Assembly (NCBI RefSeq): GCF_035083965.1
Contig: NC_089726.1
Location: forward strand, 20,130,059 to 20,194,058
DNA length: 64,000 nt
Reading direction: 5' to 3'
DNA from: Branchiostoma lanceolatum
Lineage: Eukaryota > Chordata > Leptocardii > Amphioxiformes > Branchiostomatidae
Positions 1 through 64,000 of this stretch are shown one piece after another. Position 1 is the stretch's first letter; each line of letters begins with the position of its first letter. The translations under genes and the position numbers were made by a program. The notes under the pieces are model-generated. The model was given only the letters and a program-made list of their open reading frames with translations, had not been told where the DNA came from and made no database searches.

Positions 1-99
1 GAATGCTTTTACTTTGAGCTTACAACTTTCACAGACAGATGTCAGGAATGCATCATGGCAGAATTTACTAGGAAACTTCTTCACGATGCTAGAATCATT

Positions 100-447
100 C
101 ACCCTCCTAAAAGCAGGACCCCCATCGCTCGATTCGTTGGCTCGCTCGCGTAGGGGCCCTGCTCTTTAGCCCCGATAGACACGGTTCTGGTGACGTTACT
201 GACAGTTGCTTATGAAAAATTAATGAGCTATTCTTATTTGGCACAATTTGGCAATTAGTTGATAGCCTCCTAGCGTGCTTTGCGCTTTTGCTAGAAAAAA
301 AGGTTTAGCAAACCCTCTGCTCTGATTGGCTGAAGCTGTTTTTGGTGGCGACGGCGCCAGAAACGTGTCTACCGGGGCTAAGGAGCAGGGCCCCTACGCG
401 AGCGAGCAAACGAATCGAGCGATAGGGGTCCTGCTTTTAGGAGGGTG
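100..447. mobile_element. Foldback MITE with 8-bp target duplication (hAT-like)
   Basis: Long terminal inverted repeats of about 80 bp begin CACCCTCCTAAAAGCAGG at 100 and end with the reverse complement at 447. The element is bounded by perfect direct repeats GAATCATT at 92-99 and 448-455. An 8-bp duplication and CA...TG ends fit a non-autonomous hAT-type transposon. The 348-bp length leaves no room for a transposase. Class assignment is inference; the repeats are seen directly. Confidence 0.85.
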
Positions 448-960
448 GAATCATTCAAAGATGTAGACATGTCTCCCTACATGTTTGTTGTGGTGGAACT
501 TTTGGGGCGTACGTCAGGTTCGGGTTCAGGTCGTCTTGCTCTTCCCCCTGCTTCGCAGTTGTCTGAGCTCCTGCATCGGAACCTGCGATATGTTGAAGTA
601 AGCTCAAAGACACGTGCACCCAGAGTATTTAATTAGACTTGAAAATTGGAAATATTCTAGTTGGTGTAATCTTTATGAAATTGGTGGTGTAATCTTTATG
701 AAATTGACAATTAATGCCACTATTTACCTCATTTGTGTTTGGATCTCTTTTCAAAAGTGCGCAAAAACGACACAAAAATAATGTACATGGTAATCTTTCA
801 GTTTCACGCGCCCACTGTGAATACTGAAGATATCATAGCCCCGCCCACCTCCGTCAAAACGTGGAAATGCAAGCTTAAAACATAAAAATGCAAATATTTG
901 ACGGACATGCAGTCACTCTCTCATTGGTCGAACCGCTAATTGTGATGGACAGGCAGGATC

Positions 961-1809
961 AAGCCTAGGTTACACATAGCCGAACATGGCTCCCGAACGC
1001 TAGCCGACTCAGGTCGGCGGTAGTTCGGGAGCATTCTGACCAGTTTTTGGGCCACGCCTATCTTTGGTGCCGAACATGCGCCGAAGATGCGCCGATCATC
1101 TCCTAACCAGTACACGAATTACTCCCGAATGGGCCCCGAATGCTTTCTAGCTTACTCCCAACCATCCCGACCTCCAGCTGCAGACTGCCGAATCTCTCCT
1201 GACTAAACCCCGACTGATTGCAGGCCCTCTCACGAATTTAAATGGACATATTCAGCGACTTTCAAAAGAGGGGTCATTTTCGGTTTTAATCAAAATAATC
1301 CATTCTATTATGTTGTTAACATCAGCGACAGATCGAATTCGGATCATGGCTAGCTTTAATACTGCTTTTAGTGTTCTTCTTTGTTTTTGGTCGTGTGAAG
1401 GTCGGGGGTGATTCGCCCACGTTCCGATAGTAGTCACTTGGTTGAGAATTAGTTAGCAGAGTTTTGTCTACGGCCTTGGGGTGAGTTATGGGTAGGTTGG
1501 AAACTAGTTGGGAGTAAGTCAGTAGTGTTTCTGGCGTGGTTAAGGTTCTAATTTTACTACTGACTCAATCCCGAATACCAGCCGAGCACTAGCCGACCGC
1601 GCCGAACACCAGCCGAACACCAGCCGACCCATTTCAGACCCTCCGTCCAGAGCCAGAGCTGGCGCAGCCGAACACTAGCCGACTCAGCCGAACGCCAGCC
1701 GACTCGGCCGAACGCCAACCGAGCTAGCTCCCGAATCACTCCCGAATCACTCCAACCATGGTCGGGGGAGAGTCGGGAGGCCATGTTCGGCTGTGTGTAA
1801 CCTAGGCTT
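961..1809. mobile_element. Foldback element, AGCCTAGG/GGTTACACATAGCC family
   Basis: The left end reads AAGCCTAGGTTACACATAGC and the right end is its near reverse complement. Inside are many repeats of GCCGA and CCGAACACTAGCC-like motifs on both strands. A shorter relative with the same ends lies at 59133-59455. No protein frame of note is present. A target duplication is not clear here. Confidence 0.75.
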
Positions 1810-2919
1810 TAGTCTATTAGGGCTTGGATATTCTATCAGTTCTCACCACACAACGACATCGTATCTTTACTCCTTTAATGTCGATATGTAATGGTATTGT
1901 GTTATTGAAACTTATAGAAATGACTAGAAATTGGAGTTTTTTTAATTCAGGTTTCAAGCCTCATAAAATGCTCTGGATGTCTTTAACCTCTCCTAATTTT
2001 GTAGAGAGATTGGCTCAATACTGTCGACAATATAGAGGAAAGTCTGTGTCCGACTAGGGTCAATTTTGACCCCAGCAAAATGTGCTGTTTTCAAAACATG
2101 CTTTTGAGACCTGCCCTCTGTAACTCCTAAACTATGACCAAATTTTCAGAGGATGACGCACATGTGAATAAACATTGCCATAACAACTTTTGTGTGATTA
2201 TGACGTCAAACGATGTCATTATGACGTCATATTGTGATTATATCCTGCCTACCTACGTGCACAGGCCATCTCGGATTTTGACGATGACGTCATCAAATTA
2301 ACATATATTATGAATATCAAATCATGAAAGTTACATTGGATTACATTAGATGATAACGATGTAAAAAATATATATGATGTACCAGCAAAGCCTTGGAATA
2401 TCATTGTTTGTACCTAAATTAGCAGATTTTGTAATATATGCCTGTCAAAAACCCGTTGCGAAAAACGATGAACATACTTTATCAATATGAAATCTTTGTA
2501 TGAAATTTGGCGTGGGCCTTAAAAATCCCCTCCCGGTCTGAATAGGGTTAGGTCTAAGCGTGGCGCTTCTGATCTTATGGCTTAAATTATGATAATGAAC
2601 TGGAATAAATGATACTTAAACGTGGCAAAACATTCCCCTTACCGTGATGAAGAAATTTTACGGATAATAATGATCAGCGAAAAAAGTGGAAAGGGAGGTT
2701 TTACTGAACAAAACATTTTGGGGTTACTTTTGACCCAGTTTGGTCATTTTAGTCTCAAAACAAGTTCGGGTATTTGAGGGTTAAATAATCTTTCAAAAAC
2801 CTCAAACAGTACTCTTTTAAGAAGAAAGCAATAGGCCGGGCTAGCATCAGCTACTTGTACAATAAAATAGAGGTTCCGTGTACGAATAGTTTAAAATCTG
2901 GCGCGTTAAAGGGGAAGCC

Positions 2920-3203
2920 TAGCCTGGAAACCATACAATCAGGGGCTTTCCGATATCTCGACGGCGCTGGGAGGATCCCCGCCCGCCCAGATAGCTTAGC
3001 CCGCTCGGGGTGTGGTTTTACGGCCTTGGATTAAATTACTTCGCCGGTGAGACTGTCTGTGTCAGCTAAAGTAGAAAGGCTACGAAATTCTATATGTCAG
3101 CTAAAAAGTGAAAGGCTGACAGAAACGGCTCAATCAAAAGCATGAAGGCTGGGCCCGGTGAAACACCTTTATAAGCCGACCCCTACAGACTGGGACCAGG
3201 CTA
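2920..3203. mobile_element. MITE, TAGCCTGG ends, 9-bp target duplication
   Basis: The ends are TAGCCTGG and CCAGGCTA. The flanks are GGGGAAGCC (2911-2919) and GGGGAACCC (3204-3212), a 9-bp duplication with one mismatch. It shares end sequence and duplication length with elements at 36547-36693, 50970-51131 and 53823-54044, so it belongs to one family. The element is non-coding. Confidence 0.75.
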
Positions 3204-3263
3204 GGGGAACCCCTCCCTGCACAAATATACTTTGCTACTGAAACAGCAAGGAAAGTTGCGGCA

Positions 3264-3635
3264 CTACAAGAGCCTTAACGAGCGAACGAAATGACGGATG
3301 GACAAACCTGTAGACGAGTCCTCTGCGTATGGTAGATAGACATGCCCCCCGATGTTCCTGGCATCAGCCCCCTCCAGGTGTGATTCTCCCGGTAGCTCGG
3401 CTCGCTGCAGACGAGCCTCTCGAAATGGCGGTGAGAGAGTCACAGCCTCGGCTTCTTCGTACGTGTTTGAAGACATCTCCAGCCGTTCTTTCCGCTTGTC
3501 AGGAGCGCCGTTGCCATGGCAGACAGTCCCGTGCTGACCACTCTGATGGACAGCAGTTGGTAGAGATGGCGTCCCGCGTGCCTGACTTTTACGGAGCCCC
3601 ATGACACGGCGGACAGATTGTGCTTGCTCGTACAT
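3264..3635 (-). CDS. Doubtful ORF, unknown product
   Basis: An open frame of about 123 codons runs from an internal Met at 3635; upstream frame continues to 3713. The stretch is richer in G+C than its surroundings. I recognise no domain, signal peptide or membrane segment, and there are competing open frames on the other strand. It would be divergent to the GPKOW gene. It may be a small orphan gene, an exon of something larger, or chance. Nothing in the sequence decides between these. Confidence 0.2.
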   Translation of the reverse strand: MYEQAQSVRRVMGLRKSQARGTPSLPTAVHQSGQHGTVCHGNGAPDKRKERLEMSSNTYEEAEAVTLSPPFREARLQRAELPGESHLEGADARNIGGHVYLPYAEDSSTGLSIRHFVRSLRLL

Positions 3636-3713
3636 TTTGAACCCAAACTGTACTGACAAACAAGGGTTCAGCAGCCTGGAGCTCTTTATAGAGATGAATG
3701 AATAAAACAACAT

Positions 3714-5109
3714 ATCACGATTAGTCTGAAGGAGTGCTGTTGACTTGAACCTTATATGGAAAGACTAGAGCACTCTGACGCAGTCAGAAAGATATTTTTT
3801 TTTTTACAAGAGGTAGACTAATTTTCTGAATGGAGTCGTCTACCTCTACAGAAGGAGGTAAACACCTCTTAGTTCAACCGCAAACATATAACGTAACCGA
3901 AAACATGGCCTTAATTCCTAGCGAAGGTAACAAATATGTATCTATATCTATCTAATAAAGCTGTAACAAATTATGGAACTTGACAAAAGGTTTATTACAA
4001 CAGAGTCATAGACCATTACATTTACTGTTATGACACTAATCTTAACTGTATGGTTATAATGTATCAAAAGCAAGATGTCAAACTGGGTTATTTATTTAGT
4101 TTTTGCCGTTTTACATTGTTACCTCATAAATCCACCTCGTTCGCTTCACTCTCTCGATGGACTCATTCGGTTGTTATAGCAAATGACCAGGCGTTATGAC
4201 ACCATATACACCTTGGGGCGGGTCATTAACCCTTAATCGACCACCTCAAACTCCGAGAAAAGCTAAACCCCCCAGTTTTCTCCAGTGCACACCCGCTAAG
4301 AGTCAGCAGGACTCAGCAACTCACAGGTAAATTTACTCTACTCACAGATGCCATTACGCCAGATAAATTGCTGAACTGCACAATCATCATCATAATCATC
4401 GTTGTGTAATAATCATGACGTTACGAGGCGGCAAGAAAAGTTTGTGAACCGTAACGTTACAGATTTTGACCAAAATGTGAGAGATTAGACCCTACCTGTT
4501 CTGTCTAGCCCCAAAAGTTTCAAGGTTTGGGCAAAATTTACAAGGAAACTAGAGTTCAGTATTTGTGCTACATATACTTCAGGTTCGCTATGTTATGTTA
4601 GCGATTACGGGGTCTTTTTATTAATATGAATTGGTATTGAATTTTTCTTTTTATTTGAGTTGAATGTGTGATAGTTGTGTGCCGATTTGTTAAAAATAGA
4701 GAGAACACTAGCGACCCCCAAAAAACGCCCCTCCCAATAAAATGTTATGATGACCCTGTGACGTCACAAAATCAAGATGGCGGCCACCTCACATGCCAAC
4801 GGATCCAACAAAGGTTTTGCTACACAAACCTGTAAATAAGGGGGTTCAATGGTTTTATAAAACCGGACTATAATCGACCGTATAGTGTAACAGCCTGCCG
4901 TTAAAAAAGTTAAAGTGACCGGGGCGTCTTGAAAAGACGCATAGGGGTGGCGCCCATCTCCATTTCTATAGCCCTTGGGCCACACACATTTGCCTGCCGT
5001 CTGCCCTGAAAATTGACCGCATATCAACGCCATCTAGCGATAAATATATGATTTGCACCCACCACGAACCGGAAGCAAACGTACCGCAAACGTCGGGAAG
5101 GTCAGCAAC
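3714..5109. other. Gene-free stretch upstream of GPKOW
   Basis: AT-rich non-coding sequence with short poly-T runs and no frame I can support. The promoter and 5' leader of the + strand gene starting at 5110 must lie at its right end. I see no convincing TATA box. The ATG context is AACATGG. Confidence 0.5.
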
Positions 5110-8100
5110 ATGGCGGACGAAAAGAAAGCTGTGTCGTTCGGTTTCTCCAAGAAGATTGGGACCAAAGTGAAGCAGAAATCCGCTCTAGACGACGGAAAGT
5201 CAAATCTAAAGGAAGAGACTGACTATGTGTTGTCTCTGGAAGGGAAAGCGGTGAAAAGGTGAGAATAGAAAGACGTTAAAAGTACGTTCGTTTGTGAGAC
5301 ATGGGGGAGGGGGCAACCGGCGTACCACCTGCGAATTCCTCCAAAGACTATATGATAGAAAAACAAATAATTTCCATACATGGTTAAACTTAAGAGAAAA
5401 CATCAGCCCACTCGAGTATAATCTGTAAATTACAAAATTATTATAAATTTGCAGCAAAAGACAACCTCTTCTTTCTTTTGAGGCTACTACTAGTACGTAT
5501 ACCCTCAACCAAGGACATTATATAATGTCCTTGCTTCAACTTACTTGTAGTAGGGAAGATTCTGTAGCCTGTATACTAGTACTGTTACGGTCTGATACAC
5601 TCACACTGGGAAGGACCCTTACTCTTTTCAATAAGTGTGGTGGGATCTTTAACGTGCTCGAGGTCCGACTCTCCTCAAACATGCGCATTAACGGCCTATC
5701 TGAGGAACCTAAATATTCCTCAATGGCACAACATTGGGGCATGTCAGGGGATCAAACTTAGGACCTTTTAGTTTTGGGCCAAACACTTACACCGTTACGC
5801 AAAATGATGGCACAATGCGCAGTTTGCGCACATTATATACCCGATTAGTAACAGATTACAATCAACCATGTCCCAGTGGTGCAAACAGTAACGCAACCCC
5901 GCTGCTTCGCCATCTGGATCAAATTCTGTGGATCCTTGGGCCCGAGTTCGATCCTAGGGTTCGACTCCAGCTCGTACATGTTGTAAGGGATTGCATTCGT
6001 CATTTTGGATGGTGACGTAAAGCCGGCGGCCCTGTGTATGAGGGAGCTTCAGGCATTAGCCTCAAGCGTCAAACCTCTGCACGTAAAATAACCCAACACA
6101 CTTATCGAGACGAGTAGGGGTGACCCGGTGTGCTTGGCCAAAAACGCGAGCCGCGGCAAAGCCGCATTGCACTACCACTACCTACTCCAAAAAGCATTAT
6201 GCTTCACCTCAAATGAGGATGACTGCTTAACATTTTTAGTTTTTAGTACTCAAGCAACTAAATAAGATTTTAAAACTGTCAGATGTTTCAAACAGCATCT
6301 GCTGTCTTACGTCAGTGACTAAAGGAAAGAAATGGAGAACCAGGTTTTCTACCAAAACTCTGGCTGTTTGAAAATTTTATCCAGTTCTCGAGTAACTGTT
6401 TTTTGGTGTGTCTTATTTAAGTTATTACCTGGATGTCTAACCTTCATCAACCATACATGTGAGGGGTCGCGTGGTGTAATGGCAGGGTTTTCGGCCCAGA
6501 ACCCAAGGGTCCCGGGTTCAAATCCCGACGCCAACGATCTTGTGCCCTTGGGAAAATGGCGCTTCACACGACTTTCCCCACTCCAACCAAGTGTAAAAAC
6601 GGGTACATTATGTGTGTGGGTCGCGACACCAGCAATAGCTGCCTGTGTCCCAAGTGTATTGCACTGTTGCAATTCCAATAAAATCCAAATCCAAATTGTG
6701 AATATGTTTCAGAAACTTTTGAATCTCACATTTTCAGTTTGAAACCCAAAGATGAGCCTGGAGAGCTCATCATCCCCCTTATAAGGCAGAACCAGTGGAA
6801 CGTACCATCTACTGACGGAGAGGGGCAGGATGGGGAGGGGGTGAAAAAATCCAGCCTGGCAGAAAAACTGAAGCAGAAGCTGGCCAAGACGGACCGGTCC
6901 ACTGAAGTGGAGGGGAAGGACGATGAGGTCAGCAGGGCAGCACGAGAGGTCATGGAAGGTCGGTGACCCCACTTGACATTATATTACTAGTACATCTTCA
7001 CTAAATAACTTTAAGGAACGGTTGCCGTTCAGTCTGATATAACCAGCTGCTGCCGCGCCGCGTGCCTGCGAAGCTGGTGTGTTACGGCTATACAGATACA
7101 GATATTGCACTATTCTGAATTGAAGTTGTGGATAGGAAGGTTTTCCTTTGTAAATCATTTGGTCTTGAATGAAACATACTGATGCTAAATATGATGAAAT
7201 TATTGTGCATGAACAATGTACATGTTTTTGTGGGTCAGAATTTTATCCATAGAGCGTTTTTACTTTCCATACTAAATATTTAAGCAACAGGTTCTGACTG
7301 CTGTGTTGATGTCCCTCTTTGGATCTCAATGGAACTCAGCTCAAGCAGACCAAGGAGCAGACACAGAATTTTCGAGTTTCATCAGCAATTTTAAAATTGT
7401 ACTCTCTTCTTTGAGCTGTAAACATTTCATATTGCTTATCTATAGCTAACAGTAAAAAGGTCTTTTCATGTCTGAAAATGCTTGATATGCAAATAGGGAC
7501 ACCATCATGGCGGTTGACACAGCAATGACTAGTGCTGCATACCTACATGTAATAAACCCAGGTTCAGGTCCAGATTTAGATCCAGAGGTTCAGGTTCAGG
7601 TCCAGACTTATAAGTCTGAACCCAAGGAATATGTGTGCTAAAAATATATTTTTTCCTGTTACATGTAAAATTGCGTATTGGCATATATTTTAGTGTTGAA
7701 TTTTGAAACCTACATGTATATATGCGAAATTATATACAGTCAGTAGTAAACACAAAAGTTATAAACACAAAAACAGCAATGTTTCATATTTTTCCAGTAC
7801 AAATTTCACGATCTAAGGAAGGTTTAAGATGGTTTAAAACAAAAAGGAGAGTATAGGCGATTTTTTTTCAAGTCCGGACTTGCTTCCAGACGTTTAGTTT
7901 TTTTAAAACTTGAACCTAAACGTTTGGTCCAGTCCGGATCAGGTCTGGGGTTTAGCCTTTAGGTATGCAGCACTAGCACTGGACATAGCTGTGACACTTT
8001 TTGAACCTGATGTTTTACACAGAATGGCAGTTATACCGGCTAAACAGAAACAGATAAATTTGAAAACATTCAATATTTCTTGTTGATATATTAGAGGCCG

Positions 8101-11100
8101 CCAGATCCATGGGTAACTGGGAAGACAGGGGCAACGACCGCAAGTATGATGACTTCACGGTGCCCCTGATGTCACTCAACAAGGCTCCCGAGGGGTTTGA
8201 AACTGACGGCAAACTGGACGTGTCAATCAGACCTGACGAGGTCAGTCCCCTTTCTTAATGTTTAACCTTCAATCAGGATGCTTGGTTTTGATTGGTCATC
8301 ATGCTAAAAAGGTTAGACATAGTACAGCTCAAAATTTGCATAGATTATATTTGTGGGAATGTTTCATATTTGTTTTCATTGAGAACAATTCCGTTTTTTT
8401 ATGGTAGATACAAAGGTATGTTATCAGTTGTAAGAGCGTAGTTTACTTAAATTTTGATTGTCAGAAAAACTGTAAAAACTTTGTTGTAATAATTATTTAA
8501 GACTTTCAAGTTAGCCATAGAATTTCAGATTCAAGCTTTAAAGAGAGGAAGTACATGTTAGGTTATAAATTGTAAAATTACATTTTGCTGACATTCTACT
8601 TAATCATATGCAACATTTATCCGTGCACCTTAATCTTTTAGTTAGGTACCCCACTGCATCCCCCAAAATGAATTTAGAGCCCTGCTAACAGTTTGCTCTT
8701 ACACAGCTTGTAAGTTGTCCTTCCTATATATAGCCTCTACCAGGCTCCAAAGGTCCCTGGAAAAATCTTAGAAATTGGACAAATAGATGGATAACATGCC
8801 AGAGAAGTTACATGTAGTCTGCTATAGAAGTTACAGTTAAGTTTGCGACTTCTGGACCAGGACCCGTGGATGGCATATTGGACCCTCTCTCCATAGCCGA
8901 CTCCCTTAGCATACTATTCACTCTATACGGCCAATTTCTACTATTTTTCCAGCCATCCATGGGGCCTGGTAGAGGCTACTTCCTATAGTACAAAACTGGT
9001 GTCTTATGCAAAACAAACATACAAGATATCTTTTACTATGTGCCATCGTGTGCCACAATCGGTAAGGTGTTACGCCCAGAACCGAGAGGTCCCGGTTTCA
9101 AAACCCCGATATACCCAGATGTTGTGCCCTTGGGAAAGGCACTTTACACGACTTTCCTCACTCCATCCAGGTGTGAATGCGTATTTGACTTCGGTTGGGG
9201 AAGGTCGTATTGAGGTCACCTGCTGGTGCCGAATGGCAGCCACCCAGACCCTTGCGACAGTTCCAAAAAGTGCAAGTGTGGAGCAAATATGTATCTGTTC
9301 TGTATTATGTGATTGTAAACCCTGCAGCAATTCAGCACTGGCTGCCATTGCACGGGTTATTTCGGACCAATAAACCATTATTATACTCCTACAGGCCAGT
9401 CTGGATGACTATGAGGCCATGCCTGTAGAGGCCTTTGGTATGGCTGCGTTACGAGGGATGGGCTGGAAACCAGGGGAGGGCATAGGGAGAACATTTAAAC
9501 AGTGAGTACAATTATAATAAATGTAGAATACAACACGGGGTATTCCGTATTCCCCAAGGTATCGGCCCGGCAACGGGTCGTATCGCCCGATGGCCAAAGG
9601 CCGGAGGGTGATGCGACCCGCGGGAGGGCCGGGACAGAGGGCGATATTTTATTTATGTCTCATACCCACCCGAAAAAACCCCAACACATTTCAATGTGCA
9701 ATGCGCCTGAAGTTGAAAGAGTTTTGTGTCCTCGAACCAAAAAAAGTCGTAACACAGCGCTCTTGAGTGCGACTCGCATACAACATGTATGCGACCAGTT
9801 TTTTGAGAATGCGACTAGATTTAAAATCACGGTCGCACGGTGCGACAATCAAAAATTAAGACCTGCGCCAGGATAATGCCTGCAGAACTAAGCGGTAAGC
9901 CGAAAATATAGGTATTTCAACGCTACCGCGAATATCGTCGGTGAATTTTCTATCATGTTCCCACACCCGCGGTACAAAAACTATCCGTTCCTAGTGGCAA
10001 AGTTACCCATAGAAATAAAGGATATAGGTTTCTCTCCTTTGTGGTGTATTTGTTTGATTTGTAAAATGTTTCAAACGCCAAAACTTTGCCGATGAAAGTG
10101 AGCGCTCGCCGGACGCTCGCTGTTTTCAATGGCGGCCATGATGTTTATGAAAAATAGACCGCAGCAGAATGAAACGCCTGTTTCCTGCGGTCATATTTAC
10201 ACCTGTTCAAGCGATAATTTTCACGATAAAAAATCGATGAATCAATTCAAGTGAAGTTTTATTCCCCAAAATATCAAATTTTTCTTCTGTGACCGGTATC
10301 ATTTCAAAGCTCATTATCTGCCCGTCATTATGGTGCTACTTTTATTCTGCTGCGGTCTAAAATGCACAGCGGCGAATCACAAAGCTTTCTCCATGCGGTC
10401 AGCCTGTCATTGGATGGCGGCGCGGCGCGGTCCCGACGCGCGAAATTTGAACTGCGCGTTTCGAAGGAACCGAGGATATTTGACTGGGCCGACACAAACA
10501 GATCATTTTTGATACTATTGAGCAAGAATTTTAAGGCTATTAAAGTATTTTGGATTATTTGTAGACAGAGGGTGACGGTGAAAAGAAAAGAAACACCTGT
10601 AAAAATGTTGAACTTGATGCCAGCAGTGAAGTTTCAAATTATGGAATGTGACTTTATTTGCTTTGGTCATGAACCCAATAGATAAGTTTTAGAGTTATCT
10701 ATTTATTTATCATTCAAGGTTATGTGAATCATTACTTGCCTTGTTCCAAGTAAAAAATACCATTGTGTATTTTTCAACTTGTTGAACTTGAGGCACCGTG
10801 GCCCCCGGATAGGGGCCAGCCGGGGAACCTATGCCAATTTTTTCTAAAAATCCCTCGTACTAGTATCAGTATGTAGGTACTAGGTAGGCGTTGAATGAAT
10901 TGAATTGCCAATTGTTCTGCACCATCAATGTAGGCTTTTATCTTTTATGATCTATTCAAATACTTTATTCCCTGTTGTTAACATTGATTAATAGGAGTAT
11001 TACTTGGTATAGCCAAGACTTTTGCTTGTTCTTCCAACTTTTTGTAGTGGTGCTCCTAGATTTTTGCTGGTGCTCCTAACTTTTTTGAGTTAGGAGCACA

Positions 11101-14100
11101 GTGCTCCTAGGCCTAAAAGTTAGTCTGGAGCCCTGTAACAACATCGATTCCAACCTCCGACTCCGGTATTCAAATTTTCGACAGTGGTGCAACCGGTGCT
11201 CTCGAAATACATTCTAAATATTCAATGAAAGCCTGTGCGATACAACTTTGAACCCCGTGTGATACGAAAAATTATCACACGATGCGGAACACCCATATCA
11301 AACCTTTTCGAGGTCCAGATGATTTTCCTTTACATCCAGCGAAATTACAACAGAACTTTGACAGCAAGATAATGTGTGTGGTACTGTAGCAGCTCGAAAT
11401 ACTTTTTTTTGGTTACTTGCAAAGTTGCCATTCGGCAAAAATTTTACTTTCAATTTGAAAAATTACCTTACAGTATTATAATAATGATAATAATAATAAT
11501 AGTCTTTATTGCATATTCCTGCCCAGAAGGGCTAAATGCACAGGAGACCACATGTGGCCAGTAAGAAACATGATGCAAAACATAAGTTGATAAAATGCTA
11601 CACTAACATTAAATAGTTGGTATGTACATGTTACTGCTTTTGCTGTACATACAAAATGTACATACTCAGCCTGATTTAGCAACTTTTATAGCATTATTAG
11701 AAGACTAAACATCTAAAGACAGCTTTACTTAATATGTAGCCTTCATTGTTTAGTAGTCAGCTAGCAACAGTCACTTTGTCACTATTTTCCGTGGCGCAAC
11801 TGCGCAACTGGGTATGTGCTTACACGATCCAACGGTATTTTCAACTTACAAAATTGCAATTTCATATAATTTTTACTTGCAAATCTTGAAAGTCCCTTGC
11901 AAATTGCAAGTTGCTTTATTGTATTTCAAGCTCTGTGTGCCACCAAGAGCTGTACATTCTTTAAATCTGTAGTTTGTAATGAAATTGTCGTCTTCTCGTA
12001 GACACGTGGACCCCCTGCAGCTCCAGGTCCGACCCAAGGGTCTGGGTCTCGGCGCCATCGTGCGGCCCGCGGACGACAAGAACAAGAAACCGCTGAAACC
12101 CGGCGAGGTACGGAAGGAGGAGGACACCAAGGGGCTGGTGCCGGGCGCTCATGTACTGATACTGGCCGGGCCACACAGGGACATGTATGGCAAGGTAATG
12201 AACACACATGCACACATGTACACGCATGTACACACGCATGTACACAAACATGTATGTACACACACATATACCAAGCGCTCATGTACTGATACTGGCCGGC
12301 CCACACAGGGACATGTACGGCAAGGTAAGGAACACACATACATGTACACACATGTACACACATTATGTACACACATGTACACACATACATAGACACATAC
12401 ATACACACATGTACACACATGTACTGATACTGTCCGGCCCACATAGGGACATGTACGGCAAGGTAAGGAACACACATACACACATGTATACACATACGTA
12501 CACACATGTACACACATACATACGTGATACACACATGTATACACAAATGTACCAGGCACAGATGTACTGATACTGGCCGGGCCACACAGGGACAGCAACA
12601 TACATACATACACACAATGTACTCTCATAGATGCACACATACGTGCTCACACCTATGCATATGTACACAGGTACAAACACATAGACATGTTCACTGATAG
12701 TATATGCAAACAGACACAGAAACACACCCACACACAAATGTGGAAATCCCCGAAGCACCCCCTTTTTAAAACTGCAGATGGAAAAAGTGGGAATAGAAAT
12801 GTAGGTAAAACCAGGTCACCGCAGCAAGAGTTTGCGTTCTCCAGATATTGTCTTGTCTAATTCGGACTTTAAAAAATTTGGAACATAAAAACATGTAATT
12901 GTCATATGACAACTTTGATAACAATAATGTTGCTCCTTTGATAGGTGGAAAGTCTGAATGCGGAGACGGCTAGAGCTGTGGTGTCTCTGGCCCTTGGCGG
13001 TCAAACACTGGACATCAGCGAGAACGCCCTGCAAGCGGTCAGCAAGGAGGAATACAGGAAAAATAGCCACAAAATCAGTGAGTCACTATGTGTTGTATTG
13101 TGTCGATAAGGGGTGGATACTGGTTCAGCTCGATCAGGTTCGAGTCCAGGTTCAAGTCCAGAGGTTTAGGTTCAGGTCCGGTTATTTTAGGCTTATCTAG
13201 CTTGATTCAAGGCTATTTTTCCCCTTCTGTGGCCAGAGTTCTGAGGAGATGTCTAAATATTCTACCTACTCTTTTCCGACTTCCGGGTCCAAAAAAACGA
13301 TTCACAACTTTTGTTTTTTTTCACCCGGTTCTTGCATGTTTTTCCGGTCCAAACCGGTCCGGCTGAACTGGTATCCACCCCTAGTGTCTATACATTTAAA
13401 TGGTATCATTTGTATTGTTAGTTTTTTCTTGTTTTTAGACTGGTCTGAATTTGAAATGTCAAAGATGCTTTGTTTAAAGATAGACTAATTGTAACTTCAT
13501 TTATTTCTATGGGACTTAATTTTACCGTGTTTTCAATTCACGGCGGCAATTTTGTGGTACAGTACTAATAGTATTATTATTACATCAACCAATCGTTCGC
13601 AAGCATTATTACATTGAAAACATACATTTGCAGGATTTCGCAGTGTAGATGTCATTGAAAACTGTAAAAATAAACCCACCAGAAACATTTAAAGATTTAC
13701 TGTATCTGATGAAGTTTTACTCAAAGAAAGGTTTTTAAGGGATACTCTTATATTTGTAAGCTGTGTATATCTCTTCAGATCATCATTGTTTAAATCATAG
13801 GTTTTGGGGATTCATTTTCAAGTCTTAACCATTTCTTCATTCTTATATCGAAATAGAAGAGAAAGAAGTTAACGGAAAATCGTCAAGAGAAAAAGAGAGA
13901 AAGAAGGAGAGACACAGGGACAGAGAAGACGACGAACGACACCACAGAGAGAAGGACAGAAGGAGAGAGGACCAGGAGAGTGAGAGAAGAAAAGACGACA
14001 GAAAAGAAGAAAGAAGGAAAGACAGAGACAAGGAAGACAGAAGAAGAGACAGAGAAAAGGAGGATCGGGACAAATCGGAGAGAAAACGAAAGCATGATGA

Positions 14101-17100
14101 CGATCACTATAGGTAATGTTTTTGAGAATTTCATGAAAAATAATTTTTATGAAAAATTCATTTTTTTGAAAAAAAATTTTTTTTTTTTAAATAATCTTTT
14201 TGAGACATGCATTGCCTGCATTTTGGAATATCAATATGAAAATTTTATTGTATGATTAAAATCTATTCTCTTTCACCAAACCATTTATGCCTCTTGCAGA
14301 GAAAGCAAGTCCAAGGGCAAGAGAAAAGAGGACAACTTTGACTCAAGTAAGGAACACAGGAGCTCCCCCTGTCAGAGTAGACCGGTACTGCAGGCCTGTT
14401 GGATGCGACCGCAGCTCCGAGTCCGTGTTGTTGACAAACACTACAAGAATGGCAAATATTACAACGCAAAGGTAGGAAATATACATGTATCAACATGTAG
14501 TCAGAAATTCAGAGATCTAGAAATTTGCATATTTGCCTCGTTTTCATTCTTGACATATTGAAAGTTCCTTTATTTTTGTAGTGGGGGGGCATTTTTTTCA
14601 TTGATTTAAGTTGAAACAGTTGAAACATTTCTGTTACACAGTTACCGTAATAATACACTGGAAACACATATTCGAGTTGTCACCATTTTGCATTGGAGAG
14701 GTTGCTGCAAAAACCCACAAAATTTTGTTTTTGAGTCTCTTAGAATATGTTTAATTTTTTTGTTCTATTTTTGTAGCAGTGCATGTGCATGTACAGATAG
14801 AAAACTTCTATTCATAATATGATAGACATAGCTTTTTAGTGTATTTTGGCAAATCAAATAAAACAATGGAATGTACTGATAGAGAATTTTTTTTACTACA
14901 GGTAGCCATAGATGATGTAACAGATGCAGAAACTTGTACCTGTGTCACGGAGGATGGGAGAGTTATAGACGGTGAATACTTTTCTCTACTGTATATCTAT
15001 AGATAAATACATATTTATAACTGCATACAAGTAATCAATTAGTCTATAAGTTGATACATCGGTAGTGAAAAGTCCATTACAACATACGTGTACATTTTTA
15101 GTTACCGGTATCATCAAAATCGTATACTGTAAATGCATTTAAGTTTGCATGTTTTTTTATCTCGTGCTAAGGCGAAAATGAAGTGTTCGCGGTGGTTTTA
15201 AGTTTGCGGCAGCGCCATAGTCACATACTGCTACAGTATTGGTAAAACGGTCGCCGCAAAAACCGCGAACATAAAACCACCGCAAACATTTCACTGTGGA
15301 TACGTCAAACCCATACTAGAGTATGCCACCCCCTGCTGGAGTGCAGCGCTCACACAGAAACAGTCCGACGCCCTAGAACGTGTTCAGAAACGGGCCTGCA
15401 GGATTATACTAGGACGGACTTACAACTCATACACTGCTACCCTGAACCAGCTTAACCTTCCAAGACTGTCAACTAGAAGACAACAGTTATGCACCAACTT
15501 TGCTGCTAAACTAGAACAGTCCCCACGTTTTGGCTCTTGGCTTCCGCCCACCCGTGGTCAGCAACATGGCAGAAACCTTCGGAACGCGAGCCGCTATGGA
15601 CAACCCTCTGGCACAAACTGTTACACCAGGAGCGCCATTCCGGCCATCATCAGACTTTTAAATGAACTCTAGAGAACATTGTTACCACATTTTCCTAGCA
15701 TTGTTTGTCCCGAGGCAATCCCTAAGAGAGTGATTGTGAAATATTTTAAATGGTCTAAGTAAATGTTTTAACTGATATTGATTGTCTAAAAAGTTTTAAT
15801 CGATGCCTGAAAGCTGTGTAAACTACAATGAACTATGTTTTATTTTGCCTCGCAATTCAGCCTCGTAATGGCTGCCATGAGGCTTGTCTGTCAAATGATG
15901 ATGACAAAATAAACCAGTCTATATATTTCTGTATTAAGTATATATAGACCGCTGTTACTCATTTTCCATATCAATGAAGCAGGCAGGTGCTGACTGCCTT
16001 GTTGGTTTCTTTCATTTGAATTTCAATGGATTGTAGCTCAAGCTTTTTCTCCTTTGGCAAGTTTTTATGTATTTTTCTGGTATTCTCTTCTGTGAGAATA
16101 CACATTTGATAGGTTCTGAAGGTCTCTAGATGTCCGAAAACAATGAACTTGGAGCTACGATTCAGTGAAGTGTAGGCACGTCTGCATATATGTTGGTGTC
16201 CCTGTGAACTATGAAATTCCTCCATAGTAAAAAAAAAGCATCCTGTTCCAAAGGTTGCATAAAACTCAACAATGCATCAAGGAAGAAGTTAAAGCCAATG
16301 GGCTTAAAAACTTGGTGTCCTTGAAAGTTTAGTCAAGTCTGGCTAGACCAGTTTTGACTTAAGTTATTGTCTATAATTCCGTGGATCCTGGGGCCCGAGT
16401 TTGATCCTGGGGTCAAAGACATGTTGTAAGTGATCGCATTCGTCATTTCGGGTGGTGACATAATGCCAGCGGCCCCGTATAGTAGGGAGCTTCGGGCATA
16501 AGCCTCAAGCATGAAACCTCTGCACGTAGAAGAACCCAACACACTTATCGATAAGAGTAGGGGTGCTAGGCCAAAAACGCGAGCCGTAGCGTAGCGAAGC
16601 CGCATTTCACTACCACTAGCTACTTGAAAAAGCATTATGCTTCACCTCAATTCAGGATGACTGCCTAACCTTACCTTATTATCTACAGGTGTAAAACAGT
16701 CCATGTTGGAAACTGTCATCCCTAAGACTGAACCAGGGTACATCATGGTGGTGGGGGGAAAGTACAAAGGACAGGTAAGCATAACCAACTGCTTTGACTG
16801 CATTGATGCCAGACTGACCCAGCATTTTGGGAATTGATGCCATATCAGTCCAGATCCCTGGGTAATTTGGCATCAATGCTACCTCACTGTGATGATCATA
16901 AGTGAGAGGAAGTCGAAAATACTAGTCTAAGAGTATGCTAGATGTTTATATTCAGTAATACTCGTGAATATGTATATATTTGTTAACATGTGACCTGTGC
17001 TTAGCCCGGTGGGGCAAACATGTACAATAAAGGTCTTCATTCTTCTTATTAATCACCATCTATCATTCTAGCTCCTTAGACAGTATCCTTTCTTTGCCCA

Positions 17101-18426
17101 TTTCACTCTAAAAACTATTAGCGGGAGTAGCATTCAGAGGAAGTTTCAAGTTTGGTTTGAAATGATTTGGAGGTATTTTGATACAAAAGACGATGTATCT
17201 GAAATAATGTGGGTTCCTGGCCACCCCTTTCTGAGATCTTGAAATGAAACATCCCATAAAGTTAAACTAAAGGGAAAACTTTTTTTTGGCCATGCCTGTG
17301 GGGTGATTCCATTTAGTGGTTTGTATTGCAGAGGATTAGATTGGCTATGGTGGTATTGGTGCATTAGCATGATTATCCTGTCTATATTATGGTCTGAAAT
17401 CATATTGTTTTTAATGTAAAATTGAATGGCTTAAAGTTTTTGTTGTTTTGTATACAGTTAAGGCACAATGTGTCATAATGTTTTGCTTAAAATTTTTGAA
17501 CTTGTGTTATTCTTTGTACAAATTATGAAAGAAAACTGTAGTATGGTACATGTGAAGTTACTGTAAAATGATTTAAGTTTGTGGGGACTTAATCTTGCAG
17601 TAGGAGGGTAGGGCAACATTTTCAGTGTTTTAAGTTCATGGTTAATGCATTTGTAGTAGCGCAATACCAGACAGCACATTTTCAGAATGTGTGATGTGGT
17701 GTATCGAAAACCACAAACATAATAACCACCATGAATACGGATGCATACCTAAACGCTGAACCGAATCCGGACTCATAAAAACGTTTAGGTTCAGGTTCAG
17801 GTCCAAAAAAAACTAAACTCAGTGATTCGAATCCAGACCTGAACCTGAATATGAATTTAAGTACACATCCCTAAACTGCACCATAAATCAAGTGAATGGG
17901 TGTAAAGACCACACTACCTTACAATTTACTTACTGGGATCACTTGCACTGTTGTGTCAGAACTTACCAGTGAATAAACCAGACAAGTTTTAGTTTATTTC
18001 AATCTGCAGTTATGCTTGTCTTTGATAATAGTCTTTGTTAAAGAGTCTTCAACTTAATTTAGCTAAGTTGCTCGCGTTATACCCTTAAAACATTAGTCAA
18101 ATATGCCATGGGTTCAGGTTTGGACTTATTAGGTCCGGACGTGAACCTAAACCTCTGGATTTGAATCCGGACCTGAATCTGAAGGTGGGTTTAGGTATGC
18201 ATCCCTAACCATGAAAATTTCATAATTTATAGTAACAGTTTTTGGCGAAGCTTCAGGAGCGAGCCTGATAGTTTATTTTTTTCTTTGTCTGCAGAAAGCA
18301 GAAGTTATAGGGAAGGACAAGAAGAACTGCATAGCTACTGTACAGTTCCTGCCAGACAGAGAAAAAACTGTGAAAGTCAGCTACGACGACATCTGTCAAT
18401 ATCTTGGTGACGTGGAGACTTATTGA
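5110..18426 (+). CDS. GPKOW: GPKOW, G-patch and KOW-motif spliceosome protein (11 exons)
   Basis: Nuclear RNA-binding protein; the family (yeast Spp2 relatives) works with the DEAH helicase DHX16/Prp2 in spliceosome activation. Exons: 5110-5258, 6738-6958, 8095-8240, 9395-9501, 12002-12194, 12945-13077, 13857-14112, 14300-14471, 14902-14971, 16689-16774, 18295-18426. All phases join, giving 554 aa (human about 476). Order: N-terminal conserved block (FGFSKK, later [10 protein letters not shown]); G-patch in exon 4 (near aa 180-205: [19 protein letters not shown], then GEGIGR) with the RPKGLGLG follow-on in exon 5; first KOW ([18 protein letters not shown], about aa 255-275); an Arg/Asp/Glu-rich, low-complexity exon 7 (aa 317-401) that accounts for the extra length; second KOW (about aa 490-520); C-terminus ending [13 protein letters not shown]. 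Donors are GT throughout; exon 2 uses a weaker GTCGGT, which the frame forces. Introns are packed with repeats. Confidence 0.95.
5510..5533. mobile_element. 24-bp perfect palindrome, CAAGGACATTAT family
   Basis: CAAGGACATTAT is followed directly by its exact reverse complement. It is flanked by CCTCAAC on the left and CTTCAAC on the right (6 of 7 matching). The same ends flanked by 7-bp direct repeats recur at 48613-48649, 53353-53382 and 54221-54257. It lies in GPKOW intron 1. Confidence 0.7.
5880..6235 (+). repeat. SINE-like interspersed repeat, copy 1
   Basis: Shares its body with 16375-16672, including TGGATCCTTGGGCCCGAGTT, the GGTGACGTAA...GGCGGCCC block and the terminal GCATTATGCTTCACCTCAA. 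It contains CGAGTTCGATCCT, which resembles a pol III B box, so a tRNA-derived SINE origin is likely. Intronic. Confidence 0.65.
6240..6450. repeat. Interspersed repeat, CAAGCAACTGGATAAAAT family
   Basis: Motifs around ACTCAAGCAACT, a GTTTCAGACAGCATC core and ACCTGGATNTCTAACCTTCA recur at 31012-31130 and, inverted, at 61415-61530. Non-coding. Confidence 0.55.
6463..6700 (+). repeat. tRNA-derived SINE, copy 1
   Basis: Starts GGGGTCGCGTGGTGTAATGG (A-box-like) and carries GGGTTCAAATCCC (B-box-like) about 35 bp on. A shared body follows (TTGTGCCCTTGGGAAA, then CACGACTTTCC..CTCCA), and a CCAATAAAATCC-type tail ends just upstream of GPKOW exon 2. Related copies are at 9050, 22549 and 27088. Confidence 0.8.
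7041..7110. repeat. Short interspersed repeat shared with 62331-62420
   Basis: The segment CTGCTGCCGCGCCGCGTGCC...AAGCTGGTGTG followed by CGGCTATACAGATACAGAT matches a similar stretch at 62331-62420. Class is unknown; it lies in GPKOW intron 2. Confidence 0.5.
7535..7980. repeat. Foldback repeat with CAGGTCCGGA motifs
   Basis: Bounded by GCTGCATACCTA on the left and TAGGTATGCAGC on the right. Inside are several copies of GGTTCAGGTCC and its complement. Related segments in other GPKOW introns are at 13108-13383, 17735-17880 and 18105-18213. Confidence 0.65.
9050..9390 (+). repeat. tRNA-derived SINE, copy 2, abutting a splice acceptor
   Basis: Degenerate A and B boxes (GGTAAGGTGTTACG; GGTTTCAAAACCCC), then the family body with CTTGGGAAAGGCACTTTACA, and a CCAATAAACCATT tail. 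The tail ends about 15 bp before the AG (9393-9394) that precedes GPKOW exon 4. Confidence 0.75.
9530..11300. repeat. Probable degraded transposon in GPKOW intron 4
   Basis: Intron sequence of distinct base composition. It begins near ACACGGGGTATTCCGTATTC and ends near GATGCGGAACACCCATAT, which are roughly complementary. It includes GC-rich blocks around 9560-9640 and 10420-10480. No transposase frame was recognised. Limits and class are uncertain. Confidence 0.35.
12142..12735 (+). repeat. Minisatellite made of GPKOW exon-5 ends plus CA/TGTACA tracts
   Basis: The last ~50 bases of exon 5 with its splice donor (GCGCTCATGTACTGATACTG ... GGCAAGGTAA) occur again at about 12278-12335, 12419-12470 and, truncated, 12563-12595. 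They are separated by (CA)n and ACATGTAC tracts. Copies 2 and 3 keep a donor (AAGGTAAGG) better than the original (AAGGTAATG). The ORFs visible on both strands here are products of the repeat. Confidence 0.85.
13108..13383. mobile_element. Foldback element in GPKOW intron 6
   Basis: Ends AGGGGTGGATACTGGTTCAG and its near reverse complement at 13365-13383. It carries GGTTCAGGTCCGG motifs like the repeats at 7535 and 17735. Non-coding. The target duplication is unclear. Confidence 0.65.
15125..15296. mobile_element. MITE with TACTGTAAATGCATTTAAGT end, copy 1
   Basis: Starts with this end and contains TTCGCGGTGGTTTTA and its complement. It shares ends and body with 37413-37625. The right terminus is cut by the retrotransposon fragment that follows directly at about 15301. 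Confidence 0.65.
15301..15672 (+). pseudogene. 5'-truncated non-LTR retrotransposon reverse-transcriptase tail
   Basis: An open frame of 123 codons without a start Met ends at TAG 15670-15672. It reads [18 protein letters not shown], then a block [16 protein letters not shown], later [19 protein letters not shown] and a C-terminal [13 protein letters not shown]. This is the typical end of CR1/L2/Jockey-type LINE polymerases (P-x-L-E-Y-A-x-x-W, RVQ-R-A-R-I). The upstream polymerase is missing, so it is a dead 5'-truncated copy. An untranslated tail runs to about 15920. It sits in GPKOW intron 9. Confidence 0.85.
15673..15925 (+). repeat. 3' tail of the LINE fragment
   Basis: Non-coding sequence after the stop ends GATGATGACAAAATAAACCAG, a short A-rich tail as expected of CR1/L2-like elements. 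Confidence 0.6.
16375..16672 (+). repeat. SINE-like interspersed repeat, copy 2
   Basis: Matches 5880-6235 (TGGATCCTGGGGCCCGAGTT, then GGTGACATAATGCCAGCGGC, and the GCATTATGCTTCACCTCAA end). It lies just upstream of GPKOW exon 10. Confidence 0.65.
17735..17880. repeat. Short foldback repeat, CAGGTCCGGA family
   Basis: ATGCATACCTAAACGCTGAA and, at the other end, AATTTAAGTACACATCCCTA bound inverted copies of GGTTCAGGTTCAGGTCC. A second relative lies at 18105-18213. GPKOW intron 10. Confidence 0.6.
18105..18213. repeat. Short foldback repeat, CAGGTCCGGA family
   Basis: GGGTTCAGGTTTGGAC...GTCCGGACGTGAACC and a GGTATGCATCCCTAA end. Related to 7535-7980 and 17735-17880. Confidence 0.55.
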
Positions 18427-19154
18427 GCTGTCAATCAATCAAGCCGGCATTGCACTGTCAACATCCTTCACTCGAATACTGTAATTCTTTTTTTTTTTAC
18501 TGTAACTTTATGTTCACTGTTTTCACGGTCACCTCTGTACTGTGAACTTATCATCACCGTAAAAAAAACTGTTGTTATTATTTATGGTTCCTTCACACTT
18601 CCGTTCTGTAAATCACTTGGCGCCAACGTGAAGTTAAAGTTCAGTGAAAATATAAATTTTCCTTACATTGTGAAATTTTGCTACGGTGAAGATAAAGTGA
18701 ATTAAAGTATGTTGGTCACTAAAAGATCACTGAATCTACGAATTGCCAAAGTCAAGTTTTTGCTGGAAACTCTACCTTTCCATTGGACAGGACGTGCGAA
18801 CATTGACTGAGCTCTGAAAATCGTGCAGTGATCAAGAAAACAATGGCTGCATCTCTGTCGAAAATGTCCTATTGGAGCTCACAGACTTGTTGTGAATATT
18901 TTGTGAATTTTTTCCCCAAAAAATTAGTTATGTCAGCTGTATTTGCATGATCTATGAGTGGCCCTTGTTTTGTTGTGAGTAAAAGATCTAAACTATTTTT
19001 TGTGTGTTGTTCTGGTTATAACTTGGTACTGATGTTGTAGAAACATTTTTGTGATAAAAACAACAGCTTGTAGTATAATTTGTGCTGATATCCATAAGAC
19101 TTTTTTTTTACTTTGTACAAGTTTATATTTTTTGCACTTCTCCATATTCTCAGA

Positions 19155-19160
19155 AATAAA
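19155..19160 (+). terminator. Putative poly(A) signal of GPKOW
   Basis: AATAAA, about 730 bp after the stop codon, followed by a T-rich stretch. It would give a 3' UTR of roughly 0.75 kb. No transcript evidence. Confidence 0.5.
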
Positions 19161-21186
19161 CTGTGAAGTATTTGTCCAGAACTGCAAGTGTATTTCTTCT
19201 TTTTCTCTTGAGAAATAATAGTATGGTAGCTAACCCCATGCTGTAGTGCTTGCACAGAAGAACTTTATTGCTCGACTATTGTAGCAGGTACAAAGGATGG
19301 CACCAACAGTAAACATAGAACAAGACAAGTTTGGAATAAAACTATTCACTACAACAAAATTACTATCTTAGGTTTTACATGATTCAAGTTGGGCTAATTT
19401 TGAGTATATTATAAACTGTGTGGCTATAGACACGAAGATCTACACCGCCCTATACACTAGAATTTGAGGGGTTTTAACTCACTAACTCCTTTGGTATACA
19501 ACCCTTGAATGGCATAGAGAAAGACAATTTAGTTTCATGCATTTTCTTTTAGTCAGTACCTCTGTGCATTAAGGATATTAAAGGCAACCAACGCAACATT
19601 AGGGCCCAAAAATGGAAATAGAAAAATGCTGAAATTTTATGGTAGTGACATTTACTTACATTGTTTAGCATTTGCGTAGTAACTTCATACTATGAGAATT
19701 TCAAAATCGTGCCGTACGAAGATCCCCATAGTTTCGCGAGCCTACAAAAACCCCGGCCACGATTTTCAGTGAGTTCTCACATCACAACAACGTCATTTTT
19801 TGCATCATGGACTATACATTGTGATAGTGTTGTTTGAATTAATCATGTATAGAAATGATCATGACTAAATAGGTTGACTTTCCAAATCTGATTTTCGGGC
19901 CCTAATATTGCTTGGGTTGCCTTTAAGGTTGATTTTTTGTCAGATTTTGATATCTGTTTTCCCAGCGTTAGCATTTAACAACTGATAAACTAGCTCCAGC
20001 TTTTCTACCAGAATGTTTGAACTATTTGAATTTTGATAAGCTAAATGCCACTTGAGTCTTTCACAAAACCTTTGTTTGCACTTTTTCTAAAGTAAACGAT
20101 TGACACAGCAGCAACAATAGAAAAAAATGTCCCACCATTTTGCGTAACGTATGTATATATATATAGAGAGAGATAAGATATATTCATTCACAGCCCTCTA
20201 TTTTGAATCAAAGTTGCTGTGTTAAATTAAGAATCTATAAAAAAAAAAGCTTACAAGTTCGCTGTGCACCAAGCCATATACTTTGTAATGTCAGTGAAAA
20301 AAGTCAACACTTGCAACAAGTACAATAAAAATACATACGTTGAAGACATACGTAAAAGTTTCTTGGACCTATCTGTCAACTTAAATCGTACATTATTTTG
20401 ACAATTATTTTGATACCAGTATTCTCCCGCTAATTGTGTGTAAGTCTTTTCTAGTAGGCTCTAAAGCAAACAGACCGCGTACATTGGTCTCTTGCTATTT
20501 ACCCAAATCCACTGCCGTCCCCAACTACAAACAGACACGTACTTAAAGCACGCACTCCGCCAATAGGGGAGGTTGCACCTGTTAAGGGTCGGGGGGCTAC
20601 GTGCTCTAGCAAGCCGAGTTTCAGGATGTAGACCCGGGCATTGTTGCACAGATCCGGGTGCGTTTTCGAAACGTTTAGGCCGTGGACGTTACGTTAGAGT
20701 TTCGTCCATTTCTTGTCCTTCTTTTTGGTTAGGACAGGCACTCTTTTTCGGCCTATATTTTGATTTAGTTCATCGTGACCCATGAGTTATTCACACAAGA
20801 GTGAACGACAATATCTTCTGTCAGATTTTAACGTAAGCTATTTTTGTGGAAGGACTTGCGTCAGTGTTGCGGACGACTTCATTCCGTTCTGCTGTTTGGA
20901 CTTCTAAGATTCGTTTGAACAATCTCTGAGACCCGGAAGTTTACTTAGGACTGTCGCGGCTGAAGTCTTGTTACTGGTCACAACGCGAGACGTGCTAAGA
21001 TTCCTTGGTACTGAAGACATTTTGTTTGCTTGGTTGATTATAAGAAGGCTGTCTGTTTTGTAGTTTTTGCCCGGGGCGACTGAGTCAGCTGTTGTTACGC
21101 TCGAGCCGAAAAGATCCGTCCACACTTCGATCGTCTGCACGCCTGTCAGTCAATTAACAACCTGTTAGACGACGTGTCAGAACAAA
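19161..21186. other. Intergenic stretch between GPKOW and SEL1L3
   Basis: Two kilobases with no supported gene. The right part (about 20460-21186) is richer in G+C and CpG than the left and must contain the SEL1L3 promoter and 5' leader. Short open frames there show no known domain. Confidence 0.5.
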
Positions 21187-24100
21187 ATGGCGGCGCTGGC
21201 TGTGTTTTGGACGATAATCCTTGCCACTTTGGTCTCCTCACAACAACAACAACTACTACGACAACAAGGCACGACAGGCTCGCGACAAATGTCCATGGTC
21301 GTGGACAAGAAATCCCTGACTGAACAAGACTTCGTACGAGTGTTGAACGCGCCGGAATTCTTCACCGCAACGCCGGACTTGGTGGTGCCCGTCGAATACC
21401 GCTGTAGCAAGGACCGAATCATTGGGGTCGACGTTCGAGCCAGCTCTCTCGTTCGAAACAACGTAGACATCTTCAAATTCAGGTGGCAATGCGAAAAGAC
21501 ATTGGGGCAGTCCAAAGTCCGAACGGTAGCCATCACCCTCCCTGATACCGTACTTTACAAAGAAGACCGCTTGGTTCGGAGAGCCGTTTTCGTGACTTCC
21601 ATGGAGCTACGGGTCTGGTTGATAGACAAGTCACTGTGGACTCAATACAAGATGAACCATTACGTTAGAGCCTTAGCTAAAGTCAGCTACCCTATGAAAT
21701 CCGTGCCCCCGTACTCTAGACCCCCCAAAGATCACAAACAATGCTGGAGATGGGACGTTGAAATGATTGACAGGTACACAGACGACTTTAAGTACGCGAC
21801 CTGTCCGCTCGAGCCTGAGGTGGTGGACTTCTTCACGTTTCCCGTGGCTTTTGGAGGGTACAAAAGGGGGGTGGTCAAGGAACTGCCGAAGTTTAAGGAC
21901 CTTGCGCTGAGGCAACACATGGGAGAAATCTCCACAAAAGCTCGGTAAGTTTCTAACAAGATTATTCTTTATACGTATAAGATATTGTGTATACCGATCG
22001 CCATAAAAACTGGTATTAGTATTATAAATTATAAAAGTTATTTACCGACGGCAGTACTATTTTTTGGTGTTTTGTGTCGTTTTGAAATGCTATTGTGTGC
22101 AAATTATGATCGAATTTTTCTTTGAAGAGTTTGATTTTACACCCAGAAATCTAAGCAGTTTTTCTGATAATACCTAAAAAGTGAAAACAATGTGAGTGAC
22201 CTCCTTTATGCTCACATATATATTCATAGAGTGCAAACTTTACGAACAGATATATGTAGCGCATTCATAGCATACAACATTGTGTGGTTATGTTCTTATA
22301 TCACACTTATGATATATCACTGATGTAATTTTGTCTTTAATACTAAAGTATGAATGTTTAGACAAACTGCATGCGTAAGAGTCGTCAAAAGGCCTCAAAT
22401 TTAACCTGAAAATTATACTTTTGCCCCCCCCCCCCATTCGCAGTGATTTCGTATTTGTTCAGCGTGTGACGTTAGCCGCGTTCCTTTGAACCGGATAAGA
22501 TGTGTTGATAATGACCCATGCCTCAGTAACCACTCACAAAAAACCATGTTGGGTCGTGTGGCGTAACGGCAGTGTGTTCGGCCCAAAACCCAGCGGTCCC
22601 GGGTTCGAATCCCCTGACGCCACTGATGTTGTGCACTGGGGGAAAGCACTTTACACGACTTTCCTCACTCCACCCAGGTATAGAAATGGGTATATATTGT
22701 TCTCTGTACCGATGCTGTGCCCTTGGGAAAAGCAATTCACACGACTTTCCTCACTCCACCCAGGTGTAAAAATGGGTATATTGTTCTCTGTACGTGGCAC
22801 TGTTAAAATAAGTTATGAAAAACTTAAGTGCAGTGTCACGTCGTCCTTGTCTGTCCAAAAACGACGTAAAACAACAAACCATGTGCAGCCTCTGTCACAC
22901 ACATTATAACATCGCACGACACAGTCTTAGGGAAGCCGTAGATTTGTCGTACAAAGTTCTGCTGTCTTGTGATTGATAGATGTGTTGTCTGTTGATAGTG
23001 ACCAATGCCGCAGTAACCACGTGCGGAAAACAAACTATGTACCACCATATTCGTCCCCTATCACTCATACATCGCACGACTGGTGTACGATACTTTTGGC
23101 GACATTCGTAGGACAGATGTAGATGTGCCGTACAAAATTCTACTGTCTTGTGGCGAATAAATGTCACATCCCAGTGTACGTCGCAAGATAGGTTTACGAC
23201 TTTCTTAGGATAATTGTAAATGTGTCGTACAACATTCTGCTGTCTTGTGGCGGAAAAATATGTGTTTATAATGACCCATTCCTCACGTCACGTCTCAGTG
23301 TGCGTCGCAAAACAGGTTTACGACTTTCTTAGGACAATTGTAGATGTGTCGTCCAAAAATTCTGCTGTCTTTTGACTGAAAAGGCTCTCGTAGATCCTTG
23401 TAGGTTGCTTCTGTCACGTGTAACCCTCTCAAAAATGACGAATCCTACGACAAAAATAGCACGACGTATACGTGACAACGACTTTTAAGCCTCCCTCTCT
23501 CGTCCTAATCTGGATTTGTGTTACCCTTGAATTTATAATGGGAATATCATTCAAAACGTACAAGTATGACCAAGAAGACAACAAAATACAGAAAACTTAA
23601 GAATATTCGTAATTTGACGATGGAATTCGTTGAGTGCTTTGTCAATTCGAGTGGCCGCAGCGACGCCGCCAGCGTGCCGCGGGTCCAGTGAGAGGGGGGC
23701 TTTAGATCGATAAATTTGACCCACACGGCTAACCGCACATAGAGACCACGTTTACACATGTAACTACAACTGTCACTTTTGCATGGCTTCTAATATTACC
23801 CGTTTGCGCTCAAATTGATCTATTGCCTTTGTACAAACGGTCTCCCGTCAGGGCTGGTAAAACTTTAACCTCGGAGCTAGACTTTAAGTAAACTTTGATT
23901 GCATGCATTGACGTAACTCCAATCCTAAACCCCCTGTCACACTTGTGCGTATATACAAGCCCTCATGTGTTGCGTATTAACATGTTTTTAGTTAAGGTTA
24001 AGTTTGTAGCCGAAGAAGTAATTTCTTTGGTTTGATAACTAGGCTGTACAACGATGGGTCAAAGTAGAAAACAATTTCCTCCCCCCAAAAAAATGTTACT

Positions 24101-26856
24101 GCGGAACTCATACGCACTTGAATATACGCACAAGTGTTACAGGGCCCGAAGTTTACTTGGTCTTTATACTTGGTCTTTATAGGTCTTATACTTTTCGGGA
24201 CCACCCCACTAAGCTCATAGCGTCCGCCGAGCCACAAAAGGTTTAGATATTGTAGCTTGACATTTTGCTAACTCTTACTTCTTTTGGAACATATGAGCAA
24301 TGTAACTGTAACTGTTGATTTATAGGGTATGGGAGCGCTAATGAAAAAGGGACTTTGAGCGCCATATACTATAATTCTTTCAGCCTACGCCGAGCTAAGA
24401 CAAAATAACTGTAAATTAAGGGAAAAGGAATTTAAGAACGTCTGTTTACAGTCATGTATGCAAGGACATTATTTTACCGTATAATGCACTATATATCTAT
24501 TTCGATAATCACCTTTTATCTCTTTATTTTCTTCCAAAATTTCCAGCGTCTATTCAAAGTCAAAGTGATCAGTTATATGTGCCTTTAACACATAAACCTT
24601 AGGTTGCAATAAACTGTTGTTTTGCTGTACTCTTTGGCTAGAAATAGTGTGAACAAGTCGTCTCTACAGCTTTCAAACGGATCGATACAGTAGAGCGTCT
24701 GCATTGTGACGTATAAACCAGATGACACGACGAAACCCGGATATGCCGTCTGAGTACGTGGGTAAAACAAGACCTCGCTGTTACAGCTGCAGCTTGGATT
24801 GATTCTTTGGTTTGTCCCTCGACAAACAATCTTTGGACATTAGAATTGTTTCAGATTTTCGATTGAATATGCAGTCTACGTGCGTAGTCATTCAGACTAT
24901 ATCTAGAATAAATAATGGCTTGAAAAAGCAGTCTAAAAGTGTTAATGTGGTCAAAATAAGCCCCCTGTATAACTGATTTCGTTCCCTAATATCAATCTGA
25001 TCTATGACTCTCGGTCAAGATTTGCTGAATTCGTAGTCTAAAAGAGGTTGTGATCTACATCCGAGATAGTTTGAATCCTCCTCATTTCGTGTCTGACATT
25101 TAGTTTACGACCCTGTATTTAGACGCCCGTTGACGGTAGGCGGGTTACACAAAAACACAACGTTGCAGTTGAATGAATGCATGGCATGGTCTAAACACGG
25201 GACTAATCTATGACTATACATCGGATTTAGAACAAATCGTATTTACACAAGATGTGTAAACAGTGCATTTTGCGTAATATATGTTGGAACAACCATTACA
25301 ATGTTATAAGGCCCCACTATGCTAGTTGGGGCTGGCACGCAGTGTGTCCCAGCAGGGCCTGATCAGGGAGGGGAATCTGTCCAGGCTGCCATTCAGGGCG
25401 CGCTAATTTGACAGGTCCGCCAGGCCTGGGTTCTACATCTGGAAAACTGTAGGGCTCTAACACTGTATAACCCTCCAAACCTTCGTGAATTACTGCCTTC
25501 TGCCCCCCTCCCCTTATGTTATCGTCGAATTTCTAGCCAGAAAAACCCACCAGACAAGGAAATATCAAAATTGCATGTTTATTCTTATTTCCACGGGAAA
25601 GAGGATTCACATGGCTGTTTGACTCCTGACTGGTAAACGCAACAGCATGTATTATAGACCCAAAACATGACGATGTTTTCGGTAGAAGCATGCATTTACC
25701 TCACCGAGTCCACCATCTTGAATCGCATAGAATTCTGGGTGAAAACACGCGCTGTATCTAAGCAACAGACTTTACTGAATTTCCTAGAGATTAAATTCAC
25801 GTGACAGGTAGGCGGAGCCTCAACCCGGGCTTCTGGTGGAAGTCTGGAGAATGACCTGGGGGCGGGCTAGCCTGGCAGCCTGGGCTCCCACTAGGATTTC
25901 GTTAATTGGAACAAGAGGTCGGGTCTACTCGGGGGTCTACTAGTAAAGCGGGGCAGTCTGCGTGCGGTAAACATTGTAATGACCACGTTTGTGCAACGGA
26001 GCTTAACCATCTAGAAAATTAGTGTCGCCAACCAACAAAACGTGTTTGGTTGCAGGGTTTCTGGGAAACAACAGAATCTCTCAACTGTTTTATAAATAGC
26101 TTTGACAGGTTTAATTAAGCTTTACAAATCTTCTTAACAACGACGAAATATCGCCCCCACCCCCACTGTAAGCTACCAATAAAGCTTAGATTGGTCATAA
26201 ACTAATTAGTGATGTCTAAAACCGTCGAATTCCGTATATATCGCACTACAACCCAAACCAGTTTTTCACATTTAGGCCATGTTGATTTGATTATAAGAAT
26301 GACATCCGCGCATCAATTTTCCCCCATTCCCCCAAAAAGTTTTCTGCTATACTGTAAATCGTGCAAAGTAGGTACAAAATACGCAACTATATGCCGTAAA
26401 TTGCAAAAAGATATTTCGGAAAATAGATACTAATGTCTAGAATTCCAAATTCAAAGAAGAAGATGTGAAAGACCAAAAATGAAGAATCCATTAGTTGGTA
26501 TGCTACAGTATTCTCTGTGTGTTTAGTCATTTGTTCAACCTTCCTGACCACGTGGATAGAAATAAGATAAAAATACTTTGTTATCCTTGAATTAACATAG
26601 TTTTCGTATATTTTCAGTTGGACGCTGAGTGTGTGGGTCTATCTGCAGAAGTACTGCAGTATGAACCTGTGCGGCCTGTACCACAAGGCGGCCGTGGACG
26701 ACTTCTACCTGACTCCAGTTATATTCGTCACCGACACCGGTCATCTGTTTGTACAGGTTTGTACCAAAATATTCGTCGCTTGTGTATTATTTCCATGAAT
26801 AAGGGATATAGTTTTGCGCTTGCCCGTCTGTCTATGTGTGTTTGTGTGTGTTTGTG

Positions 26857-26941
<85 letters not shown>

Positions 26942-29900
26942 CCGCAGGCATAACTCTAGAACGTCTGGATGAATTGTAATGGCCTCTAATATGTGGGTAG
27001 GTGTTGAGAATTCGAAGGTGAAGGTCGATTTTGGGCGATTTTGGGCAGAACTTCCATTTTTTGTATCTTTTTTTCTGCTTTTAATTTCGATAGGAGGGAC
27101 GTGTATCGTAACGGCATGGTGTTTGGCCCAGACCCCAATAGGTCACGATTTCGAATCCTGCCATGTCATAGATCTTGTGCCCTTGGGAAAACCACTTAAC
27201 ATGATGTGTGGAAATGAGTACCTAGCTTCGGTTAGGGACGTTCCTCGGATAGGACATGAAATTGAGGTCCCGCGTTTAAGGCGAGCCACACCTCGTGCAC
27301 GTTGAAGAACCCACCACACTTATAGAAAAGATGGGTCTTTCCCGGTGTGAGTGGATCAAACCTTACAGTCGGTGTAGGCTAGTTGGGCAACCCTGGCATG
27401 TACATGCTGAACCATTAAATAAAAGTATAGGCTTCGTCAGCAAGTTGAAGTTGGTAACCTAAAAAAACAACGAAGAAGAAGGAGGGAGTGTATCTAGTTA
27501 AGTTGAAGGTAGACGACCATGTGCACCATGAATTGTGAAATGGTTTATTTCTTTCTCTCCACCATGTTTTTATCTAAGGGCCATGTCACACTTGTGTGTA
27601 TATTCAAGTCCGCATGAGTTGCGTATTAACATGTTTTTGGTTTAGATTAAGTTTGCAGCCGAATAAGTGATTTTTTTTGGTTTGATAACTAGGCTGCACA
27701 ACGGTGGGTCAAAGTAGTAGAAAAAAATTATTCCCTGCAAACTTTACTTAAACCCAAAAAATGTTCATGCGCAACTCATATGCGCTTGAATTTACGCACA
27801 AGTGCGACAGGACGTTAAGCCCCAGTCCTTTCTATACGTTGACGTCTGCTAAAAACCAATCTGTTGATTGTTTGTTTGGTTTTTAAAATCTAAATGTTAC
27901 TAATGTTACTAATTTCGTCTTGATCTAACACAGGTGTCCATGGTACCACAACAGCTGCACGCGGTGTTGTCCATTTTCAAGCTCCCCCTCCACCAATGGT
28001 TTCGCCTGGACTTCACCCTTGATGGGAACTACTTCAACACAACGGTGACGTACGGACCAAACCTCGACAAACAGTACTTCATGGAGGACCACTTCCCGAG
28101 AACCGTCTATTTCGACGACGTCAGCGGCCGCCATGTTTTCGGCGGGACGGACGTCGGGCTCCAGGCCATCAAGGGCTTCTTGGCTCACGCGAGACTTTAC
28201 CGAACTCACGTGGTTCCGCATGACGTCATCCCCATCCCTCCTGCCAGCGACGCCATGTTTGCAATCGAGTTGCCGCAGGAGTACAAAAACTGCGAGGGAT
28301 TCAAGAGGTACACCAACGTCAAGCTACGGCACTACAAGATTCTAAAAGAAGATGTGTTGAGGAGAAGAGTTTGTTTGAGTTTTTATGCGGAGAAGATGGA
28401 AAGGTATCGCCGCGGGTATGTGGATCCAGAATCGATCTGCACAGTCTATGCCGGCCCGGCTAAACAGGAATATGTCACGACGAACGCACTCATTAGAAAA
28501 CAGGTCGCAAAATACACCCGAATCTACAGCTTGCACGACAAGGACCTTTCCGATCAGTTATACCAGAAAGCCATCGATACCGTAGACGTGGAGGGACTGA
28601 GAGGGGTCGTGAGTTCGATACCCATGCTGCAGCAGTCTGCGTGTTTGCGCGGCGGGCACGCGGCGTATCTGTTGTCGGTGCTCTACACCACAGGCGCCGG
28701 CGTCAAAGCCGACCAGGCCCGGGCCTGGAGATACGGACTCCTCGCCGCCCAGCTTAGCGGGAAACTCGGCCTGATGTCCATCGCGCACAAACACCACTTC
28801 GGGTACGACGGCTACCCGATCGACGACGACATAGCCTACATCTACTACAAGAACATCGCCGACCAGACGCAGAAGGATCGCGACGAACACGTCGAAGACG
28901 ACGTCTTTACCGAGACTATCCGCCTCACCGACACCAACGCTCTGAAGGAAATCACCAACGAAAACGACGACCTCTTCTTGTGGCTGAAGTTCCAGGCTAA
29001 GAAGGGAGTCACCGACGCCCAGTCCGCCATGGCGCGCATGCTCTTCTGGGGACAGCAAGGCATCAAGCGTAACCTTCAAGCGGCCTTCCGGTATTACGAA
29101 ATGCACGCGCAACAAGAACCTAAGAACCCAGAGGCTCTATACGACTACGGCATCGTCATGTTGAAGGGACAAGGCACCGAGAAAGACGTGAAGAAAGCCA
29201 TGAACACCTTAAACAAGTCCGCCAAGTTAGGAAGTCCTGCCGCCATCAACGCTCTCGGCTGGTACGCGCTCAACCACGAGGGCAACGCTACCAAAGCGGC
29301 GCACTACTTCCATCAGGCCGACCGCAAGGGGAACCACGACGCGGCGCACAACCTCGGCCACTTGTACTGGTCGGGCGGCTACCCGGGTCTGAAGAAACCC
29401 GACAGGGGCAAGGCGTTCGAGTGCTACTGGCGGTCTGCGCAGAGGGGGCACATCGAGGGTTCCATCCAGTCCGCCATGATGTTCTATAACGGGTACGGTC
29501 TGCAAGAGAGAAACGCGTACAACGGCGTCATCTGGGCTCGCTTTATCGCAGAAATGAGCCCCGAGCTTGGCAAGACTTTGCGCAACGGCCTCCTAGCTTT
29601 TCGGCAGAAGAACTGGTCTAAATCCCTGCTATTCTACCTCCTTGCAGCAGAGGCTGGCTTGGAACAGGGAGAATTCAACATGGCGTATCTCTGCGAAGAA
29701 AACCCCGAGGGTCTAGCCGAAAGTTTCATCGAGAAGGACTGCAAGTGGAAATACTACAACCTGTCCACGCTGGCAGAGTGGCCGAGCTCGTACGCGCAAA
29801 TCAAGATGGGCGATTTCCATTGGTACGGATGCGGTGGCAAACGCGACGCTTCGGCCGCGGTGAAGATGTACGCGAAGGCAGCGGTACAACAAGACCCCCA

Positions 29901-30231
29901 GGGTCTCTACAACCTGGCTTACCTAGTAGGAGAGGGGGTAGAGATTGAAAACATGACACTTCTAAAAATAGGCATAAATCCAGTACACAAGACAAGCAAC
30001 GTCACTCTAATGTCGGAATTCTACAGCCGTTGCCGAGAGTCACGGAACTCTGACGCCTTCATTCCCTGTTCGCTGGCTCTGGCGAGAGTCCAACTCTTCG
30101 ATATTTGGCAAAAGTACGAGGGTTTCCTCAAACTGTCCAGCGTCCTCGGCGTCGCCATGGTAACGTCGCTAACGGCCTTTGCCGTCCATGCCCATATAAG
30201 GGCAAACAGACAAGACGTAGATACGGTATAA
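21187..30231 (+). CDS. SEL1L3: SEL1L3-like, Sel1-repeat membrane protein (3 exons)
   Basis: Exons 21187-21944, 26618-26756 and 27934-30231 join in frame to 1064 aa (human SEL1L3 about 1130). A signal peptide opens the protein (MAALAVFWTIILATLVSS). The N-terminal region leads into a laminin-G/concanavalin-like segment; exon 2 WTLSVWVYLQKYCSMNLCG and exon 3 WFRLDFTLDGNYFNTTV match the SEL1L3 pattern. Exon 3, unusually long at 2.3 kb, carries the tandem Sel1 repeats (alanine- and glycine-rich 36-40-residue units such as ALYDYGIVMLKGQGTEKDVK). Near the C-terminus is a membrane helix (LSSVLGVAMVTSLTAFAVHA, about aa 1033-1053) with a short tail. Sel1 repeats are protein-protein scaffolds; SEL1L takes part in ER-associated degradation, but SEL1L3 function is poorly known. 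Orthology is strong by architecture; function is not claimed. Confidence 0.9.
22549..22870 (+). repeat. tRNA-derived SINE, copy 3
   Basis: TGGGTCGTGTGGCGTAACGG and GGGTTCGAATCCC are the best A and B boxes in the window. The body motif TGTGCCCTTGGGAAAAGCA follows, and the CACGACTTTCCTCACTCCAC block appears twice in tandem. It is flanked by AAACCATGT on both sides (near 22541 and 22876), a likely target duplication. SEL1L3 intron 1. Confidence 0.8.
22900..23385. repeat. Tandem repeat, about 110-150 bp unit, four copies
   Basis: Units share CGTACAAAATTCTGCTGTCTTGTG and GTTTACGACTTTCTTAGGA. A partial unit also lies left of the SINE (22497-22545: TGTGTTGATAATGACCCATG), so the SINE inserted into the array. 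Intronic, non-coding. Confidence 0.7.
23933..24148. mobile_element. MITE with CCTGTCACACTTGTGCGTAT ends, copy 1
   Basis: The ends are complementary over about 20 bp (right end ATACGCACAAGTGTTACAGG). The internal sequence matches 27589-27815. Non-coding, in SEL1L3 intron 1. Confidence 0.75.
25313..25900. repeat. Interspersed repeat, GGCCCYACTATGCT family, copy 1
   Basis: Shares left end, the ATCGTCGAATTT..AACCAG block and the AGGNRGGCGGAGCC block with 51284-51960. About 590 bp, no coding frame recognised. Likely a non-autonomous DNA transposon. Confidence 0.55.
26832..26942. repeat. (TG)n microsatellite
   Basis: About 110 bp of TG with a few TTTG interruptions, starting some 75 bp after the SEL1L3 exon-2 donor. 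The reading frame through it is an artefact. Confidence 0.95.
27088..27420 (+). repeat. tRNA-derived SINE, copy 4 (degenerate)
   Basis: GTATCGTAACGGCATGGTG, GATTTCGAATCCTG and TCTTGTGCCCTTGGGAAAA match the family. The right half instead resembles the AACCCACCACACTTATAGA region of the 5880/16375 repeat, so this copy links the two families. Confidence 0.65.
27589..27815. mobile_element. MITE with CCTGTCACACTTGTGCGTAT ends, copy 2
   Basis: Same ends (ATGTCACACTTGTGTGTAT; right ACGCACAAGTGCGACAGG) and body as 23933-24148. It lies about 120 bp upstream of SEL1L3 exon 3. Confidence 0.75.
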
Positions 30232-30298
30232 TAACGACCTATAGGGGTTACAGACAATGGCAATTCTGAGACAAGGTAAGTGGGGAGGACAATGGATT

Positions 30299-30612
30299 GT
30301 TTCTCTCAACTGAAAATGACGATGAGAATGGTGAACATCAGTAAAAAGGCTTTCATGATAGCTGATATTGAAAAAGTGCCCTTTTTGGAGACGACGCAGG
30401 GGCGAGCCAAGTGGTTCTGTATGTATAGAATATACGATATCCCCCCTAGTTTCTCTCAACTGAAGATACCTTAGAAAATGACTAAGAGAATCGTGAACAT
30501 CAGTGAAAAGGCTTTGATGATAGCTGAAATTGAAAATGTACCCTTTTTGGCGAAGCCGTAGGGGCGAGCCAAATGGATGTTCCGTATGTATGGAATATAC
30601 GATATTCCCTTA
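30299..30612. repeat. Tandem duplication, about 150-bp unit, after SEL1L3
   Basis: TTTCTCTCAACTGAA starts both units (30299 and 30450). Both contain GTGAACATCAGT, AAAGGCTTT, ATGATAGCTGA, CCCTTTTTGG, GGGGCGAGCCAA and AATATACGATAT. It begins 70 bp past the stop codon, so it may lie in the 3' UTR. Confidence 0.75.
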
Positions 30613-31011
30613 AAAGTAGGCAAAATATAGAATTATACGTATATGTATTGATGATGAAATGTCAGTCGGAAAGACTTCGGGCCAGGTGTAATAATTTTAG
30701 ATCAATAATTTCTCAGGCCTCTAGAAGTGCAATATGTGTCATAATACTTTAGAGGATGTCTTCCAAAACTTTAGAATTGTATGTAAATGTGGTATATGAA
30801 CTCAAGGTAAACTAGAGAATTGCTTCCTCCTACATACATCTTTTAGATATAGATATAAAATATATTAGCAAATATCAAATATGATTTTTTTTCTTTAAGA
30901 TGAATCCAGTATTTTGCTTGGAGCATAAAATGGGTTTTCAAAACAAGCGTAGTATCTTGTCCTAGTCTTTGTTCGAAATGATAATGATCGCAATTTATAC
31001 GCCAAAAAAAA

Positions 31012-31130
31012 TAGTTACTCAAGCAACTGGATAAAATTTTGAAACAGTCAGACGTTTCAGACAGCATCCGCTTGCTTGAGTAACTATTGTTTGCGTATCT
31101 TACTACCTGGATATCTAACCTTCATCAACG
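31012..31130. repeat. Interspersed repeat, CAAGCAACTGGATAAAAT family
   Basis: TACTCAAGCAACTGGATAAA, GTTTCAGACAGCATCCGC and ACCTGGATATCTAACCTTCA. Relatives are at 6240-6450 and 61415-61530. Confidence 0.6.
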
Positions 31131-31922
31131 TGATCGCAATTTATGTTTGTGGGAACTTAAGAACTAGAAGGAGCTGTTTATGCGTTTTATGTTGTGGATA
31201 AAAGAATGATTCTTCGAGCAAATGTAAAATTGGACATGGCAAATATTCCTCGATATGCAAACACATTCCCATAGTCAATAGGGGCCAACATTTCTATGTT
31301 TAAAGCTCATCAGACTGTTACAGAAGAAGTGTACATATTCAGTTACCAGTTGATATCAATTAGTGGACATACTTGCAAATTAATTAATTGTCCATAACGT
31401 ATATCAGTTTTGAATCCACGACAGAGATTCTGGTCAATCTCCTGCAACGTGTGAATGTGTCGCTAGGTGGCAATCGTAAGAGCAAGCAACATGAAATCAT
31501 TGTGCCTTTACAGTACAATAATAATTTATAGGTTCACTGCTCTCTCATCTGTAATGTCACAGAATTGGCGAAAGAAAATCAAACGCAGATAAAATTGAAC
31601 GCAGATAGAATTGAAAGGAAACACTCTTCCATAGAGGTACTTGTTAGAAAAGGTTAATGGTAACACAATAATAATAAGCTTTTATTGGTTAACGTTACAA
31701 ATATGGTGCAACTGAAAAACGGTGGAACTGCCACCGGCAAACCCAATAAACCGAGCGTCGATAGTTAAAAAGAAACATTCTCCTTTAAACAGGTAGATGT
31801 TATAAGTAGACGTTATAATGATAACATACCGTGATTTGTTACAGATAGTCAGTAATTACCTGAGGGCTGAACTGCCATTGCTCCTTGTCCTTGCCCCCTA
31901 ATCCATATAGTACGCGGGGCTC

Positions 31923-32105
31923 TACTCTCCAAGCAGAGGAGTGGGTCCGGCTGGTTTTTTACTTATTTTTATGTGATTCTGTCGGGCTTTCTCTGTTGTC
32001 ATATTTTGTTTGTCTCACCAAAAAACTTGACAAAGTAGAAAGCCCGACAAAAACACATAAAACACGTCAAAAAACAGCCGGACCCACTCCTCTGCTTAAA
32101 GAGTA
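31923..32105. mobile_element. Hairpin MITE, TACTCTCCAAGCAGAGG ends
   Basis: A 183-bp foldback: the left arm TACTCTCCAAGCAGAGGAG is complementary to the right end, and the arms continue through GGGTCCGGCTG and GTCGGGCTTTC. Closely related to 53395-53585. No clear target duplication. Confidence 0.75.
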
Positions 32106-33344
32106 GTGTAACTACATATTGACCAAATTTTTTATGTGCTTATTGCCTATTCGTTGCAGGGGAAGGTTTAAAAAAAAGTACGATTTGTTAATCTGTTTAT
32201 GTTATCCTGTGCAGAGCACGCATGTATAACAGTGTGTTAAACACTGAGGGCGTCTACCCTGAATAAAGAAAACAGAAATAAATAAATAGATACAATTATG
32301 ATAATGATATGGGAAGATAGAATTAAGAGGCTGATACGTTGAATGAAAGCACAGATAAGTTTCGGGATAAAAGATTCTGTATTGGTGTTTGGAAAAATGC
32401 AGATTGTATTCAGCCAGTTCTGCTGCTAATAAAATTTACGAGTCTGCTAAAAAAACCTGTCATTATCTTAATATTGATAAAGCGTTTGGACGTGCCATCA
32501 CAGCCTCATGTTTGTTGGTTTTCCACATGACGTCACAGCCGCCATATTGGTTGGTTAAACCGAGAGGAGTCAAATCTATACGTCTGTGTATAACGTGTTT
32601 TGCACGTGACTACAATTACAGATAAAAACTCAAACTTATGTGACAACTCCAAAGTTTCACAATCCAACATGGCGGACGATGCTTACGTCATAGTCTCGCG
32701 AGTGCCAATAGACACATGTTTTGATAGGAACTCGCAGTACTGTTCCTGACTTCTTTAAAGGAAATTTGCGAGTCCCAATCTGAACATCTTTAGTGTGTGT
32801 CCAGGTTAACGTCCAAATATGTAAGCCATGTTGCCTGGATACCAAAAAGGGTTAATGGGGTTACGTGTGTTTTTCGTCGTCTTCTTCAATCGAACTCAAG
32901 CAGCCACGGGGACGACTGGCTTTGTGCGTTTACTTTATGCCTTTGACATATGTTCTGCCATGCCAACTAGCAGTGCCATTAAAGGAGCACCGAACTTCGA
33001 AGATGAATTTGATTTTGTTATGTCTTGTCATGAAGAAAAGAAAATCATTTATACACTCAGTTGTACTTAAGCCTGATTTTATATCAACTTTTACACAGAC
33101 TGACATTTTTCTCATACAGCATACATTTCAAAAGCGGGAACAATCTATTGATACTTATCAATATTGCTGTACCTACATATAAAATATAAGAAGTTATTGG
33201 CCCTTCCAAAGAAGCTAATTAAACATTTAAACTCCTTGGTAGTTCCTCCTAGGTAACGTTACTTACATGTGGTTAGTTATTATCTCAATGAAAAAATACT
33301 TTTTCATTGGTATATTGTTTTGAGTGTGTTTCCGTGTGTGTTTG

Positions 33345-34235
33345 CGTGTTTGTACGTTTGTGTCACCGGATGCTTAAAGTCAGCATAACTGTAGAACGTG
33401 TAGATGGATTGTAATGATATTTGGCATGTGGGTAGGTGTTGGGAGGAGAAAGGTCAAGGTCGATTTTGGGCCCCTGGTATGTGCCACTGGAACTGCAATG
33501 TGTCACTGCATCTGCAATGGCGTATTTGTAAAAATCTCTAAGGAGAATAACTGAAGAAAGGAAAGACAGATTTTCATGCTATTTGGTACGCAGGTAGGTT
33601 GGACAGAGATGTACACACTGAAGTGCAAATTAGGCAAATTGGGACTGAATTTGCATAAGTAATGAGGAAAATCTTTTGCGTTTTTTTCATGTTTGTGTCA
33701 CCGGATGCTTAAAGTCAGCATAACTGTAGAACGTGTAGATGGCTTGTAATGATATTTGGTATGTGGGTAGGTGTTGGGAGGAGAAAGGTCAAGGTCGATT
33801 TTGGGCCCCTGGTATGTGTCACTGGAACTGCAATGTGTCACTGCATCTGCAATGGCGTATTTGTAAAAATCTTCTAAGGAGAATAACTGAAGAAAGGAAC
33901 GACAGATTTTCATGCTATTTGGTACGCAGGTAGGTTGGACAAAAATGTACAATCTGGAGTGCAAATTATGCAAATTGGGACTGAATTTGCAGAAGTAAAG
34001 TCAGCATAACTGTAGAACGTGTAGATGGATTTTAAGGCTATTTGGTATGTGGGTAGGTTTTGGGAGGAGAAAGGTCAAGGTCGATTTTGCCCCCCCTGGC
34101 ATGTGTCACTGGAACTGCAATGTTTCATATATTTGTTACGCAGGTAGGTTGAACAGAGATGTACACACTGAAGTGCAAATTATGCAAATTGGGACTGAAT
34201 CTGCATAAGTAATGAGAAAAATCTTTACCTCCATT
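33345..34235. repeat. Tandem repeat, three units of about 290-335 bp
   Basis: Each unit contains AAAGTCAGCATAACTGTAGA, GTGGGTAGGT.TTGGGAGGAG, AGGTCAAGGTCGATTTTG and GGACTGAATTTGCA. A single related segment lies at 26945-27060 beside the TG tract. Intergenic, between SEL1L3 and the channel gene. Confidence 0.8.
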
Positions 34236-34944
34236 CTAGGCATGTTGTTGGAGCTCACACCTGTCACACCTGTTAGTTTCAGACCCAGATTTAGGTGCAA
34301 GGAAAGATAGACACTGTCAATCTCATGATAGTGGAACGTTTATACACAGAGCTGATAGATATATATGGGTAGTAAGGTTGTGATGATAATTTAGAGTTTC
34401 TTTGTTGCAACTTATTCCAAAGACTGGCTGTCACTATTCGGGTGTTATTTCAATCTGTAGTAGTACGTTATAAAACACATCATATATAAAAACACATTTC
34501 ATGGAGATTTTGGGTCTTCAGACTCTTGTTACAAAGGAGATTCAGGTTTACACTCCAAGAATACAGGCAATACAGCAACCACTATTATGAATGTTGACTT
34601 CACTATTCTAAATATCATGGTGCTGATATGCCATCCAATAATTTTTTTGGTGCAGACGTATGGGGTACGTCAAAGTGTATGCATGACACATGTTTATGTT
34701 TAATGTTTATCGAAAAATGTCCAGAAATTTTTGCACACGAGATTCATGTATCCACACGCTGAGAATGCAATTAATGGAGAAACCACTGGCACTGTGTGGA
34801 TGACAAATTTTCTCATGCAATTGTGATCCTTTTGCCATATATACAAGCCGAAGTTTTCAACAGCCTAATGTCATTCAATAATTTAATGGCTGATCCACTT
34901 TTCTTAACTCCCATGCTTAAGAATTTTCTCAATACTATATATAG

Positions 34945-34950
34945 TTTATT
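34945..34950 (-). terminator. Putative poly(A) signal of the channel gene
   Basis: AATAAA on the minus strand, 109 bp past the channel stop codon. Sequence evidence only. Confidence 0.5.
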
Positions 34951-35058
34951 TTTTTCAAATGTAGTTAGAACTGCAACAGCAAGTTTTCTTAAATTCAAGC
35001 TTAAAATGTGAAGGCCCTGTTGCATTTGTAACGGGCATAATCGGACAACAATATTCCT

Positions 35059-35241
35059 TCAGGCATAATAAGTAAAGTAGACAATCAAAAATGCCACAAA
35101 AATCACAGGGAAAACGATCCTAGCGAAGAGGTCCACTTTGTTCGCCTCTTTCTCCGCTGGGTGTTGCTTGTCCTCCTCCTCCCCGGCCCATGCTGTGGAC
35201 TGTCGTGGCGTTGGTTCCACCCTGGTCGACCACAGTGCCAG
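35059..35241 (-). CDS. Channel exon 8: M4 helix and C-terminus
   Basis: Sixty codons plus stop. An acidic stretch (AGEEEDKQHPAEKE) forms the end of a short M3-M4 loop. M4 follows as VDLFARIVFPVIFVAFLIVY and ends FTYYA-stop. The pattern matches glycine/GABA receptor M4 (R-I-x-FP-x-x-F). Acceptor CAG at 35242-35244. A further small exon in the loop cannot be excluded. Confidence 0.85.
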   Translation of the reverse strand: MALWSTRVEPTPRQSTAWAGEEEDKQHPAEKEANKVDLFARIVFPVIFVAFLIVYFTYYA

Positions 35242-38200
35242 CTGCATGTATGTGTGGGAAGCAAAAAAAAAAGAATTAGAGCGAAGGCTAGGCCGGCTCA
35301 TCTGTTCTAGGAAGACTAAGGAGTCGGATGTACATGTACATGTACAGTGTTTTTCTTAGTATTGACGAAACATTTTAAATACATTTCAATAAGCAAATCT
35401 TACATGAGATACAAATTGGTGGGTACTTTAAGCACTATCAAGCCTGTAAAACCTTTAGTTGCGCGTCTTATGCAATCATATGTATGAATAGAATGTTATC
35501 GATAAATATCAATAGAATATTATCTATGTACCAGTGAATGCCATACATTGTGCCTTGTACAATTGTTGTGCAATAAATTTATTTTATCTATTTATTTATT
35601 TATTATGTAAACACTTTTCACTCAGATGCCTTTGTGTTAAAAATATTAACACTTGTAACTCGGTAACATGGAATGGGAATCTAGATTTTAGCAATCTAGC
35701 TTTTAACATAGCTTTCTACTAATTAACCTAGCTGTAAAGAAGCTGTTTCAAACCCTGAATAGGAATAAAATAACAACCTTTCCTCCTGAGCAGATGTAGT
35801 TGACCAGAACAGTCTCCAGCAAGGTGAGCATCACCACAACAAGACATCCTATCATCCAGATGTCATAGGCTCGCACCAGGTTCGTCTGGAAGTAAAGAAC
35901 AGATGTGTAATAGCCTCTAACAGACCTTTTAGGCTGCTGACTAAATATTAAAAAATGCCCAAATAGGCTGAGTAATCTGTCGCATTTTCCACCCTTTAGC
36001 ATTTTGACATTCTCCCGCTGGACGAAAACACCAAATGTGTTATGATAGTCTCTACCACGATCCTGAATTGCTGGAGAAGTTGACCTCCAAACCTTACGAC
36101 CTTGCACGATATGGACTATGAGTATGGCGCACAAATATGTAAATATCAGTGTATTGTTTTGTATATGTGTACCTAGGACCTCCCTGAAAATCAGTGCAAA
36201 GCCATTGAGGGAGCTACCCTAGTAAAAGAATACAGTAATAGATAAATAAATAAACCCACTTGTAAATCATTTGCCTAGGCCAATTTTTAATACTTTTTTA
36301 GCAACCCAAAGAGACTAGAATCATAGCATACAGCTAGAATTTCAAGTGGCCAATCAAATAGGTCAGCGATTGGTCAAAACACCCAAGACGTTCATAACAG
36401 TCCCTAAGGTCACGTGTCTAAGGTGACTGGTTACTTGACTTCTGACCAAGACTGCAGTAACATAACTTTCAGAGAGCAAGCTGAATAAGTACCCAACAAA
36501 CCAAAGAACAAAACTCGTCAAACATTTAGTTGATGGAGGTCTTGACTAATCTCCAAGCAGATCTATAGGTTGCGAAGACCGTATCCAACTGGCAGAAGAA
36601 GTCGCTTTTGCAACCCAAGCTTGGATTGCTATACAAGCTCCTTCTTCCAGTTGGATACGGTCTTTGCAATTCATTTGGCCTGCTTGGAGGCTAGGTCTTG
36701 ACGAGGCTCACCTTGGGGTTTTCATCGTTGCTGCTCTTGATGATCTGAGACAGGAGTGTGCTGATCCCCAGTCCGACCCTCGCGTTGACCTCTCGGGGGT
36801 GCAGCCAGGTGCCGAGCCATGACGTACACACCACTGACGCAGTGGCCAGGAAGGTCTGGAGCACGTGACGCTGCAGACCGCGGGAAAACTGCAGACGGAC
36901 GTCCAGGGTGGAGATCTCACTCAGACCTGAAACATGAGCACATCATATTCGTTACTCTCCTTTGAAAGTTTCAAGAATCAACGACAGACTTTCAGATGCA
37001 AGATACTATTTTTTCAAGTTGGGTGTCTATCATTTGATTCTTAACATTTTTTTGTTTCTAAGCCATTAATGAAACATTTGTGTTTGTGTTTGAACAATTC
37101 GTCTTTTTAACGTTTCTGCAGTTCATTTGGAAATATGTGTGATGTCACCGAGACTTAGTATCTTTATGAGAATACGAAAGATCAGTTCACCTGATGTGTT
37201 GGACTTCTTGCACTCGTTGGTGTTGTACTGGCAGCTGCCGAAGTAGGCTTTGCACACAGTGCACTTGTTCCCCTGACTGCACCCCCTCATACCAGGGCAG
37301 TGGTTGGCGCTGTAGGCACACTTGCCTGTGAGCAGATGGCAGGCTGCAAGAAAACATATACTGTCGCAAGTTAGTAGTGTTCACGTTCAGAAATACAACA
37401 ACTGTAACTGTAGTTGTACTGTAATGCAGAAGTGCTCGCGGTGGTTTTATGTTCGCGGTTTTCGCGGTGAACTCTTCGGCGTAGACTTAAAACCACCGTG
37501 AAAACTTTTGCCCGCCCATGGCTGTAGCGCTACTATTGTTTCAAACGCGAAATTAAGACCGCGAAGACTCTATTTTCGTCCTACCGCGAAATAAAAACCC
37601 CGCGAACTTAAGTGCATTTACAGTATATGCTTTTCTAGGCGAGTGTTGCCATTTTTCCAAGGGAAGGTAGCTTAGTTTGGGGGATGGCATCTTCTAGAGA
37701 CCGCAGATGATGACAAAACATAGACTGTTGACGATTACCTGGCGCAGTTTTGTCCATTTTCTGGATCGAAGAATGAACCCTCAGCCCTGTCAGTTCGAAC
37801 TGCGACACGATGGCGGTCATGTCTGTCGTCACGGGCCCGGGAGAGCTTGAGTTCTTTCCCGGGAGGAGGGGGAAATACAATCCGCTGTCTGCAGAAAACA
37901 CCAATCTAATCTACTTGCCAATCGATGCACCACAGTACATTACCTTGAACTGGGAAAATCACAAATGACTAAATCCTTTGTGTAGAATTCATCAATTATC
38001 ATACCATGTCCATTGTATTAAGTTCTTAAGGTGATATTTACTTCACAACAGCTCAGAGCATCTGGAACACTGATGCTTTTTTTTTCAGAAAAAAAGGAAG
38101 ATATCTTACATCCACGTAGTTTTAATCTGCATTCCTGTTGATCCAATGGGTACCTCGCTATACTCGGCACACAGGTCAGGTACAGAGTCCCCCTGTAAAT

Positions 38201-40861
38201 GGATAATCTACATGTTAGTACGGTGTCTAATGCGTCTAAAACTATAGAATGGTAGTAAAAAGAGTATTTACAAGCAATGCAATATAACGCATAAAGATAG
38301 CGTTCAACAGACATGCAAACATACCTCAGAATGTATATACATATAGAATAGTACCTAAACCCAATCAGGAATGGGTCATATTGATCAATGTGGTGATATG
38401 TCAAATTTTTCAAATTCAAATTTTTCAAATTCAAATTTTTCAAATTCAAATTTTTCGAATTCAAATTTTTCAAATTTAATGTGAGTTAAGTCATACATTT
38501 GATAGCAACAGGACAGAAAACTTTACAGGATTGTTGTATTTCAGTAAGGAACTTATAGGACTGGATCTAGAGAGAGGTGAGGTTAGATATACAAGGAGGA
38601 AGCTCACGTCAGCCTGTGGACTAAGCCTCCAGATGGATGAAGCCACATGCTGATGTCATGGTCGCTTCCTCCTCTCCCGCGCTTTCCCTTCTTGGTGACG
38701 TCAGCAGCCCTCCGCACGGCCGCTCCGAACGCCAGCGGAGGGGCCCACATCCGAGATGCCGGCACTGGTGTCCAGTGGGTGGTCAGGCCGCGGAGACGGG
38801 GGTCAGCCCACGCCATGGTGTACCCCACTGTCACTGACAGGTTCTGTAAGAAACCATCAACCATAATAATCACTTTATCACATTTCATGAATGTTACGTT
38901 TACTTATTTTAGGGAAAGTTTTCTTTAATCTTTAAGTACTGCTTCTAAAGATTCAAGCCATGTGCCTGAGTACATATAGAAGACCGATAGGGGGAGGGGG
39001 TCAAGACGGCAGGGAAAACTAGCCTATCAATATTAATATCATATTGTTTCAATATATCATCTATTCCACTCCATTCTATCATCATCTTCTATTTTTGCTG
39101 GTCAATAACGACGTTATCTATTTCAATATCGTTCATGGGTTATGCTTATTCATTTTAACTTCATTGATGTTATTATCAGTATTTTATGGCATAAACAGTA
39201 GGGTAAAAAAGTAATATTTCCCTAAAATTGAATGTTGTGCTAGAAACCAAGAATTGCAATGATGAAAGTTGATTACCATAAGTCACTGACCGCGTTCTCT
39301 TCCGACAGAGGTCCGACATGAAGAACCGTCACCGCTGACGTCACATCAAACTTCTCTTCTGTTGTGCAATTAAAGATAAACAAAGCAAATATTCTATAAG
39401 TTGCCTGTGAGCAAACAGACTATATCATCATACAACATAAACTTGTTGCACCTTATTGTGTAGGCATTTGACAAATGTGTAGAATAAGCAAAAAAAGACA
39501 TTCAAGAAGTTGCCTTTGAGCAAACAGACTACATCATCATACAATATAAACATGTCGCACGTTATTGTATAGGTATTTATGTAGAATAAACAAAACAAAT
39601 ATTCTAGAAGTTGCCTGTGGGAACACAGACTATATTATCATACAATATAAACTTGTTGCACTTTATTGTATAGGCAATTATGTAAAATAAACAAAACTAT
39701 TATTCTAGAAGTTGCCTTTGAGCCTACAGACTAAATCATCATACAATATAAACATGTCACACTTTATTGTATAGGCATTTATGTAAATTAAACAAAACAA
39801 ATATTCCAGAAGTTGCCTGTGAGCCTACAGACTATTAGCTATATATCATCATACAATATAAACATGTCGCAAGTTATTGTATCGGCATGTATGTAAATTA
39901 AACAAAACAAATATTCTAGAAGTTGCCTTTGAGCATAAAGAATATATCATCATACAATATAAACATGTCGCACGTTATTGTATAGGCATTTACGTAAAAT
40001 AGACAAAATAAATATTCTAGAAGTTACCTGTGACAATGCAAATTATATAATCATACAATATAAACATGTCGCACGTAATTGTATATGCATTTATGTAAAA
40101 TAAAGAAAACAAAGCAAATATTCTAGAAGTTGCGCCTGTGGGAATAAAGACCATATCATCATACAATATAAACATGTCGCACGTTATTGTATAGGCATTT
40201 ATGTAGAATAAACAAAACAAAACCAATATTCTAGAAGTTGCCTGTGGGAATAAAGACCATATCATCATACAATATAAATATGTCGCATGCTATTGTATAA
40301 CTATAAACATCTATGTAGAATAAACAAAACCAATATTCTAGAAGTTGCCTTCGAGAATAAAGACTATATCATCATACAATATAAATATGTCGCACGCTAT
40401 GGTATAACTGCATCTATGTAGAATAGACAAAACAAATATTCTAGAAGTGAGAATAAAGACTATATCATCATATAATATAAACATATCGCACTCTATTGTA
40501 TAGGCATTTTTATGTAAAGTAAAGTAAACAAAACAAATATTCTAGAAGTTGCCTGTGAGCATACAGAACATATCATCATATGATACAAATCGTATGATGA
40601 TATGTTATGCTCAACTGTATAGGTATTTTGATCGTGCATGAATTTTTAATGTCAGCAACATGAAAGGTTTTTACAATGATACAACGGAGCTGTCAATCAT
40701 TGCATAGCAACTGTCAATTAAGCCCATGGCAACGTACGGCTGGGGTGATGTACTGACATTGATAGATGCAAAGAATTTGGCCTTGAACGGCTTGCATTGA
40801 GGATGGTTACTCTTCTTATACGCCGACCAGAAGAAACTATTTAACAATTACAAAAGCGTCA

Positions 40862-40903
<42 letters not shown>

Positions 40904-43900
40904 TCAATTAGTCAATGACTTTCTATTGAAACACCATAAGTGGCGTTTTGACTTAATATCATTGGTGTTAGATTTACCACTATTGTACTCTTGCGTGTGC
41001 GTATCGGGCCTCTAGCGGGGCTGATAAAAAAATGAGTCAACACACTTTGTTCTGTTTGTAAGTTTCTGTACGTCTCATTCACTCTAAAGTAGAATCTAAA
41101 GTACCTTGAACCAAAAGAACAAAACGAAACGAAAGGCTGGAGGACATTGTTATACACAGTAGAAGTAGGGTGCCGTGGTGTCGTGGGAACCTCTCTAGCT
41201 AGACTTTGTAAAGACCTAGCCATTGAGAAGAAGGTCATAAAAAGAATGGCAGAGGAAGTGGAGAAATCTAGCTTCTGGTTGTGGATCATAAGAAGGGAAA
41301 AAGCCTGGGGGAAGAAGGAGACATCATAAGTGCAAGAGTCTTAAGGAGCAGCAGTGAGGCAGGGTGGAGACGTCCTCCCTGTCGCTGCAGTAGTGGTAGC
41401 AGCAGCAGTAGTTGCAGTAGTAGAAGTAGCAGTAGTATATACAGTAGTAGGAGGAGCAGTGGTAGTTACAGCAGCAGTAGTTCTAGCAACAGTAGTTGCA
41501 GCAACAGTAGTTGCAGCAGTAGTAGTAGTTACAGCAGTTGTAGTAGATGCAGTAGTAGGAGTAGGAGCAGTAGTAGAATCAGTAGTCATTGCAGTAGTAG
41601 TAGAATCAGTAGTAGTATAATCAATAGTAGTAGCAGTAGAAGTAATAGTAGTAGTAGCAGTAGTTGTTGTTGTCATCGCTGTTCTTGTAGTCAGAGCAGC
41701 TGATGAAGGTGTAGCTGTTGTTGTTTGGGCTGCAATTGGAAAATAGAAAACAGTCATACAATTGAGGGAAATTGTCTGTGATACATTCAAGCTAGCTAAG
41801 GGAACTCAATGAAGTTGGGATAGTCTAAATGGTGCCTTACCTTCCCGCACTGATTTATCAGATTGATTTAAGAAATGATATGACCTTTACTTGGCGCAGT
41901 AGGGTAAAAACGCACAGATCTTCATCCATATTCATTAAAACACTTGAACCGGCACTTGCATTTTACCATGGCCAACAGTATTTCCAGGGGATGTGAATTA
42001 CCACAAATTAAAGAATAATATACCATAAAAGTTGTATCCTGTCCCTTCAAGTGAAGAAAATGTAAGTAAATTTGGCTTGAGATACATTCGATTTCGCAAT
42101 AGGAGGGAAACGCTTTGCAAGAAGTTCTAACAATAATTGATATTTGCATAATCAGTGCCATTTTCTGTGTCATGAAAACCTTTGCTTAAGAAAATATCAT
42201 TACGTCGGAGCCCTGGATCGTCTATTGCGAAGGGATCACAAGCTAGATATAGGGCAAGGTAAATTGCGTAGGCCAATCATTTAGAATATTACACCATTTT
42301 GTTGTAAAATGTCGTACACGTTGAACACTCATTCTCCGTTAACGTGTGCAATTGCTGACGCACAAGTATATCCGTGTAGTTAATTGTTAAATCGCACATT
42401 GCCTTCGTCTTTGGTAGTTAAATGTCACAAGTAGATATAAAAAATACGAATAGTAACCTTTTTATCGTCATGGCAGGCAATTTTTAGGTCGTAAAGGACA
42501 TTATTTTGGTTTGTAACCGTCGAAAATGTAGTTATAGTAGTTATATGTTATATATATACATATAGCAGTTATATGTTAGGCCCATTGCATAAGCTTTATG
42601 AAGAACTTTAATTTTCACTATTTTCAACCCCCAATTGCACACGTTAACGGAGAATGGGTGTGAAGCTCATTCTGTTCAAATTCTTTTTTAGTACGCGTCA
42701 TATTTATACATTTATTTACTAGACATTTAGACATCTGGAAGGGCCATCCATTTTATATGTCTCAAGTATTTTCGGTTAAAAGACGAATCAAGGTCTACCT
42801 GTTAGTAGTATTCTCATAATGTTGCAGGGTATCCTAAGAAAGCCTTGAGCAGCTGGATACCTAAAGTATGCATACCTATGGGATTACCAATGCTGTATTT
42901 GTAGTTTTTTTAGGTGGCAGTCTCAGAGGTGTATTAACTACATATCATGTCACAAGAAACGAATATAAAAAACAGGCCACACTAAAAATGTCACATATTG
43001 ACACGCTAAGCAACAATACATGTACATAACACAAGGCGTACATGTCTTTATAAATAGCTATGCCATTCTTGACAAGAAGCAATTTAAACGAGGGGTGGGA
43101 AAAGAGACAGGGATAGCAAGTAGATAAGATAAAATGAAATAATATGAAAAAAAAAAGCAAAAACAGTAAGGGAAAGCTGCTTAAAATGGAACGAAATGAG
43201 GAGAGAACATGATAACAACGATAGTATTTAGGCTATCAGTTTTAGCAGATAGATTTGGGAGCTGGAAGCAACGAAATAGAAATTTACCTTAATGCATGCA
43301 TACTGACCCAGGGATAATAATGTTGCAAAGTAATGATAACGACGTCGGTGATTATGACGCATACCTTGATCTATCTGACAGATGAATCGTCCCGAGTTGC
43401 TGCATCCCAAATCATTCCACGTGGACCCAGTCAATCGGAAGACGGCACAGTTTTCCCCAGTGCCACCATTCGGTTCATTCCAGCTCTCATTGTACCAGTT
43501 GGAATAGCCGGTTGACTCCAGGGTTTGTCCGTCCTCAAAGACCCACTGGCCTTCACTGTCGGAGTCAGTCAGCCCAATCCAGCGGTTTTCTCCGACGGAG
43601 TCGCCGTTTCCCAGTCCGGCAATAAAATTGTTGGTCTCACTGTCCTTCGGCATGGCCAACATTGCCCCATCTGCGGCACACGTATCTTTGGCCTCATCGT
43701 AGTTCTTCTCATCATCAAAGTACTTGTAGCAAACCCCGTTAAAATGTTCGTAGCCTGGCGTTGGACACCCTGTAGGGAGAAAATTGAATTTGTAATGTAT
43801 TTAATGAACTAAATATGTTTGAGGATGCGATAACCGTGTGTACATGACTTTGAGGTCTTTTTAGGTCAGATCTGTCAATTGCAAAGGCCAAAAAGCGTCG

Positions 43901-46900
43901 GAAAGTCGTAGTATTTGTGCCATGCGAGCGTTGAAGGTCCCATGGGAAATTATACTGACATGCTCTGGTTAGCAACGCGCTTCTGAGTTCTTACAACTGT
44001 AGTGAGCACAATACGTGTATTAATTACACGCCAAAATAATAAGGGAAAATCCATTTTATTCCTCTTTTTTTCCTTGAAAATTCGAAAATTGAGGGTTGAA
44101 CTTTTCAAAAAATCACGTCATCTTGTACAAGTATTTGTCTTTTAACGACACTTATTTTCTGAAATGTCTGACTAGTGGGGGCGATTGCCCTGACCAATAT
44201 TTGTATTATTCAGCCGTCTCGTCTTGATTTCATCATTTTGAATGGTAGCTCAGGGCAGTTGCCCGGCCAGCAGCTAGCACAGGGCAGTTGCCCGGCCGGT
44301 ACCTCAGGGCAGTTGCCCGGCCAGCAGCTAGCACAGGGCAGTTGCCCGGCTGGTACCCCAGGGCAGTTGCCCGGCCGGTACCTCAGGGCAGTTGCCCGGC
44401 TGGTACCTCAGGGCAGTTGCCCGGCCGAAACCTCAGGGCAGTTGCCCGGCTGGTAGCTCAGGGCAGTTGCCCGGCCGGTACCTCAGGGCAGTTGCCCGGC
44501 CGGTAGCTCAGGGCAGTTGCCCGGGGGGTAGCTCAGGGCAGTTGCCCGGCTGGTAGCACCGGGCAGTTGCCCGGCTGGTAGCTCAGGGCAGTTGCCCTGC
44601 TGGTAGCTCAGGGCAGTTGCCCGGCTGGTAGCCCAGGGCAGTTGCCCGGCTGGTAGATGAAGGCAGTTGCCCTGTCGGTAGATGAGGGAAATTTCCCGGC
44701 CGGTAGCTGAAGATAATTGCACGGCCGGTAGCTGGGAGCGGCTGTTCTTCCAGTAGGTGTGGCGAATGCCCTTCCGGGAGAACGGGCCGACGTCGACTAT
44801 TTCGTCAATAGCCGGGAGCGACTGTCCCTGCGCATGACTTCAAATCAAAACGAATTAAATTTGATTTAAATCCTCAAAACAGAGGACACAGAGAAGAAAG
44901 CTACATTTAACAATAGATGCAAAATTGAGTTTTACAGATTTACAAAAGCTTTAGTGCAATTGATACTGTTACCTTGTCAGGAAAAAATGAAACGATCTTA
45001 GGAAAAGTGGTCTCATATTTGCTGTCTTATGGATTTTCCCATGGCAATTCACTCACAATTTGTTTTCGTTCGATACATTGAGAAAGTATTGGAAATGTAG
45101 ACAGTACATGTATATACATATTCCTATATATATAAAGCATCTTTAGGCCTTAATAATTTTTCACCCTCTCGAAGGCCTTGCTTAGTGGATGGTATTTGCA
45201 ATTGAGGCTGTCAGTAAATACATATGTGTATCGATAAACTATGAATATCAAAAGATGCGTAAAGTAACAATCTGTTTAAGATTTGACGTTCAGCTACTTG
45301 TAATTTATCAAACCACTGATTACAGAGTATCAAGGGGATAAACCCTTAATAATTTCTTTTCATCTTGATTATTCTTGTACTTGTTAGGACATATGGCTTT
45401 CGCCGGTTGAAGCCAGGCTCTTCCACTTGTCGTGAGAAGACGTCATTATCAGTTCGGTCAAGCCCAACAAACCTGCACTACCCTTACACGTACGCTCTCG
45501 ACCCTGGCTACGTCTTGTAGCTTGCCGTTCTCCCGTCAGCGCGACCACTACTAGACCATCCTTGCTTACTACGTTCCCTCGTCTTTTCCAACCATTTTGT
45601 TTCTATGAACAGCAACCTGAAGCCATCGTGGTTCTTTCAACAGCAACCTGTAGCAAATGAATGAATGGATGATTGATTGGAGAATAACACCTAATCCAAC
45701 ACACTGATATAGCACAATATGTGGCCCAAATCGTGTTTTACACACAGCATGCATGATAGCACAAGTCCAGACAAAACACAGACACGTCGTTTGGCGTATA
45801 CATTTACATGCATTACACTATTGCATGCATACCTACATACAACACTAGGCTACGTATATGCAAGACGAGATTAAATGGAATACAAATTTCGGCTAAGGAC
45901 TGCAGTTAAGAAAAAACAACATATAACAATCGGAAACAAGAGAACAACTGAAGCAGGAGAACATATTTTGGTTAGGTACAGCCCATAAGAACAGCCAATA
46001 GGTTCAGGTATTCCTCATGATACATTCATTAGAGACATGGTCAACGTTACATATAGGAATCCACTGCATAAAATGTACGTTCAGAAGGATTACAATCCAT
46101 CTTGCGATCACGTGTGGGATCAGTACTAATGATAGCTTGATTGTTCTGTAATTTTTATATGAAGACGATATGAAACCGTGCATTGTGAGGCAGGGCTGTC
46201 TGAATAGTCTTTATATTTGTATACTGGCGAACTATGGAACATTTTAATGAATGAATCTCTATAAACATACACGATAATAAGAGCTGCATATACAGTAAAC
46301 AGAAACCAGTAGGCAACAACCAGTAGCTATATTCACACAAGAAATTTCTAGCAACTGGCGAAAGATAAGGAAAAGGGCTTATGAATAGTAAGAGGTAGTA
46401 ATATAGTACTATGGAAGGAGAATGATCAAGGTCACCCTCTATTCATGTTCTTTTCTTGACTGTGGTGCAGGTAAAACTATCACCTCATTGCTTCTATCAC
46501 ACAGCTTTGACTTAAGTCCCTCGCGGACTTCAGAAGATCAGAAGGTGTCTCATAACGGCCTAATTACTAGTATTAGGGAAACAAAGACGGCTGGTAATCA
46601 TATTTATATAACGCGAATATCTTGACTTGGGTCAATAACATTCTTGGCACTCCTAACGTCTGTTGATAGGGAACCGTCATTCAAATAAACCCTACGGTCC
46701 TATGATATGGCCCAGTCAAAATCTAAAAAGACAGCCGGTTTGAAGGGAAGCAGAACACGTTTCCGGCCTATGTGGATGTACGGGCCCCAAGGTGACTAGC
46801 TTCAACGCGGTAAAAAATTTTGCGCGGTGCACTTGAGAAATGCGAAAAACCAATATGTTTGAGTTTAGGGTACAACCTACAAATAACAAACAAAAAACAG

Positions 46901-49900
46901 ACAAAAAAATCCTGTCGGCGTATCGGCTCCTTACGCCCACTTTGAAGGGGAGGGACCGGTTAATGGCCATGCGCACAAAGCCCAGTTTGCATTTTTTTTT
47001 TGTTACTGATTTTGAGAAGTTTTTCCCGGTGAAATCTTTGGTCAATTTCTGGCCATTTTTTCAGGCAGGGAGACCAGACATCTGTTAACTTTTCAAATCC
47101 AGAAAGAAATTGTGACCCTTGACATCTGTTGTGGTATAGAATTACATCTTTTGGTAAGGGGTTTTCCCCAACTAGTCCAGTGTTTCCCAGCAGCAGGGGG
47201 TAAGGTCATTGTTTACGTTCAAACAGGTCTTGTGCGTCAGAACGCAGGAGTCGAACCCCGGCTTTTTCTAAAAACGGCAACTAGACATATTTAGCTGTCC
47301 AGTGGGTGGAAGATTTTGGACATTGAAATACTGTTAAGTGTACTTTGAAGCCAGTTTTTGTTCCTTGTTTTGTACAGAATCATATGGAAGTTTGTTTAGG
47401 TACTCCCTCCCCTGAAACATTGCTCTGCGAGAGGTCACTGAACTCCAGCCGACTGACCCCGTGAGGCGGTTGCACAAAATGGCGCTCTTATACACAAAGC
47501 GGAAAAGGCCCACTTTCCAAATCCTACAGTCTATAAGCCGATATATTTCTACACCACAGTTTACACATGGATGCCTCTCACATGCAGCGTTCTACCCAGT
47601 CTTTAAGAGTTTGGGCCGCACTATTTTCTGTACCCGCGTCACGGATAAAAACTGTGTTCTGCGACCTTTGAAGAGAAACAGTAATTCATCGTGTTGACCC
47701 TTAATCCCCCATTGAATTATAGGAATAGCAGTGGGCACGGCTTACTTCTTATAAGTTATATACAACTAGCATGGCACATAAAGATAGATCGGGCAACCAA
47801 ACTAACCTTCGTGCACATCATTGTTTCTGGAAAAAACGCTAGATATCCCTTACAGCAAGTCTTCAAAAGGTCGACACCACTCCTAAATCTAAAACAAATG
47901 GCAACAGTCTCAGTAAAATGCGACAAGAGAAGATTTCTGAATGCCTGCGGAAATAGCAAGTTTCATGCGCAGATGAGAATGCCCCCTTACCACCCCATTC
48001 CTCCCCTCCCCTAAAATACGGTCACTCGATAAGATGGCCTCTCGGTACCCAACCTCGCGTGGTGCCGTGTATGATGTCAGCAATAAGTTAAACATACCTT
48101 CTCAGGAAAGGCATATTCCAAAGCAGACGTGCACAGCCACCGTAGTTGCCACAAATGAAAGTACCGTAGGCTGTAAACAGCGTTTGAATGAATGGGAGCC
48201 TCTTCTGGTTTCCGACTGTCCATACATTGGAACCATATGTGAATCATATGTAGGACCGAGTTCACCAAAGGGACTGTACATTATGTATATTAACACGGAT
48301 GACCGTTGATTATGTCTATTCATGACACTGTTTCTTAAATTGAAATATGTCCGTTTAAAGAACCTCATTGGTTTGGCGGGATGAGCTTGAACCCGAAGCT
48401 CAGACCGCCGTAGAGAACAACTCTTCCTCACTCCCCCCAAGCATCTAATGAACTCTCTACTCAGAATCACATTCCTGTAAGGAATCCTCGGAATAGGCCA
48501 AACAAAGGTCACGAAGGGGTCGGTTATCTGTCGGTTTAAGTAGAATAAGTTACATTTCAAAGATATCTTTTGATTGTTAATCGTTTCTTTTTTTCTGCTT
48601 CTTTCACTCAACCAAGGACATTATATTGGATGACTATATAATGTCCTTGACTCAACTGACAAGGGTTGTTTCGGTCCGTCTGTTACGTGTCCCGTTTCCT
48701 GTCAGCGGCAGGCGGCCTAATCTCCCAGCAGATCTACACGATGCACACACCAGCCAGAGAAGCTCCTACGGTGCATTGTGTATAGAATTACTAAAGAGTC
48801 TTCGGCCGCCGGACCAACATTAACGGTTGATCTCAGAGAAGTATATTCCAGCATCAGTATCCCGGTATCTTCGTGAGGACAAAAGCGGAAAACCAGACTT
48901 TATTGTAGATAAATAGTGTGCATTACCCCTTTACGTTAAATCTCCTAAAGACTGAAAGCAATTGAAAACTTACTATGGAGCCTCTTTCGTCCCAAGCAAT
49001 TGAAAACTGACCATGGTGGACACTTTTTAGAGCAAGGCAACTATCTTGGGTCAAGGAAGGCTGCCAATGCGCTTACAGCCCAGCCGTATGCTATTTTCCC
49101 ATGGGGCAGGTCAACTTTCCTTGGCGGTTTAAGATGGTTTCTCGATTTGTACATGTACATAACTTGTCGAGTCTTCGGTCAGGTAGGATGCGCTTAAACC
49201 GTTCCTAAACAGTGTTTCTCTTCCCACCAACAGTACAAAACCCATGTCAAGCAAGGCAACGTGCTTTGTTGTGTAATTTCGAAATGACAAGGATAGCCGC
49301 TTGCATGCCTACAGCTAGAGCGGAGGATCCGTTACAAAGGGGGTCAGCTTTCCTTTGCGGTTTTCATTTCGAGGGCGCCTACGAGCCAGGCCACGGGCTT
49401 TAGGCTACGGTATTTATGTTGGGTAACCGCCGCGGTATATGTTTTCGCTCAAATGCTCCCGAAGACGGTTTCTTCCGTCGCTCACTCCGGAAATGCCCCC
49501 CCCCCCCTCATTAGCGGGGATGGTTTCTCGCTCAGACAGAGTTCGGTTCGGCTCTCCGAACCCCCCGCTCGTGCCTTCGGCACCGCTTCGGGTTTCGCTT
49601 GGAAGCTCGGCACGGGTGATCCCGTGAGTACTTCGTCACGATCGGAACTTCAGCAGCTATTCAACGACAATACCTTTGCCTACCACCTGTGGTCAGGCTA
49701 GGGTTTCTCGGTTTGTATACTGGTAACAGTGGGGGTTCAAGCGCCTCCAACTGACCAGTCTAACTGGTCGCGACCTTTTAGCCTAGGCGTGCGTGCCTGT
49801 GATCTGGGCTGCCGGTTTCGGCGTGGGTTCGAATCTTGGTTGGGTTCACTCGCTTCTTCGATTCGTTTCAAGACTGATATGCAAGACAATTGGGCTTGCT

Positions 49901-52900
49901 GGAAGACACCATCTCACGTACAAGTGTAAGATATTACCAGTCTGGCTAATTAATAATAATAGAATATTCGTAAGCTGTTTAGTGAGAGATAAAGAGGCCT
50001 AGAGTCTAGAGTCTGAGGGAGTCAGAGAACAGAGTCAGTACAAACGCCGTCCTGTTTGTAAGCCAGGAGGTTATAGGGCCTCTATAACTATTACTCTATA
50101 ACCTCCTTGGCGTAAGTGCCTGTGGAATGTTTCCCGACTATGAACCAGCGCCTGTCTATGTGCCGAACCGCTGACTAAGTGAGTATATTAAAAGTACACA
50201 GCGCAATGTCCGAATGTATGTAATGTCCTAGGAAATTCCCAGTGCCGACTGATGTTCTCGTGATTGTGTCATCCTCGTTCACCAGGACCCTTCCGCTCCA
50301 CGTTACATTCTGCGAGCGATGTAAAGTGGAGCGGAAGGGTCCTGGTGAACGAGGATGGATTGTGTAAACTTGTGCCGTAACTTGTGTTTATTATTGTGTA
50401 TGTCAATAAATATCATTCCCGGGACACAGAATCCAGTATCGAACCGTCTTTGCTTATTATACTTGTAGTGGTATAAATATAGCGTAAGGGTAAATTGTTA
50501 CAGCGTTATCAGCGTCGACAGGCTATTCAAAATCCGTCGACAGCGAGAAACAAGATAGAAATTCCCCGGTACTATAAAGATGATATGAAAGGTTCTTATT
50601 TTTTACTTCAGTAAGCGTAAGTTTCGTTGTCTTACCACTGATGGTTCTATAGATCTATGACATCTATCAAGACCTTGTTAGATAGGTAAATAGATAGAGA
50701 AGTATCATACAGATGGAGGAGTGGGGCGGGCATCGAGGCTACAGTCCCTCGAGTTAGATCACAAGACTATGAACGATGTATCGATTTAAGTCCGAAAAAT
50801 TCTGATGGCTAAAAATTCTGATGAACGTAATTTACTATACACAAAGCTATTATATAATTTCTCTCAATGGATTTAAACAGCAAGTTCATAGCCACCCGAG
50901 GACAACCTGCTTTGTAGGCCTCCCAGGCCGCGCCGGCGATTATGTTTAAAACTAATCGGGGTCTTTTGCTAGCCTCCGATGTAGACTCAACCCGGCTGTT
51001 TTCTTTTTCAAGTTATTGTTTTTATACTATTATATTTCTGTTCTTATTGCTGGCAATAAGAAAAAATATAATAGTATAAAAACAATAACTTGAAAAAGAA
51101 AACGGCCGGGTTGAGTCTGCATCGGAGGCTAGTCTTTTGCTAGGGAACATTAGTAAATAAGCCGCCACTTGACGGGTTCTACACGGGTTCCTCGGCAAAA
51201 GACCCCGAAGTTGAAAAACGCGAATCAGCGCTCCCCTCAAACATTATCGCCGACGCCGCCTGGAAGGCCTTTTACAGTTACAGGGCCCTACTATGCTGGT
51301 CATGCCTGGCACGCTGGGGTGTCTTAGTAGGGAGATGAAGCTGTCAGTGCCAGATTAAGGGACGCTAATGAGACATCTGTGTTTTTCCACCACGATGTCA
51401 AATAGAAAGACGCATTCTTCACATTTTTGGGTGAAAACGGAATATAGTCATAGGATTAAGTATATACAAATGAGATATCAAGCATTAACATGCTGTAGAT
51501 GAACTTACTTTTGAACCTACGTCTAAGCTAGGTCCTCAAAACAATAGGTTTCTTGAATGATCTTCTAAACATTCATGCAACACTGCCTCCTGACCACCTT
51601 GCCTTATATTTTACCTCGTCATCGTCGAATTTGTAACCAGGAAGAAATAGATCGGAGGTCAAAACACACGTAACTTTCCAAGGAAAATATTCCTTGTCAT
51701 ATCTGTATGTGGGTCATATGACCTCAAATGTTGCCTGATTAGCCTGTACTTAACTTAAGGCGAAAAACGTAACAAGTCCATTTACCATCACGGATACCGC
51801 AACATCTTGGAGGGAAACCTGTGTTGTAACTAAGAAACAGACTTAATATAAATTTTATATAGATTATATTCCACATGATAGGAGGGCGGAGCCCCTGCCA
51901 GGCCGTCTGGAGGCTGACCGCAGGGCCACTCTCCTTTTAGCATGAGCTCCCTCAGGGAGCTCCCTGATTGGAAAAACACATCGTTCTCTACTCCTCTCTA
52001 CTAGTGGGAATGGTACCAAAGTAGGGCTGGATTGCAGACTGGAAGTTTGATATGGCGGGCCTTCGATTCATTCTATGCAGGCCCAGGGTTTTACAAGCAA
52101 GAACACTCAGACCACTATGAAAGCTTCCTTTGCAGTCCCTTTTGGCGGCTTTGCAATTTCGGACCGAGGGGGGGGGGGGGGGGGGGATTGCGGACATCTT
52201 TTGATAATTTCTGGGGTTTGCATTGATAATGTTTTTGGAAAAGTTTGGAAGTACCCTATCTGACCGAAGACGAAGACTCTTCTCTATTGCACAACAATTT
52301 TACAATATACAATGTATGGCGTCTACTGGTACTTTACTACAGCACAATTGGCTATATAATCTACCAAATGCAAGAGTGTATAGTATAGGATCATGAGCTT
52401 TCACAAGCGTTGAAATAATTTATAGCATCTAGACATTCTTTGATACATGTTCCTACATGTATGTACACCATGCCGGGGCTGCTACAGGTCAATATCTACT
52501 TTTAGAAAAACTTGAAGATTATTCAACCAGGCTTGACTGTGACTGACATTCTGAACGAAGGGCCTAGGAGAATGTTAGAGCCAAGACGCTGGACTGTACA
52601 CATCGAGAAACCATCTGGCTCACAGACTCCCTTACCCTATAGCTCTCGAAATCTAACCGCCAAGAAAAGTTGACCTGCCCCATGGGAATATATCATACGG
52701 CTGGGCTGTAGGCGCATTGGCAGCCTTTCTTTAACAAAGAAAGATAGTTGCCTTGCTCCATAAATTGCCTATTGTCAGTTTTCAATTGCTTGGGACGAAA
52801 AAGGCAACGGCTGTTTAGAAAATAAATGGGTACCGGGCAGGGCGAATACAGGGCTAAGGTATTTCCAAATTCCAGTTCTTTCTTTTCAGACAAGTATAGT

Positions 52901-55900
52901 TTTACTTTACTTTCTAGATCTTTCAACGGCTCAGACTGGACCAGTCAGATCTAGTACTGAACCTGTCACTAACAGAGGATCACAGAGCTTTACATGTGTG
53001 TTTGGGGTTATTTGTACGTCTTTTTTTAAATGGACCATTCACACCGTATACTTACAAGACTTACAACGTTCGGGATTTCTGTTTTTATCCTCATGAAGAT
53101 ATAACCAACCTGAACCTAGCCCTCGATTCGGCCGTCAATTCCAAGCCTTCGATTCTGCTGTCGATCAGATTTTGATTAATCGTAACTGTAGGCAAAGTAG
53201 AGTAGAGTAGAATTTTCGGTCAGGTAGGAACTTACATGTCTGTATAGCGTAAAATCCAGCCGTCCGGGGGTTTATGTCCCCTCCCGGCCTCTGGCCGGTC
53301 ACGGGCCGGTGACTAGAACCGCGGTTAAAACAAACCAGGCTATAGGTAAACACAAGGACATTATGATGTCATAATGTCCTTGGTAAACAGCATCTACTCT
53401 CAAAGCAGAGGTTCGACTCAGGCAGGTTTTTGACGTGTTGTTAGGCTTCTTGGTCGGGCTTTCTATTTTGTTTTCCCTATGTTACCCGGCCATATAAAGA
53501 AAAGTTGACGAAATAGAAAGCCCGACAAAAACGCCCAACAACACATCAAAAACCCACCTGGGCCGAACGTTTGCTTAGGAGAGTAAACATAAGCTTGGAC
53601 AGTAGGATTCTAAAAAGGACCAGAACAACCCTTTTTCAGTTGTATCGTTGAGTCAAGGAAGTGTTTTTCAAAAAGTTTGCAATTATATGTGTAAGTCTTT
53701 AGAAATTTAACGTAAAGGGGTAATGTTTATCTACAATGAAGTCTGGTTTTCCGTTTTTGTCCTCACGAAGATACCGGAATACTGATGCTGGAATATACTT
53801 CCCTGAGATCAACCGTTACTGTTAGCCTGGTTGCCAGACCACCGCGCTACTGGCGCTCAGAATCCTTCGGCCGGGGAAGCAACTCGCGCCGCCACCACAG
53901 ACAGCACACGGCCCACTAATAGCGCGATAGATATCAGGGTTCGGCTGCCAAGCACCCGGGTGCCAACTCTATCCCTACTACCAGGTCTTCCCCGGCCAAA
54001 AAGGCTTATCATCGCATCGCGCGAAAGGTCTGGTATCCAGGCTACGTTACTGTTGGTCCGGCGGCCGAAGACTCTTCAGTAATTCAATACACAATGCACC
54101 GTAGGAGCTTCTCTGGCTGGTGTGTGCATCGTGTAGATCTGCTGGGAGATTAGGCCGCCTGCCGCTGACAGGAAACGGGACACGTAACAGACGGACCGAA
54201 ACAACCCTTGTCAGTTGAGTCAAGGACATTATATAGTCGTCCTATACAATGTCCTTGGTTGAGTGAAAGAAGCAGAAAAAAAAGAAACGATTAACAATCA
54301 AAAGATATCTTTGAAATGTAACTTATTCTACTTAAACCGTCAGATAACCGACCCCTTCGTGACCTTTGTTTGGCCTATTCCGAGGATTCCTTACAGGAAT
54401 GTGATTTTGAGTAGAGAGTTCATTAGATGCTTGGGGGGAGTGAGGAAGAGTTGTTCTCTACGGCGGTCTGAGCTTCGGGTTCAAGCTCATCCCGCCAAAA
54501 GGCCAATGAGGTTCTTTAAACGGACATATTTCAATTTAAGAAACAGTGTCATGAATAGACATAATCAACGGTCATCCGTGTTAATATACATAATGTACAG
54601 TCCCTTTGGTGACCTCGGTCACTACATATGATTCACATATGGTTCCAATGTATGGACAGTCGGAAACCAGAAGAGGCTCCCATTCATTCAAACGCTGTTT
54701 ACAGCCTACGGTACTTTCATTTGTGGCAACTACGGTGGCTGTACACGTCTGCTTTGGAATATGCCTTTCCTGAGAAGGTATGTTTAACTTATTGCTGACA
54801 TCATACACGGCACCACGCGAGGTTGGGTACCGAGAGGCCATCTTATCGAGTGACCGTATTTTAGGGGAGGGGAGGAATGGGGTGGTAAGGGGGCATTCTC
54901 ATCTGCGCATGAAACTTGCTATTTCCGCAGGCATTCAGAAATCTTGAAAAACAACTGAGCATTGCTAAAACGGTAGCATTCCGTCGGTTCATGATCAGGC
55001 TACTCTCAACAATGGATGCCATTCTCTTGTCGCATTTTACTGAGACTGTTGCCATTTGTTCTAGATTTAGGAGTGGTGTCGACCTTTTGAAGACTTGCTG
55101 TAAGGGATATCTAGCGTTTTTTCCAGAAACAATGATGTGCATAAAGGTAAGTTTGGTTGCCCCATCTATCTTTATGTGCCATGCTAGTTGTATATAACTT
55201 ATAAGAAGTAAGCCGTGCCCACTGCTATTCCTATGATTCAATGGGGGATTAAGGGTCAACACGATGAATTACTGTTTCTCTCCAAAGGTCGGTCGCAGAA
55301 CACAGTTTTTATCCGTGACGCGGGTACAGAAAATAGTGCGGCCCAAACTCTTAAAGACTGGGTAGAACGCTGCATGTGAGAGGCATCCATGTGTAAACTG
55401 TGGTGTAGAAATATATCGGCTTATAGACTGCAGGATTTGGAAAGTGGGCCTTTTCCGCTTTGTGTATAAAAGCGCCATTTTGTGCAACCGCCTCACGGGG
55501 TCAGTCGGCTGGAGTTCAGTGACCTCTCGCAGAGCAATGTTTCAGGGGAGGGAGTACCTAAACAAACTTCCATATGATTCTGTACAAAACAAGGAACAAA
55601 AACTGGCTTCAAAGTACACTTAACAGTATTTCAATGTCCAAAATCTTCCACCCACTGGACAGCTAAATATGTCTAGTTGCCGTTTTTGGAAAAAGCCGGG
55701 GTTCGACTCCTGCGTTCTGACGCACAAGACCTGTTTGAACGTAAACAACGACCTTACCCCCTGCTGCTGGGAAACACTGGACTAGTTGGGGAAAACCCCT
55801 TACCAAAAGATGTAATTCTATACCACAACAGATGTCAAGGGTCACAATTTCTTTCTGGATTTGAAAAGTTAACAGATGTCTGGTCTCCCTGCCTGAAAAA

Positions 55901-58900
55901 ATGGCCAGAAATTGACCAAAGATTTCACCGGGAAAAACTTCTCAAAATCAGTAACAAAAAAAAATGCAAACTGGGCTTTGTGCGCATGGCCATTAACAGG
56001 TCCCTCCCCTTCAAAGTGGGCGTAAGGAGCCGATACGCCGACAGGATTTTTTGTTTGTTTTTTGTTTGTTATTTGTAGGTTGTACCCTAAACTCAAACAT
56101 ATTCGTTTTTTCGTATTTCTCAAGTGCACCGCGCAAATTTTTTTACCGCGTTGAAGCTAGTCACCTTGGGGCCCGTACATCCACATAGGCCGGAAACGTG
56201 TTCTGCTTCCCTTCAAACCGGCTGTCTTTTTAGATTTTGACTGGGCCATATCATAGGACCGTAGGGTTTATTTGAATGACGGTTCCCTATCAACAGACGT
56301 TAGGAGTGCCAAGAATGTTATTGACCCAAGTCAAGATATTCTCGTTATATATATATGATCACCAGCCGTCTTTGTTTCCCTAATACTAGTAATTAGGCCG
56401 TTATGAGACACCTTCTGATCTTCTGAAGTCCGCGAGGGACTTAAGTCAAAGCTGTTTGATAGAAGCAATGAGGTGATAGTTTTACCTGCACCACAGTCAA
56501 GGAACGAACATAAATAGAGGGTGTCTTTGATCATTCTCCTTCCATATTACTAAATTACTACCTCTTACTATTCATGAGCCCTTTTACTTATCTTTTGCGA
56601 GTTGCTAGAAGTTTCTTGTGTGAATATAGCTACTGGTTGTTGCCTACTGGTTTCTGTTTACTGTATATGCAGCTCTTATTATTGTGTATGTTTACAGAAA
56701 ATGTATTCATTAAAATGTTCCATAGTTCGCCAGTATACAAAGGTAAAGACTATTCAGACAGCCCTGCCTCACAATGCAAGGTTTCATATCGTCTTCATAT
56801 CAAAATTACAGCACAATCAAGCTATCACTAGTACTGATCCCACACGTGATCGCAAGATGGATTGTAATCTTTCTGAACGTACATTTTATGCAGTGGATTC
56901 CTATATGTAACGTTGACCATGTCTCTAATGAATGTATCATGAGGAATACCTGAACCTATTGGCTGTTCTTATGGGCTGTACCTAAGCAAAATATGTTCTC
57001 CTGCTTCAGTTGTTCTCTTGTTTCCGATTATAATATGTTTTTTTTTCTTAACTGCAGTCCTTAGCCGAAATTTGTATTCCATTTAATCTCGTCTTGCATA
57101 TACGTAGCCTAGTGTTGTATGTAGGTATGCATGCAATAGTGTAATGCATGTAAATGTATACGCCAAACGACGTGTCTGTGTTTTGTCTGGACTTGTGCTA
57201 TCATGCATGCTGTGTGTAAAACACGATTTGGGCCACATATTGTGCTATATCAGTGTGTTAGATTAGGTGTTATTCTCCAATCAATCATCCATTCATTCAT
57301 TTGCTACAGGTTGCTGTTGAAAGAACCACGATGGCTTCAGGTTGCTGTTCAGAGAAACAAAATGGTTGGAAAAGACGAGGGAACGTAGTAAGCAAGGATG
57401 GTCTAGTAGTGGTCGCGCTGACGGGAGAACGGCAAGCTACAAGACGTAGCCAGGGTCGAGAGCGTACGTGTAAGGGTAGTGCAGGTTTGTTGGGCTTGAC
57501 CGAACTGATAATGACGTCTTCTCACGACAAGTGGAAGAGCCTGGCTTCATTCATAGTTTATTGATACACATATGTATTTACTGACAGCCTCTAAGCAAGG
57601 CCTTGGAGAGGGTGAAAAATTATTAAGGCCTAAAGATGCTTTATAGGAATATGTATATACATGTACTGTCTACATTTGCAATACTTTCTCAATGTATCGA
57701 ACGAAAACAAATTGTGAGTGAATTGCCAAGGGAAAATCCATAAGACAGCAAATATGAGACCACTTTTCCTAAGATCGTTTCATTTTTTCCTGACAAGGTA
57801 ACAGTATCAATTGCACTAAAACTTTTGTAAATCTGTAAAACTCAATTTTGCATCTATTGTTAAATGTAGCTTTCTTCTCTGTGTCCTCTGTTTTGAGGAT
57901 TTAAATCAAATTTAATTCGTTTTGATTTGAAGTCATGCGCAGGGACTATTGACGAAATAGTCGACGTCGGCCCGTTCTCCCGGAAGGGCAATCGCCACAC
58001 CTACTGGAAGAACAGCCGCTCCTAGCTACCGGCCGTGCAATTATCTTCAGCTACCGGCCGGGCAACTGCCTTCATCTACCAGCCGGGCAACTGCCCTGGG
58101 CTACCAGCCCGGGCAACTGCCCGGTGCTACCAGCCGGGCAACTGCCCTGAGCTACCCCCCGGGCAACTGCCCTGAGCTACCGGCCGGGCAACTGCCCTGA
58201 GCTACCGGCCGGGCAACTGCCCTGAGCTACCAGCCGGGCAACTGCCCTGAGGTTTCGGCCGGGCAACTGCCCTGAGGTACCAGCCGGGCAACTGCCCTGA
58301 GGTACCGGCCGGGCAACTGCCCTGAGGTACCGGCCGGGCAACTGCCCTGTGCTAGCTGCTGGCCGGGCAACTGCCCTGAGCTATCATTCAAAATGATGAA
58401 ATCAAGACGAGACGGCTGAATAATACAAATATTGGTCAGGGCAATCGCCCCCACTAGTCAGATATTTCAGAAAATAAGTGTCGTTAAAAGACAAATACTT
58501 GTACAAGATGACGTGATTTTTTGAAAAGTTCAACCCTCAATTTTCGAATTTTCAAGGAAAAAAAGAGGAATAAAATGGATTTTCCCTTATTATTTTGGAT
58601 TCTGTTAGTATATGTATGTTAACGGCCATGTTGAGTAATGAAATTGGACAAATTAATTATGCCCACCACGTCTTTCTTTACGGACGTGAGCGATGACATA
58701 GGCGGTTTGTGAGCAAAATCTCCCCCTTCGACGAAACCAGTTCGTGTGGTTCAAATTCGTCTATTGACAAATACCAGAAATATACACCATAAAAAACATA
58801 AGTAGCAATTTGAATGAGCGGTGAGAATAGAGACAGAAGGGATCGCAATTACAATATAGAATAGAATAGAATGGAATGGAGTGGAACAGAATAGAATAGA

Positions 58901-60733
58901 ATAGAGACATTATCTTCTTGGCGAAAATAAAAACAAATAGAAGACTGCTTCGAAGAGATTAAAAGAAGGAAAGCAAAACAAAGATAGTTAACTTCTTTTG
59001 AACTCCATCCTGTAGTCAGGCCATCGATTTTAGCTGGTAAATATTGGAGTTGGTAGCAACGGAAGAAGGCTTACTATGCTGAACCTTGGATAATAATGTT
59101 GCAATACTTCTATCAGTAATGATAATAAAGCCCCGGTCACACATAGCCAAACATGACCTCCCGACCTTCCCCCGATCGGAGCGGTTCGGGAGCTAGGTCG
59201 GCTGTGGTCGGCTCAGTTGGCTTGTAGTTGGCTGCGCCAGCGACATTTCTAAACATTCGGCTGTGAACGGGAGGTCGGGAATGGGTTGGCTGCTGGTTAG
59301 CTGGTGGTGGTGGTTGGTAGGGAATCAGTAGTGGTCAGGGTGTGTTTGGGTGTCAGATTTGAATCTAAAACTTGTCAGACTGCTCCCGACCTACCGCCAA
59401 CCTTTGTTGGCCGGTTGTCGGGAGCCATCTTCGGCCATGTGTAACCCGGGCTTAACGTAGAAGATTATTAAGATACACACCTTGGTCTATCTGACAGATG
59501 AATTGTTGTCTCGAGCTACAACTAAAATCGGCCCACAACAAACCGGACGGAGTGAGGGCAGCACAGTTTTTTTCGGTGGCCGCATTATTTGGTTCACCGG
59601 GATGCCAGTTGGAATAGCCGGATGACACCAGCGTTTGTCCGTCCTCAAACACCCACTGCCCTACGCTTCCAGTCAGCCCAATCCAGCGCTGCGATCCCTC
59701 TCCAAGCCCGGCGATAAAAGTGTTGGTCTCACTGTCCTTCGGCATGGCCAACATTCCCCCGTCTGTGGCACACGTCTGTCCGGCCTCATCGTAGGTCTTC
59801 CGATCAGCAAAGTACTTGTAGCAAACTCCGTTAAAACGAACGTAGCCTGGATTTGGACACCCTGTAGAGGGAAAAATAAGTTTCTAATTCAGTTAAATGT
59901 GTAGCAACTAGTTCCTCCTTAGCAATGTTTTTGTAGCAAACTACATTAAAACGGTCAACGTACATATTGTCTAGACACCCTGTAGAGAGAAGAATAACAG
60001 TTACATAATGTTGTACTTCAATAAGTTACAATTAGAGCCAAAGTCACATGTATGTGTTGGGAAGTTTGTAATGTTTTAAGATGAAATTCAAAGGCCAAAG
60101 AAATCTAATTAATGAATTCTTTGTGCATTTCAAACCACCTACTGGGCAAAACATGAATATTATGTATTACTAAGCGCTCGTCTTCAATAATATAAACCAC
60201 TAATGTCAGAATTTTTCAGCTAAATCAAAAATGATACAACAATAGATTAAGTATAGATCAAACTAACTTAAAACAAGCCAAACAGAAGTATAGAGTACAC
60301 ATCCGAAAATAATTTATCAGGTTGCTCGAATATAGGGTATAGGAGATTTTTTTTAAACAACCAGGTAATCTCACCTGCTAACGTTTCGGTGTCTGTCAGA
60401 CACCTTCTGAAGTTAGAAGCTCTGAAGAAGGTGTCTGACAGACACAGAAACGTTAGCACGTGCGATTACCTGGTTGTGTAAAAGGAATCTCCTATACCCT
60501 ATTAAGTGCACAATTTGAATGCTACGTCATAAATGTATATGGTATCATAAACTACTATGGGCGGGTCAAATTACAAAGCCTTCCTTTAATGTCTAATACA
60601 TTTTAGCGCAACATAAGCCAAAAAACAGCAACACAGTTATGAAGTGGACAAAACCTTCCTTACCGGACGGAGAGACGACAAGAAAAATGGCAAACGCAAC
60701 GACAACAGCCAAGCCTAAACCTTGCTTGGCCAT
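35059..60733 (-). CDS. Chimeric lectin / mucin-like / Cys-loop ion channel gene (proposed)
   Basis: Proposed exons, 5' to 3' on the minus strand: 60733-60664 signal peptide; 59861-59481 C-type lectin 1; 43769-43365 C-type lectin 2; 41729 to about 41345 Thr-rich; 39358-39291, 38843-38608, 38192-38110, 37888-37739, 37343-37191, 36926-36712, 35885-35778 and 35241-35059 pentameric ligand-gated channel. Signal and lectin exons all join in phase 1, and the Thr-rich exon accepts phase 1. The eight channel exons join cleanly to 397 aa. The first channel exon begins mid-codon and has no leader of its own, so it needs upstream coding exons; the lectin exons provide a leader. Unresolved: the Thr-rich exon has no phase-1 GT donor, so a small exon between 39.36 and 41.34 kb is missing, or there are two genes. 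The protein would sit in the plasma membrane, with lectins outside and a probably anionic pore. Confidence 0.6.
35778..35885 (-). CDS. Channel exon 7: M3 helix
   Basis: Thirty-six codons, phase 0 to 0. RAYDIWMIGCLVVVMLTLLE then TVLVNY matches Cys-loop M3 (compare the A-x-DIWM-x-x-C pattern of glycine receptors). The donor after AAG is GTTGTT, weak but the only one before a stop. Confidence 0.85.
36547..36693. mobile_element. MITE, TAATCTCC/GGAGGCTA ends, 9-bp duplication, beside a splice donor
   Basis: A 147-bp foldback with internal arms GACCGTATCCAACTGG and complement. Flanked by perfect GGTCTTGAC repeats (36538-36546, 36694-36702). The exon 6 donor of the channel gene is at 36711-36706, so the insertion lies 9 bp into the intron. 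Confidence 0.85.
36712..36926 (-). CDS. Channel exon 6: loop C end, M1 and M2 pore
   Basis: Reads LDVRLQFSRGLQRHVLQTFL (last beta strand into M1), M1 ending TSWLGTWLHPRE, then M2 VNARVGLGISTLLSQ, then SSNDENPK toward M3. Alanine at -1' and arginine at 0' with no -1' Glu point to an anion-type filter. The usual -2' Pro of anionic channels is Asn. The 9' Leu is present. Confidence 0.88.
37191..37343 (-). CDS. Channel exon 5: inserted 8-Cys module
   Basis: Fifty-one codons, phase 1 at both ends, with eight cysteines (pattern C-x7-C-x6-C-x5-C-x5-C-x2-C-x6-C-x7-C). It falls between the loop F exon and the strand leading into M1, where other Cys-loop receptors have the loop C hairpin. The acceptor TTCTTGCAG and donor GGTGAAC are good. 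No standard pLGIC contains such a block. Confidence 0.8.
37413..37625. mobile_element. MITE with TACTGTAAATGCA ends, copy 2
   Basis: The left end TACTGTAATGCAGAAGTGC pairs with the right end TTAAGTGCATTTACAGTA. Internally TCGCGGTGGTTTTA is paired with TAAAACCACCG. Same family as 15125-15296. Intron of the channel gene. Confidence 0.8.
37739..37888 (-). CDS. Channel exon 4: ligand-binding domain, loop F region
   Basis: Reads SGLYFPLLPGKNSSSPG, then IVSQFELTGLRVHSS, corresponding to the (Y/F)-L-x-x strand after the Cys-loop in GABA-A receptors. Phase 1 to 1. The start completes the conserved GY split with exon 3. Confidence 0.85.
38110..38192 (-). CDS. Channel exon 3: Cys-loop
   Basis: Reads GTLYLTCVPSIARYPLDQQE followed by C. 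Two cysteines enclose exactly 13 residues and carry YPLD, the family F/Y-P-x-D signature. It ends at KLRG, joined to the next exon to give the conserved GY. Confidence 0.93.
38404..38476. repeat. 15-bp tandem repeat
   Basis: About five copies of TTTTTCAAATTCAAA with minor changes, in an intron of the channel gene. Confidence 0.95.
38608..38843 (-). CDS. Channel exon 2: ligand-binding domain core
   Basis: LSVTVGYTMAWADPRLRG holds the pLGIC W-x-D-x-R-L motif. SRMWAPPLAFG matches the (I/M)W-x-P-x-x-x-F strand that follows, and HDISMWLHPSGGLVHRLT leads to the Cys-loop exon. Phase 0 in, phase 2 out. Confidence 0.93.
39291..39358 (-). CDS. Channel exon 1 (first recognised): start of ligand-binding domain
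   Basis: Reads EKFDVTSAVTVLHVGPLSEE, then NA, the first beta strands of the domain (compare V-x-V-x-x-x-I-x-S-I patterns). It starts with the last two bases of a codon after CAACAG, so coding sequence must precede it. Donor GTCAGT. Confidence 0.8.
39375..40600. repeat. Satellite-like array, about 12 units of 95-110 bp
   Basis: Each unit contains AATATTCTAGAAGTTGCCTG, CATCATACAATATAAACATG, TCGCAC and TTATTGTATAGGCATTTATG. It fills most of the 2-kb intron between the Thr-rich and first channel exons. The right end carries a small palindrome at 40567-40607. Confidence 0.92.
40567..40607. repeat. Palindrome at the array edge
   Basis: AACATATCATCATATGAT, a few bases, then its reverse complement. 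It looks like an inverted end of the neighbouring satellite unit. Confidence 0.7.
40861..40901. repeat. (AATC)n microsatellite
   Basis: Ten near-perfect AATC units. Confidence 0.95.
41345..41729 (-). CDS. Thr-rich mucin-like exon
   Basis: About 128 codons, over half threonine, with Ala, Ser and Pro (for example TTTDSTTTAMTTDSTTAPT), a dense O-glycosylation target. The acceptor AATTGCAG gives phase 1 and joins lectin exon 2 in frame. Frame stops at TAA 41343-41341. The exact 3' splice point is not found: no codon offers a phase-1 GT. The DNA is a degenerate (ACT)n tract, so length is probably polymorphic. The long Ser-rich frame on the other strand is its shadow. Confidence 0.65.
41800..43364. 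other. Intron sequence, no feature seen
   Basis: Between the Thr-rich exon and lectin exon 2. AT-rich. Two copies of an inverted ACACGTTAACGGAGAATG motif lie near 42328 and 42640. No exon supported. Confidence 0.5.
43365..43769 (-). CDS. C-type lectin domain 2 (EPN and WND motifs)
   Basis: One exon of 135 codons, phase 1 to 1, holds the whole domain. It starts CPTPGYEHFNGVCYKYF, has the WIGL motif (ENRWIGLTDS), EPN (SWNEPNGGTGENC) and WND (STWNDLGC), and ends GRFICQIDQ. EPN plus WND is the calcium site of mannose/GlcNAc-type lectins, so carbohydrate binding is likely. About 60-65% identical by eye to lectin exon 1. An N-glycosylation sequon (NES) lies before EPN. Confidence 0.92.
43880..44005 (-). 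pseudogene. Decayed copy of the exon-1 upstream region
   Basis: GAAGGTCCCATGGGAAATTAT and flanks match 60800-60870, just 5' of the signal-peptide ATG. The translated pattern NFPWDL..H.TNTT is kept in both, but the signal peptide is lost here. It marks the start of the second copy of a duplicated exon-1/lectin unit. Confidence 0.65.
44250..44715. repeat. 25-bp minisatellite GGGCAGTTGCCCGG, left arm
   Basis: About 18 copies of a 25-bp unit (some 29 bp), each with GGGCA..TGCCC, able to fold. An inverted, shorter array is at 58015-58385. Confidence 0.95.
48613..48649. mobile_element. 37-bp palindromic insertion, CAAGGACATTAT family
   Basis: CAAGGACATTATAT, a short centre, then the reverse complement. 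Flanked by perfect ACTCAAC at 48606-48612 and 48650-48656. Confidence 0.8.
50065..50107. repeat. Small hairpin
   Basis: AGGAGGTTATAG pairs with CTATAACCTCCT, with GGGCCTCTATAAC between, which pairs again with part of the arm. Confidence 0.7.
50270..50357. mobile_element. 88-bp hairpin element with 8-bp target duplication
   Basis: Left arm CATCCTCGTTCACCAGGACC and onward, 39 bp, pairs with the right arm with one mismatch around a 10-bp loop. Flanked by perfect GATTGTGT (50262-50269, 50358-50365). CA...TG ends and 8-bp duplication fit a hAT-type MITE. Confidence 0.88.
50970..51131. mobile_element. 162-bp hairpin MITE, TAGCCTCC ends, 9-bp duplication
   Basis: Arms of about 70 bp (TAGCCTCCGATGTAGACTCA ...) with very few mismatches. 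Flanked by perfect GTCTTTTGC (50961-50969, 51132-51140). Same family as 2920, 36547 and 53823. Confidence 0.9.
51284..51960. repeat. Interspersed repeat, GGCCCYACTATGCT family, copy 2
   Basis: Related to 25313-25900 along its length (GGGCCCTACTATGCTGG, TCGTCGAATTTGTAACCAGG, GAGGGCGGAGCCCC). Confidence 0.55.
53353..53382. mobile_element. 30-bp palindromic insertion, CAAGGACATTAT family
   Basis: CAAGGACATTATGA then its reverse complement, flanked by perfect GTAAACA (53346-53352, 53383-53389). Confidence 0.8.
53395..53585. mobile_element. Hairpin MITE, TACTCTC ends
   Basis: Same arms as 31923-32105 (GTCGGGCTTTCTATTTTG and complement). Flanks AACAGCATC and AACATAAGC agree at 6 of 9 positions, a possible eroded duplication. 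It starts 5 bp after the previous element's direct repeat. Confidence 0.75.
53823..54044. mobile_element. 222-bp MITE, TAGCCTGG ends, 9-bp duplication, with empty site in other arm
   Basis: TAGCCTGGTTGCCAGACC pairs with GGTCTGGTATCCAGGCTA. Perfect CGTTACTGT flanks (53814-53822, 54045-54053). The left arm near 48822 has the uninterrupted site with one copy (CGTTAATGT), proving insertion after the arms formed. Confidence 0.93.
54221..54257. mobile_element. 37-bp palindromic insertion, right-arm counterpart
   Basis: Mirror of 48613-48649, flanked by GTTGAGT (54214-54220, 54258-54264). The loop differs from the left arm's (TAGTCGTCCTAT versus TTGGATGACTAT). Confidence 0.8.
58015..58385. repeat. 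25-bp minisatellite, right arm
   Basis: Inverted counterpart of 44250-44715 with about 14 units of CGGGCAACTGCCCTGAGCTAC type. Confidence 0.95.
58600..58720 (-). pseudogene. Continuation of the duplicated exon-1 upstream region
   Basis: ATGTTAACGGCCATGTTGAGTAATGAAATTGG...TATGCCCACCA matches 60893-60955. With 43880-44005 it rebuilds the second copy of the region, interrupted by the giant repeat. Confidence 0.65.
58856..58908. repeat. (AATAG)n pentanucleotide repeat
   Basis: About ten imperfect AATAG/AATGG units. Confidence 0.9.
59133..59455. mobile_element. Foldback element, second copy of the 961-1809 family
   Basis: AGCCCCGGTCACACATAGCC and, at the right, GGCCATGTGTAACCCGGGCT, flanked by TAA on both sides. 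It ends about 25 bp from the lectin exon 1 donor. Confidence 0.75.
59481..59861 (-). CDS. C-type lectin domain 1 (EPN motif)
   Basis: 127 codons, phase 1 to 1. Starts CPNPGYVRFNGVCYKYFA; WIGL (QRWIGLTGS), EPN (WHPGEPNNAATEKNC), and WADFSC where WND is expected, so one calcium ligand position is altered. Ends QQFICQIDQ. The sugar site is probably still mannose-type but may bind more weakly than domain 2. The acceptor CTACAG joins the signal-peptide exon in frame. Confidence 0.92.
60331..60502. mobile_element. Hairpin element in intron 1 of the lectin gene
   Basis: TAGGGTATAGGAGA pairs with TCTCCTATACCCTA; arms continue over AACCAGGTAATC and CTAACGTTTC. The centre holds a nested palindrome GGTGTCTGTCAGACACC. 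About 172 bp, non-coding. Confidence 0.85.
60664..60733 (-). CDS. Signal-peptide exon of the lectin/channel gene
   Basis: MAKQGLGLAVVVAFAIFLVV then SPSG, a textbook signal peptide, ending phase 1 at donor GTAAGG. Two further in-frame Met codons lie upstream (to 60850). I chose the one at 60733 because the hydrophobic core follows directly. Confidence 0.8.
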
Positions 60734-61414
60734 GTTTCTGTATGTTCGAACGTCTCGGCCGAAAACAGAAAAGCACCGGACAGCCGTGGTGTTTGTACGA
60801 TGCAAGCATAGAAGGTCCCAAGGGAAATTATACGACATACATGTGCACAAGTAGCTCTCTTCTTAATCCTTACAACTGTATGGCAGCGTATATGAATGTT
60901 AATGGCCATACTGAGTAATGAAATTTGAAAAATTGATGATGCCCACTAATCCAAGCCAAATACAACAATGGGGCATTAAGATCTCATTCATGTATTACAG
61001 CTGGAAAGTGCCTTTTTGGGGGTGTAGCTAAGAGCAGTTTGTAATTGCTATAAAAAGAGATTGTGTGTAGTAAAAAGGTTGGCAATTTTTTCACATGATC
61101 TAGGGTAAATGTTCTCAACAAAGAATAAATAACATTGGCAAATTTTCTATAGCTTCATTACGGACGCGCCCATGTAAAACACGTATTATAACATGTAAGC
61201 CTGATGAATGAGACCTTAAGGCTCCCTAGCCAAGGATATATCAAGTCCATGGCTGTGACAATTGGTAACAATAACAATCGGTTGCTTCGACACATCTTTT
61301 TGACACTTTGAGAATAAACATGCAAATGAAGCATATGATTGTACAAAGTTATATACATTAAGGAGAAAGAAACTTATGAAATGATTTTATACAAAAATTG
61401 TGACATTCAATAGG

Positions 61415-61530
61415 CGAAGATGAAAGTTAGACATCCAGGTAATAAGATATGTCAAATGGCAGTTAAACATTAGAAGCAACTGGATAAAATCATAAAACAG
61501 AAGTTTTAGACAGCATCCACTGGAGTAGCT
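61415..61530. repeat. Interspersed repeat, CAAGCAACTGGATAAAAT family
   Basis: GTTAGACATCCAGGTAATAA and AAGCAACTGGATAAAATCAT match 6240-6450 and 31012-31130, partly inverted. Confidence 0.55.
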
Positions 61531-61784
61531 TCAATTCTTGAACTGTAAGTATCAACAAATTTACGTATCACAAAAAGAAAAGGTACTTTGTTGAACTTAG
61601 TTTCATGTATCACTTAAGGATTTAGCTTCAAAAGTCAGCTATATAATTTCAGATTGAAGTTGTTAAGAGAGGCAGTAGGGTAAACTAAAAATACGCTTTG
61701 CTGATTAATTCAATGTTGTGCACCTAAAATTATTTCTGTGCACCTAAATCTTCAGGTTAGGTGCACCAGTGTCTGATGAATGGA

Positions 61785-61992
61785 TCATGGAAGGATGGAT
61801 GGATGGATGGATGGTTGCAGGGGTGGAAGGATGGAAATGATGGATGGATGGATGGATGGAAATGATGGATGGATGGATTGATGCTGGATGGATGCTGGAT
61901 AAATGCTGGACAAATGGATGGATGGATGGATGCTGGATAAATGCTGGATAAATGGATGGATGGATGGATGGATGGATGGATCGATGGATGGT
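61785..61992. repeat. (GGAT)n array
   Basis: Tetranucleotide array with TGCTGGATAAA interruptions, reaching to about 12 bp from the donor of the MICOS exon. Read through on the minus strand it would encode IHPS repeats. Confidence 0.95.
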
Positions 61993-62003
61993 TGGATGCT
62001 AAC

Positions 62004-62173
62004 CTTGCTCTTGGGTTTCCCCCCTTGTCTGATACTGTTGTACTGGTCGAGGGTGAAGTCTTTAACCCTGGTGTAGCCGCTCCTGGAGATGTTGACGGCC
62101 TGGTTAGGGTAGCACAGGGAGGCCGCTGCACCCGCCAGGGTGGTGGAGTACACCGCCTTCTTTATCAAACCGC
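62004..62173 (-). CDS. MIC26/MIC27 (APOO/APOOL-like) MICOS subunit, one exon
   Basis: Inner-membrane protein of the mitochondrial MICOS complex, which shapes cristae junctions. The exon reads [20 protein letters not shown] then YPNQAV and [27 protein letters not shown] proteins have the same order: basic KK, a short helix with A-S-x-x-YP, then a V-x-(D/S)-(W/F) segment. Acceptor CTCCAG at 62174, donor GTTAGC at 62003. Upstream exons should lie at higher coordinates, perhaps beyond the window. The short remaining C-terminal exon, if any, was not found. Confidence 0.7.
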
Positions 62174-62330
62174 CTGGAGTGTGGAAATTAAACACTTTTT
62201 AGTAGTTAGGTCCACTGCCTTGTCAATCAAACCGCTTGGAGTGTGTTTAAACAGGCATTGGGTGTGATGTAAAGAACACTTGCAGCAACATGCGCAAAGG
62301 TTAGCTGTGACAGGACGTTTAGTGTAATAT

Positions 62331-62420
62331 AACGAGTTGCTGCCGTGTAGCGTGCCTGTAAAGCTGGTGTGCTATTCCGAAGGGCAGTTATACCGGCTAT
62401 ATGGATACAGATGCAGATGG
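62331..62420. repeat. Short interspersed repeat shared with 7041-7110
   Basis: TTGCTGCCGTGTAGCGTGCC, AAGCTGGTGTG and CCGGCTATATGGATACAGAT. Confidence 0.5.
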
Positions 62421-62880
62421 CATGTAAATTCTGGGCATGCCCAACAAGAACAAAACACCTATTAACCCAGATCAAAGACCAGGACATCATTAGGTCCATC
62501 ATTACCTTAGCTATAGTGTACTGTGTATGTCAATAACTGCTACTCCTCTCCGACGAGCGGGAATAGAAGTAGGTTCTGATTTTTTTTCTTCTTTCTTCAA
62601 TCGATGATGGACAGAATGGAAAGTTCTCCATGGATAGGTTTAATGAAGAACCCGCCCTTCCAGTCAGCTCCGAGAACTACTAAGTATATTATGGCCCATT
62701 AGCTCCGGGGCATAATGTGCTTTCTCACCTACTTTATTCTGTCATTGCACAATATGACTTGTAGCTGTGGTGTCTACATGGTATTTCAAAAGCCAGTTAT
62801 GTAGACTGGAGCTCTTTAGAAGTTGTAAGGTAGAACTCCAAATTAACTGTCAGCCAATGTCTTCACTTATACTACCAAAC

Positions 62881-63245
62881 AGAACATGGAACTTGCCTTA
62901 GGGCGAACCTTGAGAAATGGCACGGCCATCACTGTACCAGCAGCTCTTACACAGAGACTCATTCCTCCACCAGGCTATCCGCCTGTGCAACAAGGCACCT
63001 CAGTAATACTCATACTGTTAGTTTGTTTCCCAATGAAGATGTTTCTAGACGAGTGGCTTTTGCTCTTAACTGTGTATGGATATCGGATATTTATGCGCTG
63101 TTACATGTTATGTTATGTTACATGCGTAATTTCTTTATTAATTGTGGATGATGTTGTGTATAGTGCTTGTGTAAAAATCAACACAATTCAGCTTTTATGT
63201 AACGCTGCAAGGTTGATTTAATAAACTGAATTAAATTGAATTGAA
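62881..63245 (+). repeat. Possible LINE 3' remnant
   Basis: A short frame at about 62926-63004 reads LHRDSFLHQAIRLCNKAPQ-stop, like the last residues of CR1/L2 polymerases. A non-coding tail ends TTTAATAAACTGAATTAAAT. Too short to be sure. Confidence 0.35.
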
Positions 63246-64000
63246 TGATAAGCCAGTGTTGTCATTTATATTCTAGGTTACATGAAGGTAACTTAAATAG
63301 CTATACATCAATTCCTTATCTGACTTCATTTCAAAAGTTTATTGAGAGAGCAACTTGTGTTGGTGGTGACTATCTTAGCCAGACCTCCACCGATGTGAAC
63401 ACCACAACAGTCAGTACCAGACTGACCCTGGTAGTTTGCGTTAGCCGAATTTATTGGGCGATTTTATAGTTAAGCTTCCTCTTTAACTAAATTCGACGCA
63501 GAACACTGTAAGAAATAGACGCCGTGAGCTAATCGTGCTAATCGTGCAAGCCCCGGGAGAGGGGTGTGTGTTAGCAGGGACTGCATCCCGACGGGACCAA
63601 AGCATAAGGCGGACGTTTTGTGAACTTGCAACAAAGTAATATATATCTCCACCGGGCGTGAGTTAGGTGAGGGTGTTAGATATTTGCGATGTATGCATAT
63701 ACATGTACTGTATATACTTTGTCAATATTGTACGGTATCTTGTGTGCTTTACCACACTACTATATGCCATACTATATGTACCATACTACATATAATTTAT
63801 ATGCTTATCGGCACAACAACCAATAGCGCTCTGTGTACTACATGTATGTGTTCCTATAAATGCTTACCACTGAACATGCATTGTATTTGGTGCATGCAGG
63901 GGTGTTATAGTGGCATTGGTGTATGCTTGTCAATGCTAAATTATCAATAAGTCTCAAATGCATATCTTTTTTGTTGGGTAAAAATGTATAATATAATACA
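63246..64000. other. No supported feature
   Basis: Short frames only. Upstream exons of the minus-strand MICOS gene could hide here but none shows a recognisable motif. Confidence 0.4.

Follow-up and report, generated by a model that had tools for sequence, protein, structure and literature searches.

Does a single gene on the minus strand of a 64,000-nucleotide stretch of the Branchiostoma lanceolatum genome (the window) join two C-type lectin domains (CTLDs), a mucin-like stalk and a pentameric ligand-gated ion channel (pLGIC) into one receptor? An earlier note on this DNA had proposed such a fusion, naming the junction between the stalk exon and the ligand-binding domain (LBD) of the channel as its weak point. 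We analysed the two halves, the junction between them and the related lancelet proteins. The features of the window are collected in Table 1.

Table 1. Features of the window (positions counted from its first nucleotide), in the reading direction of the minus strand
Feature	Position	Strand	Remarks
Signal-peptide exon	60664..60733	-	MAKQGLGLAVVVAFAIFLVVSPS; phase 1 at its end
C-type lectin exon 1	59481..59861	-	EPN and WAD; phase 1-1; Pfam Lectin_C 69.6 bits
Stretch with inverted arms between the lectin exons	44031..58598		14.6 kb; arms at 44.03-48.83 and 54.05-58.60 kb
Copy of sequence 60880-60769, which precedes the signal exon	43891..44001	-	76% over 113 columns; upstream of lectin exon 2
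C-type lectin exon 2	43365..43769	-	EPN and WND; phase 1-1; Pfam Lectin_C 75.9 bits
Thr-rich (mucin-like) exon	41341..41729	-	TAA stop included at 41343-41341
Opposite-strand ORF adjoining the Thr-rich exon	41093..41329	+	putative retroelement 3' fragment
Minisatellite	39376..40580		101-bp unit, 11.6 copies; immediately ahead of channel exon 1
Channel exon 1 (beta-1)	39291..39358	-	frame begins in phase 1; 79-96% identity to the relatives shown
Channel exon 2 (WADPRL, loop A region)	38608..38843	-	spliced frame and relatives
Channel exon 3 (13-residue Cys-loop CVPSIARYPLDQQEC)	38110..38192	-	spliced frame and relatives
Channel exon 4	37739..37888	-	spliced frame and relatives
Channel exon 5 (8-Cys module replacing loop C)	37191..37343	-	spliced frame and Cys pattern
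Channel exon 6 (last beta strand, M1, M2)	36712..36926	-	N-A-R-V at what we take to be positions -2' to 1'
Channel exon 7 (M3)	35778..35885	-	spliced frame and relatives
Channel exon 8 (short M3-M4 loop, M4, stop)	35059..35241	-	spliced frame and relatives

The front half agrees well with what the earlier note had read from the letters. The claimed signal exon, two lectin exons and Thr-rich exon are borne out by their exon borders and by the Pfam scores of the lectins, both above the Lectin_C cut-off of 22.6 bits, and the spliced protein contains EPN in both lectins and WND in the second, as had been stated, with WAD in the first. Ca-dependent sugar binding by CTLDs follows a motif rule of EPN or QPD plus WND. 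Leader, lectins and Thr-rich exon form an open frame of 414 aa, in which the phase-1 joining described for the front exons holds from the signal exon to the start of the Thr-rich exon and fails at its end. Following a split first codon, this exon encodes 116 residues, 61 of them Thr, and then 12 unlike residues that bear no resemblance to the stalk. In the frame continued from the lectins it ends in ...TTAATGRTSPPCLTAAP and TAA.

The channel half likewise holds what had been described, namely eight exons with WxDxRL (here WADPRL), a 13-residue Cys-loop with its conserved Pro, M1-M4 and consistent phases. All eight exons (39358-35059) have AG acceptors and the seven that need a donor have GT, and once spliced they give a single open frame of 397 aa that matches Neur_chan_LBD at 40.5 bits (cut-off 26) and Neur_chan_memb at 61.4 bits (cut-off 28.1), with the four transmembrane helices recognised by Pfam. 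A search with the channel exons returned 11 proteins at E <=1e-3 from 4140 candidates, all of them named Branchiostoma, the closest being a B. lanceolatum ‘GLRA3’ model with 89% identity over 397 aa. The best single-sequence match was the GABA-A beta-1 subunit (E 2.4e-26) and the best profile match the glycine receptor (GlyR) alphaZ1 (E 8.7e-61), from a profile that was helped by the two ordinary insect channels in it. An AlphaFold2 model of the relative P0001 had four late helices at low confidence (pLDDT 49.6, pTM 0.40, from a 12-row alignment); this model and one from a 14-row alignment (pLDDT 36.1) were too weak for the loop-C module and the ligand pocket to be read. The 50 Foldseek matches listed for P0001 were GABA-A and glycine receptors, at TM-scores of 0.37-0.43 by query length.

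The ligand side of this channel departs from the familiar receptors. Loop C is replaced by a module of 44 residues with eight cysteines (C-x6-C-x6-C-x5-C-x5-C-x2-C-x6-C-x6-C), for which Pfam gave no match at 37191-37343. The pattern is found in the window and in 10 of the 13 family members tested and in none of three comparators; among the exceptions, the P0003 and P0011 models are incomplete at this point, and in P0005 a Tyr replaces one of the Cys. The distant lancelet paralogues P0014 and P0015 also carry the module. Furthermore, in the profile alignment the column of the GlyR Arg located three residues before the Trp of WxDxRL (FLRQQW), which we take to be part of the glycine agonist site, is occupied by Thr in the window (YTMAW). 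Because of this Thr and of the altered loop C, a classical neurotransmitter is a doubtful ligand for a channel of this type. M2 starts with A-R (REVNARVGLGIS), in keeping with the anion-type rule as it stands in the part of PMC549065 considered here, and the N-A-R at the pore border points to an anion channel.

It is the join between the two halves, from 41345 to 39358, that we could not confirm. By the frame of channel exon 1 the acceptor at 39359 needs phase 1. There are seven GTs between the start of the Thr-rich exon and 41322, six of which precede the in-frame TAA, five in phase 0 and one (41371) in phase 2; none of these six is a phase-1 donor (GT donors only). In all eight relatives compared (P0001-P0006, P0012 and P0013), alpha-1 lies ahead of beta-1, and in P0013 a Ser/Thr/Pro-rich stalk end and alpha-1 come before the corresponding point, the sequence being ...SEDNATQEEWNEWRTGERMPREYNKNASPQT and then EEKFEV. 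The relatives were compared as proteins, exon borders being known for the window only. No stalk-end/alpha-1 stretch was found in the window by hmmsearch --max with a profile of the eight relatives (best E 4.9, off target) or by tblastn (best E 0.065, off target), and the place expected for it is taken by the 101-bp minisatellite and an ORF on the opposite strand at 41093-41329. This ORF presumably corresponds to the C-terminal end of a retroelement reverse transcriptase, and had no match in Pfam. Thus, given the stop codon, the missing phase-1 GT donor and the missing stalk-end/alpha-1 stretch, the join of stalk to LBD as proposed is not supported in the window copy.

The channel part had also been said to have no leader of its own, and this holds: no signal peptide directly before the LBD was found between 39360 and 43364 on the minus strand. 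Scanning from 43364 down to 39360 gave 13 candidates running from an ATG to a phase-1 donor, nine with a hydropathy of at least 2.0 (four inside the minisatellite, four upstream of the Thr-rich exon and one at 41289), and these were rejected as a channel leader exon since no likeness to the relatives' sequence was noticed. At the same threshold, six of 11 control stretches had none and the other five had 1, 69, 3, 2 and 1, so the target stretch exceeds 10 of the 11 controls, which counts against the explanation we consider best.

We then turned to related proteins. A search with the linker and channel of P0005 gave 12 proteins (P0005 included) among 7994 scored candidates and yielded P0013 and P0012, and one with the two CTLDs of P0013 gave 37 proteins at E <=1e-30 (P0013 included) among 2319 candidates and yielded P0034. 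The order that the earlier note had suggested looking for in related lancelets, with lectins ahead of a channel, is present in P0013, a B. lanceolatum model of 773 aa that follows the window from a near-identical leader through two CTLDs, a Thr stalk (331 residues, 161 Thr) and alpha-1 to the start of the LBD. Compared with the window, 101 channel residues show 92% identity and the lectins 60-64%; the leaders read MAKLGLGLAVVVAFAICLVVS in P0013 against MAKQGLGLAVVVAFAIFLVVS in the window, the proteins agreeing at 19 of the first 21 positions, and the residues right after the second lectin read AQKTTAAPSSTALTT against AQTTTATPSSAALTT. The model stops where channel exon 2 of the window ends and, ending this early, its LBD scores 23.9 bits in Pfam, below the 26-bit cut-off. 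Its sugar motifs, EPD/WVD and KPT/WED, compared with EPN+WAD in lectin 1 and EPN+WND in lectin 2 of the window, are degenerate, so that sugar binding, judged from sequence, may not be conserved, and they may leave room for protein ligands.

Other ectodomains are carried on the same alpha-1 sequence by two models without a leader. P0012 (B. floridae x B. belcheri, 896 aa, isoform X2) combines Methyltransf_FA, Sushi and a 225-residue Thr stalk with a complete channel, and P0005 (B. belcheri, 677 aa) has a partial CTLD, F5/8C, a stretch aligning with the Sushi domain of P0012 that itself has no Pfam match, and a channel up to M3. The more distant P0034 (B. floridae x B. japonicum, 1091 aa) comprises a leader, a WSC-like domain (20.2 bits, below cut-off), two CTLDs, a kringle and a Sushi domain in the position of the Thr stalk of P0013, and a nicotinic-type channel. 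As its M2 border is G-D-R, P0034 is assigned by sequence to the cation branch, and its fusion is most likely of separate origin from that of the P0013 type. Among the 37 proteins of the CTLD search, only P0013 and P0034 contain channel sequence, according both to precomputed Pfam domains and to a blastp comparison of the window channel with all 53 proteins. The single lectin-receptor-channel of the original proposal is therefore not upheld for the window copy but finds support in the family, with the P0013 order in one predicted protein and with P0012, P0005 and P0034.

The lancelet channel-bearing models number 16 (P0001-P0015 and P0034), four with extra ectodomains and 12 without. Leader and channel sequence occur together in two only (P0013 and P0034), and no P0013-family model spans leader to M4 as a single model. 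Half of the 12 unfused models (P0007-P0011 and P0015) begin inside the LBD or later and are uninformative on a leader; the other half (P0001-P0004, P0006 and P0014) reach alpha-1 without a hydrophobic leader. In a simple Kyte-Doolittle scan their best 10-residue mean was 1.72, compared with 3.4 in P0013, 2.93 in P0034 and 2.44 and 2.9 in the ordinary insect channels P0016 and P0017, which have hydrophobic starts. The shared alpha-1 sequence opens with Ser/Thr/Pro-rich, stalk-like residues. Since a hydrophobic leader is missing and stalk-like sequence lies ahead, these models are best explained, as far as gene models allow us to infer, as the back halves of fused genes. Candidate front halves also exist: P0022 and P0028 belong to the same leader family and have no channel, their modules being FBG/CTLD/F5-8C/Methyltransf_FA/Sushi or CUB/CTLD/FBG. 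Possible pairs of split halves (P0022 with P0001/P0002, P0028 with P0011, P0024 with P0012) share a chromosome at best, a hint given little weight because unlike models pair likewise (P0044 with P0001, P0020 with P0003). Annotation errors do affect these loci, as P0035 (B. lanceolatum ‘COLEC10’) unites an ApoO-type exon, the counterpart of which lies in the window at 62174-62031, with CTLDs and is apparently a wrong merge.

Taking these observations together, we lean slightly towards the view that lectin-pLGICs form a real family in lancelets and that the copy in the window is broken or misassembled; intact members, as predicted gene models, would be fused receptor-channels. The order of P0013, the presence of P0012 and P0005 ectodomains on the same alpha-1, the leaderless unfused models and the lost join all speak for it, as do the channel frame intact over eight exons, the matches to GABA-A and glycine receptors and P0034 as a second architecture. 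Such an open eight-exon frame is, on the other hand, unexpected in a long-dead copy, only two of the 16 models combine leader and channel, and the merge in P0035 shows what can occur at such loci. That merge also suits an explanation by two adjacent genes, i.e. a secreted lectin-mucin ending at the TAA and a channel gene with first exons that have been lost or have escaped recognition, the fusions in the relatives being annotation merges. The in-frame stop and the lack of a phase-1 GT donor in the Thr-rich exon would be natural in that case, P0001-P0003 and P0022 of B. lanceolatum do exist as separate models, and the six unfused models that start too late cannot reveal a leader. CTLD genes are abundant in lancelets, so a chance CTLD neighbour is easily had. 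We nevertheless hold two genes to be somewhat unlikely, as a hydrophobic leader is lacking in all six unfused models that reach alpha-1, the same alpha-1 sequence with its stalk-like lead follows a different ectodomain in each of three models, and P0022 and P0028 are of the same leader family, with the end of P0028 looking like read-through past the lectin donor rather than a clean end.

It is improbable, more so than two adjacent genes, that the gene is intact in the animal and that only the assembly lacks the stalk end and alpha-1 exon, the Thr-rich repeat and the 101-bp minisatellite having been mis-joined or drawn from another haplotype. The gap does sit between two repeat arrays, the channel frame is open across its eight exons and the near-perfect 14.6-kb inverted repeat nearby could have troubled assembly; yet the window contains no Ns, the DNA between the arrays looks ordinary and the retroelement-like ORF beside the Thr run has the appearance of a real insertion. 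We give hardly any credence to the literal reading, in which the Thr-rich exon is spliced to 39358 and the window is one working receptor without alpha-1. The halves lie on the same strand in the right order, and a cryptic phase-0 GT in the Thr repeat, spliced to an AG five or eight bases into channel exon 1, would preserve the reading frame; such a cryptic splice could be the only remaining way to unite them. Against this stand the lack of a phase-1 GT donor and the alpha-1 found ahead of the join point in all eight relatives compared, and an LBD without alpha-1 would be unlike known pLGICs. Indeed, we know of no pLGIC whose ligand-binding domain lacks it.

If the window is a damaged copy, an intact subunit would consist of a leader, variable modules (two CTLDs in this case), a long Thr-rich stalk, alpha-1, the LBD and M1-M4, and would be of the GlyR/GABA-R type. 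As assembled, the copy in the window has a truncated stalk exon that runs into a stop codon, and it lacks the stalk end and alpha-1; the predicted products would be a secreted lectin-mucin of 414 aa and a leaderless channel fragment instead of a single receptor. The leader of an intact chain would direct it to the cell surface, where five subunits might assemble into an anion-type pore, with stalks of a few hundred Thr-rich residues holding the lectin domains, ten at most, at a distance from the membrane. By binding glycans, these domains would then tether and concentrate the channel at a mucous or microbial surface or at that of a neighbouring cell, and gating would fall to a separate small ligand or to the altered Cys-rich loop-C module. 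We regard tethering and concentration at a glycan-rich surface as the probable role of the lectins and direct gating by sugar as distinctly unlikely, because the stalk seems too long and flexible to transmit a small conformational change. More tentatively, and with a little less than even confidence, we suggest that in lancelets pLGICs, which serve animals as neurotransmitter receptors, have been turned into pattern-recognition ion channels whose ectodomains, of immune type, can be exchanged for one another (CTLD, fibrinogen-like, CUB, F5/8C, Methyltransf_FA, Sushi and kringle), many of them on mucin stalks. This would hold for two or more branches of the channels, including an anion type with the 8-Cys loop C and a nicotinic cation type, and the window copy would be a member breaking apart.

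With GlyR and GABA-A subunits the window channel shares an LBD with WxDxRL, a 13-residue Cys-loop with YPxD, M1-M4 and A-R at the start of M2; unlike them it has no leader before the LBD, a 44-residue 8-Cys loop C and Thr in the GlyR Arg column, and its relatives carry lectin/mucin ectodomains. Multi-domain CTLD proteins of lancelets, secreted or membrane-bound, combine CTLDs with the same shuffled FBG, CUB, F5/8C, Methyltransf_FA, Sushi and kringle modules, but the others examined have no pore, or end in ZP-C (P0039) or a 7-TM receptor (P0044). The latter, a B. lanceolatum adhesion-GPCR model (ADGRL3), has an N-terminal C-type lectin domain, and lectins seem, from this model, to have been grafted onto other lancelet receptors too. 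Polycystin-1, a channel-complex protein with a WSC and a C-type lectin domain in its ectodomain, belongs to a different channel superfamily and has no Cys-loop LBD. Bacterial pLGICs with PBP-I or Cache/MCP-N fusions, and DeCLIC, share with the lancelet models extra sensor modules between leader and LBD, and differ in being prokaryotic and having other modules, with no mucin stalk reported in the portions of PMC549065 and PMC12664993 considered.

In those portions of PMC549065, animal Cys-loop channels are called stereotypic, with an LBD and four transmembrane segments, and extra N-terminal modules are prokaryotic. A 2016 survey of pLGICs discarded extra termini and urged the study of architectures, as far as the extracts considered go (PMC4795631). 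The 2014 lancelet genome paper, in the parts considered, describes exon shuffling at a rate unmatched among metazoans, biased towards phase 1-1, and counts CTL and FBG among the fast-evolving receptor families, the words lectin and ion channel being absent from the text considered (PMC4284660). In the part of PMC4529745 considered, lectin and channel Pfam names come together only as separate rows of a secretome table. In agreement with the claim that no lectin-pLGIC had been described, we found none among the full-text literature matches listed, which covered few subscription journals and no preprints, and this kind of receptor seems to be so far undescribed. If real, a lancelet family of lectin/mucin pLGICs would break the rule of stereotypic architecture in a chordate, could link the sensing of glycans or microbes directly to fast ion flow and would offer a natural test of whether a long stalk can tether or gate a pLGIC. 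The finding is also relevant to the extreme exon shuffling of lancelets and its 1-1 phase bias mentioned in those parts of PMC4284660.

The arms of the inverted stretch between the lectin exons measure about 4.6-4.8 kb and both contain a 25-bp satellite; among the 20 arm pairs listed, 10 are 97-100% complementary, and the other 10, at 83-91%, are all the satellite out of register. No clear target-site duplication was seen by eye at 44031-58598. The stretch represents a large inverted-repeat transposon or else an inverted duplication of recent date. The idea that this repeat had duplicated a single lectin exon into two was dropped, as both lie on the minus strand and outside the arms. Because 43891-44001 copies sequence that precedes the signal exon, a separate gene copy may once have begun with lectin 2, its signal exon having since gone; no signal exon was seen beside 43891-44001. 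A further lectin-exon remnant with an early stop (GCLDNMYVDRFNVVCYKNIAKEE-stop) lies at 59909-59991, just upstream of lectin exon 1. On the same strand, an ApoO-like gene has an exon at 62019-62174 (24.7 bits for Pfam ApoO, under the cut-off of 31.4), and on the plus strand an open frame of 772 aa at 27913-30228 contains four Sel1 repeat stretches (78.7 bits).
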